Positions 1 through 58,441 of a DNA stretch of 58,441 nt are shown here, in pieces. The notes below the pieces were generated by a model. It had not been told where the DNA came from. It did no database searches and saw only the letters and a list, made by a program, of their open reading frames with translations. The translations under genes and the position numbers were made by a program. How positions within the stretch are numbered: the first letter of the stretch is position 1; every line of letters begins with the position of its first letter. Source of the DNA: Bacteroidaceae bacterium (GTDB lineage: Bacteria > Bacteroidota > Bacteroidia > Bacteroidales > Bacteroidaceae); NCBI GenBank assembly GCA_017938245.1, contig JAGBBX010000006.1, positions 1 to 58,441 on the forward strand, written 5' to 3'.

Positions 1-190
1 GAAGCTGTTTAAATTTATGTCCTTGAAATTTTTATAGGTCTTTTTTAGGATGTTTTTTCATTTTTCAAAGGCGCATAGCGGGCTATGTAACTGCGAAAAA
101 GGGGAAAACAGACAAAAAAGAGCATAAAAAGGCAAGCACAGCTCGCGGTCAATGTATTCATTTTTTTTCGAAAGAAATTTAAACAGTTTC
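1..190. repeat. Dispersed element with terminal inverted repeats (long copy)
   Basis: The left end GAAGCTGTTTAAATTT (1-16) is the near-perfect reverse complement of the right end AAATTTAAACAGTTTC (175-190). The interior holds a small hairpin (CATAGC/GCTATG near 74-87) and no ORF. The same left and right ends, with the middle removed, occur at 16231-16291, and a right end alone at 11834-11849. It looks like a MITE-like or REP-like element. The copy begins at the window edge, so its true left limit is unknown. Confidence 0.6.
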
Positions 191-307
191 TTAGTCCTAT
201 TTTTTATAAAATCAGGGTTAAATGACTTGTTGAAGTATTCAATAGAAAAGTAAATTTGATTTTGCTAAAAATGAGTACAATAATATAAGCTGACACATTG
301 CACAATA

Positions 308-317
308 CCCCCCCCCC
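308..317. repeat. Homopolymeric C tract (10 C) upstream of the fimbrial operon
   Basis: Ten consecutive C bases sit in otherwise AT-rich non-coding DNA about 205 bp before the first fimbrial gene. Tracts like this slip during replication and often drive phase variation of surface structures. Whether this one affects transcription is inference. Confidence 0.7.
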
Positions 318-378
318 TATGTGCAAAAAATGTCATTAATTTTCCAAAAATAGAGACAAAATGTAAATTATTGTAATT

Positions 379-415
379 TTTGCTTGGTGATAAATATAAA
401 ATATTTGTAAATTTG
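379..415 (+). promoter_or_regulatory. Possible promoter of the fimbrial operon
   Basis: TAAATTTG (408-415) fits the Bacteroidetes -7 consensus TAnnTTTG. A TTTG at 379-382 could be the -33 element, but the 25-nt gap is longer than usual. It would give a leader of about 100 nt before the ATG at 523. Confidence 0.35.
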
Positions 416-522
416 CGTGAATTTTTTGGATGGAATTGGGTGTTTTTTTAAGCTATTATACATTGGGCGTTATTATTTGTTAGGTTTTTAAAATCTTTCG
501 TCCAAATCTAATTTTGAGTTTG

Positions 523-1740
523 ATGAGATTTTTTTGTATATTACTAACGTCGCTGTTCTTCTTTTTCGCAGGGCTAAATGCGCAGACTCGTGTAGTACGT
601 GGTCCGCAAAAGAGTCTTGTCGGTATTGAGGTGCATTTTCGTTTGGACAAACATAATCTCGACCTTAATTATATGGGCAATGATGAGGCACTCCGTCTCT
701 TTGCCAATACAATAGATTCGATAGGACTATCGCGTATCGACTCTGTTGTTATTGTTTCGCAGTCGTCGCCCGAGGGTGTGTACGAGCACAATATAAAGCT
801 CTCCGAGAGACGTGCAAGGACAATGCGCAGGTATATCGAGGGCAATCACCCGCTGCTTAAAGATAAACTTTTTGTACATCCCGACGGTGAGTCGTGGCAG
901 CAGTTGCGCGATTATGTCGAGAGCGATACAAAACTGAAGGATGCCACAAAGGCAAAAATCCTCTCTATTATCGATGCCGATATAAACATAGGTACAAAAA
1001 AGTGGCGTATGCAGCAGTTGCCGGTCTACCGCTATCTGTTGGCTACCTACTACAAGCGCATCCGTAATTCGATGTTCTGTATCCTCTATTTCAGTGAGGA
1101 TAGATTGATGGATATTCTACCCGAACCCGAGCCAAAGGTGTGGCCTAAGGCCGAGTTTATTCCCGTAACCTCGTACAAGCAGGAGCATCGTAATATCTAC
1201 TTTGCACTAAAGACCAATCTTTTGTACGATGCGCTTCTTGTGCCTAATATCGGTGCAGAACTATATTTGGGTAAGAACTATAGTCTTGCTGCAAACTGGC
1301 ATTATGCCCGTTGGAACAGCGATTCCTGGTATTGGCGCACATACGGCGGCGAGGTTGCTCTGCGCAAATGGTTCGGTAAGGAGTCCAAGAATAATCCTCT
1401 TACAGGTCATCATTTAGGTCTTTATGGTGGGTTGCTTACATACGACTTTTTGGTAAATGGTAAAGGATATATGTCTGGTAATCCAGGAGAGACACTTAAC
1501 GGTAATCCCAGCTATATGTTCGGTTTGGAGTATGGTTTCTCTTGCCCCATTGCACGCTGCTTGAACCTCGACTTTGTCGTTGGCTTTGGTTACCAGGGCG
1601 GAATCTTCATGGAGTATAAGTTGTTGGACGACCACTATGTGTGGGAGGCTTCAAAGAAACGTCACTTTATCGGTCCTACAAAAGCCGAGATTTCTCTTGT
1701 GTGGCATCTGTGGAAAATGAAGAAGGGGGGTGCGCTATGA
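523..1740 (+). CDS. DUF3575 outer-membrane protein, first gene of the fimbrial operon
   Basis: 405 residues from the ATG at 523; a TTG nine bases upstream is in frame but less likely. A signal peptide ends near LNAQ. Residues of about 40-200 look like an OmpA-type periplasmic domain (SQSSPEG, KLSERRARTMRRYI). The C-terminal half, after IYFALKTNLLYDALL, alternates aromatic strands as in a small beta-barrel. DUF3575 proteins are regular first members of Bacteroidales type V pilus operons and probably act in outer-membrane assembly or anchoring, but no biochemical role is established that I know of. The stop overlaps the next start in an ATGA junction, so the two genes are translationally coupled. 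Confidence 0.8.
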   Translation: MRFFCILLTSLFFFFAGLNAQTRVVRGPQKSLVGIEVHFRLDKHNLDLNYMGNDEALRLFANTIDSIGLSRIDSVVIVSQSSPEGVYEHNIKLSERRARTMRRYIEGNHPLLKDKLFVHPDGESWQQLRDYVESDTKLKDATKAKILSIIDADINIGTKKWRMQQLPVYRYLLATYYKRIRNSMFCILYFSEDRLMDILPEPEPKVWPKAEFIPVTSYKQEHRNIYFALKTNLLYDALLVPNIGAELYLGKNYSLAANWHYARWNSDSWYWRTYGGEVALRKWFGKESKNNPLTGHHLGLYGGLLTYDFLVNGKGYMSGNPGETLNGNPSYMFGLEYGFSCPIARCLNLDFVVGFGYQGGIFMEYKLLDDHYVWEASKKRHFIGPTKAEISLVWHLWKMKKGGAL

Positions 1741-2765
1741 GAAAATTTTACCTTTATATAATATCGGTACTCCTTCTGCTTACCTCTTGCGAGCAGAAAG
1801 ACCTCTGTTTCGACCACCCCTCGCACACACCACGTGTCGAACTTAAAGTGAACCTCTCTTTCGACCGCGCCTGGGAGTATAACACCGCAGGATATATGGA
1901 TTGGTTGCACGGTTGGGATGTTGAGAAATATATCTGGCCTTACGAGACGTTGCGTCCCGCTGAGCCCGAGGGTGTACGTCTGCACGCCTACTATTACGAT
2001 GAGATGGCCGTCGAGCGTAATATGACGAAAGATAAATCCTCTGTTACTCTCAAAGAGGAGGGATACTACGACCTGCTTTTGTATAATAACGATACAGAAT
2101 ATATCGTATTTAAGGATTTACACTCTTTTGCAACAGCAAATGCAACGACACGTGCAAAAACCCGTCCCACCTATCGTGGAAATCCGCTCATCAAACGAGC
2201 ACCTAAGGAGGTTACAGTGGGACAGCCCGATATGCTATACGGTGCATATATCGACTCGGTGTATATGGAGCGCTCGCTTGTTACCGATACTATTGATGTT
2301 CAGATGAAACCTCTTGTATTCACCTACGTAATACGCTTTAATGTGGTGAAGGGCGCCGAGCACCTTGCGCAGGCCAAAGGAGCGCTGGTTGGTATGTCCG
2401 AGGGTGTGAATCTGGGTAGCGGTCGCACCTCGGCGGGCGAGGTGACAATCCTTTTCGATTGCGAAGTGGTCGATGAATTCGGTGTGCAGGCCAAGGTTAA
2501 ATCCTTTGGAATTCCCGACTATCCCAATGTGCACTATACACGTGCCACACCTCAGTTTGGCCTTTCGGTAGAGTTGCTGCTAAAGAACGGAAACTTCCAG
2601 CAGCACGACTTTGATGTAACCGACCAGGTGATGATGCAGCCTCACGGAGGAGTTATTGTTATCGACGGTATCGAGATTGATGAAACAATCGACGAGAGTG
2701 GTGGAGGATTTCAGGTAGATGTCGATGATTGGGGTAATGATGTTGATGTACCGTTGCCAATATAA
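1737..2765 (+). CDS. DUF5119 fimbrial-operon lipoprotein
   Basis: 342 residues from the ATG at 1737, which overlaps the upstream TGA. The open frame extends further upstream, but that part only shadows the DUF3575 gene. A lipoprotein signal peptide ends in LLLLTSC, followed by EQKDLCFDHPSH, a recognisable start of DUF5119. Other family-like motifs are LLLYNNDTEYIVF, PDMLYG and QPHGGVIVI near the C-terminus. In Bacteroidales this family sits between DUF3575 and fimbrillin genes; I infer an accessory or anchor (FimB/Mfa2-like) role. It should be an outer-membrane lipoprotein. The last residues are strongly acidic. Confidence 0.82.
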   Translation: MRKFYLYIISVLLLLTSCEQKDLCFDHPSHTPRVELKVNLSFDRAWEYNTAGYMDWLHGWDVEKYIWPYETLRPAEPEGVRLHAYYYDEMAVERNMTKDKSSVTLKEEGYYDLLLYNNDTEYIVFKDLHSFATANATTRAKTRPTYRGNPLIKRAPKEVTVGQPDMLYGAYIDSVYMERSLVTDTIDVQMKPLVFTYVIRFNVVKGAEHLAQAKGALVGMSEGVNLGSGRTSAGEVTILFDCEVVDEFGVQAKVKSFGIPDYPNVHYTRATPQFGLSVELLLKNGNFQQHDFDVTDQVMMQPHGGVIVIDGIEIDETIDESGGGFQVDVDDWGNDVDVPLPI

Positions 2766-2826
2766 GTAAGTAGAGTAGATAAGAATATTATATTAGTTTT
2801 AATTTTTAATCTTTAATTTTAGTGTT

Positions 2827-3756
2827 ATGAAAAAGAATTTATTGTTTCTTGGAATGGCTGTAGCAGCCCTTGCAAGTTGTACAAATGATGAGGTCTTTGA
2901 CATCAACAAGTCAAACAAGATTCAGTTCGACGGCTTTGTTAACAAGGACACTCGTGCGGTAACCAATACCGATGGTGATATCACCAAGTTCCACGTATTT
3001 GGTTATTATGGTACTACAACCGTATTTAACAATGTTGCTGTTTCAAAGGATGGTGCAACTTGGTCTTATACCAATCCTGTTGCTTGGACAGCTAACCAGT
3101 ATCAGTTCGGCGCATACGCAACAAAGAATGAGTCAGATCAGTTGGCCGGTGTAGCGTTTGCCGATGGTAAGCTTACATTCACAAACTACACAGCAGCCGA
3201 TGCCAATGACTTGGTTGCTGCTGTTGCTTCTGTTGACAACACCGGTTTGACCAATGCTACTGTAGGCTTTACTTTCAAGCACCTTCTTTCTAAGGTTAAG
3301 TTTGCTTTGACAAACGGTACCGATAAGGGATATACAATGAAGGTTTCTAACATTACATTCAATGTTTTGCCCGCAGGTACTTGTGTTTATGATGGTGCAG
3401 CTGCTTGGACTCCCTCTGGTTCGGCTGCGTCACTCTCTTTTGCAGGAACTACTGCTAACATTGCTGCTGCCGCAACATTTACTTCTGAGGATCATATTGT
3501 AATTCCCAGCCAGGGTCTTGCCGAGATGAAAGCAAACTTCGAAGTTGAGTTCTATGATGCTGTAGGCAACAAGGTTGACGAGAAAGAGTATACCAATGTA
3601 GCTCTTAAGCTTAACGATGCAGGTACCGAGACTTGGAGGCCCGGTTACTCTTATACCTACACTGCTACCATCACATCTACAACAAACTACATCCAGTTTG
3701 CTGTAACTTCTGTTGATACTTGGAGCGAGCAGAATGCAGGTGCTGCTTTGAACTAA
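2827..3756 (+). CDS. Fimbrillin family protein, probable major pilin
   Basis: 309 residues. The lipoprotein signal peptide ends in AALASC and is followed by TNDEV, the usual start of Bacteroidales fimbrillins (FimA/Mfa1 superfamily, type V pili). DTRAV at about residues 41-45 resembles the Arg cleavage site at which an arginine-specific protease matures FimA and exposes the strand-exchange groove. The middle has the typical FTFKHLLSKVKFAL motif; the C-terminus ends in strand-rich VTSVDTWSEQ. Its codons look more optimised (many GCT, GTT, AAG) than those of its neighbours, and a strong hairpin follows directly. Both suggest higher expression than downstream genes, hence the major-pilin call. 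Substrate binding is not visible. Confidence 0.82.
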   Translation: MKKNLLFLGMAVAALASCTNDEVFDINKSNKIQFDGFVNKDTRAVTNTDGDITKFHVFGYYGTTTVFNNVAVSKDGATWSYTNPVAWTANQYQFGAYATKNESDQLAGVAFADGKLTFTNYTAADANDLVAAVASVDNTGLTNATVGFTFKHLLSKVKFALTNGTDKGYTMKVSNITFNVLPAGTCVYDGAAAWTPSGSAASLSFAGTTANIAAAATFTSEDHIVIPSQGLAEMKANFEVEFYDAVGNKVDEKEYTNVALKLNDAGTETWRPGYSYTYTATITSTTNYIQFAVTSVDTWSEQNAGAALN

Positions 3757-3777
3757 TTCTATAATTTGTTTAATATA

Positions 3778-3805
3778 TCTCTTGGGCGGAATTCCGCCCA
3801 AGAGA
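3778..3805 (+). terminator. Strong hairpin after the first fimbrillin gene
   Basis: A perfect 28-nt palindrome with core TTGGGCGGAATTCCGCCCAA is followed by TTTTAAAAAAAAC. It ends 36 nt before the next gene. It can act as a partial terminator or an mRNA-stabilising 3' end, giving more of the upstream pilin than of the downstream minor subunits. Confidence 0.75.
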
Positions 3806-3840
3806 TTTTAAAAAAAACATAACGAACTTTTTTCTTACAA

Positions 3841-4785
3841 ATGAAACACCTACTTAAGATATTGCCTCTTATTTTCCTATGCCTTGCCTGCTCTAACGAC
3901 GATGAGCCGATGCAAGAGAAAACCAGGAATATAGGTTTCTCGGCCGATGTGAAACAGTCGAGAGCCATTGCCGCTATTGCCGATATTCAGGCAGGCGGAT
4001 TCTCGGTGTGGGGTGGTTTTACAGGTACACAGGTGTTCGATGCAAGAAAAGTTTCCTACAGCAGCGGTGCCTGGGTCTATGACAATCCCGAGGTCTGGAC
4101 ATTTAATAAGTATAATTTCCACGCTGTATATCCGGCAGTAGATGCCGCTGTTTATACTTCTGCCATAGTAGCAGACGATAATCAACAGTTCGAGATAACA
4201 GGATTCGATACAGCAACAGGAGTCGACCTGCTTCACGCTACCGAACTGAATGTTGACGGAAGTGTCGCTCCATTGGTCGACCTTAATTTCAAACATACGC
4301 TCACAGGCGTAACAATAGAGTTGGCAAAACATTCCAACAATGCAGCCGATGCCATAAACGTAACACAGGTATATCTTCTTGGTATGTATACAAAAGGCGA
4401 TTATACCTGGACACCCGATACTCTCTATTGGACTATAGACGATACGCAAGATCCCTCTTATACGGGAAGCACATTCGCCCAAGTGGCTCTCGATACAAAT
4501 TACAAAGAGTTTCTCACCGATATACTGCTGATACCTCAGCCGGTGGATCCTGTGGATAACCCTGTGGTGTTGGTGGTTGCATACGACTTTACTATCGGAG
4601 GATTGGGCGAGACAATAAAAGACAATGTGCTTATAGCTTATCTGCCCGAGTCGGTAAAGTGGGAGCCTAATAAGCATATAAAATATCGTGCCATAATTGA
4701 GGCACAGAAGAATATTACATTTGCAACGCCTATAGTTGAGTCTTGGGGCTCGGAGCAGGTAGGCGGAACAATTATCATCAAGTAA
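3841..4785 (+). CDS. Fimbrillin family lipoprotein, probable minor or accessory subunit
   Basis: 314 residues. The lipoprotein signal LIFLCLAC is followed by SNDDEP. SRAIA near residue 40 is in the place of the Arg maturation site. VDLNFKHTLTGVTIEL matches the FKHxLxxV motif of Mfa-like fimbrillins, and the C-terminus has strand-like ITFATPIVESWGSEQVGG. It follows a hairpin that probably lowers its transcript level relative to the upstream pilin. The next gene starts 69 nt later. Accessory subunits in such operons (FimC/FimD, Mfa3/Mfa4) cap or tip the fibre; which role this one has cannot be told. Confidence 0.78.
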   Translation: MKHLLKILPLIFLCLACSNDDEPMQEKTRNIGFSADVKQSRAIAAIADIQAGGFSVWGGFTGTQVFDARKVSYSSGAWVYDNPEVWTFNKYNFHAVYPAVDAAVYTSAIVADDNQQFEITGFDTATGVDLLHATELNVDGSVAPLVDLNFKHTLTGVTIELAKHSNNAADAINVTQVYLLGMYTKGDYTWTPDTLYWTIDDTQDPSYTGSTFAQVALDTNYKEFLTDILLIPQPVDPVDNPVVLVVAYDFTIGGLGETIKDNVLIAYLPESVKWEPNKHIKYRAIIEAQKNITFATPIVESWGSEQVGGTIIIK

Positions 4786-4854
4786 TGACGGCTATTGAAT
4801 AGCTTCATTGGCAACCAAAAACGAAAATACACATCAAATAGTTCCCCCTTAGAT

Positions 4855-5961
4855 ATGAAGTATTTGAACCATAATATATATTTAACTCTGTTGTTGTCGT
4901 TTCTTTTTGTGGGATGCGACAAGGCGGATGAAATTATTGATATCGAACCCGATACACCTGCATACGGATATATCCTGTTCAATGCCGATAAACCTACGCG
5001 TGGTGCGTTGGTTGACGATATGAACCGACCTTTTGGTGTTATGGGTTACTATTGGGAATATAACAACCAAAATGATATATGGACGACAGTACGTGTCCTT
5101 GCAACCCCCGATGTGTTCCACGCACAGAAAATTACATACGACGATGACTCGCAGCTTCACACCTACGATCTTGAGCCTTCGACCAATGGAACACAACTGA
5201 AACCTTGGGAGTTTGGATATAAATATACATTCTTTGGTTACTATCCTCACGAGACCGAGTCGCAAGGTACACTCTCGGTGAGTGCCGATAATGTGCAGGG
5301 AACACCCTATATCACATATACTCTGCCTACAGATGTTGCCAAAATGCAGGATGTGATGACAGCTGCTGTTTACGATACTGATTACAGGTCGACACGTGAG
5401 GTTGCATTTACATTCAAACATCGATTGACGGCTGTGGATGTGCAGATGGTTAATATGAATGCGCCTCTTGAAAATGGCACTGAGGTCTATGTAAAGGTAA
5501 CCGACCTTAAGGTCAATCTCGTGAATCAGGGATACGATAAAGTGGTTATACCAATGGACGATACAATGCCGCTTGAGAGAACCGAAGCTGCAAATAAGAC
5601 GAAAAACTATACCATTGTCCCATCGGTTACTTTGGCTCCCTCGAATGGAGAATCATCGGCAATAGTAGCGTCGGGTAATCCTTTGATAATTATACCGCAA
5701 GAGAAGATAAACGACTCTTATCTTTATGGTACAGTGTCGATGAATATTCAATATGTCGATGAAAACGGCAACCCCATAACTGTTGCCGATGCTGCGGTTA
5801 CAAATGGTGCAGTTGATCCAATCAGTTTTAATGTGGAGAGAGACCTGCTGCCCGGTCGCCGATATGTGCTACAGCTCACATTCACTCGCGATGCGCTTAC
5901 TCTGCAGGTTATACCTCCGGGAGAGTGGGTCGACAATAGGGTAGATATCGAGTTTGATTAA
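4855..5961 (+). CDS. Fimbrillin-like lipoprotein
   Basis: 368 residues from the ATG at 4855. An in-frame TTG at 4795 would add 20 residues before the signal peptide, so it is rejected. The lipoprotein signal is LLLSFLFVGC. KPTRGAL near residue 45 is a possible Arg maturation site. The family signature appears in VAFTFKHRLTAVDVQMVNM, and the C-terminus has RRYVLQLTFTRDAL and then PGEWVDNR. It is longer than the two preceding fimbrillins. It probably forms a minor structural or adhesive subunit of the same type V pilus. The spacing to the next gene is 26 nt, so they are co-transcribed. Confidence 0.74.
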   Translation: MKYLNHNIYLTLLLSFLFVGCDKADEIIDIEPDTPAYGYILFNADKPTRGALVDDMNRPFGVMGYYWEYNNQNDIWTTVRVLATPDVFHAQKITYDDDSQLHTYDLEPSTNGTQLKPWEFGYKYTFFGYYPHETESQGTLSVSADNVQGTPYITYTLPTDVAKMQDVMTAAVYDTDYRSTREVAFTFKHRLTAVDVQMVNMNAPLENGTEVYVKVTDLKVNLVNQGYDKVVIPMDDTMPLERTEAANKTKNYTIVPSVTLAPSNGESSAIVASGNPLIIIPQEKINDSYLYGTVSMNIQYVDENGNPITVADAAVTNGAVDPISFNVERDLLPGRRYVLQLTFTRDALTLQVIPPGEWVDNRVDIEFD

Positions 5962-5987
5962 ACAGAATCTTAATTTCCAACAGAATT

Positions 5988-8486
5988 ATGTGTAAACAGA
6001 TTATATATATAACAAGCTTTGTTTGTGCAGCAATCACAGCGCTCCTTTTTGCATCGTGTCAAAATGAGGAGTTGTTCACTGCTGCCAATAACTCAAAGGT
6101 TGAGATTGTATGCCGAGTGTCGGGTTTTGCCGAGTACGATGTTACAACACGTGCCGCCAAGAACGAACAGGAGTCGGCTATTAAATATATGGCTCTGTTT
6201 ATCTTCGACGATGCAGGACGCTTGATAAACAAACAGCAGATAGAGAGTTCTGTCCCAATGTTCGTTATTGACCGAAACGACCTACTTGCAGCATCTAATG
6301 CAACCGACGTAAGAGACTGCCGAATGTACCTTATTGCCAATATGTCGCCTGCTATAGTCGATTCGTGGGGCATTGGCGAGGAGAGCGATATTTTGGATAA
6401 GACAGTCGCTCTTACAACAAGTACAACCTCATTGGATATTCCTGCAAACGGATTCCCTATGGTTGGTTCGACACACGAAAATCTGCACCCCGATAACGAT
6501 GCGTTAGACGGAAAAATAGAGATTCCTCTTGAGAACCTCTATGCGAAAATCGTATTTGAACTTAAGGTCGATGCTGTTCAGGAGTACTTTAACCCCACAT
6601 TCCGCCTTATAAGTTGGGAGGTGCATAATTTGCCAAAGGCTGTGAGTATGTTTGCACCCGAGATTGGCGAACAGACACAATACTACAAAGATACTATTGC
6701 CAATTATATCTCGTCGCGAAGAGTGACAGGCGTAAACCCTGCCTCGGGTTCAAATACATTGGGATTCAGTTTTTATATGCCCGAACATAAGGTTAAGGGA
6801 TTGGATAGGAACACATATAATTATCCCGATGACATCAGCGAGCACGAGATGCAGCGTTTTAAACCTTGTCTTATAGACCGAACTGTTAACCCCTCACTCC
6901 CGGCTGCTATCGATGGCGAGCCGGCATACGTGGTGATAAATGGTATGTTCACCGACCACCAAAGCCATCAGCACACAGTGACATATAAACTCTATTTAGG
7001 GGCAAACAGTATCGACGACTTTAATGTAGTGCGTAACTGCCAGTATAATAATTACGTATCGATAAAGGGTGTCACAAACTCGTTGGATGGTGATGAAAAC
7101 TCGGTCTCTATCGACTATCGTGTAAATGTCGATAACAACGACTTTGTGCTGTTTATGGAGCGCGAGACAATGCTTGATTCGCACTTCGAGGTGCGCCCCA
7201 TACGTGTCGATTTTCATAATCCGGGTAAGGTTAGAATAAGAGTCTCCGACGGTTGTGATTGGATTAGATTAGAGAAAAAAAGCAGCGCGCCCGCAGGGGA
7301 TGCTACATATTGCACAAGCGGAAAGAGAAAATATTTTACTACTAACCTTGTGACAAATACCCTTGCTGCATCGACAAGTTGCGAGATTACCAACGATGTC
7401 GATAACTGCGTGTGGGTGTATATCGACGAGAATAATACAACCATTCAGGGTGCGATTACCGATGAAAAGATAGAGGCGCAAAAGCACTCTACACGTGAGG
7501 CACAGATAATTGTAGAGTATACCCCGCAGGGAGAAACCTCACCAACCATTGTCAAGAGTTATAACTTTGTGCAGCGAGCACTTTACCCCGTAAAATCGGT
7601 AAAGCGCGATGGCGTTGTATATTACATCGAGTTCTTCGAGGAGTACTTGCATAACTTCGATTCCGAGGATAACTTCGGACTTACCGACTACGAGGGAATG
7701 CCCTGGGGACTGGATGGATTGCAGATATCAAGCAAGAATCAGGCGGCATTCATCGACCCTGACTCTGAGTCTTTTTTGCTGAGGGTATTGGGTTGGTTAG
7801 GAATCAATACCAAACAGTTCTTGGATGAATCAATAGGACAGTTAGCGCCTAAATACGATTTTTATCTTCAGCGCGACTATACAAACGGTATGCCCGATAA
7901 CATTATAAGAAATTATAGCGGTTACGACTTTACAAAGGAGATTGTGCAGGTTGCAAAGAATAATAACCAATTCAGTGCGGGTACGCTTGATGTCGACCCA
8001 AATAGCGCGGTAGAGTATTGCTATAACAAGAACAGACGAGACGATGGCACAGGTGCACTGTCAGAAGCCTCTATGCATTGGTATATGCCTGCTACAGACG
8101 AACTCGAAGATATAGTTCAGAGTGCCTATACCGAGTTTGATGTCTTTCAAGATAAGTTCTATTGGTCGTCGCAGCCCTCTTTTGTCTATAGCGATTTTAT
8201 TGTTAACGTTAGAGTCTGGATTTTTAGTGGTAGTGCAACGGGAAAATATTACGACGATGATGTCGCCAGGGCACGTTCGACCAAAATAGCTTATGATGCT
8301 TCACAAGCCAATCCGTATGTACCTGTAAGTAGTGGCGTATCGGGACCGGCGGGACGACAACCGTATCAATGGGGCGACCCTGCAACGCCGGGAACTTACG
8401 TTACTTATTCTCCTGCTCCCACTCCCGATGTAGGTAATAAACTCCGTACCGAGAAGTGTCGTGTGCGTGCAGTGTATAAACCATAG
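5988..8486 (+). CDS. Large fimbrial tip-like lipoprotein (DUF4906-like)
   Basis: 832 residues. The lipoprotein signal ends in LLFASC, then QNEELF. VTTRAA near residue 52 is the Arg-site position seen in the other subunits, and the following IKYMALFIFDDAGRLI and CRMYLIANM resemble the N-terminal domain of Mfa/FimB-like and DUF4906 proteins. The long middle section looks like repeated beta domains. The C-terminal 200 residues (WYMPATDELEDI, YWSSQPS, CRVRAVYKP) resemble the lectin-like or paralogous domains at the end of many Bacteroidetes surface proteins. As the largest and last gene of the operon it is the best tip-adhesin candidate. A 44-nt palindrome ends the operon. Confidence 0.68.
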   Translation: MCKQIIYITSFVCAAITALLFASCQNEELFTAANNSKVEIVCRVSGFAEYDVTTRAAKNEQESAIKYMALFIFDDAGRLINKQQIESSVPMFVIDRNDLLAASNATDVRDCRMYLIANMSPAIVDSWGIGEESDILDKTVALTTSTTSLDIPANGFPMVGSTHENLHPDNDALDGKIEIPLENLYAKIVFELKVDAVQEYFNPTFRLISWEVHNLPKAVSMFAPEIGEQTQYYKDTIANYISSRRVTGVNPASGSNTLGFSFYMPEHKVKGLDRNTYNYPDDISEHEMQRFKPCLIDRTVNPSLPAAIDGEPAYVVINGMFTDHQSHQHTVTYKLYLGANSIDDFNVVRNCQYNNYVSIKGVTNSLDGDENSVSIDYRVNVDNNDFVLFMERETMLDSHFEVRPIRVDFHNPGKVRIRVSDGCDWIRLEKKSSAPAGDATYCTSGKRKYFTTNLVTNTLAASTSCEITNDVDNCVWVYIDENNTTIQGAITDEKIEAQKHSTREAQIIVEYTPQGETSPTIVKSYNFVQRALYPVKSVKRDGVVYYIEFFEEYLHNFDSEDNFGLTDYEGMPWGLDGLQISSKNQAAFIDPDSESFLLRVLGWLGINTKQFLDESIGQLAPKYDFYLQRDYTNGMPDNIIRNYSGYDFTKEIVQVAKNNNQFSAGTLDVDPNSAVEYCYNKNRRDDGTGALSEASMHWYMPATDELEDIVQSAYTEFDVFQDKFYWSSQPSFVYSDFIVNVRVWIFSGSATGKYYDDDVARARSTKIAYDASQANPYVPVSSGVSGPAGRQPYQWGDPATPGTYVTYSPAPTPDVGNKLRTEKCRVRAVYKP

Positions 8487-8510
8487 AGAACGATTACTTT
8501 ACTGCATAGT

Positions 8511-8554
8511 AATACAACGATTCGAGCGATTGCAATCGCTCGAATCGTTGTATT
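8511..8554 (+). terminator. 44-nt perfect palindrome ending the fimbrial operon
   Basis: The two 22-nt arms are exact reverse complements, centred between 8532 and 8533 (centre GCGATTGCAATCGC). The sequence TTTTG follows. It lies 24 nt after the stop of the last fimbrial gene and is the obvious transcription end. Confidence 0.8.
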
Positions 8555-8604
8555 TTGTCCCTAATTATCGTTTTTTTTGACTATTTGTAAAAAAAAGTAC
8601 ATAA

Positions 8605-8638
8605 TTTGTATCTTAATTAGAAAATTTATGTAACTTTA
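8605..8638 (+). promoter_or_regulatory. Possible promoter of the zinc-ribbon/SPFH gene
   Basis: TTTG (8605-8608) and TAACTTTA (8631-8638) resemble Bacteroidetes -33 and -7 boxes with a 22-nt gap, about 70 nt before the ATG. The -7 box ends in A instead of G, so this is tentative. Confidence 0.35.
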
Positions 8639-8708
8639 TCCTCCAAGATTCATCTTAATTTGAATCGCTTTGACTTGAATTATAACTAATAACATAAACC
8701 GAAATATT

Positions 8709-11663
8709 ATGGCAAAGTGTACTAAATGCGGTGGTGAACTTAATCCCGGTGATAAGTTCTGTATGAAGTGTGGAACTCCTGCTCCCGTACAAGTGAATCA
8801 GAAAGGTATGCAGTCTGATGTATGCCCCAAGTGTGGCAACAGATTTAATCCCGGTGATAAGTTCTGTATGAAGTGTGGAACTCCTGCTCCCGCGCAAGTA
8901 AACCAGAAGAGTGTGCAGGCTAATGTATGCCCCAAATGCGGTGGTGAATTAAAGCCCGGTGATAAATTCTGTATGAAATGTGGCACTCCCGTAGCACAAG
9001 CAGGTGCAGGTGAGAAAGGCTGGTTTACCGATGGTGTACGTGCCGTTGCGAATGCCATAACAGGCGGACAGATGAACCGCGACATACAGCGTGAGCAGCA
9101 GGCTGCTGTAAACCAACAGGCTCGTGCCGACCAGGGCGAGATACAAAATGCGCAGCAGGCACAGCAAAACGCCGAGCGTGCCCAGCAACGTGCCGAGCGT
9201 GAAGCCGAGCGTGCACGCGACCGTCGTGCTATGGAGGCTGTCGATGGCGTGGATGTAGTACGCGGACGTGTCATCTGGAATATACAGCCGGGTGAGATTG
9301 CACGCAAGATAAAGGAGACCGAACTCGAAGAGATTGAGAAACTGAAAGGTATCATTGTTCAGGAGGGTTGTACAGCCATTATCTTTGCCAATGGCGAGCT
9401 TGTGTCGACAATTTCGTCGGGTGCTTATCTGTTCTACAAGAGTGTCGAGGAGGAGCAGGCAGCTATTAAGGCGGCTGTGGAAAAAGCCGAGAAAGAGCTC
9501 GACGAGAAAGAGCGCAAAATAAAAGAAGAGAAACGCAAAGCCGAGCCTACCTTCAGTCAGTTGGGTATTGTGGGCGAAATTAAGCGTGGCTTCGGATGGG
9601 TGAACCGCCTTATCTTCGGTCAGAAGAAGGATGAGAAAAAAGATAAGGTCGAGAAACGTAAGATTGACTATGCACGTATCCTTGCACGCCTCACTCAGGC
9701 GCCTGTGATGTCGGTATATCTCGTTAGCGACCGTTTCATTCCAATGACATTCGGCGGACAGGTTGCCAACGATGGTGGTATCAGTTTTGTGCCCTATAGT
9801 ATTCCTACCCGTGTGTTTGACGTGCAGATGGGAGTATCGCTTCAGCTCAAGGTGAATAATATAGCAGCTGTTGCATCTAACTATTTGGCCGACAAGCGTT
9901 CGCTCACTACCAATATGTTGCATCAGATGCTCAATGGCAGCATCGAGAATATGCTCCGTCAGGCAATGCGTAATGTCGACTACCAGCAGACAGGTCTGCC
10001 AATGGATGTTATTGCAAGTCTGAAAGCACAGTTGCAGCAGTTTATCAATACTCAGCTTCACGGCATAGAGTGTGCGCAGGTACTACAGGTTACCGATAGC
10101 AATGCCGAATTCGACCGCTTTCGTGCTGTAGAGCGCGAACTCTATTGCACCGAGAAAGAACTCGACTATCTGCATCGTACCGGTGAGTTCCGCAACCGTT
10201 TGGCAATAGAGACCAACAAGCAGACCATCGACAAGGCTACCACCGACGAGGAACTGCGTTATGCTCTTATGCAGATAAACAAGGACGAACTTATCCACGA
10301 CGACGAGTTCGAGGCTTTTACACTTATGCTGAATGCTCAGAAGCGTTTGCGTGAGGCAAAGAGCAAAGAGGAAGAGTATGAGGCACTTATCGACCTTAAG
10401 AAGAGTCGCCTTGTAAAAGAGGAGGATATTGCTGTGCTCGAGGATGCTCTTGCACAGAATAAGATACAGCGTGAGAGCATCACCGAGATTATGCGCATAC
10501 AGCATCAGCAGAGTGTCGACGATGCTCGTCTTGAGGCCGAGTGGGCTATCGGTGACAAGAAACAAGACCACGATTGGGAGCGCGAGGATCTTCAGCGTCG
10601 TCGTAATTGGGGTATCGAGGATGAGCAGCGCGAGCGCGAGTGGATGCACGAGGAGCAGGAGTACAACCGCAAGTTTGGTCGTATTCAGCAAATCGAGGAG
10701 TATGAGTGGCAAAAGAAGATTCGTGACAACGACTTCGAGTGGCAGAACGAAGAGCGCCGCCGCGAGAGCGAGTGGCAGCAGCGTCTGCGCGAGGAGCAGT
10801 TGCGTCGCGAGAACGAACAGACTGCCTACGACCGCAGCCGTCAGGATAAGTTCGACGATGACAAGATGGACGAGAACCGTCATCAGCGTCAGATGGACAA
10901 ATTGCGCAATATGGCAAATATTCAGGCTCAGTTAGATGCTCAGAGGTATCAGAACGAGCAGAATATGGCACAGATAAATGCAAACGTTGCAATGAATCGC
11001 GACAACCAGTTTGCAAATATGAGTGCCGACCAGATTCGTGCAGCCCAGCTTTCACATCTTACCGGTGAGGCTCAGGTTGCTATGGCAAATTCATATAACA
11101 AGGATGGCGAGAATGAATTGTTGAAGAAACAGCAGGCCGAACAGGCTGCGCTTTACCAGCAGATGTTGCAGATGCAGCAGAATCAGGGAAATCAGAATCA
11201 GCAGATGATGATGCAGATGGCTCAGATGATGCAGCAGGGTATGATGGGAACGGCGCAAGCAAACCTTGCCAACCAACAGGCTATGTATCAGCAACAGCAA
11301 CAGTGGCAGCAGCAGCGCTACGAAGATCAACAGCAGCGTGCCGACGAGTATCGTCAGGATGCTTATCGTCAGCAAGACCGTATGGATGCTCAGAATCAGG
11401 TAGCTATGGGTAGTATGGCTCAGGTTAACACCGCCGCTGCAAGCAATATTTATACAAATAACAGCAATGTAAATATGCAGGGTTATCCTCAGCAGCCCCA
11501 GCAACAGTGGCAGCCTCAACAGCCTCAGCAGCAGCAACCCGAGGCACCTCAGCAGCAGCCCGAGGTACCCGAGCAGAAGGCTGCGGCCAATGTGTGTCCT
11601 CGATGTGGTGCTCCTCTTAATGAGGGCTCGGGATTCTGCGTAAATTGCGGTCTGAAACTGTAA
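8709..11663 (+). CDS. Zinc-ribbon, coiled-coil, SPFH-like protein
   Basis: 984 residues. Three tandem zinc ribbons lie at the N-terminus (Cys 4/7/18/21, 39/42/53/56, 74/77/88/91) and one at the C-terminus (Cys 963/966/977/980). After an Ala/Gln/Arg-rich coiled coil (about 115-180) comes a region of about 190-480 with VVRGRVIWNIQPGE, PTRVFDVQMGVSLQLKV and FINTQLHGIECAQVLQV, the layout of the SPFH (band 7/flotillin) or virion-core-like family. Residues of about 600-720 form a highly charged helix with regularly spaced Trp (DHDWERE, REWMHEE, FEWQNEE), then a Gln-rich low-complexity tail. SPFH proteins assemble into membrane-associated rings; the zinc ribbons may bind the similar heads of the downstream proteins. 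It starts the unusual locus and has its own probable promoter. No membrane helix is obvious. Confidence 0.72.
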   Translation: MAKCTKCGGELNPGDKFCMKCGTPAPVQVNQKGMQSDVCPKCGNRFNPGDKFCMKCGTPAPAQVNQKSVQANVCPKCGGELKPGDKFCMKCGTPVAQAGAGEKGWFTDGVRAVANAITGGQMNRDIQREQQAAVNQQARADQGEIQNAQQAQQNAERAQQRAEREAERARDRRAMEAVDGVDVVRGRVIWNIQPGEIARKIKETELEEIEKLKGIIVQEGCTAIIFANGELVSTISSGAYLFYKSVEEEQAAIKAAVEKAEKELDEKERKIKEEKRKAEPTFSQLGIVGEIKRGFGWVNRLIFGQKKDEKKDKVEKRKIDYARILARLTQAPVMSVYLVSDRFIPMTFGGQVANDGGISFVPYSIPTRVFDVQMGVSLQLKVNNIAAVASNYLADKRSLTTNMLHQMLNGSIENMLRQAMRNVDYQQTGLPMDVIASLKAQLQQFINTQLHGIECAQVLQVTDSNAEFDRFRAVERELYCTEKELDYLHRTGEFRNRLAIETNKQTIDKATTDEELRYALMQINKDELIHDDEFEAFTLMLNAQKRLREAKSKEEEYEALIDLKKSRLVKEEDIAVLEDALAQNKIQRESITEIMRIQHQQSVDDARLEAEWAIGDKKQDHDWEREDLQRRRNWGIEDEQREREWMHEEQEYNRKFGRIQQIEEYEWQKKIRDNDFEWQNEERRRESEWQQRLREEQLRRENEQTAYDRSRQDKFDDDKMDENRHQRQMDKLRNMANIQAQLDAQRYQNEQNMAQINANVAMNRDNQFANMSADQIRAAQLSHLTGEAQVAMANSYNKDGENELLKKQQAEQAALYQQMLQMQQNQGNQNQQMMMQMAQMMQQGMMGTAQANLANQQAMYQQQQQWQQQRYEDQQQRADEYRQDAYRQQDRMDAQNQVAMGSMAQVNTAAASNIYTNNSNVNMQGYPQQPQQQWQPQQPQQQQPEAPQQQPEVPEQKAAANVCPRCGAPLNEGSGFCVNCGLKL

Positions 11664-11712
11664 AAAAGTTTTTAAAGAAATGGTTTGGGTAAACTACTCA
11701 AACATACCCTAA

Positions 11713-11767
11713 GGCAGGTTCTATGAATTATAAAAGGCACTCCCTTTGGTAATTTATAGAGCTTGCC
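11713..11767 (+). ncRNA. Structured hairpin between the SPFH gene and the Sel1 cluster
   Basis: Arms 11713-11730 and 11750-11767 pair over 18 positions with three G-U wobbles and no mismatch; inside the loop AAAGG and CCTTT pair again. Wobbles without mismatches suggest selection on an RNA structure. No U-run follows directly, so it may be a processing or attenuation element instead of a simple terminator. Confidence 0.45.
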
Positions 11768-11833
11768 TGTAATAGCAAAAATGAGGTATTGAAAAACGGC
11801 GAAACAGCCGGCCTCTATATGAATATTTTTTAG

Positions 11834-11849
11834 AAATTTAAACAGCTTC
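11834..11849. repeat. Solo right end of the inverted-repeat element
   Basis: AAATTTAAACAGCTTC matches the right terminus at 175-190 with one change and is also preceded by a T-run. No matching left end is visible nearby, so it is a degraded or partial copy, 21 nt before the next ATG. Confidence 0.5.
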
Positions 11850-11870
11850 TAAATATAAGGATAATAAATT

Positions 11871-14303
11871 ATGTATTGCCCAAATTGTAAAAAAGTGTAT
11901 TCTTCCGAATATAAGGGAAATTTCTGTGGCGATTGTGGTACAAGATTGGTTGATTCGCCAAAGCAGAACGATTTTGGTGTAAACATCAGCGATGATGCCG
12001 CCATTATGGGTGGAGTGAATGTTGTGCGTAACGACACGCACAATACAACAAGTTTCGACCAGAGTGTTACATATAACAGTACTGTAACAAATAACATAAA
12101 CAAAAGTACTATAGAGTTGCAGCAAGAGCGCACTCAGTCGTTTATAGAGCAGTGCAAGCTGGCCTTCAGCGCCGGTAACGGATTAATCACCGAGGAGAGG
12201 AGAGTAAGCCTTGAGACACTTCGTTTGAGTCTGGGTATTGACGAAGCCGAGGCAGAACGTCTCATCGAGGTGGCACGTAAATCATCGGGGGCTCGTATGA
12301 CTACGCTCGGTGTGCGCGATGCAACGACAATGAAGAAAATTGACTCTTATATCGTTAATAACAATGCAACTATGCTCAAAGGGCAGATAGCCCGTCTTGC
12401 CGCCCTCGTAAACAACTATAATATCGAGGAAATTCACTATAAGAATTATATGTTGCAGGCTGCTCTCTCGCCTACTGAACTGATGCGCGGATACGAATCA
12501 AGTACCGCTGACGAATATTGGCAGACTTATTGGGCTTCTGTTGCTTATTTTAAATGTGGCGATAATGTAAAAGCCGAGAGGGCGATTGTGAAGTTAGACC
12601 GTTATGCCGAGTACCCCGAGGATAACACTCTGCTTCTCTCGGCCTTGAGTACTTATAAGGATTATGGAGTAGAGGAGGCTGCCGGCTACATAAACGCTGT
12701 TATTCCCGAGCAGTGCTCGCCACTGCTGCTGCCATTTGTGCAAGCTCTTTTCCTTGAGATTTATCCCGAGGGGGCAGCCGAGTTTGGTTTTGCTAAAGAG
12801 AATTGCCAGTTCTACATCGACAATTTTGTGGCAATGGAAAATTCGGCGCAGGGTGGTATGTTTGTTTCATCGGCTAATGCCGAGAATACTTTCAATACAG
12901 GATTGTCTCATTATAATGCCGAGAATTATAGCGAGGCTGTAAAATATTTCCGCGCGGCAGCCGAGCAGGGACACGCTGTGGCTCAGTGCTATTTGTCCGA
13001 CTGCTATTACGAAGGCAAAGGTGTAGAGGTCGATTATGAAGAGTCTGTAGCCTGGTGTCGTAAATCGGCCGAGCAGGGATATGCCGATGCGCAAAATAAA
13101 TTGGGATATGCGTACGAAGAAGGCGATGGCGTAGAACAGGATTTAAAAGAGGCTGTGAAATGCTATCGCAAGGCTGCTGAGCAGGGTTATGCCAAAGGTC
13201 AGAATAACTTAGCTTCTTGCTATGAAGAGGGTTTAGGAGTACCCGTAAATCTTGCTAAAGCAGTGGAATTATATACAAAGGCTGCCGAACAGGGATACGT
13301 CAAAGCGCAATGCAATCTGGGAAATTGCTACTACTATGGAACGGGTGTCGAGGAGAATCAGGAAGAGGCGGTGAAATGGTATCGAAAAGCAGCAGAGCAA
13401 GGTTATGATATTGCTGAATGTAGTTTGGGCGTTTGTTACGAGAATGGTTTTGGTGTTGAAGAGAATGCGAAAGTGGCTGTAAAATGGTATCGTAAAGCAG
13501 CCGAGCAGGGGAGTCCTATTGCTCAATGTTGTTTGGGCGTTTGTTACGAGAATGGTAATGGAGTAGAAGAGGATTGTGAAACTGCTGTAAAATGGTATCG
13601 TAAGTCGGCCGAGCAGGGATATGCCAATGCGCAAAACAATTTGGGACTCTGCTACGAAAATGGTGTAGGAGTGTCCGAGAATATTAAGGAGGCTGTAAAA
13701 TGGTATCGTAAGTCGGCCGAGCAGGGCGATGCCGATGGACAATGTTATTTGGGCGTTTGTTACGAGAATGGTAACGGGGTGCCTATGAATCAGAAAGAGG
13801 CTGTAAGATTGTATAAGTTGGCTGCCGAACAGGGGAATGCCGTTGCGCAGTGTAATTTGGGCGTTTGTTACGAAAATGGCGATGGAGTACCTGTAAACCT
13901 AAAAGAGGCTGTAAGATGGTATAAAGCAGCTGCCGAGCAGGAACACGACACAGCTCTATTCAATCTGGCTCTCTGTTACGATAATGGCGAGGGGGTACCT
14001 GTAGACAAAAAAGAGGCCGTAAGATTGTATCGCGCGGCTGCCGAGCAGGGACACGTCGGTGCACAGTTTAATCTGGCTATATGCTATGATAATGGCGAGG
14101 GGGTAGATGTAGACAAAAAAGAGGCCGTAAGATGGTATCGCGAGGCTGCCGAGCAGGGACACGCCAAAGCGCAGTATAATTTGGGATTCAGCTACGAGAA
14201 TGGCGAGGGTGTGCCGCAGAATCACGCGGCAGCTCTTAAATGGTGGCGTAAAGCAGCCGACCAGGGTGATGAGGATGCAATAGAATTATTAAATAACGAA
14301 TAG
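11871..14303 (+). CDS. Zinc-ribbon head protein with about 12 Sel1 repeats (paralogue 1)
   Basis: 810 residues. The head starts with a zinc ribbon (CPNC at 3-6, CGDC further on), then the motif [13 protein letters not shown], an Asn/Thr-rich stretch (HNTTSFDQSV) and a helical domain to about residue 325 that ends YIDNFVAMENS. The same head is found in the next four genes. From about residue 345 there are about 12 Sel1-like repeats of 36 residues (consensus [24 protein letters not shown]). Sel1 repeats form alpha-solenoids that bind partner proteins. No signal peptide is present, so it is probably cytoplasmic. The next paralogue starts 33 nt downstream. The role of the head is unknown to me. 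Confidence 0.72.
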   Translation: MYCPNCKKVYSSEYKGNFCGDCGTRLVDSPKQNDFGVNISDDAAIMGGVNVVRNDTHNTTSFDQSVTYNSTVTNNINKSTIELQQERTQSFIEQCKLAFSAGNGLITEERRVSLETLRLSLGIDEAEAERLIEVARKSSGARMTTLGVRDATTMKKIDSYIVNNNATMLKGQIARLAALVNNYNIEEIHYKNYMLQAALSPTELMRGYESSTADEYWQTYWASVAYFKCGDNVKAERAIVKLDRYAEYPEDNTLLLSALSTYKDYGVEEAAGYINAVIPEQCSPLLLPFVQALFLEIYPEGAAEFGFAKENCQFYIDNFVAMENSAQGGMFVSSANAENTFNTGLSHYNAENYSEAVKYFRAAAEQGHAVAQCYLSDCYYEGKGVEVDYEESVAWCRKSAEQGYADAQNKLGYAYEEGDGVEQDLKEAVKCYRKAAEQGYAKGQNNLASCYEEGLGVPVNLAKAVELYTKAAEQGYVKAQCNLGNCYYYGTGVEENQEEAVKWYRKAAEQGYDIAECSLGVCYENGFGVEENAKVAVKWYRKAAEQGSPIAQCCLGVCYENGNGVEEDCETAVKWYRKSAEQGYANAQNNLGLCYENGVGVSENIKEAVKWYRKSAEQGDADGQCYLGVCYENGNGVPMNQKEAVRLYKLAAEQGNAVAQCNLGVCYENGDGVPVNLKEAVRWYKAAAEQEHDTALFNLALCYDNGEGVPVDKKEAVRLYRAAAEQGHVGAQFNLAICYDNGEGVDVDKKEAVRWYREAAEQGHAKAQYNLGFSYENGEGVPQNHAAALKWWRKAADQGDEDAIELLNNE

Positions 14304-14336
14304 TTAAGACAAGTAGATAATTATATACGAATATAT

Positions 14337-16226
14337 ATGTATTGTCCGAATTGTAAAAAGGAGTATCCCGTCGATTTCCAGGGAAAATACTGTATAGAGT
14401 GTGGTGCTAAATTGGTCGAATCGCCACAGAGTGAAAATACAGGTGTAAATATTGGTGGAGAGGCTGCCATTATGGGTGGCTTGAATGTTACGACAAATGA
14501 GTCGCACAACACTACTACATACGACCAACGTGTAATAAACACAAAAACAGTAACGAATAATATAGTAGAGCGCGAAAAAAGCGAATTTGAATTGCGTAAC
14601 GAGCGTAATGCGCAGTTTATGGAGCTTTGTAAACAGGTATTGAGTGATGGCCTAATGGCCGAGGAGGAGAAACAACGACTCACAGCCGAACGTGTGCGCT
14701 TGGGACTTGACGAGACCGAGGCTGCCCGACTCATCGAGATTGTGAGAAAAACCTCGGGTGTGCGTATGGCAACACTTGGAACGCGAGATACAATGACGCT
14801 TAAGAGCATCGACCGTTATCTCGAAAGTAATAATCGCATTGTGCTCGGTGGACAGATTCCTCGTCTTAAGGCCCTTGTGCAAAATTATAAGATAGAGGAG
14901 GTACTCTATAAGTATTATATGTTGCTTGCAGCGCTGCGCCCCGATGAACTTGTGAAAGAGTACGAAAGTAATGTTGCCGATGAGTATTGGCAAACCTATT
15001 GGGTGGCAATAGCTTATATGAAACTTAACAAGGTTGCCGAAGCCGAAGGTGCAATAGTGAAATTGGGACTTTATCCAAGTTATCCCGAGCATAACGCGTT
15101 GCTGCTGTCGGCGGTAGGCACGCTTGCCGAATTAGGCGTCGAGGATACATCGAGTTATGTGGCAGCTGTTAATCCCGAACAGTGCTCACATCTGCTTGCT
15201 CCATTTGTACACGCGCTTTACTTCGAGGTTGTACCCGAGCGAGCCAAAAGTGTAGGCGCAAGAAGAGAAAATTGTCTCTTTTATATCGAGAATATAGTCT
15301 CTTTGGAAAGCCCTGAGGAAAAGGAGGCAAAGCGTAAAGCCGAGGAAGAAGCAAAGCGCAAAGCAGCTGAAGAGGAAGCCCGTCGCAAGGCCGAGGAGGC
15401 TAAACGTAAAGCCGAGGAGGATGCCCGTCGCAAGGCTGCCGAAGAAGCCAAACGTAAAGTCGAGGAGGATGCCCGTCGCAAGGCTGCCGAAGATGCCAAA
15501 CGCAAGGCCGAGGAGGATGCTCGTCGCAAGGCTGCTGAAGATGCCAGACGCAAGGCCGAGGAGGATGCCCGTCGCAAGGCTGCCGAAGATGCCAAACGCA
15601 AGGCCGAGGAGGATGCTCGTTGCAAGGCTGCTGAAGATGCCAGACGCAAGGCCGAGGAGGCTGCCGAAGATGCCAGACGTAAAGCCGAGGAGGATGCCCG
15701 TCGCAAGGCTGCTGAAGATGCCAAACGCAAGGCCGAGGAGGATGCCCGTCGCAAGATTGCCGAAGATGCCAGACGTAAAGCCGAGGATGCCCGTCGCAAG
15801 GCTGCCGAAGATGCCAGACGCAAGGCCGAGGAAGATGCCCGTCGCAAGGCTGCCGAAGATGCCAAACGCAAGGCCGAGGAGGCTAAACGTAAAGCCGAGG
15901 AAGAGGCTGCTGCCAAACGCAAAAAAAGAAATATGTGGCTTGCAATTGCTGCTATATTTGTAGTTGCTCTTTTTGTTATTCCCGGTTTATTCGGTGATGA
16001 CAAAGATGCTGCAATCGAGGAAGGAAGCGCCACAATGATTCGTACTATTGAAGAAGAAAGTACCATCGAGGAGAAAAATGCCACAATGAAACGTGCCATC
16101 GAGGAGGAAAATGCCGCAATTAAACGTGCCATCGAGGAGGAAAATGCTGCAATGAAACGTGCCATCGAGGAAAAAAATGCTGCATTATCGGAGTGGGAGA
16201 AAATTGTCTCAGGGAGCGAGGACTGA
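14337..16226 (+). CDS. Zinc-ribbon head protein with long coiled coil and C-terminal membrane helix (paralogue 2)
   Basis: 629 residues. The shared head (zinc ribbon CPNC/CIEC, GGEAAIMGGLNV, helical domain ending YIENIVSLESPEE) covers about 1-328. About 200 residues of Lys/Arg/Glu/Ala repeats (EEDARRKAAEDAKRKA) follow, which should form one long coiled coil. A hydrophobic helix starts at Met533 (MWLAIAAIFVVALFVIPGLF), then a short tail with repeated IEEENAA units. With no signal peptide, the head and coiled coil should face the cytoplasm and the protein be held in the inner membrane. The coding DNA for the coil is a tandem repeat of about 48 bp and may vary in length. This is the only clear membrane protein of the five paralogues. 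Confidence 0.72.
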   Translation: MYCPNCKKEYPVDFQGKYCIECGAKLVESPQSENTGVNIGGEAAIMGGLNVTTNESHNTTTYDQRVINTKTVTNNIVEREKSEFELRNERNAQFMELCKQVLSDGLMAEEEKQRLTAERVRLGLDETEAARLIEIVRKTSGVRMATLGTRDTMTLKSIDRYLESNNRIVLGGQIPRLKALVQNYKIEEVLYKYYMLLAALRPDELVKEYESNVADEYWQTYWVAIAYMKLNKVAEAEGAIVKLGLYPSYPEHNALLLSAVGTLAELGVEDTSSYVAAVNPEQCSHLLAPFVHALYFEVVPERAKSVGARRENCLFYIENIVSLESPEEKEAKRKAEEEAKRKAAEEEARRKAEEAKRKAEEDARRKAAEEAKRKVEEDARRKAAEDAKRKAEEDARRKAAEDARRKAEEDARRKAAEDAKRKAEEDARCKAAEDARRKAEEAAEDARRKAEEDARRKAAEDAKRKAEEDARRKIAEDARRKAEDARRKAAEDARRKAEEDARRKAAEDAKRKAEEAKRKAEEEAAAKRKKRNMWLAIAAIFVVALFVIPGLFGDDKDAAIEEGSATMIRTIEEESTIEEKNATMKRAIEEENAAIKRAIEEENAAMKRAIEEKNAALSEWEKIVSGSED

Positions 16227-16230
16227 TTTA

Positions 16231-16291
16231 GAAACTGTTTAAATTTATCTCCTTGTAATCATTTTTTTTCGAAAGAAATTTAAATAGTTTC
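16231..16291. repeat. Short copy of the inverted-repeat element
   Basis: GAAACTGTTTAAATTT (16231-16246) and AAATTTAAATAGTTTC (16276-16291) are inverted repeats with one mismatch. The adjoining bases also match the element at 1-190 (TCCTTG after the left end, TCATTTTTTTTCGAAAG before the right end), so it reads as an internally deleted version of that copy. Confidence 0.65.
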
Positions 16292-16311
16292 TTATTATTA
16301 TATGTGACGAC

Positions 16312-16358
16312 AAAAAGCATTTACGACAGATTCGTGAATCTGTCGTAAATGCTTTTTT
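16312..16358 (+). terminator. Hairpin terminator after paralogue 2
   Basis: Arms of 22 nt (16312-16333 and 16336-16357, AAAAAGCATTTACGACAGAT and its complement) enclose only GT, with A and T runs at the base. It ends the first pair of paralogues and suggests a separate promoter for the third. Confidence 0.8.
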
Positions 16359-16421
16359 ATTATCTGAAAACTTGTAATTCTTTTTTTGCTGTAAAATAAT
16401 CGGTTGATAATATATTTTCAT

Positions 16422-16429
16422 TATTTTTG
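16422..16429 (+). promoter_or_regulatory. Possible -7 box for paralogues 3-5
   Basis: TATTTTTG fits TAnnTTTG and lies 45 nt before the ATG at 16474 and after a terminator. A TTG at 16404-16406 is a weak -33 candidate with a short gap. Confidence 0.35.
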
Positions 16430-16473
16430 CGTAATAGACACAAATAACAAGATAAATATAAAAACTAAATATT

Positions 16474-18114
16474 ATGTATTGCCCAAATTGTAAAAAAGTA
16501 TATCCAGCCGATTTTACGGGGAGTTTCTGTATCAATTGTGGAGCCGGATTAGTTGAAAATCCTAAAGAAGGAACTACGGGATTAAATATAAGTGACGATG
16601 CTGCTATTATGGGTGGCGTTAATGTAGTGACTAACGACTCGCATAATACTACTACATACGACCAAAGTGTGGTGTATAACAAGAGTGTTGTAAATAATAT
16701 TTCGAAGAGTACCTCCGAACTGCAACAAGAGCGCACTCAGTCGTTCTTGGAACAGTGTAAGCAGGCGTTTAGTAAGGGTGGAGGATTAATTTCCGAGGAG
16801 CAGAGAACAAGCCTCGAGACACTGCGTCTGAGTATGGGAATTGATGATGCCGAGGCTGCTCGTATCATCGAGGTGGCTCGAAAATCGTCGGGAGGTCGTA
16901 TGACTGTGCTTGGTACGCGCGATGTGACGACACTGAAAAATGTCGACCGTTATATCGAAAATAACAGTATCAACATGCTTAAAGGACAAATTCCTCGTCT
17001 TGCGGCTATTGCCCGTGACTACAAGGTCGAGGAGGTGTTATACAAGTATAATATGTTGCTTGCTGCATTAAACCCCGAGGATCTTGTTAAAAACTATGAG
17101 AAAAGCGTTGCCGACGAGTATTGGCAAACTTATTGGGTCGCAATAGCTTATATGAAGCTGAAAAGAGTTGCTGAGGCCGAGAATGCAATAGTTAAATTGG
17201 GGCATTTTACCGATTATTCCGAGTATAACTCGCTGCTGCTCTCGGTAGTGAGTGCATTTAACGAGAATGGTGCTGAAGAGGCGATAAGCTATATAGATGC
17301 TCTTGTTCCCGAGCAGTGCTCACCGATGCTTACCCCGTTTCTTAACGCACTCTATTTCGAGCTTGCTCCCGAGCGCGCCGGTGGTGCCAGTCGCGAGTGC
17401 TGTCAGTTCTTTATCGACAATATTGTGTCGTTAGAAAGCTCCGAGGATAAGGATGCTGCCCGCAAGGCTGCCGAGGAAAGTCACGAGGAATACGACAATG
17501 ACGATGACGACGTTGACGAGAACAACGATGTTGACGAGGACTCAGATTACGACGAGGAGGAAGAATATGAGAATGAGGATGAAGATGATGAGGAGGAATA
17601 CGATGATGAGGATGGTGAAGAAGAGGGGGATCACTACGATGTCATATTAAGAGATTCAGGCGTTATGAAGCTTGCTCTTGTAAAGTTGTTAAAGGATAAA
17701 TTCGATTTTAGTCTAAGCGAGAGTAAAAAAATTGTCGATTCAGCGCCTTGTACGATTGCTAGAAAAATTCCTCGAGTAAATGCCGAAGTACTCAAAAATG
17801 TAATGGAAGAGGGAGGTGCGGTAATGGAAATCTTGAATTCCGACACCGGTGCTATTGAATACAGAACTTCTACGCCAAAGAGTTATAATACAGAGAGTGC
17901 CAAAAACGTAGAGACAAATGTGCCGGTGGCACAAACGCGCAGTGTTGAAGAGAATAGACCCTCTGTTCCGCAGAACCAAGCAAATAATAATGAACGTAGT
18001 GCTGTAGATACTATTTTCGAGATTATTAAGGTTGTAGTAATTGAGATTCTTGAGGCTCTTAAACGACTTGTCGAATTTATCAGAACTCAGATAAATAATA
18101 ACTCGGGAAAATAA
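16474..18114 (+). CDS. Zinc-ribbon head protein with acidic linker and L7/L12-like domain (paralogue 3)
   Basis: 546 residues. The head is very close to that of paralogue 1 ([31 protein letters not shown]). A long Asp/Glu run (about 340-385) follows, then a domain of about 387-452 (YDVILRDSGVMKLALVKLL, SLSESKKIVDSAP, AEVLKNVMEEGGAVMEI) that has the pattern of the ribosomal L7/L12 C-terminal domain. In the ribosome that domain recruits translation GTPases. The C-terminal 90 residues hold a predicted amphipathic helix (IFEIIKVVVIEILEALKRLV). There are no Sel1 repeats. It is probably co-transcribed with paralogue 4, 41 nt downstream. Confidence 0.72.
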   Translation: MYCPNCKKVYPADFTGSFCINCGAGLVENPKEGTTGLNISDDAAIMGGVNVVTNDSHNTTTYDQSVVYNKSVVNNISKSTSELQQERTQSFLEQCKQAFSKGGGLISEEQRTSLETLRLSMGIDDAEAARIIEVARKSSGGRMTVLGTRDVTTLKNVDRYIENNSINMLKGQIPRLAAIARDYKVEEVLYKYNMLLAALNPEDLVKNYEKSVADEYWQTYWVAIAYMKLKRVAEAENAIVKLGHFTDYSEYNSLLLSVVSAFNENGAEEAISYIDALVPEQCSPMLTPFLNALYFELAPERAGGASRECCQFFIDNIVSLESSEDKDAARKAAEESHEEYDNDDDDVDENNDVDEDSDYDEEEEYENEDEDDEEEYDDEDGEEEGDHYDVILRDSGVMKLALVKLLKDKFDFSLSESKKIVDSAPCTIARKIPRVNAEVLKNVMEEGGAVMEILNSDTGAIEYRTSTPKSYNTESAKNVETNVPVAQTRSVEENRPSVPQNQANNNERSAVDTIFEIIKVVVIEILEALKRLVEFIRTQINNNSGK

Positions 18115-18155
18115 AAAACGGAAATTCAACTTATTGAATAGAAAAAATAACACCT

Positions 18156-21100
18156 ATGTATTGTCCAAACTGTAAAGAGGAATTTCAAGGTAAATTTTGT
18201 CCTGAGTGTGGTACAAAAATGGTCGAAGCACCTAAGCAAAACGACTTTGGTGTAAACATCAGTGACGATGCCGCCATAATGGGTGGAGTAAACGTGACAC
18301 GTAACGAGTCACATAATACAACTATATACAATACCACCATTGCAGATGCAAAAAAGAGCGATGCCGAATTGCATCAAGAGCGTACCAATAAGTTTCTGGA
18401 ACTCTGTAAGCACGTATTCAGCGACGGATTGCTCGACGACGAGGAAAAGATAATGCTTGCCACCGAGCGTCTGCGCCTGGGACTTAGCGAGGATGAGGCT
18501 AATCGACTTATCGAGATGGCGCGACGCGCATCTGTGAACCGAATGAATACCCTTAGTATGCGCGACTCGATGACGCTTAAAACTATTGACCGTTACATCT
18601 ATGGTAATAATGCAGCTATACTCAAAGGACAGGTACCGCGCCTTGCGGCTCTTGCACGTAACTACAAAATAGAGGAGGTACTATACCGATACTATATGCT
18701 TATGGCTGCTTTGTGTCCCGAAGAGCTTATTTGTGAATATGAAAGGGATGTTGCCGATGACTATTGGCAAACCTACTGGGTGGCAATAGCTTATATGAAG
18801 AAGGGCGATACGCTGAATGCCGAAGATGCCATAGTGAAACTCGATGTCTACCCTGAGTACTCCGAGGATAATTCGTTGCTGCTCTCGGCTTTGAGTACAT
18901 ATCGTGTGTTTGGTGCTGCCGATGCTACGGAATTTATAGGCGCAATATTGCCCGAGTGCTGCTCTTCGCTGTTAATGCCTTTTATTCAGGCGCTGTTCTT
19001 TGAGATTACTCCCGAACGTGCTGTCGAAGTTGGCGCACAAAAAGAGATGTGCCAATTTTATCTCGACAATATTGTTAATTTAGAGAGTCCCGAGGAGAAG
19101 GCGGCTGCCCGCAAAGCAGCTGAGGAGGCGGCTGCCCGCAAAGCTGCTGAGGAGGCGGCGGCCCGCAAAGCTGCTGAGGAGGTGGCAGCTCGTAAAGCAG
19201 CTGAGGAGGCGGCAGCTCGTAAAGCAGCTGAGGAGGCGGCAGCCCGCAAAGCAACCGAGGGAGCGCTGTACGATGTAATTCTAAAATCGGCAGGAGATCA
19301 GAAACTTAAAGTTGTCACAGCAGTTAAGCTAAACTGTGGTGTTAGCTTGGTAGAGGCTAAAGACCTCGTTTATGCTACTCCCTGCACATTGAAAGAGGGT
19401 CTTTCCAAGGCTGATGCTGAGGCAGTGAAAAAGGCTGTCGAAGAGTGGGGTGCTGTAATTGAGCTGAGAATCTCTTCGGAAGATGCCGAGTCGAGAAAAA
19501 AGAGAGCAGTAGATATTTACAACACAGGCGACGATTATTATTACGGTAGAAACGGCAGGGAAAAAAACCTTGTAGAAGCTGCAAAATGTTATCGTAAGTC
19601 TGCCGAATTGGGCTATTCGAAAGCGCAAAACGATTATGGATACTGCTGTAAGAATGGTTATGGTGTAGATAAAAATTATTTCGAGGCTGTAAAATGGTAT
19701 CTTAAAGCTGCCGAGCAAAACAACTCTGCAGCCCATAATAATTTGGGAAATTGCTATCAGAATGGTTTGGGCGTAAATAAAGATTATGTCGAGGCTGTAA
19801 AATGGTATCGTAAGTCTGCCGAGCTAGGCAACAGCTCTGCTCAATTTAATTTGGGATTTTGTTATAAGAATGGCTATGGCGTAAATAAGGATGATGTCGA
19901 GGCGGTAAAATGGTATCGCAAGGCTGCCGAACAAGGTAACAGCAGTGCCCAAATCAATTTGGGAATTTGTTATAAGAATGGCTATGGTGTAAATAAAGAT
20001 ATGTCTGAAGCTGCAAAATGGTATCGCAAGGCTGCCGAGCGGGGCAACAGCATTGCGCAATATAATTTGGGAAATTGCTATCAGAATGGCTGCGGTGTAG
20101 ATAAGGACTATGTCGAGGCTGTGAAATGGTATCTCAAGGCTGCTGAACAGGGTGATGTCGATGCGCAATATAATTTGGGCAGCTGCTATAAGAATGGCTA
20201 TGGTGTAAATAAAGATATGTCTGAAGCAGCAAAATGGTATCGCAAGGCCGCTGAACAGGGTTATGCCGATGCGCAATATAATTTGGGATATTGCTATGAC
20301 AATGGCTGCGGTGTAGATAAAGATTATGTCGAGGCTGTGAAATGGTATCTCAAGGCCGCTGAACAGGGTGATGCAAGTGCGCAAAATAATTTGGGATATT
20401 GCTATAAGAATGGAAATGGTGTAAATAAGGACTATGTCGAGGCTGTAAAGTGGTATCGCAAGGCTGCCGAGCAAGGCAACAGCAGTGCTCAATTCAATTT
20501 GGGATTATGCTATAGGAATGGCAATGGCGTGAATAAGGATGATGTCGAGGCGGTAAAATGGTATCGCAAGGCCGCTGAACAGGGCAACAGTAGTGCGCAG
20601 AATAGTTTGGGATATTGCTATAGGAATGGCAATGGCGTGAATAAGGATGATGTCGAGGCGGCAAAATGGTATCTCAAGGCTGCTGAGCGGGGCAACAGCA
20701 TTGCACAATATAATTTGGGTGATTGCTATAGGAATGGCTATGGCGTAAACAAAGATATGTCTGAAGCTGCAAAATGGTATCGCAAGGCCGCTGAACAGGG
20801 TTATGCCGATGCGCAATATAATTTGGGATATTGCTATGACAATGGCTGCGGTGTAAATAAGGACTATGTCGAGGCTGTGAAATGGTACCGTAAAGCTGCC
20901 GACCAAGGCAATACCAGTGCGCAAATAAATCTGGGAGTTTGCTATTATGATGGTGATGGTGTAAATAAAGATTACTCCGAAGCTGTAAAATGGTTTCGCA
21001 AGGCGGCCGAGAAAGGCAACAGAAGTGCGCAATTCAATATAGGAATTTGCTATAAGAATGGCTTTGGTGTAAATAAAGATATCTCCGAGGCTGTGAAATG

Positions 21101-21167
21101 GTTTCGCAAGGCGGCCGAGAAAGGACACGAAGGTGCTAAAAAGAAGTTAATAGAGCTTGGATATTAA
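18156..21167 (+). CDS. Zinc-ribbon head protein with L7/L12-like domain and about 15 Sel1 repeats (paralogue 4)
   Basis: 1003 residues. The shared head has a shorter zinc ribbon (CPNC, CPEC) and [13 protein letters not shown]. An Ala-rich coil of AARKAAEE units (about 308-368) leads to an L7/L12-type domain at about 371-437 ([47 protein letters not shown]). From about residue 450 there are about 15 Sel1-like repeats with GYGVNKD loops. Several repeats are nearly identical at DNA level (for example around 20202-20330 and 20734-20860), a sign of recent duplication. The DNA around the L7/L12-to-Sel1 junction is almost the same as in paralogue 5. It is probably a cytoplasmic scaffold. Confidence 0.73.
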
Positions 21168-21237
21168 TAAGCGCTTTTCGAGAATGTAAAAAATAAGTTT
21201 TTAGAGAATACAAAAAGAACAAACAAAAAATAATACA

Positions 21238-23151
21238 ATGTATTGCCCAAATTGTAAAGAGGAATTTCCCGGTAAATTTTGTCCCGAGTGTGGTACAAAA
21301 TTGGTAGAGGTACCTAAGCAAAATGATTATGGAGTAAGCATCAGTGACGATGCTGCTATTATGGGTAGTGTAAATGTCACACGTAACGAGTCGCATAACT
21401 CAACAAGTTACGACCAGCGTGTGATACATAACAGTAGCGTAACCAATAATATTGTTGAGCGTGCAAAGAGCGATGCCGAGTTGCGTAACGAACGTAACAT
21501 AAAGTTTCTGGAACTCTGTAAACAGGCATTCAGTGATGGATTGCTCGACGAAGAGGAGATGATAATGCTTGCCACCGAGCGTCTGCGTCTGGGAATTAGC
21601 GAGGAAGAGGCTAATCGACTTATAGAGACGGCACGACGCGCATCTATGAGCCGAATGAATACCCTTAGTATGCGCGACTCGATGACGCTGAAAACTATTG
21701 ACCGCTATATCGATGGTAATAATGCTGCTATACTTAAAGGGCAGGTATCGCGCCTTGCTGCTCTTGCGCGTAACTACAAAATAGATGAGGTGCAGTACCG
21801 ATATTATATGCTTATGGCTGCCTTGTGTCCCGATGAGCTTATTCGCGAATATGAGGGGAATATTGCCGATGATTATTGGCAAACCTATTGGGTGGCAATA
21901 GCTTATATGAAGAAGGGCGATACGCTGAATGCCGAAGATGCCATAGTGAAACTCGATGTCTACACCGAGTACCCCGAGGATAACTCGTTGCTGCTCTCGG
22001 CTTTGAGTACCTATTGTGTGTTTGGTGCTGCCGATGCTGCGGAATTTATCGGCGCAATATTGCCCGACCAGTGCTATCCGCTGTTGATGCCATTTATTCA
22101 CGCTCTGTTTCTTGAGATTGCTCCCGAACGTGCAGCCGAGGTTGGCGCGCAAAAAGAGACGTGTCAATTTTATCTCGATAATATTGTTAATTTAGAGAGT
22201 CCCGAGAAGAAGGCAGCTGCCCGCAAAGCAGCCGAGGAAGAGGCTGCGCGTAAGGCAGCCGAAGAACTCGCCCGAAAGACTGCCGAGGCTGAAGCTGCGC
22301 GTAAGGCTGCCGAAGAACTTGCTCGAAAGGCAAACGAAGAACTTGCCCGCAAGACTGCCGAGATTGAAACCGCCCGCAAAGCTGCCGAAGAGGCTGCTGC
22401 TCGCAAGGCTGCTGAGGAAGCCGCTGCTGCCAACAGATTATATGACGTAGTAATGACTTCGGCAGGAAGTGCTAAACTTAGTGTAGTTAAGGCTGTTAAA
22501 GAGGGGGCTGATCTCTCTTTGTTAGAGGCTAAGAATCTTGTCGATAATGTTCCTTCTACTATTGGAGAGGGACTTTCTAAAGCCGATGCCGAGTTATTGA
22601 AGAGTTCCCTCGAAGATTGCGGTGCCAGGGTTGAACTGAGAGTCTCTTCGGAAGATGCCGAGTCGAGAAAAAAGAGAGCAGTAGATCTTTACAACACAGG
22701 CGACGATTATTATTACGGTAGAAGCGGCAGGGAAAAAAACCTTGTAGAAGCTGCAAAGTATTATCGTAAGTCTGCCGAATTGGGCTATTCGAAAGCGCAA
22801 AACGATTATGGATATTGCTGTAAGAACGGTTATGGTGTAGATAAAAATTATGCCGAGGCTGTAAAATGGTATCGTAAGGCTGCTGAACAGGGTAACATTT
22901 TTGCACAAAATAATATGGGAATTTGTTATGAGCTTGGTCAAGGCATCGATAAAGACTATACCGAGGCTGTTAAATGGTATCTTAAGTCGGCCGAACAGGG
23001 GAACTCTTCTGCTCAAAGTAATTTGGCTGATTGCTATAAGAATGGCTATGGTGTAAGTAAAGATATATCCGAGGCTGTAAAATGGTATCGTAAAGCTGCT
23101 GAACAAGGAAACGAAAGTGCTAAAAAGAAACTAAAAGAGTTGGGATACTAA
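21238..23151 (+). CDS. Zinc-ribbon head protein with L7/L12-like domain and four Sel1 repeats (paralogue 5)
   Basis: 637 residues with the same order as paralogue 4: zinc ribbon (CPNC, CPEC), [13 protein letters not shown], helical head, an Ala/Glu/Lys coil (about 320-398), an L7/L12-type domain at about 401-467 ([50 protein letters not shown]) and then only about four Sel1 repeats. The head DNA is also close to paralogue 4, so the pair arose by a recent duplication followed by repeat gain or loss. The stop is followed by sequence similar to the 3' end of paralogue 4 (TAATAAGC..TTTTCGAGA). The peptidase gene begins 131 nt later. Confidence 0.73.
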
Positions 23152-23282
23152 TAAGCAGTTTTCGAGAGATATAACAAAAATACCGGAAGGTTATAGATTC
23201 CCTACAAAAGCACTTTCCAAGCCTTGGAGCAGATAAGAAACTGAAGTTATAGAAACACAAACTGAACAATACTCTTACTACT

Positions 23283-25109
23283 ATGAATATCGATGATTAT
23301 CTTAACAGCTTGAGAAACGAACTCGATAATACACTTGGCGAGTTCTCTCTTGGTGAACCACAGAATAACACAGGAAACGCTGTTTTCTGTCCCGAGTGTG
23401 GTACAAGAAACCCCTCGGGTGCCCGATTCTGCTGCAACTGCGGAACCTCGCTTGTCAATAATAGTGATACGGTATGTACTCAGGATGAGGACGATAACGA
23501 TTATACTCTGTTGTCCGATAATGAGGCTCAGTATGGCATACTGTATACCAATACCGTGCGACTTGCCAAGAAGTATGGTTGTTCTACCGATGATGTATGC
23601 GCAGTTCTTGATAATTTCTGCGATAAGGCTGCAAAATACAATATGCATTGGGATATACTCGATGCATCGGATAATCCCGACTATTTCGGTTCGGACGATT
23701 TCTGGCTCGAACACAACGAGCTTATCTCCGACTATTTCGAGCAGTCGTCGATTGAGTATGGTATGAAAACTCCTCTCTTTATAATTGGTGGAAACGATGT
23801 TATACCAATCCCTATGGTCGAGGATATCTTTGGTACAAGCCGAACCGGTAGGATTCCTTGTGATATGGCCTACTGCTTCCCCGGTAATTTCTTTAGCGAT
23901 ATATGGGAGTATGGCGACCATAGCATAACAGAGACCTCGGTGCGTAACACCGTGTCCCGTTTGCCTTTGGAGGATGGAGAGATGTTTTCCTCACTCGATG
24001 ACGACCTCGGAGCCTATTTCGACCTGTGTGCCGAATATTACAAAGAGGGCATTCCTGTAGAGAGGGTTATGATGACTGCCAATGCTTCGTGGCTGCCTGC
24101 AAGCAAGACTATGTCGGAGCATCTGCCGCTACTGCATAGTACCAATGACCCTAAATTGGTAAAGCACGGTATGTATGTCAGTCCTCCTGTTATGGCCGAC
24201 AATGAAGAGACGGCCGAACCGCTGAAAGAGACACTCGAAGATGAAGATACAGGAATGTTGCTCTTTAATCTTCACGGTGCCAGTGCCCCCGAGATGTCGG
24301 GATTCTATAGCGACTATGGCAAGACTTTCGATATCGGTATGCTTGGCGAGACAAATGCACGTGTGTTTAACACGGTCGCTTGTTTTGGAGCTCGTTATTA
24401 CGGCTATAGCCGCGAGGAGTCGATGCTGCTCTCTGCTTTCTTCGACGAGCGATTCTTGTTGTATGCAGGTTCGCTGATACCTGTGCCTATGATGGAACTT
24501 AATGTTCCCGAGGGTGTAGTGGTACACGAGGGTTCGGGTTCGGAGCATCTTATGCCCATCTACTGTATGGAGCAGTTCAGCGGTGCTCCTATGGGCGAGG
24601 CTATGATGCGTGCCAAGCTGAACTATTTTAATGTGTTCCGCCATTTTGAGCGCGACGACTTCTCTATGGCAACGATGATGATGTTCTCGCTCTACGGTAA
24701 CCCTATGTTGCGTATGGTGCGTAACGAGGATGTATTGCAGCGTGCAAGAGAAGAACACGTTCTGCCTACACTGCCACAGAAGGGTGCTGCTCCTTTGCGC
24801 AGGAAAGAGACACAGCGCATTATGGTTAAGGACGATAGCTCGATGTCGCTTCTCGACCAGGTACGTGGATTGGTCGATGATAATATCTCGGCAATACATA
24901 AGGAGATGCAGAAACATCTGTACGATGAGTTAGGTCTTGAACCTCGTTGGCTTAGTCGTATCGACCGCTTCTCAATTCCTAATGGCGACGGAACATACGA
25001 AGAGGGATACAGTTATGCCTACGAAGATAAGAGTAAGGCGTTTAATAATATGTCGTGGGTCGAGGTTGACTATGACGGTAATATCAAGCGCGTGTTTAAG
25101 TCGAAATAA
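23283..25109 (+). CDS. Zinc-ribbon caspase/gingipain-fold cysteine peptidase (clan CD-like)
   Basis: 608 residues, no signal peptide. A zinc ribbon is at Cys36/39/50/53. The core of about 150-470 has the order expected for a clan CD peptidase (caspase, C25 gingipain, CHAT): TPLFIIGGNDVIPI, then LLFNLHGAS with His331, then VFNTVACFGARYYG with Cys367, then LLYAGSLIPVPM and LYGNPMLRM. His-Gly and Ala-Cys pairs 36 residues apart match the catalytic dyad of this fold. The C-terminal 120 residues are a helical extension ending WVEVDYDGNIKRVFKSK. It probably acts in the cytoplasm, with the ribbon docking onto the zinc-ribbon partners. The substrate is unknown. The fold call is by eye. Confidence 0.65.
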   Translation: MNIDDYLNSLRNELDNTLGEFSLGEPQNNTGNAVFCPECGTRNPSGARFCCNCGTSLVNNSDTVCTQDEDDNDYTLLSDNEAQYGILYTNTVRLAKKYGCSTDDVCAVLDNFCDKAAKYNMHWDILDASDNPDYFGSDDFWLEHNELISDYFEQSSIEYGMKTPLFIIGGNDVIPIPMVEDIFGTSRTGRIPCDMAYCFPGNFFSDIWEYGDHSITETSVRNTVSRLPLEDGEMFSSLDDDLGAYFDLCAEYYKEGIPVERVMMTANASWLPASKTMSEHLPLLHSTNDPKLVKHGMYVSPPVMADNEETAEPLKETLEDEDTGMLLFNLHGASAPEMSGFYSDYGKTFDIGMLGETNARVFNTVACFGARYYGYSREESMLLSAFFDERFLLYAGSLIPVPMMELNVPEGVVVHEGSGSEHLMPIYCMEQFSGAPMGEAMMRAKLNYFNVFRHFERDDFSMATMMMFSLYGNPMLRMVRNEDVLQRAREEHVLPTLPQKGAAPLRRKETQRIMVKDDSSMSLLDQVRGLVDDNISAIHKEMQKHLYDELGLEPRWLSRIDRFSIPNGDGTYEEGYSYAYEDKSKAFNNMSWVEVDYDGNIKRVFKSK

Positions 25110-25137
25110 TAGCGATAGATATAAATGTAATTTATAA

Positions 25138-25248
25138 ATGGTTGAGATTAACGACCAGAAGAACTTGCTTAACCGCGTTCCCGTTGAGGCTGAGATTCAG
25201 AAGATGATTGATATTGCTAAGGAGCTTCCCGTAGTAATGACATACTAA
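25138..25248 (+). CDS. Small ORF of 36 residues after the peptidase gene
   Basis: ATG at 25138, 28 nt after the peptidase stop, encoding a soluble peptide beginning MVEINDQKNLLNR and ending VVMTY. The codon use resembles its neighbours (AAG, GTT, GAG). A terminator follows within 40 nt, so it would be the last cistron of the operon. It is either a genuine small protein or the left-over start of a larger gene. I do not recognise it. Confidence 0.4.
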   Translation: MVEINDQKNLLNRVPVEAEIQKMIDIAKELPVVMTY

Positions 25249-25255
25249 TTATGCA

Positions 25256-25325
25256 ATTAACGATACGTATCGTTAATGCAAACACAACAACAGTGGCACC
25301 TCTTTTGTGGTGTCACTGTTGTTGT
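25256..25325 (+). terminator. Palindrome plus terminator hairpin
   Basis: First a 22-nt perfect palindrome at 25256-25277 (core AACGATACGTATCGTT). Then a hairpin at 25284-25325 with 17-bp arms (ACAACAGTGGCACC and its partner, one G-U pair) around TCTTTTGT. Together they close the peptidase transcript before the repeat array. Confidence 0.7.
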
Positions 25326-25355
25326 ATGTAATTGTCGTGTAGTTTGGATATATTG

Positions 25356-25624
25356 GCTCGTTTGTGTATATTTGAGGTAAACCTCGAATATATCCTGCAT
25401 TCGCTGCAAAATATCCAAGCAGGCTTGGCTTTATTTCGCTCGTTTGTGTATATTTGAAGTAAACTTCGAATATATCCTGCACTCGCTGCAAAATATCCAA
25501 GCGAGCTTGGCTTTATTTCGCTCGTTTGTAACTATATTTGAAGTAAACTTCGAATATATCCTGCACTCGCTGCAAAATACCCAAGCAAGCTTGGCTTTAT
25601 TTCGCTCGTTTGTGACTATATTTG
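25356..25624 (+). repeat. Three and a quarter tandem copies of an 82-bp promoter-like repeat
   Basis: Units start with GCTCGTTTGT at 25356, 25438 and 25520, with a partial unit at 25604-25624. Unit lengths are 82, 82 and 84. Each carries TATATTTG (a TAnnTTTG box), then a short hairpin (GAGGT/ACCTC in unit 1, GAAGT/ACTTC in units 2-3), then CTGCACTCGCTGCAAAATA and a CCAAGC/GCTTGG inverted repeat. The last box lies 48 nt before the helicase ATG. There are no unique spacers, so it is not a CRISPR. A related copy in reverse orientation is at 48771-48868. Confidence 0.8.
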
Positions 25625-25671
25625 CTTTCTGATACGAGTGTTTATTGCTTTATGCAAAACATATTACTAAA

Positions 25672-28600
25672 ATGAAAGACCTGAATAAAACCCTCATACG
25701 CAGTGTGGAACTTGCAAAGGTTCTGAATCACGCTCTCGAAGTGAAAAAGAGTGATAGCGCAAAAGTGTGCCGAAGCATCAATGAACTGCAAACACATGCT
25801 ACACTTGTCGAAGAGGGGTTGCAACGTCTGTGTAGCGAGTATGCCGTTGAGGTGAATAGTGCGAAACTTGCCCTGTGGGAACGTAAATTGCTCGACCTTA
25901 GTCTGCGTAATAATATGCTGAATATGCGTATGGGAAGAAATACAATCTCATACGAGCACCCCGATATTGCCGCGCTCGAGGATGAACTTGCCGATGGCAA
26001 GGAGATTATTCTTGAGCAAAAAGAACTGAAAGGTCTGTACAGAGCAATGCGCACCAATATGGAAGAGACGGGCGCAAATACTCTCTTCCTTACTCTTGGA
26101 ACATTGCGATGGCAAGAGAAACCGGGTGCCAAGCAGTATGCAGCGCCTATCCTTCTTGTGCCAATTGAGATGGTGCCAATGAAAAAAGAGCGCTATGCAA
26201 TACGTCGACGCGACGAGGAGACGATGCTGAACTTTACTCTGCTCGAATTTCTGCAACAACAGTTCGATATAACCATAGAAGGATTGCAGCCACTGCCACA
26301 GGATGCCTATGGTATAGATGTGAGCCTTGTAATGCACACTGTGCGCGAGGCTATTAAAGAGCTTCCCGATTGGGAGGTTGTCGAGGAGTCGCTAATTGGT
26401 ATCTTCTCGTTTACAAAATTTGTGATGTGGAACGATATTCACAGCCACAGCAGAGCTATAATGGGTAGCAATATTGTGCGCAGTCTCATCGAGGGACGTT
26501 TGTTGGTCGAGGATGATGTGCAACAGGCGGATGCCCGACAGTTGGATGTCAGTGAGCGTCCCGATGCCTATGCGCTGCCGGTGGATGCCGACTCGTCGCA
26601 GCTCGAAGCGGTGGTAGAGTCGGGGAAAGGACGCTCGTTCATTCTCTACGGCCCTCCGGGAACGGGAAAATCGCAGACTATCACAAATCTCATTGCCAAT
26701 GCTGTGTATCAAGGAAAGAGGGTGCTTTTTGTGGCGCAGAAGAGGGCTGCCTTGGAAGTGGTGCAATCGAGACTCGAAAAGATTGGTATGGGGCCTTTCT
26801 GCTTGGAATTGCACTCCAATAAAATGGATAAGAGACACTTTTTGGAGCAGATGCAAAAGGGACTCAGTGTAACTGCTGCATCGGATAGTGAGGAGTATCG
26901 TCGCAAGTCCGGCGAACTGTATGTGCAGCGTATGCAACTAATCGGGTATGTCGAGGCGTTGCATCGCAAGCAGGAGAAATCCTCGCTATCGCTAAGCGAT
27001 TGCATCGAGCGTTATTTGGCGGCAAATGCAGTACCTATGGAGGTTACAAAAGGGGTGATAGAGAAGATTGATGAGAAGGGTGCAGGTGAGTTACGAGACA
27101 AGATAATGATGCTCGGCTCCATTGAAATGATATTGGGAACATCTGCCTCGGAGCATCCTCTCTGTGGAATGTTACCCAAAAAAGCTCCCGAAGCAAAGAA
27201 AGGTGCCTACCTCTCGTCGTATATGCTCAGTAATACGGTCGAGAGTATGCTGCCCACTCTGCCGCAGGTGGTAGCGGCTCTGAAACAGCAGATAGAGCGT
27301 AACAAGAATGTTACATACGTATCGCGTACAACACGTCAATATATCGAGGGTGACTATAAATTCAGTAAATTCCTTGCTATTGCCGAGGTCGACAGCGCAC
27401 TGCTCGACGATGTGGATGCACTCGCTTCGGCTGTTGAACGTTGGAATGCTAATATAGCTCTGTTGCCGCAATGGCAAAAATATGCCGATATTATTAACGA
27501 CCTTAACGAGTGCGGACTCTCGGATGCGGTGAAACAGTACGCTGCCGGAGTGTCTGTGCCTGCGATTTGTGATGCTTTTATGGCGGCATTCTATCGCGAA
27601 AAAGCACAAGAGATAATCATTGCCGACCCAACGCTGAAAGAGTTCAACGGACTGATGTTCGAAGAACTCATTGGACGATATACAGCACTTACACGCGAGT
27701 TTCAACAACTTACGCGCAAAGAACTTGTGGCAAGGGTAGCGGCAGGAATACCGCTCGATGCCCGCAACCCCGAGATTGGCGCCGAGCTTACGCTCCTGCG
27801 CAAGAGGATAGCGAACAAGGGACGCGGAGCAACAATACGCAATATAATAGACCAGATGCCACAGCTGTTGCCTTGTCTCTGTCCTGTGATGCTTATGAGT
27901 CCGCTGAGCGTGGCACAGTACCTCGATGTAAATGCTCCTAAATTCGACCTTGTGGTATTTGACGAGGCAAGCCAGATGCCGACGAGTGAGGCCATCGGAG
28001 CACTTTCTCGTGCACGTGCCGCTGTAATTGTGGGCGACCCGAAACAGATGCCCCCTACAAGTTTCTTCACTGTGAACACAACTGATGATGAGAGTGCCGA
28101 TGCTGATGACCTTGAGAGCATACTCGATGACTGTATCTCGTTGTCGATGCCCACGCACTATTTGGGATGGCACTATCGCTCGAAACACGAGAGTCTCATC
28201 ACATTCAGCAATATAAACTACTACGATAGTCGTCTGGTTACCTTCCCGTCAGCCGATGACAGGGTGTCGCACGTCACGTGGCAGTATGTCGAGGGATTCT
28301 ACGACTATGGCAAGACACGTACCAACCGCGCCGAGGCCGAGGCTATAGCTGACGAGGTGATGCGTCGCCTTGAACAGCAACCCGAGAGGAGCATTGGTGT
28401 GGTGGCATTCTCGAAACAGCAGAGTGACCTTATAGAGGATGTACTCACCGAGAGGATGGCGCAGCAACCACAGATAGAGAAAGTGAATCGCGAGAGCCAC
28501 GAGCCGCTCTTTGTAAAGAACTTAGAGAATGTGCAGGGCGACGAACGCGATGTGATACTGTTCTCGGTGGGATACGGTCCCGATAGCGAGGGACACGTCT

Positions 28601-29130
28601 CGATGAACTTCGGCCCGTTGAATAAGGCGGGTGGCGAGCGACGACTGAATGTGGCAGTGTCGAGGGCGCGTTACGAGATGAAGGTCTTCTCGACTTTGCG
28701 TCCCGAACAGATTGACGAGCGTCGCACACAGGCCGAGGGCGTATTGGGATTGAAACGTTTCTTGCTGTTTGCGCAGCGTGGAACAGATGCTCTTGGCGCA
28801 ACGGAAGAATCTTCGAACAGTCTTATGGTGCAACAGATTGCGTCGCGATTAGAGAAGGAGGGGTACGAGGTAAAAACCGCTGTGGGAGCTTCGGCTTTCA
28901 AGGTGGATATAGCTGTGGTCGACCCGCTTAACCGCGATAGGTATCTGTTGGGTATCATCTGCGACAGCGATGGTTACTATAGACTAAAGACGGTGCGCGA
29001 CCGCGAAGTGGTGCAACCGACAGTACTGCGTATGCTGGGGTGGAATCTTATGCATATATGGAGTATCGACTGGCTGATGCATAGCGATATGATAATAAAA
29101 AGGGTGAACGATACAATAAAGAGATTGTAA
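25672..29130 (+). CDS. DUF4011-type SF1 helicase with C-terminal restriction-nuclease-like domain
   Basis: 1152 residues from the ATG at 25672; an in-frame TTG 27 nt upstream is less likely. Residues of about 60-200 have the DUF4011 start (LALWERKLLDLSLRNNMLN, LFLTLGTLRW, APILLVPIEM). Helicase motifs are Walker A GPPGTGKS (327-334), FDLVVFDEASQMP with DEAS at 764-767, VGDPKQMPP, ENVQGDERDVILFS and LNVAVSRAR, as in the UPF1-like SF1 group. The end (LEKEGYEVKTAVG, KVDIAVVDP, LLGIICDSDGYY, LGWNLMHIWSIDWL) matches the MTES_1575/Vsr-like PD-(D/E)xK nuclease tail, but the usual Glu of the GIECDG motif is Ile1096 here, so nuclease activity may be lost. Related proteins occur in anti-phage defence islands. 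The tandem repeat upstream probably supplies its promoters. Confidence 0.8.
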   Translation: MKDLNKTLIRSVELAKVLNHALEVKKSDSAKVCRSINELQTHATLVEEGLQRLCSEYAVEVNSAKLALWERKLLDLSLRNNMLNMRMGRNTISYEHPDIAALEDELADGKEIILEQKELKGLYRAMRTNMEETGANTLFLTLGTLRWQEKPGAKQYAAPILLVPIEMVPMKKERYAIRRRDEETMLNFTLLEFLQQQFDITIEGLQPLPQDAYGIDVSLVMHTVREAIKELPDWEVVEESLIGIFSFTKFVMWNDIHSHSRAIMGSNIVRSLIEGRLLVEDDVQQADARQLDVSERPDAYALPVDADSSQLEAVVESGKGRSFILYGPPGTGKSQTITNLIANAVYQGKRVLFVAQKRAALEVVQSRLEKIGMGPFCLELHSNKMDKRHFLEQMQKGLSVTAASDSEEYRRKSGELYVQRMQLIGYVEALHRKQEKSSLSLSDCIERYLAANAVPMEVTKGVIEKIDEKGAGELRDKIMMLGSIEMILGTSASEHPLCGMLPKKAPEAKKGAYLSSYMLSNTVESMLPTLPQVVAALKQQIERNKNVTYVSRTTRQYIEGDYKFSKFLAIAEVDSALLDDVDALASAVERWNANIALLPQWQKYADIINDLNECGLSDAVKQYAAGVSVPAICDAFMAAFYREKAQEIIIADPTLKEFNGLMFEELIGRYTALTREFQQLTRKELVARVAAGIPLDARNPEIGAELTLLRKRIANKGRGATIRNIIDQMPQLLPCLCPVMLMSPLSVAQYLDVNAPKFDLVVFDEASQMPTSEAIGALSRARAAVIVGDPKQMPPTSFFTVNTTDDESADADDLESILDDCISLSMPTHYLGWHYRSKHESLITFSNINYYDSRLVTFPSADDRVSHVTWQYVEGFYDYGKTRTNRAEAEAIADEVMRRLEQQPERSIGVVAFSKQQSDLIEDVLTERMAQQPQIEKVNRESHEPLFVKNLENVQGDERDVILFSVGYGPDSEGHVSMNFGPLNKAGGERRLNVAVSRARYEMKVFSTLRPEQIDERRTQAEGVLGLKRFLLFAQRGTDALGATEESSNSLMVQQIASRLEKEGYEVKTAVGASAFKVDIAVVDPLNRDRYLLGIICDSDGYYRLKTVRDREVVQPTVLRMLGWNLMHIWSIDWLMHSDMIIKRVNDTIKRL

Positions 29131-29133
29131 AAT

Positions 29134-29184
29134 ATGAAATGTAAACTTTTTTCGGGATTCCATCTTTTTGGGAAGGCCTACTAA
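29134..29184 (+). other. Short leader ORF, possible frameshifted start of the channel-like gene
   Basis: An ATG three nt after the helicase stop encodes MKCKLFSGFHLFGKAY and then stops. The other frame of the same bases reads FWEGLLSAVVLYVAE, which runs straight into the channel-like protein. A one-base shift around 29170-29182 would join the two, so this may be the real N-terminus broken by a frameshift, or a leader peptide coupled to the GTG at 29193. Confidence 0.45.
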
Positions 29185-29192
29185 GTGCAGTA

Positions 29193-30470
29193 GTGCTGTA
29201 TGTTGCCGAGAGTTCGGTAAATGGTGATTACTCTTTCTGGGATGCCCTTGTGTGGACATTCGTGAAATATGTCGACGACCCTGCCGATATTGCAGCCGGT
29301 CCCGAGACTCCTGTGGGTAAGGTGGTTGGAACATTGGTTGGTGTGTTGGCTATTGCCATCTTTGCAGTGCCTGCCGGTCTTATCGGTTCGGGATTGATGG
29401 ATGCAATGAACGACGAGAAACACGAGAAGGAGATTGAGGAGTACAAAGGACGTATGAAAAAAACGTTCCGACGCGCAGGTAACAAGTCGCTGCGCAGCTA
29501 CCTGAATACATTGCCCGAGAAGGGTGGGGCGGCATTCTCGAAACTAAACTTCGTTCCGCAGTTCGTACCGCTGTCGCGCCTGCAGATAAGACTTGGTATA
29601 GGTATGAAAGAGGTGTGTGAGATTTGTGCGCGTTACCCCGAATTTTCACTAAAGAATATGGCCGATGCTTGTAGCGACGAGGAGAATGTCGACGACCGTT
29701 ATGTGTTGGGGTTGTCGCCCATAAACACATCTTACGGCTGCTGTGTCGGCAGAGGTCCTAATGTGACAATAGTATCGCCCTGTGGGTTCTCTGAGGTCTC
29801 TACCGATTGGTTTGCCTACTACCTTGCAAAGATGGGCGGATTTAATTTCATAGGTAAAAGTATCGAGGTCGACCCCGACGAGGTTGATTCGTTCTATAAT
29901 ATGTCGGCCGAGCCGCTCTACGATAAAAAGAAGAAATCGGAGTTTAGCGCAAAGGAGAAAGATATATTAGAAATTCTCGACCGTAAAACCCTGTTGCGCG
30001 ATGACTTCTTGAATGATATTAAGAAAATAGCTGCTAAGGGTTCTTGGGTAATCGTTGTTGCCGAGCACGTGATGAACTCGGATAACAAAACAGATTTTCA
30101 TTTCGCCGACAATATAAAGGATGGCTCGCAGCCAGCTGTTGTCGATACCGAGCGCTACGAGGCGTTATATAAGGCGTTTGACGATGCGATGCAGGGCGAG
30201 TTTGCTCTCTCTTCGACCGAACAATCAGCGCGCTATCCGCTGTTGAAGAGTAATATCGTTTATCGCCTGCGTAAAGAGGGTGTAGATACGAACGCCTTTG
30301 TGCTTCGTCCATCGTCTCATCTGATTAATTTCGATACTAAGAAATTGACTGTGGCATTCCGTATGGCACAGGTCATCAGTGAGTCGCTCGACGCTGGCAA
30401 GGGAATGAGTGAGAATGATATAAAGGATTTCTCTACAACAGGATTCGGTTTTTCCGAGAGTGTTATTTAA
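29193..30470 (+). CDS. Truncated ion-channel-like pore with large unknown C-terminal domain
   Basis: 425 residues from GTG 29193; no in-frame ATG lies near the start. Residues 1-72 look like the end of S5, a pore helix and S6 of a voltage-gated K+ channel family member (YSFWDALVWTF, VGKVVGTLVGVLAIAIFAVPAGLIGSGL). The position of the K+ selectivity filter (TVGYGD) reads VKYVDDPADI, so K+ selectivity is doubtful. S1-S4 and most of S5 are missing. A basic linker leads to about 330 residues I cannot assign (PINTSYGCCVGRGPNVTIVS, VIVVAEHVMNSDN, FVLRPSSHLINFD). It follows the helicase by 62 nt and is probably co-transcribed. It may be a degraded or frameshifted gene. Confidence 0.5.
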   Translation: MLYVAESSVNGDYSFWDALVWTFVKYVDDPADIAAGPETPVGKVVGTLVGVLAIAIFAVPAGLIGSGLMDAMNDEKHEKEIEEYKGRMKKTFRRAGNKSLRSYLNTLPEKGGAAFSKLNFVPQFVPLSRLQIRLGIGMKEVCEICARYPEFSLKNMADACSDEENVDDRYVLGLSPINTSYGCCVGRGPNVTIVSPCGFSEVSTDWFAYYLAKMGGFNFIGKSIEVDPDEVDSFYNMSAEPLYDKKKKSEFSAKEKDILEILDRKTLLRDDFLNDIKKIAAKGSWVIVVAEHVMNSDNKTDFHFADNIKDGSQPAVVDTERYEALYKAFDDAMQGEFALSSTEQSARYPLLKSNIVYRLRKEGVDTNAFVLRPSSHLINFDTKKLTVAFRMAQVISESLDAGKGMSENDIKDFSTTGFGFSESVI

Positions 30471-30482
30471 ATTCCATTGCTT

Positions 30483-30557
30483 ATGAGTGAAATAGAACAA
30501 TTTGCAAAAGATTATCTCGATGAGATACTTGCAAATTATGTGTATGCTTTTTGTTGA
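30483..30557 (+). CDS. Very small ORF of 24 residues after the channel-like gene
   Basis: ATG 12 nt after the preceding stop; begins MSEIEQFAKDYLDEI and ends in YAFC. A hairpin follows 7 nt later. It may be a truncated gene start or a small protein; nothing is recognised. Confidence 0.3.
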   Translation: MSEIEQFAKDYLDEILANYVYAFC

Positions 30558-30564
30558 GGTTTAA

Positions 30565-30599
30565 TTCTTTGTTTAAATAGATTCTACTTAAACAAAGAA
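30565..30599. terminator. Hairpin between the helicase/channel genes and hipT
   Basis: TTCTTTGTTTAA (30565-30576) pairs perfectly with TTAAACAAAGAA (30588-30599). It stands between convergent transcripts and can end both. Confidence 0.6.
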
Positions 30600-30644
30600 A
30601 TGATTAATTGTTATATTTAAATTCAATGTAAATAAAATTCTTGG

Positions 30645-31631
30645 TTATTGTTTTGCAATCCTGTTCATTCGTTCCTTCACCAGTAATTTATAATTAGACT
30701 TAAGCTCCGACGAAATAAAAGAGTCATCAATGAGTGCGAACCATTTATCGGTACACATAAAGAACTTATCGATTATTTTCTCAGCTATTCTTGTTTGTAT
30801 TCCTGATTTCTCCATAGCTTCGATAAATGAAACACGATTAAAGTCGGCTATTCTTTTTCCATCTTCTTCTCCATTGCCAATAAGTGGCATTGCGAGTTCA
30901 TCATTGTCGTTGATGCCTGTGAGTAGGACTGCCAACAAATCGTATGCAGGTGACAATTGATAACCTATTCCATCTTTATCCAACAGTGAGAAATTCTTGC
31001 AGTGCATATCAGAGTTGCCGGTAATCCAAGAAAATATCACTATCTCCCAAAAACGCTGGACATCAAGCATTGAAGCTACGGAATAACGCTTTATAGTTTC
31101 GGCAAGTTGAATATATGCACCACGATATTTATGTTCGGTCAATCGGTTGGTAAGCTGACACATATCGAGCATTGAATATTTCTCACCCTTTGTTCCTCTA
31201 TCCATTCTACGCGTTATATACGCAAGTTCCCCGTCTTGCATTGCTATCAGTCCGTGAGGTGCTGTGGCAATTCCTGCAACCTCGGCGAGTTTCATTGTCA
31301 AGTCCTCAAGTTCGGGCATAAAATAATATTTGGAACTTTGAGGTTTCAATATGAAATTTCCCCACAACCCGACTATTGTTAATTTTGCAGGCTCATTCTT
31401 GCCACCTCTATTTATATCCAATGAAAGTTTTGGCTGAACACCGGTTATAGATGTATTGCTTTGCAAAATATGTAGTGCAAGTTCTTCTATATTATCACGT
31501 GTATATGGCAAGATTGGGAGTTTTGTCGTTCCAAACAGTTTCTTGGCACATCTGGAGTGGTAATGACCTTCACTCTCATTATCTATTGCTTTATAGCAAT
31601 AGAGGCATTTTTTTACAGAACTATCATTCAT
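30645..31631 (-). CDS. hipT: HipT-like serine/threonine kinase (HipA C-terminal family), toxin of HipBST
   Basis: 328 residues. It starts with a small Cys-rich segment (CLYCYKAI) that many of these proteins have. The Gly-rich loop region reads SNTSITGVQPKLSLD; the S-I-T triplet is in the place of the HipT gating motif. Catalytic and metal-binding motifs are seen in WITGNSDMHCKNFSLL and LSPAYDLLAVLL. The N-terminal HipA subdomain is missing and is encoded separately upstream, the arrangement of tripartite HipBST modules, in which HipT phosphorylates a tRNA synthetase (TrpS in the studied case) and HipS neutralises it. The gene overlaps hipS by 8 nt. The region is AT-richer than its surroundings. 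Confidence 0.85.
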   Translation of the reverse strand: MNDSSVKKCLYCYKAIDNESEGHYHSRCAKKLFGTTKLPILPYTRDNIEELALHILQSNTSITGVQPKLSLDINRGGKNEPAKLTIVGLWGNFILKPQSSKYYFMPELEDLTMKLAEVAGIATAPHGLIAMQDGELAYITRRMDRGTKGEKYSMLDMCQLTNRLTEHKYRGAYIQLAETIKRYSVASMLDVQRFWEIVIFSWITGNSDMHCKNFSLLDKDGIGYQLSPAYDLLAVLLTGINDNDELAMPLIGNGEEDGKRIADFNRVSFIEAMEKSGIQTRIAEKIIDKFFMCTDKWFALIDDSFISSELKSNYKLLVKERMNRIAKQ

Positions 31632-31941
31632 ACTCCTGAATACTTATGTTACCTATACAATCTTTACAACACAACAGTAGCAGTTTCATTCTGTCGCGAG
31701 GATTTATCTTCCAGTTCTTGTCTACTATATCAAGCATCCATCCCTCGGGTATAAGCCCATCGAAAACAGGAAACATAAATTCCTTTACAAACTCCTCTTC
31801 TTGCAATGGCATAGTAGGGCTTAAAGGGGAGGCTCCTTCTAAAGCCAGGTATTCTGGTGTGTATGAGAAATGGTAGCCCTCATAGTCTTCGGTAAGCACA
31901 CCACAGAAGAGTTCATTGATATAAACCTTTGCCTTTCTCAT
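31624..31941 (-). CDS. hipS: HipS-like antitoxin (HipA N-terminal subdomain)
   Basis: 105 residues. KVYINELFCGVLTEDYEGYHFSY and SPLSPTMPLQEEEF, then FDGLIPEGWML, are the hallmark motifs of the HipA N-subdomain 1. As a stand-alone protein it is the HipS component, which in the known E. coli system is the antitoxin of HipT. It lies 5 nt downstream of hipB and overlaps hipT, so the three are translated together. Confidence 0.85.
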   Translation of the reverse strand: MRKAKVYINELFCGVLTEDYEGYHFSYTPEYLALEGASPLSPTMPLQEEEFVKEFMFPVFDGLIPEGWMLDIVDKNWKINPRDRMKLLLLCCKDCIGNISIQEYE

Positions 31942-31946
31942 AATAT

Positions 31947-32138
31947 TTAAATTTTAGCAGGTTTCAACGTTTCTCCAAAAAGTCCTAATACCTGATTGAC
32001 TTTGTCTAATTGTACAGTGAGTTTTCCTTTTTCAAGTTCACGCACAAAGCGTATTCCCACACCACTTCTCTCTGCAAGTCCCACCTGGGTAAGATTATGC
32101 TGTTTTCTTTTTGCTCGAATGTACTCTCCTAAATCCAT
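31947..32138 (-). CDS. hipB: HipB-like XRE-family DNA-binding repressor
   Basis: 63 residues, one helix-turn-helix domain (YIRAKRKQHNLTQVGLAERSGVGIRFVRELEKG), as in HipB and other Cro/CI-type antitoxin regulators. It is the first gene of the hipBST operon and probably represses it by binding the CCC..GGG operators upstream. In HipBST modules HipB augments HipS neutralisation of HipT. Confidence 0.85.
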   Translation of the reverse strand: MDLGEYIRAKRKQHNLTQVGLAERSGVGIRFVRELEKGKLTVQLDKVNQVLGLFGETLKPAKI

Positions 32139-32146
32139 ATCAAAAC

Positions 32147-32242
32147 ATCCCTTACGGGTATAATTATATTTGTTTTGCTCAAAAATAATCCCTTACGGGT
32201 ACAAATATAATGATTTTATTTTAAAATACACCCTAACGGGAT
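32147..32242 (-). promoter_or_regulatory. Promoter and three HipB operator-like sites
   Basis: ATCCCTTACGGGTA occurs twice (32147-32160 and 32188-32201) and a variant ACCCTAACGGGAT once (32230-32242). The sites are spaced 41 and about 42 bp, close to four helical turns. On the minus strand TATATTTG (32202-32209) fits the -7 box and abuts the middle site. The first site ends 8 nt before the hipB ATG. This is the layout of an autoregulated toxin-antitoxin promoter. Confidence 0.75.
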
Positions 32243-32342
32243 GTTTTTTTAAGAGTTCTAATTTTCTCTGCCTCAGATCCTCTAACAGCCTTATACATAG
32301 AAAGAGCTATAGTCTAGCCTTTTAGAGAGGGGGCATAGCAAC

Positions 32343-32456
32343 TTATATAGATAAAACAATAATTTTCCCATCCTGTGCAATTCTCAACATTAATGGGTGT
32401 TCTTCATTTGATAGAGTCTTGCTTTTGTAGCATACGACTAAAATTGTTGCATTCAT
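32343..32456 (-). pseudogene. Remnant of a tyrosine recombinase N-terminus
   Basis: A 37-residue ORF (MNATILVVCYKSKTLSNE, then PLMLRIAQDGKIIVLSI) resembles the arm-binding N-terminus of Bacteroidetes phage-type integrases, which usually reads MKATFKVVLR.. followed by PIYLRI. The frame stops at the point where a full integrase would continue for another 350 residues. It lies about 100 nt from the 3' end of tRNA-Pro, a classic integration site. The rest of 32243-32556 shows no gene. Confidence 0.45.
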
Positions 32457-32556
32457 ACAGTTTTTGGTTTAAACCACTAATTAAACCGGTGACACAACAA
32501 AAAAAGAGAAACGCTTAATCTACACTAAATTATTGTAAATCAAATGTTTCTCTCTG

Positions 32557-32631
32557 TCGGGATGACTGGATTCGAACCAGCGACACCACGCCCCCCAGAC
32601 GTGTACTCTAACCGGGCTGAGCTACATCCCG
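32557..32631 (-). tRNA. tRNA-Pro (anticodon GGG)
   Basis: On the minus strand the acceptor arms CGGGATG and CATCCCG pair over 7 bp. A D-arm GCTC..GAGT, an anticodon stem CACGT/GCGTG with loop CTGGGGG, and a T-loop GGTTCGAATCC are all present. The anticodon GGG reads proline CCC/CCU codons. CCA is not encoded. Confidence 0.93.
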
Positions 32632-32790
32632 CCTCAGACTTTGTCTGTTTGCGATTGCAAAGGTACGACTTTTTTGTGAACCTGCAAGCTTTTTGACGAA
32701 AATTTTTAGTAAAAAATAAAAAAAGCGCTTTTATACCACCAAGAATACCTTCATGAACTGTTTTTGTTACGCTTTGCGCTTTAATAAAAG

Positions 32791-33744
32791 TTATCTAAGT
32801 CGCACTATATCTCCTACTTTGAGTGTTGCATAACTCTTGAACTGTGGGTTCATCTCTAACAGTTTCTTAAGTCTTATGCCGTACTTCTGTGATATCGAGT
32901 AGAGACTCTCGCCGTTTGCAGTGGTGTGGAATTCGTGTGGCTTAAGGGCTTTCTTATGTTTTTTTTCTAAATATATTATATCTCCTGCCTTAAGCGGGTA
33001 CTTCTTGTAAAGGTCGTTGTATTTTATTAGTTTGCGGCGCGATACTCCGGTCTCTTTGGCAAGTGACTTGAATGTGTCACCTGTATTCGCTATTATATAC
33101 AGTAACTCATTTGAGCGGTATACAGGGTGGCCGCTTGCTGAGTTTTGTACTGCTGCATCGTGAAGTATGACGTTGCTCTTTTGACTTTTGTAACTGTCGA
33201 ACTTATATAGCCGGTAGCGCTCTATAAGGCTTATGAGTTTATTGGGGTAGGCCGGGTCTTCGGCGTAACCTGCTTTTCTTAGTCCTCGTGCCCATCCTTT
33301 GTAGTCGTCCTTTCGCAGTTTAAAAAGGCTCGCATAGCGCTCGCGGCTTACGAGGAATTTTGAGTGGTCTTCGTATGATTCGCGCGCCGAGTCGTAGGCA
33401 CGGAATTGGCAGTAACGTCCGTTGTCCAATGAGGTTGTTTTGCGTCCTTTCCAGTTTTTATCGGCTTTTATGCCAAAATGGTTGTTCGACTTTTGTGTGA
33501 GGCTGCTGTTCCCTGCTCCCGACTCCAATAGTCCTTGTGCCAGGGTGATGCTGGCAGGGATATTATAGCGCTCCATCTGTTCGACGGCAATGGGGTAGTA
33601 CTGCGCTACATATTTTTCATAGGCGTCGCCTTTAGTGCTGCTCCATTTGTCGCTGCCTGTTGCTGTAATGGTTGTGGTTGTGGTCGACGCACACGATGTA
33701 AATAGTGCGATGGTTATAAAAAGGAATAGGTAAAGTGGTCTCAT
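32791..33744 (-). CDS. Glucosaminidase lipoprotein with two LysM domains
   Basis: 317 residues. A lipoprotein signal ends in LFTSC. Residues of about 45-185 form a FlgJ/GH73-type N-acetylglucosaminidase domain (SITLAQGLLESGAGNSSLT with the catalytic Glu, NHFGIKADKNWKG, YRLYKFDSY). Two LysM peptidoglycan-binding motifs follow (LLYIIANTGDTFKSLAKET and FHTTANGESLYSISQKYG). It cuts the glycan backbone of peptidoglycan in the periplasm during growth or division. It is transcribed alone, divergent from the cytidine deaminase gene. Confidence 0.88.
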   Translation of the reverse strand: MRPLYLFLFITIALFTSCASTTTTTITATGSDKWSSTKGDAYEKYVAQYYPIAVEQMERYNIPASITLAQGLLESGAGNSSLTQKSNNHFGIKADKNWKGRKTTSLDNGRYCQFRAYDSARESYEDHSKFLVSRERYASLFKLRKDDYKGWARGLRKAGYAEDPAYPNKLISLIERYRLYKFDSYKSQKSNVILHDAAVQNSASGHPVYRSNELLYIIANTGDTFKSLAKETGVSRRKLIKYNDLYKKYPLKAGDIIYLEKKHKKALKPHEFHTTANGESLYSISQKYGIRLKKLLEMNPQFKSYATLKVGDIVRLR

Positions 33745-33819
33745 CTGCTTAGAAGTCGTTTAAAAATCTTATGTAATTACAAAATAAATGAATTTATTGC
33801 ATTTGCACAAGTATTTGAC

Positions 33820-33827
33820 TATCTTCG
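33820..33827 (+). promoter_or_regulatory. -7 promoter box of the cdd operon
   Basis: TATCTTCG is a common variant of the Bacteroidetes -7 box and lies 61 nt before the cdd ATG, after the TTTG-containing stretch TTTGCACAAGTATTTGAC. The -33 element is not clear. Confidence 0.45.
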
Positions 33828-33888
33828 CCGTGAAAATGTCGCTCGAAGGAGCTTTTTTTAGATATTTTTTACGAAAAAGTTTAGTGGT

Positions 33889-34371
33889 ATGAAAGAGATG
33901 ATTATCAACACCTGCATCAAGGTGTGTGCGTATGATGAGTTTTCGGCTGTCGACCGAGAGTTAATTGATAAGGCGCGTGAGGCTGCCAAGCGTTGCTATG
34001 CGCCCTATTCACGTTTTGGCGTGGGTGCTGCGGTGCGTTTGGCCGATGGTACTATTGTGACGGGTAACAACCAGGAGAATGCTGCCTATCCGTCGGGGTT
34101 GTGTGCCGAGCGTACTACGCTTTTCTGGGCCAATGCTCAGTATCCCGATATTGCTGTGGATACGCTTGCCATTGCTGCTCGCAGCGAGGCGGGAGAGCTT
34201 ACAAGGCCTATTCCTCCCTGTGGTGCCTGCCGACAGGTAATCTTAGAGGTAGAGAAACGTTACTCTCGCACGATAAGAATCATTCTTTTTGGTACCGACG
34301 AGAGCTATATTGTCGAGGATGGAATAAAGGCTCTTCTGCCTCTCTGTTTCGATGCCGATTTCTTGGAGTAG
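33889..34371 (+). CDS. cdd: Cytidine deaminase
   Basis: 160 residues. Converts cytidine and deoxycytidine to uridine and deoxyuridine in pyrimidine salvage. The zinc-site motifs are CAERTTLF (Cys and catalytic Glu) and PCGACRQ (two Cys); the family start YAPYSRFGVGAAV and GNNQENAAYPSGL are intact. The length is that of the homotetrameric short form plus about 20 N-terminal residues. An ATG three codons later is an alternative start. The phosphatase gene follows after 7 nt. Confidence 0.94.
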   Translation: MKEMIINTCIKVCAYDEFSAVDRELIDKAREAAKRCYAPYSRFGVGAAVRLADGTIVTGNNQENAAYPSGLCAERTTLFWANAQYPDIAVDTLAIAARSEAGELTRPIPPCGACRQVILEVEKRYSRTIRIILFGTDESYIVEDGIKALLPLCFDADFLE

Positions 34372-34378
34372 TATTTCT

Positions 34379-34861
34379 ATGGGTGATAAGAAAGAGTATA
34401 GGATAATGTTTGTGTGCCACGGGAACATATGCCGTTCCCCTATGGCCGAGTTTGTGATGAAGGAGTTGGTGCGCAAGAAGGGCATCGACAATATCTATAT
34501 AGAGTCGTCGGCTACCAGCCGCGAGGAGATTGGCAGTGCCATCTATCCTCCTGCGGCACAGGTGCTTGCCTCACACGGCATCGGTAGCCGAGGGCATCGT
34601 GCCCGTCAGATTACAGTCGAGGATTATAATCGCTTCGACCTTGTGGTTGTGATGGAGGATTATAACATACGTAATCTGTTGCGCATAATAGGATGCGATT
34701 GCGATACAAAGGTGTGGAAACTGCTTGATTTCGTGCAGGAGACGCCTACCCGTTGGATGGGCGATGATATATCCGACCCCTGGTATCACGGTGGTTTCGA
34801 CAAGACATATAGCGAGATTCTAAAGGGGTGCGAGGCGCTTCTTCTATTTTTGGGTTATTAA
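34379..34861 (+). CDS. Low-molecular-weight protein tyrosine phosphatase
   Basis: 160 residues from the ATG at 34379; upstream in-frame codons overlap cdd and are rejected. The active-site loop is VCHGNICRSPMAE (CX5RS) and the general-acid Asp is in ISDPWYHGG. Family length is normal. In Bacteroidales these enzymes act on tyrosine-phosphorylated proteins, sometimes in capsule regulation; the target here is unknown. It lies in an apparent operon with cdd and ruvC. Confidence 0.92.
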   Translation: MGDKKEYRIMFVCHGNICRSPMAEFVMKELVRKKGIDNIYIESSATSREEIGSAIYPPAAQVLASHGIGSRGHRARQITVEDYNRFDLVVVMEDYNIRNLLRIIGCDCDTKVWKLLDFVQETPTRWMGDDISDPWYHGGFDKTYSEILKGCEALLLFLGY

Positions 34862-34885
34862 AACTCTGTGATAGAGTAAAGATTT

Positions 34886-35461
34886 ATGGAAAACACAAAC
34901 AGGCCTACTGATGATAGGGTGATAATGGGCATCGACCCGGGAACGAATATTATGGGTTATGCCTTTATTGGTGTAAACGGCAACCGCGCACGTCTTATTG
35001 CAATGGGGGTTATCGACCTGCGTAAATGTAAGGACAGCTATATAAAGTTGGGCGAGATTTTTACTCGTGTGCAGGGGCTTATTGCCTCTTTTCTGCCCGA
35101 TGAGCTTGCCATAGAGGCGCCTTTTTTCGGAAAAAATGTGCAGAGTATGCTGAAACTGGGACGTGCGCAGGGTGTGGCTATCGCTGCTGCAATAAGTCGT
35201 CAGGTGCCTATTCACGAGTATGCTCCGCTAAAGATTAAGATGGCAATTACGGGCAATGGTGCCGCCTCGAAGGAGCAGGTGGCCGAGATGCTGCGTCGTA
35301 TGCTTAATATCTCGTCCGATGAGATGCCGCATTTTATGGATGCCACCGATGCGCTGGGTGCTGCTTTCTGCCATTTTATTCAGCGCGTGAATCCGGTAAG
35401 TGAAAAGAAATACTCTTCGTGGGCCGATTTTGCCAAAAAGAATCCAAATAAGATTATATAG
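34886..35461 (+). CDS. ruvC: Holliday junction resolvase RuvC
   Basis: 191 residues. Cuts Holliday junctions during recombination repair together with RuvAB. The catalytic acidic residues are in [26 protein letters not shown] and the C-terminal [12 protein letters not shown]. Length is typical. A short C-terminal tail is Lys-rich. It is 24 nt from the phosphatase gene, with ruvA and ruvB not nearby, as is usual in Bacteroidales. Confidence 0.93.
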
Positions 35462-35525
35462 GGTGAGATGATTGTCTAATGTGAGGTTCGGCAAAAAATG
35501 TTCTACAATACATAGACAATGCTAT

Positions 35526-35553
35526 GATTCGGGCGATTGAAAATCGCCCCTAC
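35526..35553. repeat. REP-like dispersed hairpin (copy 1)
   Basis: GGGCGATTGAAAATCGCCC forms an 8-bp stem and is followed by CTAC. The reverse complement of the whole unit recurs at 56834-56859 with few changes. Confidence 0.6.
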
Positions 35554-35564
35554 TGTCAAACGCA

Positions 35565-35585
35565 GCAACTATTATGAATAGTTGC
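35565..35585. terminator. Hairpin between convergent ruvC and the porE-like gene
   Basis: GCAACTATT and AATAGTTGC pair over 9 bp around ATG. It ends two nt before the stop of the porE-like gene and can terminate either transcript. Confidence 0.55.
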
Positions 35586-35587
35586 AA

Positions 35588-37576
35588 TTATTCATAAAGT
35601 TTGTAGGTGGTGCGAAGAACCTGGAACTCGGTACGACGGTTCAGTTGATGACACGCCTCGCGTTGCTCTTCGTCCTCAAGGGCATTGATAAACTCTTCGG
35701 TCAGTGTGTCACCCTCTTTTAAGAATGTATATGTCTCGGTGAGTTTCTTATGTACTACTTTGGGCTGTGCTTCGCCGTAACCGACGGCAGTCAGTCGCTC
35801 TTTCTCTATTCCGTGCTCTATAAGGTAATTTACTACCGACTCGGCACGACGCTGGGCGAGTCGCTGGTTATATGTGTCGCTGCCACGCGCATCGCAGTGC
35901 GAGGCGAGTTCAATGGTTACGTTGGGGTTAAGTTCAAGGAGCTTGACAAGCTCGTCGAGTGAGGCGGTCGACTCGGGGGTCAGCTCGGCACGGTCGTACT
36001 CATAGAAGATATTATCTATAAGCACAGGGCGACTTATTGAGGGTAGCTCAAAGTCACGTTGGTACTCGAATGTGCCCGACGCATTCTCGGTGATAAGCTC
36101 TTGCATTGTGTTAAGATATCCTTTACAGGTACCCAGAAGCACATATTCTACACCAGGATTCACCCGCACGCGGTACGAACCGTCTTTCATAACTCCGAAG
36201 CTTGTGTTTGTACCGTCGTTGCCTATCATATATATTACGCCCTCGGGCAGTTCGTATCCGTCTTTCTCATATATCCATCCATAGAGGGTGTGTACGGTCT
36301 CGGGTAGCAGGAACGAGTATACGTGATCCCAACCGCGTGCGTCACCTCGGTTCGAGGAGAAGTATCCGCGATAGAGCCCCGGGGCAAAGGTCATTCCAAA
36401 GTCATCGCCGTTGGAATTTACAGGTGCGCGCATATTCTCGATGCTTATCACCGAGTCGTTCTCTAATGTGGCACAGAAGATATCCAATCCGCCCATTCCG
36501 GGGTGTCCGTCCGACGAGAAAAATAGCTCGCCTTTGGGTCCGAAAGTGGGAAACTGCTCGTCACCCTCGGTGTTAATGTTGCTACCTAAATTCTCGACAA
36601 TTCCCTCCATTGCACGGCTGCTGCCAATATAGTAACGCCATAGGTCGAGCCCGCCTTCGCCACCTGCCATATTCGATGTGAAGTATAGCCACTCTCCATC
36701 GGGCGATACTGCGGGGTGAGCGTATGACGATAGTGTGTCGCTCGATATTTTTACCTGCTCGGGGGCTGTCCACGATGCGTCGCTGCGACCGCTCTTGTAG
36801 ATGGTCGCATAGCGAGGATACTGGTCGTCAATGGGGCAGCGGGTAAAGTACATTGTCTTGCCGTCGGGGGTGAAGGCGCAGGCTCCATCCTCATATTCGC
36901 TGTTTATGTCGGCCTCTATCTTTTCTACCTTTTGCCATTTGCCTTTCTCGTCGCGCTTTGCCATAAACAGGTCGGCAGGCTTCTGTCCTGTTATTCCGCT
37001 CAGGTCGTCGCCCTGTGCCTCTTTACGTGTCGAGGATATTATTATGGTCGCTGTGTCCTCGCCCACGTACATAGGACAAAAGTCGCTCCTCTGTCCGTTA
37101 AGTTCCTTTGCCAATTTTACAATGTAGCGTGTGGGACTCTTTTTCCACTCTTGCGACTGATGGGCAGCTTGCAGACCAAGCTGTGCCATTCTGTCGTCGG
37201 GGTTGTGGGTGAGATAGATTTCGTAATTGCTTATTGCTGCCTTGTAGTCGCCATTCTCTACCTGCGCATCGGCAAGATGACGGTAGGCGATTGTATCGGC
37301 ATATTTGTAGCGTATGGCATTCTGATAGGCTCCGGCAGCGCGCTTGGGGTTATTGCTCTTGCGATAGCACTCGGCCATTTTCCACGCTACAACACCTCGG
37401 CGGGTACGCTCCTTAGGCGGAATCTTTGAGTAGGCACGTTTGTACTGCTTGGCCGCGTCGAAGTATTCGTTTATCGCAACGAGCTTGTCGCCTTTGCGTA
37501 TGGCTTTTTCGCTGCTGCAAGCAGTGACAAGCAACAGAAAAACAGATAATAATATATATAAGGTTCTACTCTTCAT
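35588..37576 (-). CDS. porE: PorE-like OmpA-family lipoprotein of the type IX secretion apparatus
   Basis: 662 residues with the four-part layout of Porphyromonas PorE: lipoprotein signal (LLLVTAC), N-terminal TPR-like helices (about 25-145), a PD40-type beta-propeller (HPAVSPDGEWLYFTSN, FPTFGPKGELFFSSDG), a small beta-sandwich (TLYGWIYEKDGYELPEG) and a C-terminal OmpA peptidoglycan-binding domain (IELASHCDARGSDTYNQRLAQRRAESV). PorE anchors T9SS parts to peptidoglycan in the periplasm. Other Bacteroidales OmpA/PD40 proteins share pieces of this order, so the symbol is a best guess. Transcribed as a single gene between topB and the ruvC hairpins. Confidence 0.68.
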   Translation of the reverse strand: MKSRTLYILLSVFLLLVTACSSEKAIRKGDKLVAINEYFDAAKQYKRAYSKIPPKERTRRGVVAWKMAECYRKSNNPKRAAGAYQNAIRYKYADTIAYRHLADAQVENGDYKAAISNYEIYLTHNPDDRMAQLGLQAAHQSQEWKKSPTRYIVKLAKELNGQRSDFCPMYVGEDTATIIISSTRKEAQGDDLSGITGQKPADLFMAKRDEKGKWQKVEKIEADINSEYEDGACAFTPDGKTMYFTRCPIDDQYPRYATIYKSGRSDASWTAPEQVKISSDTLSSYAHPAVSPDGEWLYFTSNMAGGEGGLDLWRYYIGSSRAMEGIVENLGSNINTEGDEQFPTFGPKGELFFSSDGHPGMGGLDIFCATLENDSVISIENMRAPVNSNGDDFGMTFAPGLYRGYFSSNRGDARGWDHVYSFLLPETVHTLYGWIYEKDGYELPEGVIYMIGNDGTNTSFGVMKDGSYRVRVNPGVEYVLLGTCKGYLNTMQELITENASGTFEYQRDFELPSISRPVLIDNIFYEYDRAELTPESTASLDELVKLLELNPNVTIELASHCDARGSDTYNQRLAQRRAESVVNYLIEHGIEKERLTAVGYGEAQPKVVHKKLTETYTFLKEGDTLTEEFINALEDEEQREACHQLNRRTEFQVLRTTYKLYE

Positions 37577-37657
37577 CTTATAGTCTCACCTTATATTAAC
37601 TGAAAAAAGTGCTGTTTATTATCTTTTGCCCGAGATTATTTTTTAGTGGTTCCTTTT

Positions 37658-39448
37658 TTATGCTCCGCTGCCCAGACTGCTGTTGTCGCGCAGCACCTCG
37701 TTTACAACCTCTACGAGCATTGTTTTCAGTTCGTCGATAAAGGTCTTTGCCTCGTACTGTCGTTTTTCAATGTTGCGCAGTTTCTTCTCCCACTGTCCCG
37801 TAAGCTCGGCGCTTTTAAGAAGTTCGTTGCGTATCAGAGATATCAGCTCTATGCCTGTTTGGGTGGCTACAACATTTTTTTTCTCTTTGCGAATGTAATT
37901 GCGCTTATATAGCGTCTCTATGATGGCTGCACGGGTCGAGGGGCGTCCTATGCCGTTTTCTTTCATTGCGTCACGCAGCTCTTCGTCATCGACAAATTTA
38001 CCGGCTGTCTCCATTGCACGTAGCAGAGTGGCCTCGGTGTATTGCTTTGGCGGAGTCGTCCACTTTTCTTGCAGACCGGGGGTGTGAGGTCCGCTCTCGC
38101 CCTTTACGAAGGGTGGGAGAATCTTCTCTTTATCATCTTTCTCTTTGTCGTCGTTGTTTATCTCTTGGGCAAATATTACTCGCCAACCGGGAGAGGTGAT
38201 TACCTTACCTGTTGCCTTGAATCCGACATCGGCACTCTCTCCAAGCACTGTGGTGGTTCGGAATTTACACTCGGGGTAGAATGCTGCTATAAAATGTCGT
38301 ACTATAAGGTCGTACACCTTTTTCTCAATATCGGTGAGTCCTTGCGGATATACTCCGGTGGGGATTATCGCGTGGTGGTCGGTTACTTTTTTGTTGTCAA
38401 AAACCTTTTTCGACTTTGGTAACGGCTTTTCAAGCAGTGGTGCGGTAAAAGTTTGGAAGTCGCGCAATCCTTTTAGTATATTACCGCATTTGGGATATAT
38501 GTCATCACTAAGATAGGTGGTATCAACACGCGGATAGGTCGTGTATTTCTTCTCGTAGAGCGACTGTATGGTTTGTAGTGTTATGTCGGCCGATAGTCCG
38601 AATTTTTTGTTGCAGTCGACCTGCAACGAGGTAAGGTCGTATAGCTTTGGTGCCGACTCGGTACCGTTCTTGGCTGTTACATCGGTAACGGTAAAAGGCT
38701 CGCCTGTAATCTTTTGCAAGGCCTCTTGCGCCTCGGCCTCGCTATCGAAACGACCGCTTGTGGCATTGAACGTAGTTTCGCGGTATACGGTCTTTAGTTC
38801 CCAATATTGCTGAGGTACAAAATTGGTAATCTCGTGGTGACGCTTTACTATGAGTGCAAGGGTAGGTGTCTGTACGCGACCTATTGATAGTACCTGCTTG
38901 TTGCGACCGTATTTAAGGGTATATAGGCGTGTGGCGTTCATCCCCAGCAACCAATCACCTATGGCGCGGCTAAGGCCTGCTTCGTAGAGTGGTTGATATT
39001 CGCTCTGCTCTTTGAGGTTTTTGAATCCCTCGCGTATCGACTCTTCGGTAAGCGAGGAAATCCACAGACGCTTTACGGGGCATCTGACACCGGCCTTCTG
39101 CATTACCCAACGCTGAATAAGTTCGCCCTCCTGTCCGGCATCACCGCAGTTGACGATACCTTCTGCACTCTGCATAAGTCGCTCAATTACAGCAAACTGT
39201 TTCTCAACTCCTTTGTCCTGTATTAGTTTTATACCAAATCGTGGAGGAATCATTGGTAAGCTGCCAAGGCTCCATCGTTTCCACATCTCGGTATAGTCGT
39301 GCGGCTCTTTAAGGGTGCACAGGTGGCCGAATGTCCAAGTTACCTGGTAGCCGTTTCCTTCGAAATATCCCTCTTTACGTGAACGCGCGCCAAGGACATC
39401 GGCTATGTCCTTGGCGACGCTCGGTTTCTCTGCTATGCAAACAATCAT
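37658..39448 (-). CDS. topB: DNA topoisomerase III (type IA)
   Basis: 596 residues. Relaxes negatively supercoiled DNA and decatenates by single-strand cutting. The Toprim domain is at the start (MIVCIAEKPSVAKDIA, GDAGQEGELIQRWV) and the active-site Tyr is in the segment KKYTTYPRVDTTYLSDDI. ENGIGRPSTRAAIIETL is the conserved core motif. There is no C-terminal zinc-binding extension, so it is a short form. The mutB gene ends 9 nt upstream, so it may be co-transcribed with mutAB. Confidence 0.93.
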   Translation of the reverse strand: MIVCIAEKPSVAKDIADVLGARSRKEGYFEGNGYQVTWTFGHLCTLKEPHDYTEMWKRWSLGSLPMIPPRFGIKLIQDKGVEKQFAVIERLMQSAEGIVNCGDAGQEGELIQRWVMQKAGVRCPVKRLWISSLTEESIREGFKNLKEQSEYQPLYEAGLSRAIGDWLLGMNATRLYTLKYGRNKQVLSIGRVQTPTLALIVKRHHEITNFVPQQYWELKTVYRETTFNATSGRFDSEAEAQEALQKITGEPFTVTDVTAKNGTESAPKLYDLTSLQVDCNKKFGLSADITLQTIQSLYEKKYTTYPRVDTTYLSDDIYPKCGNILKGLRDFQTFTAPLLEKPLPKSKKVFDNKKVTDHHAIIPTGVYPQGLTDIEKKVYDLIVRHFIAAFYPECKFRTTTVLGESADVGFKATGKVITSPGWRVIFAQEINNDDKEKDDKEKILPPFVKGESGPHTPGLQEKWTTPPKQYTEATLLRAMETAGKFVDDEELRDAMKENGIGRPSTRAAIIETLYKRNYIRKEKKNVVATQTGIELISLIRNELLKSAELTGQWEKKLRNIEKRQYEAKTFIDELKTMLVEVVNEVLRDNSSLGSGA

Positions 39449-39457
39449 TCTATTCGT

Positions 39458-41611
39458 TTATTCCTCTTCGTCTTTGTTCAACAATACCTCCATTAGTTCG
39501 CAAGCTGCTTTTGCAACGCTTGTTCCGGGGCCGAAGATGCCCATTACTCCTGCGTGATACAGGAAGTCGTAGTCCTGTGCAGGAATAACACCACCGGCAA
39601 ACACCATAATGTCGCCGCGTCCAAGCTTTTCGAGTTCCTCTATAAGCTGCGGAACAAGTGTCTTGTGTCCTGCGGCAAGCGACGATACTCCAACGGCGTG
39701 AACGTCGTTCTCCACTGCCTGACGTGCAACCTCGGCGGGTGTCTGGAACAACATTCCCATATCAACGTCGAATCCGCAGTCGGCATATCCTGTTGCCACT
39801 ACCTTGGCGCCACGGTCGTGTCCGTCCTGTCCCATCTTGGCAATGAATACTCGGGGACGGCGTCCCTCTCTCTTGGCAAACTCTTCGGTGAGACGACAAG
39901 CATTCTTGAAATTCTCGTCGTCGCGGCTCTCTGTAGAATACACTCCTGAAATTGTTCTTATGATTGCTTTATAACGTCCTGCTACCTCTTCGCAAGCGTC
40001 GGAAATCTCTCCCAATGTGGCGCGCAGTCCTGCTGCCTCAACAGCACACTCCAAGAGGTTGCCCTCGCCGGTGCGTGCACATTCGGTTAGCTTTGCAAGA
40101 GCTGCCTTAACTGCTGCTTCGTCGCGCTTTGCACAGTTGCGCTCCAGTGCTTCGAGCTGCTCTTTGCGCACAGTGGTGTTGTCTACCTCAAGAATGTCGA
40201 TTGGCTCCTCTTTTTCGAGGCGGTAGGCGTTGGTGCCCACAATTATCTGACGGCCGCTGTCTATACGTGCCTGTGTGCGTGCGGCTGCCTCCTCGATGCG
40301 CATCTTGGGAATACCTGTCTCGATGGCTTTTGCCATTCCGCCAAGCTCCTCAATCTCTTGAATGAGCTTCCACGCCTTATCGGCAATCTCCTGTGTGAGG
40401 CTCTCGATGTAGTACGAACCGCCCCAGGGGTCAATCACGCGGCAGATATTTGTCTCCTCTTGCAGGTAAATCTGTGTGTTACGTGCAATACGTGCCGAGA
40501 AGTCGGTGGGTAGTGCTATCGCCTCGTCAAGAGCATTGGTGTGCAGCGACTGTGTATGTCCCATTGCTGCCGACATTGCCTCAATTACGGTGCGTCCGAC
40601 ATTGTTGAAGGGGTCTTGCTCGGTGAGAGACCATCCCGAGGTTTGGCAGTGCGTACGCAGTGCCATCGACTTTGGATTCTTGGGACCGAAACTCTTTATT
40701 ATCTTTGCCCACAGCATACGTGCCGCGCGCATCTTTGCAATCTCCATAAATGGATTCATTCCAATGCCCCAGAAGAACGACAGACGGGGTGCAAAGGCAT
40801 CAATATCGATGCCCGAGGCTACTCCTGCACGTACATATTCGAGTCCGTCTGCCAGGGTGTAGGCAAGCTCAATGTCGGCCGATGCTCCAGCCTCCTGCAT
40901 ATGGTAACCCGAGATTGAAATTGAGTTGAACTTTGGCATCTTCTGCGAGGTATAGGCGAAAATGTCGCTGATGATGCGCATCGAGAACTGAGGCGGATAG
41001 ATGTATGTGTTACGCACCATAAACTCCTTAAGAATATCGTTCTGTATGGTACCTGCCATCTCCTCAAGTTTGGCGCCCTGCTCAAGCGCTGCATTTATGT
41101 AGAATGCGAGTACGGGCAGCACGGCACCGTTCATTGTCATCGATACCGACATCTTATTCAATGGAATACCATCGAACAACTGCTCCATATTCTCCATACA
41201 GCAGATTGACACTCCGGCTTTTCCTACATCGCCCACAACACGCTCGTTGTCGGGGTTGTATCCTCGGTGTGTAGGTAGGTCAAATGCTACCGACAATCCC
41301 TTCTGCCCCGATGCAAGATTGCGGTGGTAGAAGGCGTTCGACTCTTCGGCTGTGGAGAATCCTGCATACTGACGTATTGTCCAGGGGCGGAATGTATACA
41401 TCATCGAGTAGGGACCGCGTAGGAACGGCGGAATACCTGCTGCGTAGTCGAGGTGCTCCATCTCTTTTAGGTCGTCGGCGCAGTAGACGGGTTTAACGCT
41501 TATCTGCTCGGGTGTTTCCCAAACCGCCGATGCGCAGGCTGTCGAGCAGTCAGATGCTGTTCCTGCGAATATATCTATATTGCTGAAATTCTTTCTCATA
41601 GCTGTAATCAT
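39458..41611 (-). CDS. mutB: Methylmalonyl-CoA mutase large (catalytic) subunit
   Basis: 717 residues. Interconverts succinyl-CoA and (R)-methylmalonyl-CoA with adenosylcobalamin, on the way to propionate in Bacteroidales fermentation. The TIM-barrel substrate domain carries [18 protein letters not shown] and [13 protein letters not shown]. The C-terminal cobalamin domain has [20 protein letters not shown], with the DxHxxG motif whose His is the lower cobalt ligand. Length matches the family. The start overlaps the mutA stop by 4 nt, so the two subunits are made together. Confidence 0.95.
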
Positions 41612-43455
41612 TTGATGTCCAACTTGGCGTTAAGGCCCTTTAGTGTCTCAAGAACATTCACACGCACGTGAATGAAATTCTCTATGCCTGCTGCTTGAAG
41701 CTCCTCGGTGCAGGCGGGTGCTCCTGCCACAATGAAGATTGCTTTATCTTTCAACAGCTCGTATGCAGGGATGGCATACTGTGCATATTCGTCGTCGCTC
41801 GAGCAGATGACAACAATATCGGCCTTTGCTTCGAGTGCAGCCGACACTCCCTCTTCGACACTCTTAAACCCTAAATTGTCTATTACCTCGTAGCCTGCGG
41901 TGGCAAGGAAATTGCACGAGAACTGCGCACGCGCCTGACGCATCGCCAGGTTACCTATTGTCAGCATAAATGCTTTGGGACGCTTGCCGCTGCGCTCGGT
42001 GGTAAGACGAAGCTCCTCGAACTCTGTACCCAGACGGGCGAGGTTGAGTGTGCCCTCTTTGTGTTCCTCGGGCTTGCCGCAGCAGCAGAACTTCTGCAGT
42101 GGCTCACGTCCCTCGGATGTCTCGGTGAAATTGGGATATTGGTTGGTTCCCAACAGTATCTCGCGGCGCTTGGCAAGCGCTGTACGACGGTTGTCACCGC
42201 TCTCGTTGATGGCTCTCTGCACCAAGCCTTCGCGTACTGCCTTCTGAAAGCCTCCTGCCTCCTCAACCTCAAGAAACAGTTTCCACGCCTCGGTTGCAAT
42301 GGAGCGTGTAAGGCTCTCGATATAATATGAACCGCCGGCGGGGTCGACAACCTTGTCGAGGTGGCTCTCGTGTTTAAGAATAAGCTGTTGGTTCTTGGCG
42401 ATGCGACGCGCAAACTCTGTTGGTGTCTCATAAACCGAGTCGTAGGGCGATACGGTGATAGACTCTACTCCTGCGATGGCTGCACTCATAGCCTCGGTCT
42501 GTGTACGAAGCATATTCACATACGGGTCGAACAGCGTGAGGTTGAACATTGATGTCGCAGCGTGTATAATCATCTTGCAAGCACATTTGCAGGTGGGATT
42601 GTACTGCTCTACAATCTTGGCCCACAGTGTGCGTGCGGCACGGAATTTTGCAATCTCCATAAAGAAATTGCTCGATATTCCGAAATTGAACTTTATTGCT
42701 TTTGCAGCGCGGTCGGTGGGGACACCTGCCTCGGTAAGCGCACTCAAATATTCGTTACCCCAGGCAAGAGCGTAACCAAGCTCCTGGGTTATATATGCTC
42801 CGCTGTTGCATAGGTTTATTGCGCCAACAGCCACGCAACACATCTTGGGCATATCGGCAAGAGCCTCTAAGATGCTCTTGATGTTGTCGATATATCCCTC
42901 AAGTATTTTAGCACGTGTGAGCTCCTTGCCAATGGGGTCGTACTCGATGCTGCCGCGTACCTTCTGTAGGTCGATACCCTGCGCCTTATAGTACTCGGCA
43001 AGAAGATGTGCAAAGTCGACGGTGCGCTTTGCGCATACGGCAAAGTTAAGTTCAATCTGCTCGGCATCTATGCCATTGAGTAGTTGTGCAATAAACTCGG
43101 CCGATACCATTCGTCCCTTGATACTGAATCCTATAGATGTTCCTCCCTGCTCGATGAATTTCTTTGCATCGGTATTTGCTGCCTCGACATCATCGGTTGG
43201 CATATTTTGTCTTATGAGCCAGTTGTTGTCGGCTCTGTTTCCGCGTGTATAGGGAAATTCTCCGGGCATACAGCTCTCTACCCCCTCGATATCCTCTTTG
43301 CGGTAGAAGGGCTTTACATTGAATCCCTCGGATGTTCTCCAAATCATTTTTTTGTCATAGTCGGCACCTTTTAGGTCTTCTACAATCTTGTTTTTCCACT
43401 CCTCGGATGAGACGGGTTTAAACTCGCCGAAGAGTTTTTCTCTATCCTTACTCAT
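41608..43455 (-). CDS. mutA: Methylmalonyl-CoA mutase small subunit
   Basis: 615 residues, first gene of mutAB. It has the same overall fold as the large subunit but is non-catalytic. In the C-terminal domain the DxHxxG cobalamin motif is absent ([21 protein letters not shown] in its place), which is normal for the small subunit. The N-terminus ([20 protein letters not shown]) is typical. Together with MutB it forms the alpha-beta dimer. No cobalamin riboswitch is visible in the 150 nt upstream. Confidence 0.94.
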
Positions 43456-43591
43456 ACTTAATGTTTGTTAGGGTTTATGGCGCTAAGTTATAAATAATTT
43501 TATATGAAGTACTCTTTTTTTATAAAATAATTTATTAAGTGAGTTTATAATTTTGAGCTTTATGCAATAGGCTGTTTTGAAAATAAAATTC

Positions 43592-43599
43592 TATCTTCG
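43592..43599 (+). promoter_or_regulatory. -7 promoter box of the endonuclease gene
   Basis: TATCTTCG with TTTG 12 nt upstream (43576-43579), about 27 nt before the proposed start. The same TTTG-12-TATCTTCG spacing is seen before ilvE. Confidence 0.45.
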
Positions 43600-43625
43600 C
43601 ACCGTAAAATACGATGTTGATGATT

Positions 43626-45170
43626 ATGAGAAAGTTTTTTGTTACAGCGTTGCTGATGTTTGCCTGCCTCTCGTTGAGTGCGCAGCAGTCCTATTACTCC
43701 TCTATCGAGGGTGTTAAGGGTGGCGAGACTTTAAAGAATGCCTTGCATAAACTCATTGATAAAAAGAGTACCGTTGACTACGGCTCGGGAACCACAAGAA
43801 CGTGGGGCGCATTTTATACCACCGATTTTATAATGGAGGATGGCAAGCGTAGAGTTGCTGATATGTACTCCGACGTAAAACGCTACTTTGGTACAAAAGG
43901 AAAGGCGGTCGATGGGATGAATATAGAGCACAGTGTTGCCAAAAGCTGGTGGGGAGGTACCGAGAATGACGCCTATCGCGACCTGCATCATCTTAATCCC
44001 TCGGACCAAGAGGCCAACAGCCGCAAGAGTAACTATCCTATGGCAAAACTCACCTCGGTAACTTGGACAAACGGCATTATGAATGTGGGTAAGGCAAATA
44101 TTGCAGGCTCCGGCCAAAATGCCTTTGAGCCTGCCGACCAATACAAAGGCGACTTTGCCCGCACCTATATGTATATGTTCACCTGCTATCAGACTTTTAC
44201 CTGGAAATATACCTGGATGGTGTACGAGAACAGCACCTACCCTACAATTAAACCCTGGGCGGTTGACTTGCTTTTGAAATGGCACCACGACGACCCTGTG
44301 AGCCAAAAAGAAATAGATCGCAATAACGCGGTATATGCCATTCAGGGTAACCGTAACCCCTTTGTCGACTATCCGCGCCTTGCCGATTTTGTGTGGGGCG
44401 ACTCGGTTGATTACAAATTTCATCTGTATGGCGATGCCGAGGATGGTTCGGGCAGTCAGACGGGTAGCGGTTCAAGTGGCTCGGATGGAACAGACGGGTC
44501 GGATGGCTCAACCGACGAGGGTGGCGGTGAAACAGGTGGAAGCAGCCTTAGCGCCTCTAAATTCACGCTTGTCGAGAGTAGTTCGTCGCTTGCTGTTGGT
44601 GATACAATAATAATTGTTTACGGAAATGTTGCGTTGAGCACCGAGCAGAGAGCCAATAATCGTGGTATCACAATCGTCGAGGTGTCGGGCAGCGAGGTGG
44701 TATCAATTTCGGCCGATGTGCAGAAGATAGTACTCGAAAAGGGTACATCATTGGCAGCCTTTGCTATGAATGTAGGTGGCGGTTATCTCTATGCCGCATC
44801 GAGCAGCAGTAACTATCTGCGTACGCAGGATGATATTGACGCAAATGCAAGTTGGAAAATTACCATTGCCGATGGTGGTGCAGCCGACGTCGTGGCGCAA
44901 GGTGGTAACACCCGTAATCTGTTGCGATATAATCCGAGCGCCAAGATATTCTCGTGTTATAAGTCGGGACAGAACAAGGTGAGCATTTACGCAAAAAGAG
45001 TATCATCCAATACAAAGGTAGATGCAGTAAAGAAACCTGCTAACAGAAAGGTGAACGTCTACAACCAAAGTGGTAAGTTGTTGCGAAGCAATGTCCCTTT
45101 TGCACGTGCTTTTTATGGTCTTCCACGAGGTGTGTATGTGGTAGATAATGAGAAATACTATATTAAATAA
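43626..45170 (+). CDS. Secreted endonuclease I (EndA/NucM family) with T9SS-like C-terminal tail
   Basis: 514 residues from the third ATG (43626), which places the signal peptide (MRKFFVTALLMFACLSLSAQ) at the very start; two in-frame ATGs lie 12 and 6 nt upstream. The nuclease domain (about 20-265) has the NucM motif DLHHLNPSDQEANSRKSNY with the catalytic His, and NIEHSVAKSWWGG. A Gly/Ser/Asp linker follows, then a beta domain common in Bacteroidales secreted proteins (GGYLYAASSSSNYL). The last 45 residues (KVNVYNQSGKLLRS, YGLPRGVYVV) resemble a type A T9SS sorting domain. It probably degrades extracellular DNA/RNA. Confidence 0.85.
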   Translation: MRKFFVTALLMFACLSLSAQQSYYSSIEGVKGGETLKNALHKLIDKKSTVDYGSGTTRTWGAFYTTDFIMEDGKRRVADMYSDVKRYFGTKGKAVDGMNIEHSVAKSWWGGTENDAYRDLHHLNPSDQEANSRKSNYPMAKLTSVTWTNGIMNVGKANIAGSGQNAFEPADQYKGDFARTYMYMFTCYQTFTWKYTWMVYENSTYPTIKPWAVDLLLKWHHDDPVSQKEIDRNNAVYAIQGNRNPFVDYPRLADFVWGDSVDYKFHLYGDAEDGSGSQTGSGSSGSDGTDGSDGSTDEGGGETGGSSLSASKFTLVESSSSLAVGDTIIIVYGNVALSTEQRANNRGITIVEVSGSEVVSISADVQKIVLEKGTSLAAFAMNVGGGYLYAASSSSNYLRTQDDIDANASWKITIADGGAADVVAQGGNTRNLLRYNPSAKIFSCYKSGQNKVSIYAKRVSSNTKVDAVKKPANRKVNVYNQSGKLLRSNVPFARAFYGLPRGVYVVDNEKYYIK

Positions 45171-45200
45171 GAACACATTGCGAAATAGGTTTGTAAAACC

Positions 45201-45244
45201 AAACAACAGAGCAACCAAAAACATTTTTGGTTGCTCTGTTGTTT
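45201..45244 (+). terminator. Hairpin terminator of the endonuclease gene
   Basis: 21-nt arms (45201-45221 and 45224-45244, core ACAACAGAGCAACCAAAAA) enclose CA and end in TTTT. A near-ideal terminator. Confidence 0.85.
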
Positions 45245-45335
45245 TATCGCATTATTAGAAACGGGGCTATTGTTAATCAAAAGTTAAATATGAGTTAAAT
45301 TACTCTTATAAATATGTTTCAATATGTAAAAGTCT

Positions 45336-45343
45336 TATCTTTG
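45336..45343 (+). promoter_or_regulatory. -7 promoter box of the LPS-kinase-like gene
   Basis: TATCTTTG fits TAnnTTTG exactly, 72 nt before the ATG at 45416. No clear TTTG at the expected -33 distance (TTTC is the closest). Confidence 0.5.
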
Positions 45344-45415
45344 CAGAAAACTTTTTTAGTCAAAAAAGTTTTCTAATAATCTAAACATTTTACAATCAAT
45401 AAATAACAAGTGAGA

Positions 45416-46183
45416 ATGAGGATACATATACATCCTGATTATGAATTTCTGCGTCCCGAAATCAAGCGTATTGTCACAGGGCACTATAAGGTCGACAAGG
45501 TCTTTTGCAACAGACGTAATGTTGTCGAGAAGATTATCATTGCCGATAAGGAGTTTGTGCTTAAAAGGTACAAACGTCCTACAATCGCAAATTGTGTGAT
45601 ATATACGCTGTTCCGCAAAAGTAAGGCGCGCCGTGCATACGAGTATGCGTTGCGACTTTTGAAGAATGGAGTTAGCACCCCTTTTCCGGTTGCTTACATC
45701 GAGGAGAAACGTTACGGATTTTTTCACACAGGGTATCTGCTCACCGAGTATATGAACCTGCCTACTTTGGCACAGATAAATATCGAAGAACTGCCTTTTG
45801 AGCAACTGCATAGATTGGAACACGACCTCATTTCATTTACCATTCAGTTGCAAGATAAGAGAATTTTGCCGCTCGATTATAATCCTTCGAATATCTTTTA
45901 TAATTACGACGAAGTTGCAGGCTGTTTCTCATTTGCCCTTACCGATATTAACCGTATGCGCTTCGGACGTATTCCCTGGAGCAGAGATGCGATGCGCAGT
46001 TTCGAGCAGTTTGGTATAACAACCGATAAACTGTATCATTTTCTTTTGGGTTACTCTATAGAGAGGAATGTAGACATCGACCTCTGTATGTACGAGTTTC
46101 TGCGCTTCCGTCTGATAAAGAAATTCCGTCGTTTTTTAATGGGTAAGGTAAAAGGTGCTGTGGAAAAAAGAAGAGTGTGCTAA
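45416..46183 (+). CDS. Lipopolysaccharide (Kdo/WaaP-like) kinase family protein
   Basis: 255 residues from ATG 45416; a GTG two codons upstream is in frame. It begins MRIHIHPDYEF. The kinase-like fold shows FVLKRYKRP (ATP-binding Lys), YLLTEYMNLP (hinge), DYNPSNIFYN (catalytic-loop equivalent of HxDLxxxN, with Asp-Tyr-Asn) and ALTDINRMRFG (metal-binding Asp). These proteins phosphorylate lipid A core sugars at the inner face of the membrane, but the Bacteroidales substrate has not been fixed by this sequence. Single gene, convergent with the phosphodiesterase gene. Confidence 0.75.
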   Translation: MRIHIHPDYEFLRPEIKRIVTGHYKVDKVFCNRRNVVEKIIIADKEFVLKRYKRPTIANCVIYTLFRKSKARRAYEYALRLLKNGVSTPFPVAYIEEKRYGFFHTGYLLTEYMNLPTLAQINIEELPFEQLHRLEHDLISFTIQLQDKRILPLDYNPSNIFYNYDEVAGCFSFALTDINRMRFGRIPWSRDAMRSFEQFGITTDKLYHFLLGYSIERNVDIDLCMYEFLRFRLIKKFRRFLMGKVKGAVEKRRVC

Positions 46184-46187
46184 AAGT

Positions 46188-46676
46188 TTAAGCAAGTTCA
46201 ATGACATCAAGGTCTTTGAACTTATTGCCGTCGATGGTTACTTTTACCAATGTGCGCACCTGTTGCCACCCCTGTTTGCCTGCTGCACCGGGGTTGATAT
46301 GCAGGCATCCGAGTGTCTTGTCGAACATTACCTTAAGAATATGTGAGTGTCCCGAGACAAAAAGCTGTGGAGGACGCTCGTAAAGTGCTTTCCGTATCGA
46401 GGCATCGTAGCGTCCGGGATACCCCCCGATATGTTTCATTACAACTTCGCAATCCTCTATTTTGAAGCGTAGCGTCTCGCTATATTTCTGACGTAATATT
46501 CCACCATCTATATTGCCATATACGGCGCGCACGGGACGGAATCTTTCTAACTGCTCGATGAGTACCTCGCTGCCAATGTCGCCTACGTGCCATATTTCGT
46601 CGCAGTCGGCAAAGTGCATCAGGTAGCGGTCGTCCCAAAAACCGTGCGTATCCGAGAGGATGCCTATGCGTTTCAT
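46188..46676 (-). CDS. YfcE/MJ0936-family metallophosphoesterase
   Basis: 162 residues. Metal-binding motifs are intact: GILSDTHGFWDDR (DxH), IWHVGDIG (GDxx), YGNIDGG (GNxD), VVMKHIGGYPG (H) and FVSGHSHI (GHxH). Members hydrolyse phosphodiesters of small molecules in the cytoplasm; the natural substrate is unknown. The start overlaps the stop of the cytidylate-kinase-like gene by 4 nt. Confidence 0.9.
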   Translation of the reverse strand: MKRIGILSDTHGFWDDRYLMHFADCDEIWHVGDIGSEVLIEQLERFRPVRAVYGNIDGGILRQKYSETLRFKIEDCEVVMKHIGGYPGRYDASIRKALYERPPQLFVSGHSHILKVMFDKTLGCLHINPGAAGKQGWQQVRTLVKVTIDGNKFKDLDVIELA

Positions 46677-47296
46677 TCTTCTATACGGCGCTTTACAAAA
46701 TCATAGATGAATTGTGCTGTTCCCTCTATACCCAAGATAGAGGAGTTTATGCACAGATGATAACCTGCAGCATTACCCCACTCGCTGGTTGCATAGTAGT
46801 CGTGGTAGGAGCGACGTCTCTTGTCGCCTCGCTCCATCTTCTCTTTTGCCTGCTCCTCGCTGAGGCCGTCTTTACGCATTATGCGCTTTATGCGGTCGTC
46901 GCTATCGGCGGTAATGAAGATGCTTATGAGACAGGGGTGGTCGCGCAGTACATACTCCGAGCAGCGTCCTATGGTTATGCACGACTCGCGTTGTGCGATG
47001 CTGCGCATTGCCTCGCTCTGAAGCTCGAAAAGGCGGTCGCTGTGCATATAACTATCCTGTCCGCCGAAATATCCTGTTACGGCGTGGCGCAGTGCAACAA
47101 TATTGCTGAGGAACGAATCGGACTCCTGCTCGTCGGCATTTTCGAATGCCGAAGTGTCAATGCCGCTCTCCTGTGCTGCCACCTCTAACAGTTTCTTATC
47201 GTACACCGATATTCCTAACATCTCTCCCAATTTCTCGGCAATATCCTTGCCGCCACTGCCCAACTGGCGTCCTATTGAAATAACATATCTTTTCAT
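46673..47296 (-). CDS. Cytidylate kinase-like family protein
   Basis: 207 residues from ATG 47296 (MKRYVISIGRQLGSGGKDIA); four codons upstream lies another in-frame ATG. The P-loop is GRQLGSGGKDIA. IGRCSEYVLRDHPCLISIFI and KRIMRKDGLSEEQA follow the cytidylate-kinase-like (AAA_26, PF13189) pattern. It differs from true CMP kinase, and the substrate is unknown. It is translationally coupled to the downstream phosphodiesterase and follows the MATE gene by 21 nt. Confidence 0.87.
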   Translation of the reverse strand: MKRYVISIGRQLGSGGKDIAEKLGEMLGISVYDKKLLEVAAQESGIDTSAFENADEQESDSFLSNIVALRHAVTGYFGGQDSYMHSDRLFELQSEAMRSIAQRESCITIGRCSEYVLRDHPCLISIFITADSDDRIKRIMRKDGLSEEQAKEKMERGDKRRRSYHDYYATSEWGNAAGYHLCINSSILGIEGTAQFIYDFVKRRIEE

Positions 47297-47317
47297 TGTA
47301 CTACACATTTTCGGGGG

Positions 47318-48700
47318 TTAGTTGATTCCATCTTTTTGTGTGCGCCACTCGCGGAACTGCATAATAAGCATAATTACTGTAAGCAGTGCCGCTATTGAGT
47401 CGGATATTGGCATACTGTACCACACACCATTTTCGCCCAGGAAGAGGGGCAGAATAAGAAGCAGAGGTATAAGCAGCAGTATCTGACGTGTGAGCGAAAG
47501 AAATATCGATTTATTTACCAATCCGATGCTTTGGAAAAAGTTTGTCGTAACAAGCTGGAAACCAATGAAAGGCATAAACATAAACATTATGCGCATAGCC
47601 TTTACCGAACTGTCGATAAGTGCCTCTTCGGTGGTAAAGGCCTTAGCAACGGTGGCAGGCATAAGTTCGCCTATCAAAAATCCCAAAGTTGTTACCACTG
47701 TTGCCCACATTATGGTTAGTTTCAGCGTCTCTTTTACGCGGTTGGACTTGCGGGCACCATAGTTGTATCCTACAATAGGCTGCATACCCTGTGTCAGGCC
47801 AAGAACGACCATTACAAAGATAAACTGTATACGGTTCGAAATTCCGTATGCAGCAATTGACATATCGCCATCGTCACTGTAACTTCTTAATCCCTTGTTT
47901 ATAATGATGACTACAAGGCAAGCTGCCGCATTTATAAAGAAAGGCGACATACCTATGGCAAGAATACTCTTTACTATATTACTGCGCAGATGGTAAATGC
48001 CGCGTTGCAGATGGAGTAGTTCGTCGGGGTTGCTAAGCAACTTAATCTGCCACATAAGCGTTATACACTGCGCGAGGATGGTGGCAAGAGCAGCACCGCG
48101 TATGCCCCAACCTAATACAAATATAAATATAGGCGCCAGAATGGCGTTTGCACACACTGTGAGTATAGTTGCGAACATAGCCTGCTTGGGGTGTCCGGCT
48201 GCTCTTATTGCTGCGTTTATTCCAAAATAGAGGTGCGTTACAATATTGCCGTATAATATTACCTCCATAAAGGCTCGTGCGTGGGGCAGAGTACTTTCGC
48301 TCGCGCCAAAGAAATAGAGAATGGGGTCGAGGAAGATGAGTGCAACCGCAGCGAAGATTATACCAACTATTATGTTCAGCGTAACAAGGTTACCGAGGAT
48401 AATCTTTGCCGAGTCGTAGTCGCGCTGTCCCAATCGCACCGACAGCTGTGTCGCGCCTCCCACACCTACCATAGCACCAAATGCCGCCGAGAGATTCATC
48501 AGCGGGAAGGTGGTTGCAAGACCCGAGATTGCCAGTGCACCCACGTCGGGAATATGCCCGATGAATATACTGTCGATGGTGTGGTAAATAGATGAGGCTG
48601 TCTGTGCAATAATGGCAGGTATTGCATATTGCATAAGCAGTTTACCCACGCTTTCGGTTCCAAGTTCGGTAGGAACCTTTCTCTCTATACTTTCGCTCAT
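47318..48700 (-). CDS. MATE family efflux transporter
   Basis: 460 residues, about 12 hydrophobic helices in two similar halves. MATE proteins export cationic drugs or metabolites in exchange for Na+ or H+. Family features include IPAIIAQTASSIYHTIDSIFIG at the start, the IRAAGHPKQAMFATI segment after helix 4-5, and GLTQGMQPIVGYNYGARKSNRV after the loop in the second half. First gene of a three-gene minus-strand operon. Two TAACTTTG boxes upstream (48772-48779, 48857-48864) may be its promoters. Confidence 0.93.
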   Translation of the reverse strand: MSESIERKVPTELGTESVGKLLMQYAIPAIIAQTASSIYHTIDSIFIGHIPDVGALAISGLATTFPLMNLSAAFGAMVGVGGATQLSVRLGQRDYDSAKIILGNLVTLNIIVGIIFAAVALIFLDPILYFFGASESTLPHARAFMEVILYGNIVTHLYFGINAAIRAAGHPKQAMFATILTVCANAILAPIFIFVLGWGIRGAALATILAQCITLMWQIKLLSNPDELLHLQRGIYHLRSNIVKSILAIGMSPFFINAAACLVVIIINKGLRSYSDDGDMSIAAYGISNRIQFIFVMVVLGLTQGMQPIVGYNYGARKSNRVKETLKLTIMWATVVTTLGFLIGELMPATVAKAFTTEEALIDSSVKAMRIMFMFMPFIGFQLVTTNFFQSIGLVNKSIFLSLTRQILLLIPLLLILPLFLGENGVWYSMPISDSIAALLTVIMLIMQFREWRTQKDGIN

Positions 48701-48721
48701 AGTTTTTCTATTATAACAGAG

Positions 48722-48750
48722 TTGCGATGCAAAAAATCTTTGTACCTTTG
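48722..48750 (+). promoter_or_regulatory. Promoter of mnmA
   Basis: TTG at 48722-48724 and TACCTTTG at 48743-48750 (perfect TAnnTTTG) with an 18-nt gap, the expected Bacteroidetes spacing. The leader of about 155 nt contains the reverse copy of the 82-bp repeat. Confidence 0.6.
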
Positions 48751-48770
48751 CATCGAACCGGATATTCTGT

Positions 48771-48868
48771 GCAAAGTTACAAACAAATGAGCGAGAAATA
48801 TCAAGCTTGCTTGGATATTTTTTACAGCGAGTGCAGTGTATGTTCGCTGTTCACAGCAAAGTTACAAA
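48771..48868 (-). repeat. Single reverse-orientation copy of the 82-bp repeat, flanked by a 13-bp direct repeat
   Basis: Read on the minus strand it gives TGCACTCGCTG, then ATATCCAAGCAAGCTTG and CTCGCTCATTTG, matching the array at 25356-25624. The hairpin is GCTGT/ACAGC here. GCAAAGTTACAAA lies at both ends (48771-48783 and 48856-48868) and on the minus strand contains TAACTTTG, so each end carries a -7-like box facing the MATE gene. Confidence 0.65.
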
Positions 48869-48912
48869 AAAGAACGCAGTATTTGATTATTTACGTAAAA
48901 AATGAGAGATAT

Positions 48913-49983
48913 ATGCAAACGAGTGTGTTGGTGGGAATGAGCGGTGGAATAGATAGCACAGCTGTATGTAGTATGTTGTTAGAGCAGGGCTACAGAGTAG
49001 TGGGGCTTACTTTCGTTACGTGCGATGCCTCTTTTGCAGCTGCCGAGGCTGCTGCTTCATTGGCTAAGCGCTTAGGCATAGAACATTATGTCGATGATGT
49101 GCGCGACGAGTTTCGTACAAAGGTTGTCGAGCCTTTTATCGACAGTTACCTGTCGGGCACAACGCCTAATCCCTGTGTCAATTGTAACAGGGTGATGAAA
49201 TTCGACCTTCTCTGCCGTTGGGCCGACCGCCTCGGCTGCGAGAAGATTGCAACGGGACACTATGTGAATATTCAGGAGACTGCCGAAAAAAAATATTATA
49301 TTGTAACGGGTGACGACCCTCGTAAAGACCAGAGCTATTTCCTTTGGCGTCTCACTCAGGAGCAGCTGTCGCGTTGTATCTTTCCGCTTGGAGGGTGGAA
49401 AAAGAGCGATGTGTGCAACTATCTTGGTGTAAACAACCTTGACGAGGCCGGAAAGGATGGCGAGAGTATGGAGGTATGCTTCGTTCCCGGTGACTATCGT
49501 GATTTTCTGCGCGAAAATATTCCCGATGTAGATAGTGTTATACGCGAAGGCTCTTTTGTCGATACTGCCGGACGCGTTATTGGTAAGCATCGTGGCTTTC
49601 CCTATTACACAATAGGTCAGCGCAAGGGGCTTGGCATTGCACTTGGCCACCCGGCATACGTTCTAAAGGTAAATGCCGAGAAAAATACAGTGATGTTGGG
49701 CACCGCCGAGCAACTTGTAACACGTTATATGCTTATTGAGACGCCCGAGTGGGTCGATGCAGCGCCTGTAGAGGGACTTACCGTAAGAGTCCGTTACCGC
49801 AGCACCCCTATCTCTTGCGATGCTCCATTGCCTGTTGGCGACGGCCGTTGGCTGGTGCGTCTGCACAGCGACGCTTCGGCAATTACTCCGGGGCAGTCGG
49901 CGGTGTTTTACTTAGGGAATACTCTCGTCGGGGGTGCCTTTATAGCATCTCAACGCGGTATAAATCAATGGATAAAAGATTAG
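48913..49983 (+). CDS. mnmA: tRNA-uridine 2-sulfurtransferase
   Basis: 356 residues from ATG 48913. The open frame reaches 62 codons further upstream, but that part covers the promoter-near repeat and does not resemble MnmA. It makes the 2-thio group of U34 in tRNA-Lys, -Glu and -Gln. The PP-loop is [10 protein letters not shown]; the active-site cysteines are in PNPCVNCN and [23 protein letters not shown] and GQRKGLGIA are conserved family motifs. It runs into xseA after 4 nt. Confidence 0.94.
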
Positions 49984-49987
49984 AACA

Positions 49988-51160
49988 ATGGATAATAATA
50001 CCCCTCTTTCGCTATACGCTCTTAATAATATGGTTCGCAATGCCATCAGCGAGGCAATGCCTGCCCGCTATTGGGTGACGGGTGAGCTCAGCGAGGTGCG
50101 AGAGGCATCATCGGGGCACTGCTATTTCGAACTTATAGAGCGCGACGAGGCAACCTCGGCGATTGTGGCAAAGGCGCGTGGTACAATCTGGGCACGTACC
50201 TACACGATGCTGCGCCCCTATTTTTTGGAACAGACGGGACAGCGTTTTGCTGCGGGCTTGAAGGTGCTCTTGCAGGTGACAGTAGAGTTTCACGAACTTT
50301 ACGGCTATTCGCTCTATGTTTGTGATATTGAGCCTGCTTTTACTTTGGGAGATATGGCCCGTCAGCGTCAGATGATAATAAACCGTCTGAGCGAAGAGGG
50401 AGTAATCGACCTTAACAAGGAACTGCCTTTCCCTGCTCTGCCACAGCGCATTGCGGTGATATCTTCGTCATACGCGGCGGGTTATGGAGATTTTTGTGAC
50501 CAGCTGGCAAGCAACCCATACGGATTTGTTTTTTATCCTCATCTGTTTGCGGCACCTATGCAGGGAAGTAAGGTTGAGAGTGGGATAATAGATGCTCTCT
50601 ATCGTATAGCCGATAATATTGACGCGTGGGATGTTGTCGTGATAATTCGCGGCGGTGGTGCAACAAGCGAACTATCCTGTTTCGATACATATAACCTTGC
50701 TAATAACTGCGCACAGTTTCCGCTGCCCATTATAACGGGTATAGGACATCAGCGCGATGATACAGTGCTTGACGTTGTTGCGCACACTCGCGTTAAGACA
50801 CCTACGGCAGCGGCCGAACTGCTTATTCACACGGTGGCCCGTCAAGCGGCGATATTGGATGCAATAGGCAGTAATATCGTTTCGGCGGTGGTCGAGGCTC
50901 TTACAGCGCAGAAAAATCGTCTTAGGGCTATCGTGCAGCGTTTGCCGATAGCAACCTCTCTGCTGTTGCAGCAGCAAAGGCATAGGCTCGACCTTTTGCA
51001 ACAGAAATGTGAGGCTCATTCGCCCAAGAGGATACTTGCATTGGGCTACAGCCTTACAACTTGTGGAGGCAGAGTGATGCGCTCGGTAAATGATGCAAAA
51101 AGCGGCGATGTCATTGAGACGCATCTGTCCGACGGTACAATAATAAGTGAAGTAAAATAG
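49988..51160 (+). CDS. xseA: Exodeoxyribonuclease VII large subunit
   Basis: 390 residues. Degrades single-stranded DNA into oligonucleotides together with XseB. An OB-fold lies at the N-terminus (YWVTGELSEVREASSGHCYFEL), then the catalytic domain with the motifs RIAVISSSYAAGYGDF, VVIIRGGGATSELSCFD, ITGIGHQRDDTVLD and TPTAAAELL. The coiled-coil section is a little shorter than in E. coli. 13 nt before xseB. Confidence 0.93.
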   Translation: MDNNTPLSLYALNNMVRNAISEAMPARYWVTGELSEVREASSGHCYFELIERDEATSAIVAKARGTIWARTYTMLRPYFLEQTGQRFAAGLKVLLQVTVEFHELYGYSLYVCDIEPAFTLGDMARQRQMIINRLSEEGVIDLNKELPFPALPQRIAVISSSYAAGYGDFCDQLASNPYGFVFYPHLFAAPMQGSKVESGIIDALYRIADNIDAWDVVVIIRGGGATSELSCFDTYNLANNCAQFPLPIITGIGHQRDDTVLDVVAHTRVKTPTAAAELLIHTVARQAAILDAIGSNIVSAVVEALTAQKNRLRAIVQRLPIATSLLLQQQRHRLDLLQQKCEAHSPKRILALGYSLTTCGGRVMRSVNDAKSGDVIETHLSDGTIISEVK

Positions 51161-51173
51161 AGAATATTATATT

Positions 51174-51377
51174 ATGAATGAGAATGTTACTTATAGCGCA
51201 GCAATGGCGCGACTCGAAGAGATAATGTCGCATATACAGGGCGGAAACGTAGATATAGATAAGCTCACCGATGAACTTGCCGAGGCGCAGCAGTTAATTG
51301 ATTTCTGTCGCAGCCGCATATTTAAGGTTGATGAAGATGTGAAAAAGATGCTCGATACTTTGTCCGATACATTATAA
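51174..51377 (+). CDS. xseB: Exodeoxyribonuclease VII small subunit
   Basis: 67 residues, all-helical. MARLEEIMSHIQGGNVDIDKL and EAQQLIDFCRSRI are the family signature. It binds the coiled coil of XseA. It directly follows xseA, as usual. Confidence 0.92.
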   Translation: MNENVTYSAAMARLEEIMSHIQGGNVDIDKLTDELAEAQQLIDFCRSRIFKVDEDVKKMLDTLSDTL

Positions 51378-51386
51378 TAGTATGTT

Positions 51387-52367
51387 ATGAATAGTTTTGT
51401 TATGGCAAGAAATGTAGGTGTTGATATATTAAAATTTATTGCTGTATTGCTTATAACCAATTCACATCTAAGTCAATTTTATCCCGATAATATATCTTTC
51501 TTGGCAACGGGTGGTGCTATTGGTGATGCTTTGTTCTTTTTTTGCAGCGGGTTTACACTCTTTTTAAAACCTATGGGCCGATTCGATAATTGGTATAAGA
51601 AGAGAGTAAGCAGAATCTATCCTACCGTTTTTTCGTGGGCGATAATTTTATCGTTTATTTTGGAAGTAGATAATGATATGTCATCTGTGATTATGAGTGG
51701 TGGAGGATTGTTTGTTAGTTGCATAATGGTTTATTATATAATTATTTATTTGGTAAACCGATTTGCTTCGAAATATTTGTATCAGTTTTTTATATTCTAC
51801 TTGATATTTTTGGCCGTTGTTTATTTTTTGTGGAATAAAGATGGAACTTTAAAAATATATTCATTTATGGAGTATAGCTATGCTTGCGTATTCTATTTCT
51901 TATTTATGATTTTAGGTGCTATTATTGGAAAAAACGGATTCGTTGTCGAATTTAGAAAATCGATAATAGGTTTTATTATAAGTATAGTATTGTTCTATGC
52001 TCTTATTTTCTTATCAGACAAGGTTGATGAACTTAATCATTTGCAGTTACTATCGTCACTACCACTGTTAGCAATAGTATTGTTCTTATATACTATGTGT
52101 GGTAGTACTAAAATAAAATCTTTGATTGACAAGAAATATATAGGATGGATTATAAAATTCATAGGTGGCTTGTGCTTAGAGATATATATTGTGCAGTTAT
52201 ATCTGTTGAGGAATTGGTCTTATAATGTGCCGTTTCCTGCAAATATGATTGCAATACTTACAATGATAGTCTTAATGGCTTATTTGCTAAGATGTACAGC
52301 TCGTCTCTTTTCACAGACATTTAATAAGCAGGATTATAATTGGAAAGCGATTTTTAAGATGGTGTAA
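51387..52367 (+). CDS. Membrane acyltransferase (acyltransferase 3 family)
   Basis: 326 residues, about ten hydrophobic helices. The start GVDILKFIAVLLITNSHLSQF and KPMGRFDNWYKKRVSRIYPT match O-acyltransferases that modify surface sugars (the OafA/YrhL group). The usual catalytic His is here in NSHLSQF. It lies 9 nt after xseB, but is markedly AT-richer and uses different codons (many ATA, TTA), so it was probably acquired separately. The acceptor is unknown. Confidence 0.82.
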   Translation: MNSFVMARNVGVDILKFIAVLLITNSHLSQFYPDNISFLATGGAIGDALFFFCSGFTLFLKPMGRFDNWYKKRVSRIYPTVFSWAIILSFILEVDNDMSSVIMSGGGLFVSCIMVYYIIIYLVNRFASKYLYQFFIFYLIFLAVVYFLWNKDGTLKIYSFMEYSYACVFYFLFMILGAIIGKNGFVVEFRKSIIGFIISIVLFYALIFLSDKVDELNHLQLLSSLPLLAIVLFLYTMCGSTKIKSLIDKKYIGWIIKFIGGLCLEIYIVQLYLLRNWSYNVPFPANMIAILTMIVLMAYLLRCTARLFSQTFNKQDYNWKAIFKMV

Positions 52368-52513
52368 AATAAGACGCTGCTTAAATTTAAAAAACTTATA
52401 TTTGGAATTGTTCTTTCGTTGTTTTTTATTTTAAAAAATGCGCTATTGTTTTCTATTTTATCTTTATTGTTGCAAAATAAAATAAATATCTCGTGGGTTT
52501 GAGTAAAATTTCT

Positions 52514-52521
52514 TATCTTCG
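52514..52521 (+). promoter_or_regulatory. -7 promoter box of ilvE
   Basis: TATCTTCG, with TTTG at 52498-52501 (12-nt gap), 50 nt before the ATG. The 200-nt intergenic region before it also holds a weak match (GACGCTGCTTAAATTT, 52373-52388) to the left end of the dispersed element. Confidence 0.45.
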
Positions 52522-52570
52522 CACAATATTGTGGAAAATTTTCAACGATTAGATTAAAAATAATATAAAA

Positions 52571-53593
52571 ATGAAAGCTATTGATTGGGCAAATGTCGGC
52601 TTCGGATATATGAAAACCGACTACAATGTACGTTGCAGATACTCCAACGGAAAATGGGGCGAAATTGAGGTGTGCAGCGAAGAGACTCTGAACCTTCATA
52701 TGGCGGCAACCTGTCTGCACTACGGACAAGAGGCTTTTGAGGGTCTTAAGGCGTTTCGTGGCAAAGATGGCAAGGTGCGCATCTTCCGTCTCGAAGCCAA
52801 TGCCGAGCGTTTGCAGAGCACTTGCGATGGTATTCTTATGCCGCAGGTGAGCACCGAAATGTTCCGCGAAATGGTTACAAAGGTTGTTACACTGAACAAG
52901 GATTATATCCCTCCATACGAGAGTGGTGCTTCACTTTATATACGTCCTCTGCTCATTGGAACAAGCGCGCAGGTTGGTGTGCATCCTGCCAGTGAGTATC
53001 TTTTTATTATATTTGTGACACCCGTAGGTCCCTATTTTAAAGGAGGATTCGCTACCAATCCATACGTGATAATACGCGAATACGACCGTTCGGCACCGCT
53101 TGGTACGGGACGTTATAAGGTTGGTGGAAATTATGCCGCAAGTCTAAGGGCAAATAAACTTGCTCACGATAAGGGTTACTCGTGCGAATTCTACCTCGAC
53201 GCCAAAGAGAAAAAATATATCGACGAGTGCGGCGCGGCCAATTTCATCGGAATAAAGGATAATACATACGTAACACCGCTCTCTACATCTATTCTTCCCT
53301 CGATAACCAACCGCAGCTTGCAGCAGTTGGCAAAGGATATGGGACTGAAAGTGGAGCAGCGTGCTATCCCCGAAGAGGAGCTATCTACCTTTGAGGAGGC
53401 CGGCGCTTGCGGAACAGCGGCGGTTATCTCGCCCATTGAACGCATCGACGACCTTGAGCGTGGCGTTTCATACGTAATATCTAAGGACGGAAAGCCCGGC
53501 CCAATCTGTACAAAACTGTACGAGAAATTGCGTGCCATACAGTATGGCGATGCTCCCGACATATATAATTGGGTAACCGTACTCGATATTTGA
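52571..53593 (+). CDS. ilvE: Branched-chain amino acid aminotransferase
   Basis: 340 residues, PLP fold-type IV. Last step in valine, leucine and isoleucine synthesis and first step in their breakdown. The catalytic Lys is in KVGGNYAASLRANKLA; other motifs are YGQEAFEGLKAFRG, YIRPLLIGTSAQVGVHPAS, and EECGAANFIGIKD-type DECGAANFIGI. Eukaryote-type (long) form. First gene of an apparent five-gene run with trmB, Dabb, mrp and DUF1963. Confidence 0.94.
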   Translation: MKAIDWANVGFGYMKTDYNVRCRYSNGKWGEIEVCSEETLNLHMAATCLHYGQEAFEGLKAFRGKDGKVRIFRLEANAERLQSTCDGILMPQVSTEMFREMVTKVVTLNKDYIPPYESGASLYIRPLLIGTSAQVGVHPASEYLFIIFVTPVGPYFKGGFATNPYVIIREYDRSAPLGTGRYKVGGNYAASLRANKLAHDKGYSCEFYLDAKEKKYIDECGAANFIGIKDNTYVTPLSTSILPSITNRSLQQLAKDMGLKVEQRAIPEEELSTFEEAGACGTAAVISPIERIDDLERGVSYVISKDGKPGPICTKLYEKLRAIQYGDAPDIYNWVTVLDI

Positions 53594-53617
53594 TAATTCT
53601 CTAACGTCTTAAAAACA

Positions 53618-54376
53618 ATGGCGAAAGGAAAATTACAGAAATTTGCCGATATGCGAGAGTATCGCAATGTGGTTGAGCACCCCTATTCGGTTGCCGACAA
53701 TGTTGAGTTCCCCCTTGCCGGAAATTGGAAAAAGGAGTTCTTTGGTAACGATAATCCTATTGTGCTTGAACTCGGTTGCGGCAGAGGCGAATATACTGTT
53801 GCTCTTGCCCGTCGCTGCCCACAGAAGAATTTCATCGGTGTAGATATAAAAGGAGCACGTATGTGGAGCGGTGCTACCGAGGCTCTGCGCGACGGGCTCG
53901 ATAATGTGGGTTTTCTGCGTACAAATATCGAGATTATCGACCGTCTCTTTGCCCCGGGTGAGGTGAGCGAAATATGGCTCACATTCCCCGACCCGCAGAT
54001 GAAAAAGGTCACAAAGCGCCTTACATCGTCGCTCTTCCTCGAACGTTACGGTAAGATTCTTGACGATGAGGCTGTGGTGCATCTAAAGACCGACAGTAAT
54101 TTTATGTTCACCTATACGAAATATATCACCGAGGTGAATAATTTGCCCGTCTATGAGTGCATCGAGGATGTTCACGGACGCAACGACGAGAGCGAAATAC
54201 TGAAAATTCGCACCTACTACGAGTCGCAGTGGATAGAACGCGGGTTAACAATAAAATATATCTCATTCGGTCTCTCGAAGCGCACAGGATTCACAGAACC
54301 CGATGTCGAGATTGAACTCGATGAGTATCGCAGCTACAACCGCAGCAAGCGCAGCTCGCTCGAAAAACGTAAATAA
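53618..54376 (+). CDS. trmB: tRNA (guanine-N7-)-methyltransferase
   Basis: 252 residues. Methylates G46 in the variable loop of tRNAs with S-adenosylmethionine. The SAM motif is [31 protein letters not shown] and [12 protein letters not shown] (the substrate-recognition PDP motif) and LKTDSNFMF are conserved. A Lys/Arg-rich tail. 24 nt after ilvE and 11 nt before the Dabb gene. Confidence 0.93.
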
Positions 54377-54387
54377 CACTGGGAATT

Positions 54388-54690
54388 ATGCTTAAACATA
54401 TAGTAATGTGGCGCTTCGTCGAGGGCGCCGAAGGCAAAAGCCGCATAGAGAATGCGCAGTGGATGAAGGAGCATCTCGAGGCACTTGTGGGTGTTGTCCC
54501 CGAGATTCGTTCAATAGAGGTTGGTGTAAACTGTTATCCAAGCGAAACAGCCTACGACGCAGTGTTAATATCCACATTCGACGATGTCGAGGCGATGAAC
54601 CGTTATAAGGTACATCCGGCACACGTCGATGTTGCCGATTACTGCAAGAAAATAAGCGAGAGCCGCGTCGATATTGACTATGAATTTTAA
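54388..54690 (+). CDS. Dabb-family (stress-responsive A/B barrel) protein
   Basis: 100 residues. Starts MLKHIVMWRFVEGAEG, with SIEVGVNCYPSETAYDAVL, MNRYKVHPAHVDVADY, the pattern of dimeric alpha+beta barrel (Dabb) proteins. Function is not known in bacteria; some members are small enzymes or stress proteins. Co-transcribed with trmB and mrp. Confidence 0.88.
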   Translation: MLKHIVMWRFVEGAEGKSRIENAQWMKEHLEALVGVVPEIRSIEVGVNCYPSETAYDAVLISTFDDVEAMNRYKVHPAHVDVADYCKKISESRVDIDYEF

Positions 54691-54715
54691 AACAACAAAC
54701 AGTTTATAAATAACA

Positions 54716-55819
54716 ATGGCATTATATCCAAAATTAATACTTGAAGCGCTCGAAAAGGTGCGCTATCCGGGTAACGGGAAAAATCTTGTCGAGGCCGAAA
54801 TGGTCGATGACAACATACGCATTGACGGTAATAAAGTGAGTTTCTCACTTATCTTTGAAAAGTCTACCGACCCTTTTATACGCTCGGTGGTAAAGTCGGC
54901 CGAGACCGCTATCCTTACATACGTTGGCAAAGAGGTAGAGATTGTGGGGAACATCAGCGTGGTGAGCCGACAGGCGGCACGCCCCGAGGTTGGTAAATTT
55001 CTTCCACAGGTAAAGAATGTGATTGCTATATCATCGGGCAAGGGTGGCGTTGGAAAATCTACCGTATCGGCTAATCTTGCCATTGCCCTTGCACGACTGG
55101 GCTATAAGGTAGGACTTTTGGACGCCGATATTTTCGGCCCTTCAATCCCCAAAATGTTCAGTGTCGAGGACGAGCGCCCTTATAGCGAGCGCATAGACGG
55201 TCGCGACCTTATCCTGCCCATCGAGAAGTATGGTGTAAAAATCCTCTCCATAGGATTCTTTGTCGACCCCGAGCAGGCTATCTTGTGGCGCGGAGGAATG
55301 GCAAGCAACGCTCTGAAACAACTCATCGCCGATGCAGCGTGGGGCGACCTCGATTATTTCCTCATCGACCTGCCTCCCGGCACCAGCGATATTCATCTTA
55401 CCATTGTTCAGAGCCTTGCGCTCACAGGAGCTGTGGTTGTTACAACACCCCAGCAAGTGGCACTTGCCGCAGCCATAAAGGGTGTGAATATGTTCGTCAA
55501 TGACAAGGTGGCTGTACCCATCTTGGGAGTGGTCGAGAATATGGCGTGGTTTACTCCAGCCGAGCTGCCCGAGAATAAATACTATATTTTTGGTCGCGAC
55601 GGAGGCAAACGTATGGCCGATGCTTACGGTATTCCTCTCATCGGACAGATTCCTCTTGTACAGAGCATCTGTGAGAGTGGCGATGAGGGTCTGCCCATTG
55701 CAATGAAAGCAAACACCCCCGACGGACAAGCATTCCTTGCTCTTGCAGGCGCGCTTGTCGAGCAGGTGAAATTGCGCAACGAGCAGCAACCTCCCACAAA
55801 GATTGTAGAGACAAAGTAA
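54716..55819 (+). CDS. mrp: Mrp/NBP35-type Fe-S carrier ATPase
   Basis: 367 residues. An N-terminal DUF59 (MIP18-like) domain covers about 1-95. The deviant P-loop [18 protein letters not shown] (two Lys, as in MinD/Mrp), [12 protein letters not shown] and [12 protein letters not shown] follow. In the place of the bridging CxxC Fe-S motif it has [19 protein letters not shown], with no Cys pair. I recall that as typical of Bacteroidetes homologues. It probably handles or delivers Fe-S clusters in the cytoplasm. Confidence 0.88.
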
Positions 55820-55828
55820 TTATATTAT

Positions 55829-56578
55829 ATGAGCACACAACCGATGGCACTCCTTGAGCAGCGTATGCGTAAAGAGTGCCGCAATATAAAACTAACCGAG
55901 AGAGAGTGGGGTGTCGATAACGACCCCACGTCACCCACGCAAAGCAAGGTGCTTGGTGCAGGTTTCTTTCCTGCTTATTTAGAGGAGGAATATCCTCGTA
56001 ATAAGCAAGGAATACCGTTTGTGATGCTTGTGCAGATAAATTTTGCCGAGGTTCCCCCAATGGAGGGGATACCCGAGAGTGGACTTCTGCAACTGTATGT
56101 CAACCCATTCGATTGGTCGGGCGAGTACGAGGTCTTATATTTCGACGACGAAGAACTTGGCGAAGAACCGCTCGATGTTTATCACGATGTTCTGCGGGGA
56201 TGGCTCGAAGATGCCGATTACGCTCTTCCTGTGAACCGAGTACACACAATGACTTTTGAAGAGGGCTACTCATACTTTGGCGACTGCGACCGTTATTTCG
56301 AAGAACGACTCGACCAACTGCGATGCGATTTTTCCGAAGAGGCCATTGATGCCTACCTACAGAAACATCGAGGCAACTATGGCAGTCGCATAGGAGGATA
56401 TTGCGATTTTGCACAATACGACCCGCGTCGCAGCGACTCTCTGCTGCATATTCTGCAACTCGACAGCGAAGAGGGAATAAATTTCTGCGATTGCGGAGTG
56501 CTGCATCTGTTTATAAATAAGGAAAGTGCCGAGGCTAAGGATTGGGAAGATACAATAAGATATGTCGATTGGTACTAA
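55829..56578 (+). CDS. DUF1963 (YwqG-like) protein
   Basis: 249 residues. PFVMLVQINFAEVP, GLLQLYVN, IGGYCDFAQYDPR and GVLHLFINKESA are typical of the YwqG fold, whose function is unknown. Cytoplasmic, acidic. It follows mrp by 9 nt and ends the operon at a terminator. Members are sometimes immunity-like proteins, but nothing here supports that directly. Confidence 0.85.
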   Translation: MSTQPMALLEQRMRKECRNIKLTEREWGVDNDPTSPTQSKVLGAGFFPAYLEEEYPRNKQGIPFVMLVQINFAEVPPMEGIPESGLLQLYVNPFDWSGEYEVLYFDDEELGEEPLDVYHDVLRGWLEDADYALPVNRVHTMTFEEGYSYFGDCDRYFEERLDQLRCDFSEEAIDAYLQKHRGNYGSRIGGYCDFAQYDPRRSDSLLHILQLDSEEGINFCDCGVLHLFINKESAEAKDWEDTIRYVDWY

Positions 56579-56602
56579 AAAAACAGTTGTTTTTATATAG
56601 AT

Positions 56603-56633
56603 AAGGATGGTAGAAAAAGAATCTACTATCCTT
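56603..56633 (+). terminator. Terminator of the ilvE-DUF1963 operon
   Basis: AAGGATGGTAGA (56603-56614) pairs with TCTACTATCCTT (56622-56633) with one G-U pair, followed by ATTTTTTCT. Good intrinsic terminator. Confidence 0.85.
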
Positions 56634-56639
56634 ATTTTT

Positions 56640-57088
56640 TCTCTCTACGGATAGAAATGTACAGCTCTATCCCACTTTTTCATAAAATCATAAGGTTGTT
56701 CATTGGTGCGCCGTATGAAAATTAGTAAAATGGTAGATATTTTTTGGATTAAGTGCGAGGATGTTTGAGCGAAGCGAGTTCCGCAGCACCCAAAAAAGAT
56801 CGTGAGCATTTTACGTTAAGATTTTTTGTGCTTGTAGGGGCGATTTTTAATCGCCCGAAATGTCGCACGAAAAGTAGGAGAAAAATAACAATGAAAGGCT
56901 GAATTTAGCAAACAAGCTTAAATGAGAGACTGAAAAGTTTTACCGGATGCCAACAATTGTTAATAAACCTAAAAAAAGAAGGTTGTAATTCTGTAATTTG
57001 TTGACAAGATAGTGTGTCTGTATTATTTTAGTGGTATAGAAAGTGATTATTATGATAAAATAGCAACCATAAAGCATATTTTCTATAA
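56640..57088. other. Non-coding AT-rich stretch
   Basis: No convincing gene. It holds a second REP-like hairpin (56834-56859), a patch GAGCGAAGCGAGTTCCGCAGC (56768-56788) that reads like the remnant of another repeat, and TTGACA-17-TATTTT (57001-57029), which looks like an enterobacterial sigma-70 promoter and may be chance. Confidence 0.5.
56834..56859. repeat. REP-like dispersed hairpin (copy 2)
   Basis: GGGGCGATTTTTAATCGCCC is the reverse-orientation counterpart of the hairpin at 35526-35553, including the flanking GTA and GAA bases. Confidence 0.6.
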
Positions 57089-57096
57089 TACTTTTG
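57089..57096 (+). promoter_or_regulatory. -7 box for the 57110 gene pair
   Basis: TACTTTTG fits TAnnTTTG and lies 13 nt before the ATG, leaving a very short leader. No TTTG at the expected -33 distance. Confidence 0.4.
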
Positions 57097-57109
57097 TGCT
57101 AAAAAGATT

Positions 57110-57724
57110 ATGGGAAATTATTTGAACAACAGCGGTCTAAGGCCGAGTCTTCTTGACATAGCATTGTCATATAATAATGGAAAACAGGGAGAGGTTAAAC
57201 AAAAAACAAGAGTTGTAGTTAATACCAATAGAATATGGTACGGAGTAAATAGTACCGCCAGCGCATTTCTTGCAACAGCTTACGATGAGCAAGGTAAGGA
57301 GGTAGATTCAATGAGAGGGTATTTCCTTGAACCGCAAACAAAGTATGAAAAAGCAAAAACCGCAGGAGGGAAGATGGCTATAATGAGCGGAGAATACAAC
57401 ATAATCCCTAATGCAGAAATGCTAAAAAAAATCAATGAACAAAGAAAAAAGAATAACAAAATACCTGAAGATGGTTTACAATTCCAATGGTATATAGACA
57501 CCCCTCCCGGGAGAAGTTGCATAGCTATTCACGGGGGGAAGACTTGGAAAAATACCAAAGGCTGTTTTATTCCGGGCGATACAATTGAACTTAGCGCAGA
57601 CGGGAAAGATTATGAGATATACGATAGAGGGAAGAAAAAAGAATTATTTGACTTTTTTGAGAAATATGGAGAAGGCGGAATAAAAATAAACGTAGGCCCT
57701 CATTTTGAAGAACTTTATAAATAA
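57110..57724 (+). CDS. DUF5675-like protein, possible peptidoglycan-active effector
   Basis: 204 residues, no signal peptide. The C-terminal half reads MAIMSGEYNIIPN, QWYIDTPPGRSCIAIHGG and TKGCFIPGD, the general order of DUF5675 and L,D-transpeptidase-like folds (His-Gly, then Gly-Cys). The His and Cys could be catalytic. The N-terminal 60 residues are unassigned. The gene is AT-rich with foreign-looking codon use. The next gene starts 9 nt later and encodes a secreted protein, the usual arrangement of an effector and periplasmic immunity protein. That pairing is inference. Confidence 0.5.
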   Translation: MGNYLNNSGLRPSLLDIALSYNNGKQGEVKQKTRVVVNTNRIWYGVNSTASAFLATAYDEQGKEVDSMRGYFLEPQTKYEKAKTAGGKMAIMSGEYNIIPNAEMLKKINEQRKKNNKIPEDGLQFQWYIDTPPGRSCIAIHGGKTWKNTKGCFIPGDTIELSADGKDYEIYDRGKKKELFDFFEKYGEGGIKINVGPHFEELYK

Positions 57725-57732
57725 CTAATATT

Positions 57733-58428
57733 ATGAAACGACTATTTTTAGCCCTAATGCTGTTGGGTACTACGATACTGACAGCCACAGCACAGAATTT
57801 CCCCATAGATACTGCACGCATAAACAAAGCGTACAAAGTCTTAATGAGTGGAGAATGCACCACCGAAACAGAAATGGAGTTTTTAGAGGCTTATCCCACA
57901 ACGTGGTTAGAGTTTTATATGACTTACAGTTTTATGTATAATGAGGACGACAACTACACAATGTGCGATATGTGCAGTGAACATATTACCACACTTATTT
58001 CCTTAACGCATATAAACGATACTATACTATGCAAGAAAATAGTGAATCTTAGCATTGGAATGCAAGAAACAGGGGAGTGTACAGGAGTTTTTCAGTCATA
58101 TTTGATAAACTATGTTTTAAGAAACGACAAATTAGTATTGGATTACCTTTCAAAATTAAGAAAAGGCTATCAAATGCAATTTTGGCAATTTTGCTGGTCA
58201 ACTGTAACTGAGTGTAATTGGGCCGATGTTTTTGTTCGATTATACAACCGCAACCGGTTAATGTACCCCAAACAGATGGAAATGTCGCGCATTGCTTTTG
58301 AGTATTTCTACGATGGAATATACTATACCAGACTTCTGCCGCACAACGAGGAAGAGTACAATCGAAAATATGAGAATCGGAATTACAGAATCGATTTTGA
58401 TGATTACAGAGACGCCGATTTGGAGTAA
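57733..58428 (+). CDS. Secreted protein of unknown function, possible immunity partner
   Basis: 231 residues with a clear signal peptide (MKRLFLALMLLGTTILTATA, cut before QNFPID). The mature part is helical and has several Cys (CDMCSEH, GECTG), so disulfides in the periplasm are possible. No lipobox. I do not recognise a domain. Co-transcribed with the DUF5675-like gene; the pairing and export suggest it could protect the periplasm from its partner. It ends 13 nt before the window edge. Confidence 0.55.
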   Translation: MKRLFLALMLLGTTILTATAQNFPIDTARINKAYKVLMSGECTTETEMEFLEAYPTTWLEFYMTYSFMYNEDDNYTMCDMCSEHITTLISLTHINDTILCKKIVNLSIGMQETGECTGVFQSYLINYVLRNDKLVLDYLSKLRKGYQMQFWQFCWSTVTECNWADVFVRLYNRNRLMYPKQMEMSRIAFEYFYDGIYYTRLLPHNEEEYNRKYENRNYRIDFDDYRDADLE

Positions 58429-58441
58429 GAAGGTACTATTA

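Follow-up and report, generated by a model that had tools for sequence, protein, structure and literature searches.

SPFH proteins are known to cage AAA+ or serine proteases, and HflKC-FtsH, stomatin-NfeD/STOPP, and QmcA-YbbJ each combine an SPFH ring with a protease or NfeD partner. We take YdjI of Bacillus subtilis to be an SPFH protein of the COG4260 type. In the portions of the published accounts consulted, YdjI is described as soluble, with a zinc finger at its C terminus, and as dependent on membrane partners (PMC8581546); these partners bear transmembrane (TM) segments, and one of them has a zinc ribbon (PMC8581546, PMC9239133). Like YdjI as presented there, the module described here combines TM-bearing partners with an SPFH protein that is soluble and has a zinc ribbon at its C-terminal end. 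It differs in that YdjI is there given a PspA partner, with no mention of a peptidase, shared-head adaptors, a helicase, or a reverse transcriptase (RT), and PspA is not among the names given by Pfam to the nine proteins considered here from the window (the whole stretch of DNA analyzed, 58,441 nucleotides). In contrast to the SPFH-protease assemblies, the module has as its protease a C25-like, zinc-ribbon cysteine peptidase of clan CD and not an AAA+ or serine enzyme. No description of an SPFH-peptidase module was found in the open-access papers searched.

Organization of the Locus

The window is part of contig JAGBBX010000006.1 from a Bacteroidaceae bacterium, and the genes of interest lie within positions 8709-30470, all on the + strand. 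A sequence-only reading had placed nine consecutive ORFs here in one direction, and their positions and common strand were confirmed. The module proper (8709-25109) consists of an SPFH-fold protein, five proteins sharing a common head, and the C25-like peptidase. Zinc ribbons had been assigned to all seven of these proteins; Pfam recovered four in the SPFH protein and one in the peptidase, whereas those of the heads were weak in Pfam (best E value of 0.0012 among 7 heads), although their cysteines are conserved. Searches with PADLOC 2.0.0 (E ≤ 0.01) gave no match to the SPFH, head, and peptidase proteins except through the Sel1 repeats of head proteins 1 and 4, which matched PtuA and ATPase_I-A. 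The source is a gut bacterium, and fimbrillin-type genes were seen by eye upstream of the cluster.

Contamination, estimated at 6.9% for the bin, was considered: a stretch of the right flank has matches in 39 of 40 other genomes of the genus, with up to 88% DNA identity, and this flank therefore fits the genus. Neither the head nor the peptidase had a match in IMG/VR viral contigs, PLSDB plasmids, or phage records, and a search of the window revealed no attachment-site repeat of the tRNA-Pro 3′ end. Comparison of five flank stretches did not establish an empty site; three of them (L094, L095, and L097) keep the glucosaminidase end, one (L098) keeps only the neighboring OmpA gene, and one (L093) keeps nothing.

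The SPFH-fold Protein

The first gene (8709-11663, +) was characterized by Pfam, hydropathy, fold matching, and comparison with relatives. Its product has three N-terminal zinc ribbons and one C-terminal ribbon, a Q-rich coiled tail, and, by hydropathy scan, no TM segment of its own. The SPFH domain, which carries a helical insertion, spans protein residues 207-465 (model residues 43-301; 9327-10103, +). No Band_7 Pfam model matched the whole protein at E ≤ 0.01 or residues 165-640 at E ≤ 1, none is among the listed 25 of 40 Pfam families for 18 relatives, and PF13421 had no match in the host genome; a second SPFH-type gene at one relative locus (L022) matches Band_7_1. Although Band_7 fails, the SPFH-like label holds by fold. 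The first 27 rows of a Foldseek search of the structure model against the PDB were all stomatin, prohibitin, HflKC, flotillin, or QmcA (best E value of 1.6e-5; 12 rows at E ≤ 1e-3), and by this modest model (pLDDT of 72.9, pTM of 0.49) the protein has the SPFH fold. As a soluble protein with a C-terminal zinc ribbon, it resembles the YdjI/COG4260 type.

Five Proteins with a Shared Head

The five proteins that follow share a head of ∼320 residues, comprising a zinc ribbon, a disordered linker, and a TPR-like solenoid without a confident Pfam family, to which different tails are joined. The third head shares 58-63% identity with the other four, and contig C46 bears a sixth copy, so the shared head is no chance likeness. 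All 20 heads aligned have Cys-3, Cys-6, and Cys-15, and at least 90% have Cys-18.

The Sel1, TM-anchored coiled-coil, and L7/L12-like tails of the sequence-only reading were all found by Pfam or hydropathy. Head protein 1 (11871-14303, +) ends in Sel1 repeats (12 stretches). Head protein 2 (14337-16226, +) has a charged, alanine/glutamate-rich coiled coil with one TM segment at residues 535-553 (15939-15995, +; hydropathy of 2.67). Head protein 3 (16474-18114, +) carries an acidic linker, an L7/L12 C-terminal domain, and a C-terminal hydrophobic helix. An L7/L12 C-terminal domain is followed by Sel1 repeats in head protein 4 (18156-21167, +; 15 stretches) and in head protein 5 (21238-23151, +; 4 stretches), the latter, also examined by structure model and fold matching, having its L7/L12 C-terminal domain at 22441-22638 (+).

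One genome holds the shared head on unlike tails. The head is rare: a single-sequence query detected it in 2 of 121 family genomes, and a head profile run over 395 phylum-wide genomes retrieved the host genome and two genomes below 22 bits. Matches over 45 and 39 residues at L023 (cut by a contig end) and L024 were not counted as heads.

The Peptidase

The last module gene (23283-25109, +) encodes a zinc-ribbon peptidase of the C25-like, caspase-fold type. The window protein scored 19.3 bits against Peptidase_C25 (PF01364), below the cut-off of 23, and the relative at L022 scored 28.5 bits, above it. His-331, part of a His-Gly motif, and Cys-367 (codons at 24273-24275 and 24381-24383, +) are invariant in 23 of 23 peptidases and are predicted to form the catalytic dyad. 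The earlier assignment to clan CD is supported. The ribbon cysteines are kept in at least 22 of the 23. Its similarity to family C25 (gingipains) consists of the weak Pfam match and the His/Cys dyad; the module peptidase differs from gingipains in that its N terminus runs into a zinc ribbon and a 19-residue hydropathy scan revealed no signal-like hydrophobic segment. The peptidase is probably cytosolic.

At a threshold of 1e-8, 19 peptidase matches were obtained in the family, of which three (G529, G756, and G759) were discarded for covering no more than a ribbon-size stretch, so that 16 remained. The peptidase profile run over the 395 phylum-wide genomes found the host genome and eight genomes below 26 bits, all with short matches.

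Linkage and Two Lineages

Peptidase loci were read in 23 cases, from Bacteroidaceae and Prevotella-type genomes. In 19 of the 23, peptidase and SPFH genes belong to one directon; three others stop at a contig edge, and one has no SPFH gene. At L018, only a C-terminal piece of the SPFH gene is present, at the contig start, and L019, L020, L021, and L022 show a 12-base gap in the SPFH-peptidase directon. All eight genomes with a true SPFH match among 201 searched also have the peptidase. The sequence-only reading had named regular separation of the homologues, or absence of the cluster from other genomes, as grounds for abandoning it; linkage and recurrence were observed instead. The SPFH protein, the adaptors, and the clan CD peptidase are thus a real, conserved module, the core of which is a pair of genes, for the soluble SPFH-fold protein and the zinc-ribbon C25-like peptidase, extended by adaptors in the lineage of the window. 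The pair is separable, since a type B operon (see below) in the host genome has the peptidase without the SPFH gene, and one in G524 has the SPFH gene without the peptidase.

The peptidase tree and the SPFH tree divide alike into types A and B, with support of 100/100 and 100/99, respectively. Type A comprises 11 loci including the window (not counting L016, a locus with heads only, or the isolated head on C46), and type B comprises 13. Shared-head adaptors are present in nine type A loci. A TM-bearing zinc-ribbon, head, or coiled-coil partner is encoded in six (the window, L017, L018, L022, L064, and L065) and also in type B locus L075; at L019 and L020, which have room to show one, no TM-bearing zinc-ribbon partner was seen among the ORFs scanned.

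Type B is mostly an envelope operon. In full, it encodes an SLT lytic transglycosylase, the peptidase, the SPFH protein, a zinc-ribbon/TM/Sel1 protein, and FlgT_C-like, DUF6175, and LPP20 proteins; it is complete in L067, L068, L069, L074, and L075 and one gene short in L060 and L114. This context, with protease partners an established theme among SPFH proteins and HflK/C-FtsH and QmcA-YbbJ among the fold matches, favors a role in envelope or protein quality control, in which an assembly like HflKC-FtsH, stomatin-NfeD, or YdjI-PspA watches the membrane and the defense enzymes are mere neighbors. We consider such a role for the module somewhat less probable than its opposite, because relatives of the transglycosylase, FlgT_C, DUF6175, and LPP20 proteins occur in 0 of 11 type A loci, RT or nuclease genes sit inside the type A gene run at L018, L022, and L064, and type B itself varies, with a different gene order at L072 and L077 and no envelope genes seen at L073.

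Defense-type enzymes are encoded in six of the 11 type A loci: a DUF4011 helicase in the window, L018, L063, and L064; a UG27 RT in L018 (423 bits, PADLOC DRT model); a UG26 RT in L020 (553 bits, same model type); and a PDC-S26-like nuclease in L022 and L064. The RT matches are strong but come from relatives only, and Pfam named no RT among the nine window proteins. No defense enzyme was found at the other five, of which L019 and L065 have ample flanks and L017, L021, and L062 are cut by contig ends. In a type B control, PADLOC candidate models matched 1 of 10 proteins, encoded on the same strand ∼1.3 kb upstream of the L072 operon. The anti-phage resemblance noted earlier is supported for type A only.

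The Helicase

A DUF4011 superfamily 1 helicase with a C-terminal MTES_1575 endonuclease-like domain was assigned to 25672-29130 (+) from Pfam and its relatives; the ORF spans 25645-29130, with an in-frame ATG at 25672. DUF4011, AAA_11/AAA_12, and MTES_1575 all exceed the Pfam cut-offs. These domains are shared with the anti-phage helicases ProA and Hhe, but the scores fall below the curated cut-offs (1339 bits against 1500 for NF058533 and 711.8 bits against 2000 for NF042953). The helicase does follow the peptidase in the same direction, as first noted, but is an optional module found in four of the 11 type A loci, and a single fixed nine-gene system is not supported.

Could the helicase, with the channel-like ORF, be an independent ProA/Hhe-like defense gene adjacent to a unit of SPFH protein, heads, and peptidase? 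A dispersed repeat and a terminator-like hairpin, the latter seen by eye, lie between peptidase and helicase in the window, and the two genes may therefore be transcribed separately. Of the 201 genomes, 28 others have members of the helicase family, and 26 of these are not listed with the peptidase; the helicase of G110 sits among sulfate assimilation genes (by eye); and PADLOC PDC-S37 is, we presume, a single-gene candidate class. Against this, and in distinction from ProA and Hhe, the helicase accompanies the SPFH-peptidase cluster in four loci: the copies at L018, L063, and L064 are 66-74% identical to that of the window, and all four share 65-74% identity among themselves and follow the peptidase downstream on its strand, whereas the best copies elsewhere in the 201-genome sample, those of G110 and G084, reach 52% over most of the length and 58% over the C-terminal half, respectively. 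We thus hold the arrangement of two unconnected units to be possible, with the balance leaning against it.

The cluster helicase is shorter than most relatives in the 201-genome sample. At the nuclease position, the cluster helicases have Ile or Val, and the distant L103 has Glu. Specific loss of this Glu in the cluster was considered and discarded: the standalone helicases L101 and L102 also lack it, so its absence looks like a subfamily trait in the alignment.

Proposed Mechanism

The reading that we prefer, and regard as an even call, is an SPFH platform docked at the membrane, on which zinc-ribbon adaptors and a clan CD protease are brought together, probably put to anti-phage or abortive use in type A. 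At the inner membrane, the SPFH protein would form a ring or cage, anchored by a TM-bearing partner (head protein 2 in the window) in the way that YdjG/YdjH hold YdjI. Zinc ribbons and the common head would act as a docking code for adaptors and peptidase, and the tails (Sel1, WG, LRR, GYF_2, and L7/L12 C-terminal domain) as exchangeable receptors that recognize damaged parts of the envelope, phage proteins, or translation factors. A signal from such a receptor would activate or aim the caspase-type peptidase, which would cut host or phage proteins and so halt the cell. The type A platform would be coupled to nucleic-acid enzymes that vary (DUF4011 helicase, UG26/UG27 RT, or PDC-S26 nuclease), and for this reason type A may be read as an anti-phage device. 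Given the type B context, the ancestral role may be envelope upkeep; type A would have derived from such an envelope module, with type B the other surviving form.

More tentatively, and with clear reservations, we propose that type A represents a modular immune system as yet undescribed, with an inflammasome-like SPFH platform, a caspase-type executioner, zinc-ribbon/TPR-headed receptors, and an exchanged nucleic-acid arm, some receptors having an L7/L12 C-terminal domain that would monitor or bait translation GTPases or, through its ClpS-like fold, present substrates. Because the pair recurs in distant relatives, one branch of it beside virus-defense enzymes, the SPFH-peptidase cluster may be an unrecognized bacterial stress or immune device. 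By combining an SPFH protein, a caspase-type peptidase, and interchangeable adaptors, it would connect caspase-like proteolysis in bacteria with membrane microdomains, offer the UG26/UG27 RTs and DUF4011 helicases a platform with which they may partner, and provide a concrete gene set for gut Bacteroidota. A self-acting, regulated gingipain-like protease for surface use or competition, with exported adaptors, would suit the C25 similarity and the fimbrillin-type genes upstream but is very improbable for a peptidase with an N-terminal zinc ribbon in place of a signal-like segment.

The Channel-like ORF

The final ORF (29193-30470, +) had been described as a channel-like pore, a claim that was not sustained. 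A two-TM pore would have TM1, a pore loop, and TM2; the window ORF has only the second TM segment, followed by a long C-terminal domain. Its relative at L064 has two TM segments, and compared with this relative the 5′ end of the window ORF is broken, so that the window copy looks damaged. The ORF is peripheral to the module: among the loci read, the channel recurs only in L064, and relatives occur in 7 other genomes of 201.

A one-directional gene cluster headed by an SPFH-fold protein

The window spans the full length of contig C33 (58,441 bases), which comes from a Bacteroidota bin of 2.7 Mb (completeness 86%, contamination 6.9%). Inspection reveals nine open reading frames in one direction between positions 8709 and 30470. 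The first (8709–11663) encodes a protein with four zinc ribbons recognized by Pfam and is followed by five proteins (11871–23151) carrying a shared head, a zinc ribbon, disordered linker and TPR-like solenoid of ∼320 residues, on different tails: Sel1 repeats, an L7/L12 C-terminal domain that may be combined with Sel1, or a coiled coil of charged residues that has a single transmembrane segment. The third head protein is 58–63% identical to the other four and 57% identical to a sixth copy on contig C46 of the same genome. The seventh protein (23283–25109) has a zinc ribbon and a C25-like peptidase domain, the Pfam C25 match being below its cut-off (19.3 against 23 bits). The eighth (25672–29130) is a helicase in which Pfam recognizes DUF4011 and MTES_1575; the ninth (29193–30470) is channel-like.

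The label SPFH, given to the first protein in the sequence-only reading, was not borne out by Pfam but was upheld by the predicted fold. No Band_7 model was listed for this protein or, for its 18 relatives, among the 25 Pfam families listed out of 40, and PF13421 had no match in the genome. Profile comparison of the family with the second SPFH-type gene of two related loci, L022 (where that gene is Pfam-positive) and L064, was weak (E 0.0018, probability 15%). By contrast, when an AlphaFold2 model of residues 165–640 (pLDDT 72.9, pTM 0.49) was compared with the PDB by Foldseek, the first 27 rows were all SPFH proteins (best 1.6e-5), and because of this the structure model is taken to settle the protein as an SPFH fold. 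No transmembrane segment was found in it.

His331 and Cys367 are invariant in all 23 peptidases compared, and the ribbon cysteines 36, 39, 50, and 53 are present in at least 22 of them. No signal-like hydrophobic segment was found in the peptidase, which is therefore probably cytosolic, as judged from its sequence. The gingipains differ in not being cytosolic.

Linkage of the SPFH protein and the peptidase

When 84,980 species, each represented by a single genome, were scanned with a pattern-based search, seven further loci with true heads (L016–L022) came to light: two in Prevotella isolates, one in a Bacteroidales bin, and four in Bacteroidaceae bins from the gut of yak, buffalo, and horse. 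Profile searches found the peptidase domain in 16 of 399 family genomes and, among 395 phylum-wide genomes, no convincing peptidase besides that of the window's own genome.

The SPFH gene lies in the peptidase's gene run at 19 of 23 peptidase loci, counting the window and also L018, where SPFH is present only as a C-terminal piece at the contig start. In L062, L063, and L071 the contig ends on the side where SPFH would lie; L060, the second locus of the own genome, has the peptidase without SPFH. In L019–L022 SPFH comes first and the gap to the peptidase is exactly 12 bases. Conversely, all 8 genomes with a true SPFH match, of 201 family genomes, have the peptidase; left out of this count were eight further genomes with matches of zinc-ribbon size only (<50 bits). 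That the cluster is conserved elsewhere, as a gene-neighbourhood search was proposed to check, thus holds for this pair.

Two lineages in different gene contexts

Midpoint-rooted trees, with some long branches flagged, separated two lineages of the pair, types A and B, with support of 100/100 for the peptidase (23 rows) and 100/99 for SPFH (19 rows). Type A comprises 11 loci: the window, L017–L022, and L062–L065, with L017 assigned by its SPFH gene as its peptidase lies outside the stretch compared. Heads are present in nine; the other two, L062 and L063, are both cut upstream of the peptidase. A defence-type enzyme occurs in 6 of the 11: a helicase in the window, L018, L063, and L064 (mutual identity 65–74%), a UG27 reverse transcriptase in L018 (4798–6510), a UG26 reverse transcriptase in L020 (14562–15806), and a PDC-S26-like nuclease in L022 and L064. 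The reverse transcriptases lie within or directly behind the clusters. No defence-type enzyme was recognized in L019 and L065, and L017, L021, and L062, in which none was seen, are cut by contig ends.

Type B comprises 13 loci (L060 and L066–L077), to which L114, a locus lacking the peptidase, is added. The full type B set consists of an SLT transglycosylase, the peptidase, SPFH, a zinc-ribbon/transmembrane/Sel1 protein, an FlgT_C-like protein, DUF6175, and two LPP20-like proteins. This set is complete and in a single order in L067, L068, L069, L074, and L075, one gene short in L060 and L114, cut or partial in L066, L070, L071, and L076, and differently ordered in L072 and L077; in L073 only the pair was recognized. 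Relatives of the transglycosylase, FlgT_C, DUF6175, and LPP20 genes were found in none of the 11 type A loci. In a control scan, 1 of 10 type B neighbourhood proteins matched PADLOC candidate models; its gene shares the strand of the L072 operon and lies ∼1.3 kb upstream of it. The operon of L066–L077 is read as an envelope operon.

Both types occur together in genome G083 and in the own genome. Genome G524 is an exception to the linkage in that it has a type B operon with SPFH and without peptidase, its peptidase being the type A copy at L062. The losses are complementary: L060 (5745–7469 and neighbours) is without SPFH in the own genome, and L114 (7721–17042) is without peptidase in G524. 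Each of these genomes, with its incomplete type B operon, also has a type A locus.

Proposed working of the module

According to two reports (PMC8581546; PMC9239133), B. subtilis has an SPFH protein, YdjI, that is soluble, bears a zinc finger, and requires transmembrane partners; YdjG and YdjH recruit it, and PspA depends on it. The SPFH protein described here likewise has zinc ribbons without a transmembrane segment and, by analogy, may dock on transmembrane partners, with adaptors and peptidase docked through zinc ribbons and heads. A candidate transmembrane partner is present in 6 of the 11 type A loci (the window, L017, L018, L022, L064, and L065) and in type B locus L075; in L019 and L020 none was seen despite room to show one. 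We infer all steps beyond the fold and the linkage. Type A's neighbour genes suggest a role in defence and the type B context a role in the envelope; our preferred reading is that type A put a module of the envelope to use in defence. Full-text searches of an open paper library gave no description of such a gene combination.

Helicase, channel-like gene, and flanking sequence

The helicase, counted as part of the system in the sequence-only reading, is not a fixed member: with the own genome counted, 29 of 201 genomes have relatives, mostly longer proteins, and 26 of the other 28 are not listed with the peptidase. Its scores fall below the cut-offs of both ProA (1339, cut-off 1500) and Hhe (711.8, cut-off 2000). 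The channel-like gene, with relatives in 8 of 201 genomes (own included), is treated as peripheral to the module. Its product has the second transmembrane segment only; the relative in L064 has both and a short C terminus. At 29130–29230 its 5′ end is interrupted and shifted relative to that of L064, and either true damage to the gene or a fault in the assembly may account for this.

The sixth head gene stands alone at a contig end (L006 376–2559, contig C46). Its C-terminal repeats were judged by eye to be WG-type; comparable repeats in L018 match Pfam WG_beta_rep. Between peptidase and helicase (25330–25624), a unit of ∼84 bases is repeated about three times. It belongs to a dispersed repeat for which the own genome has 46 matches; a match is also present immediately before the start of the sixth head gene (C46:105–156). 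A 36-codon open reading frame (25138–25248), with no relatives among the loci compared, is followed by a terminator-like hairpin seen by eye. Immediately upstream of the cluster (514–8486) are, also by eye, outer-membrane and fimbrillin-like lipoprotein genes. At 30645–32631 there is a split HipA pair, together with a tRNA-Pro adjoining a glucosaminidase gene, the latter two being syntenic in genome G666.
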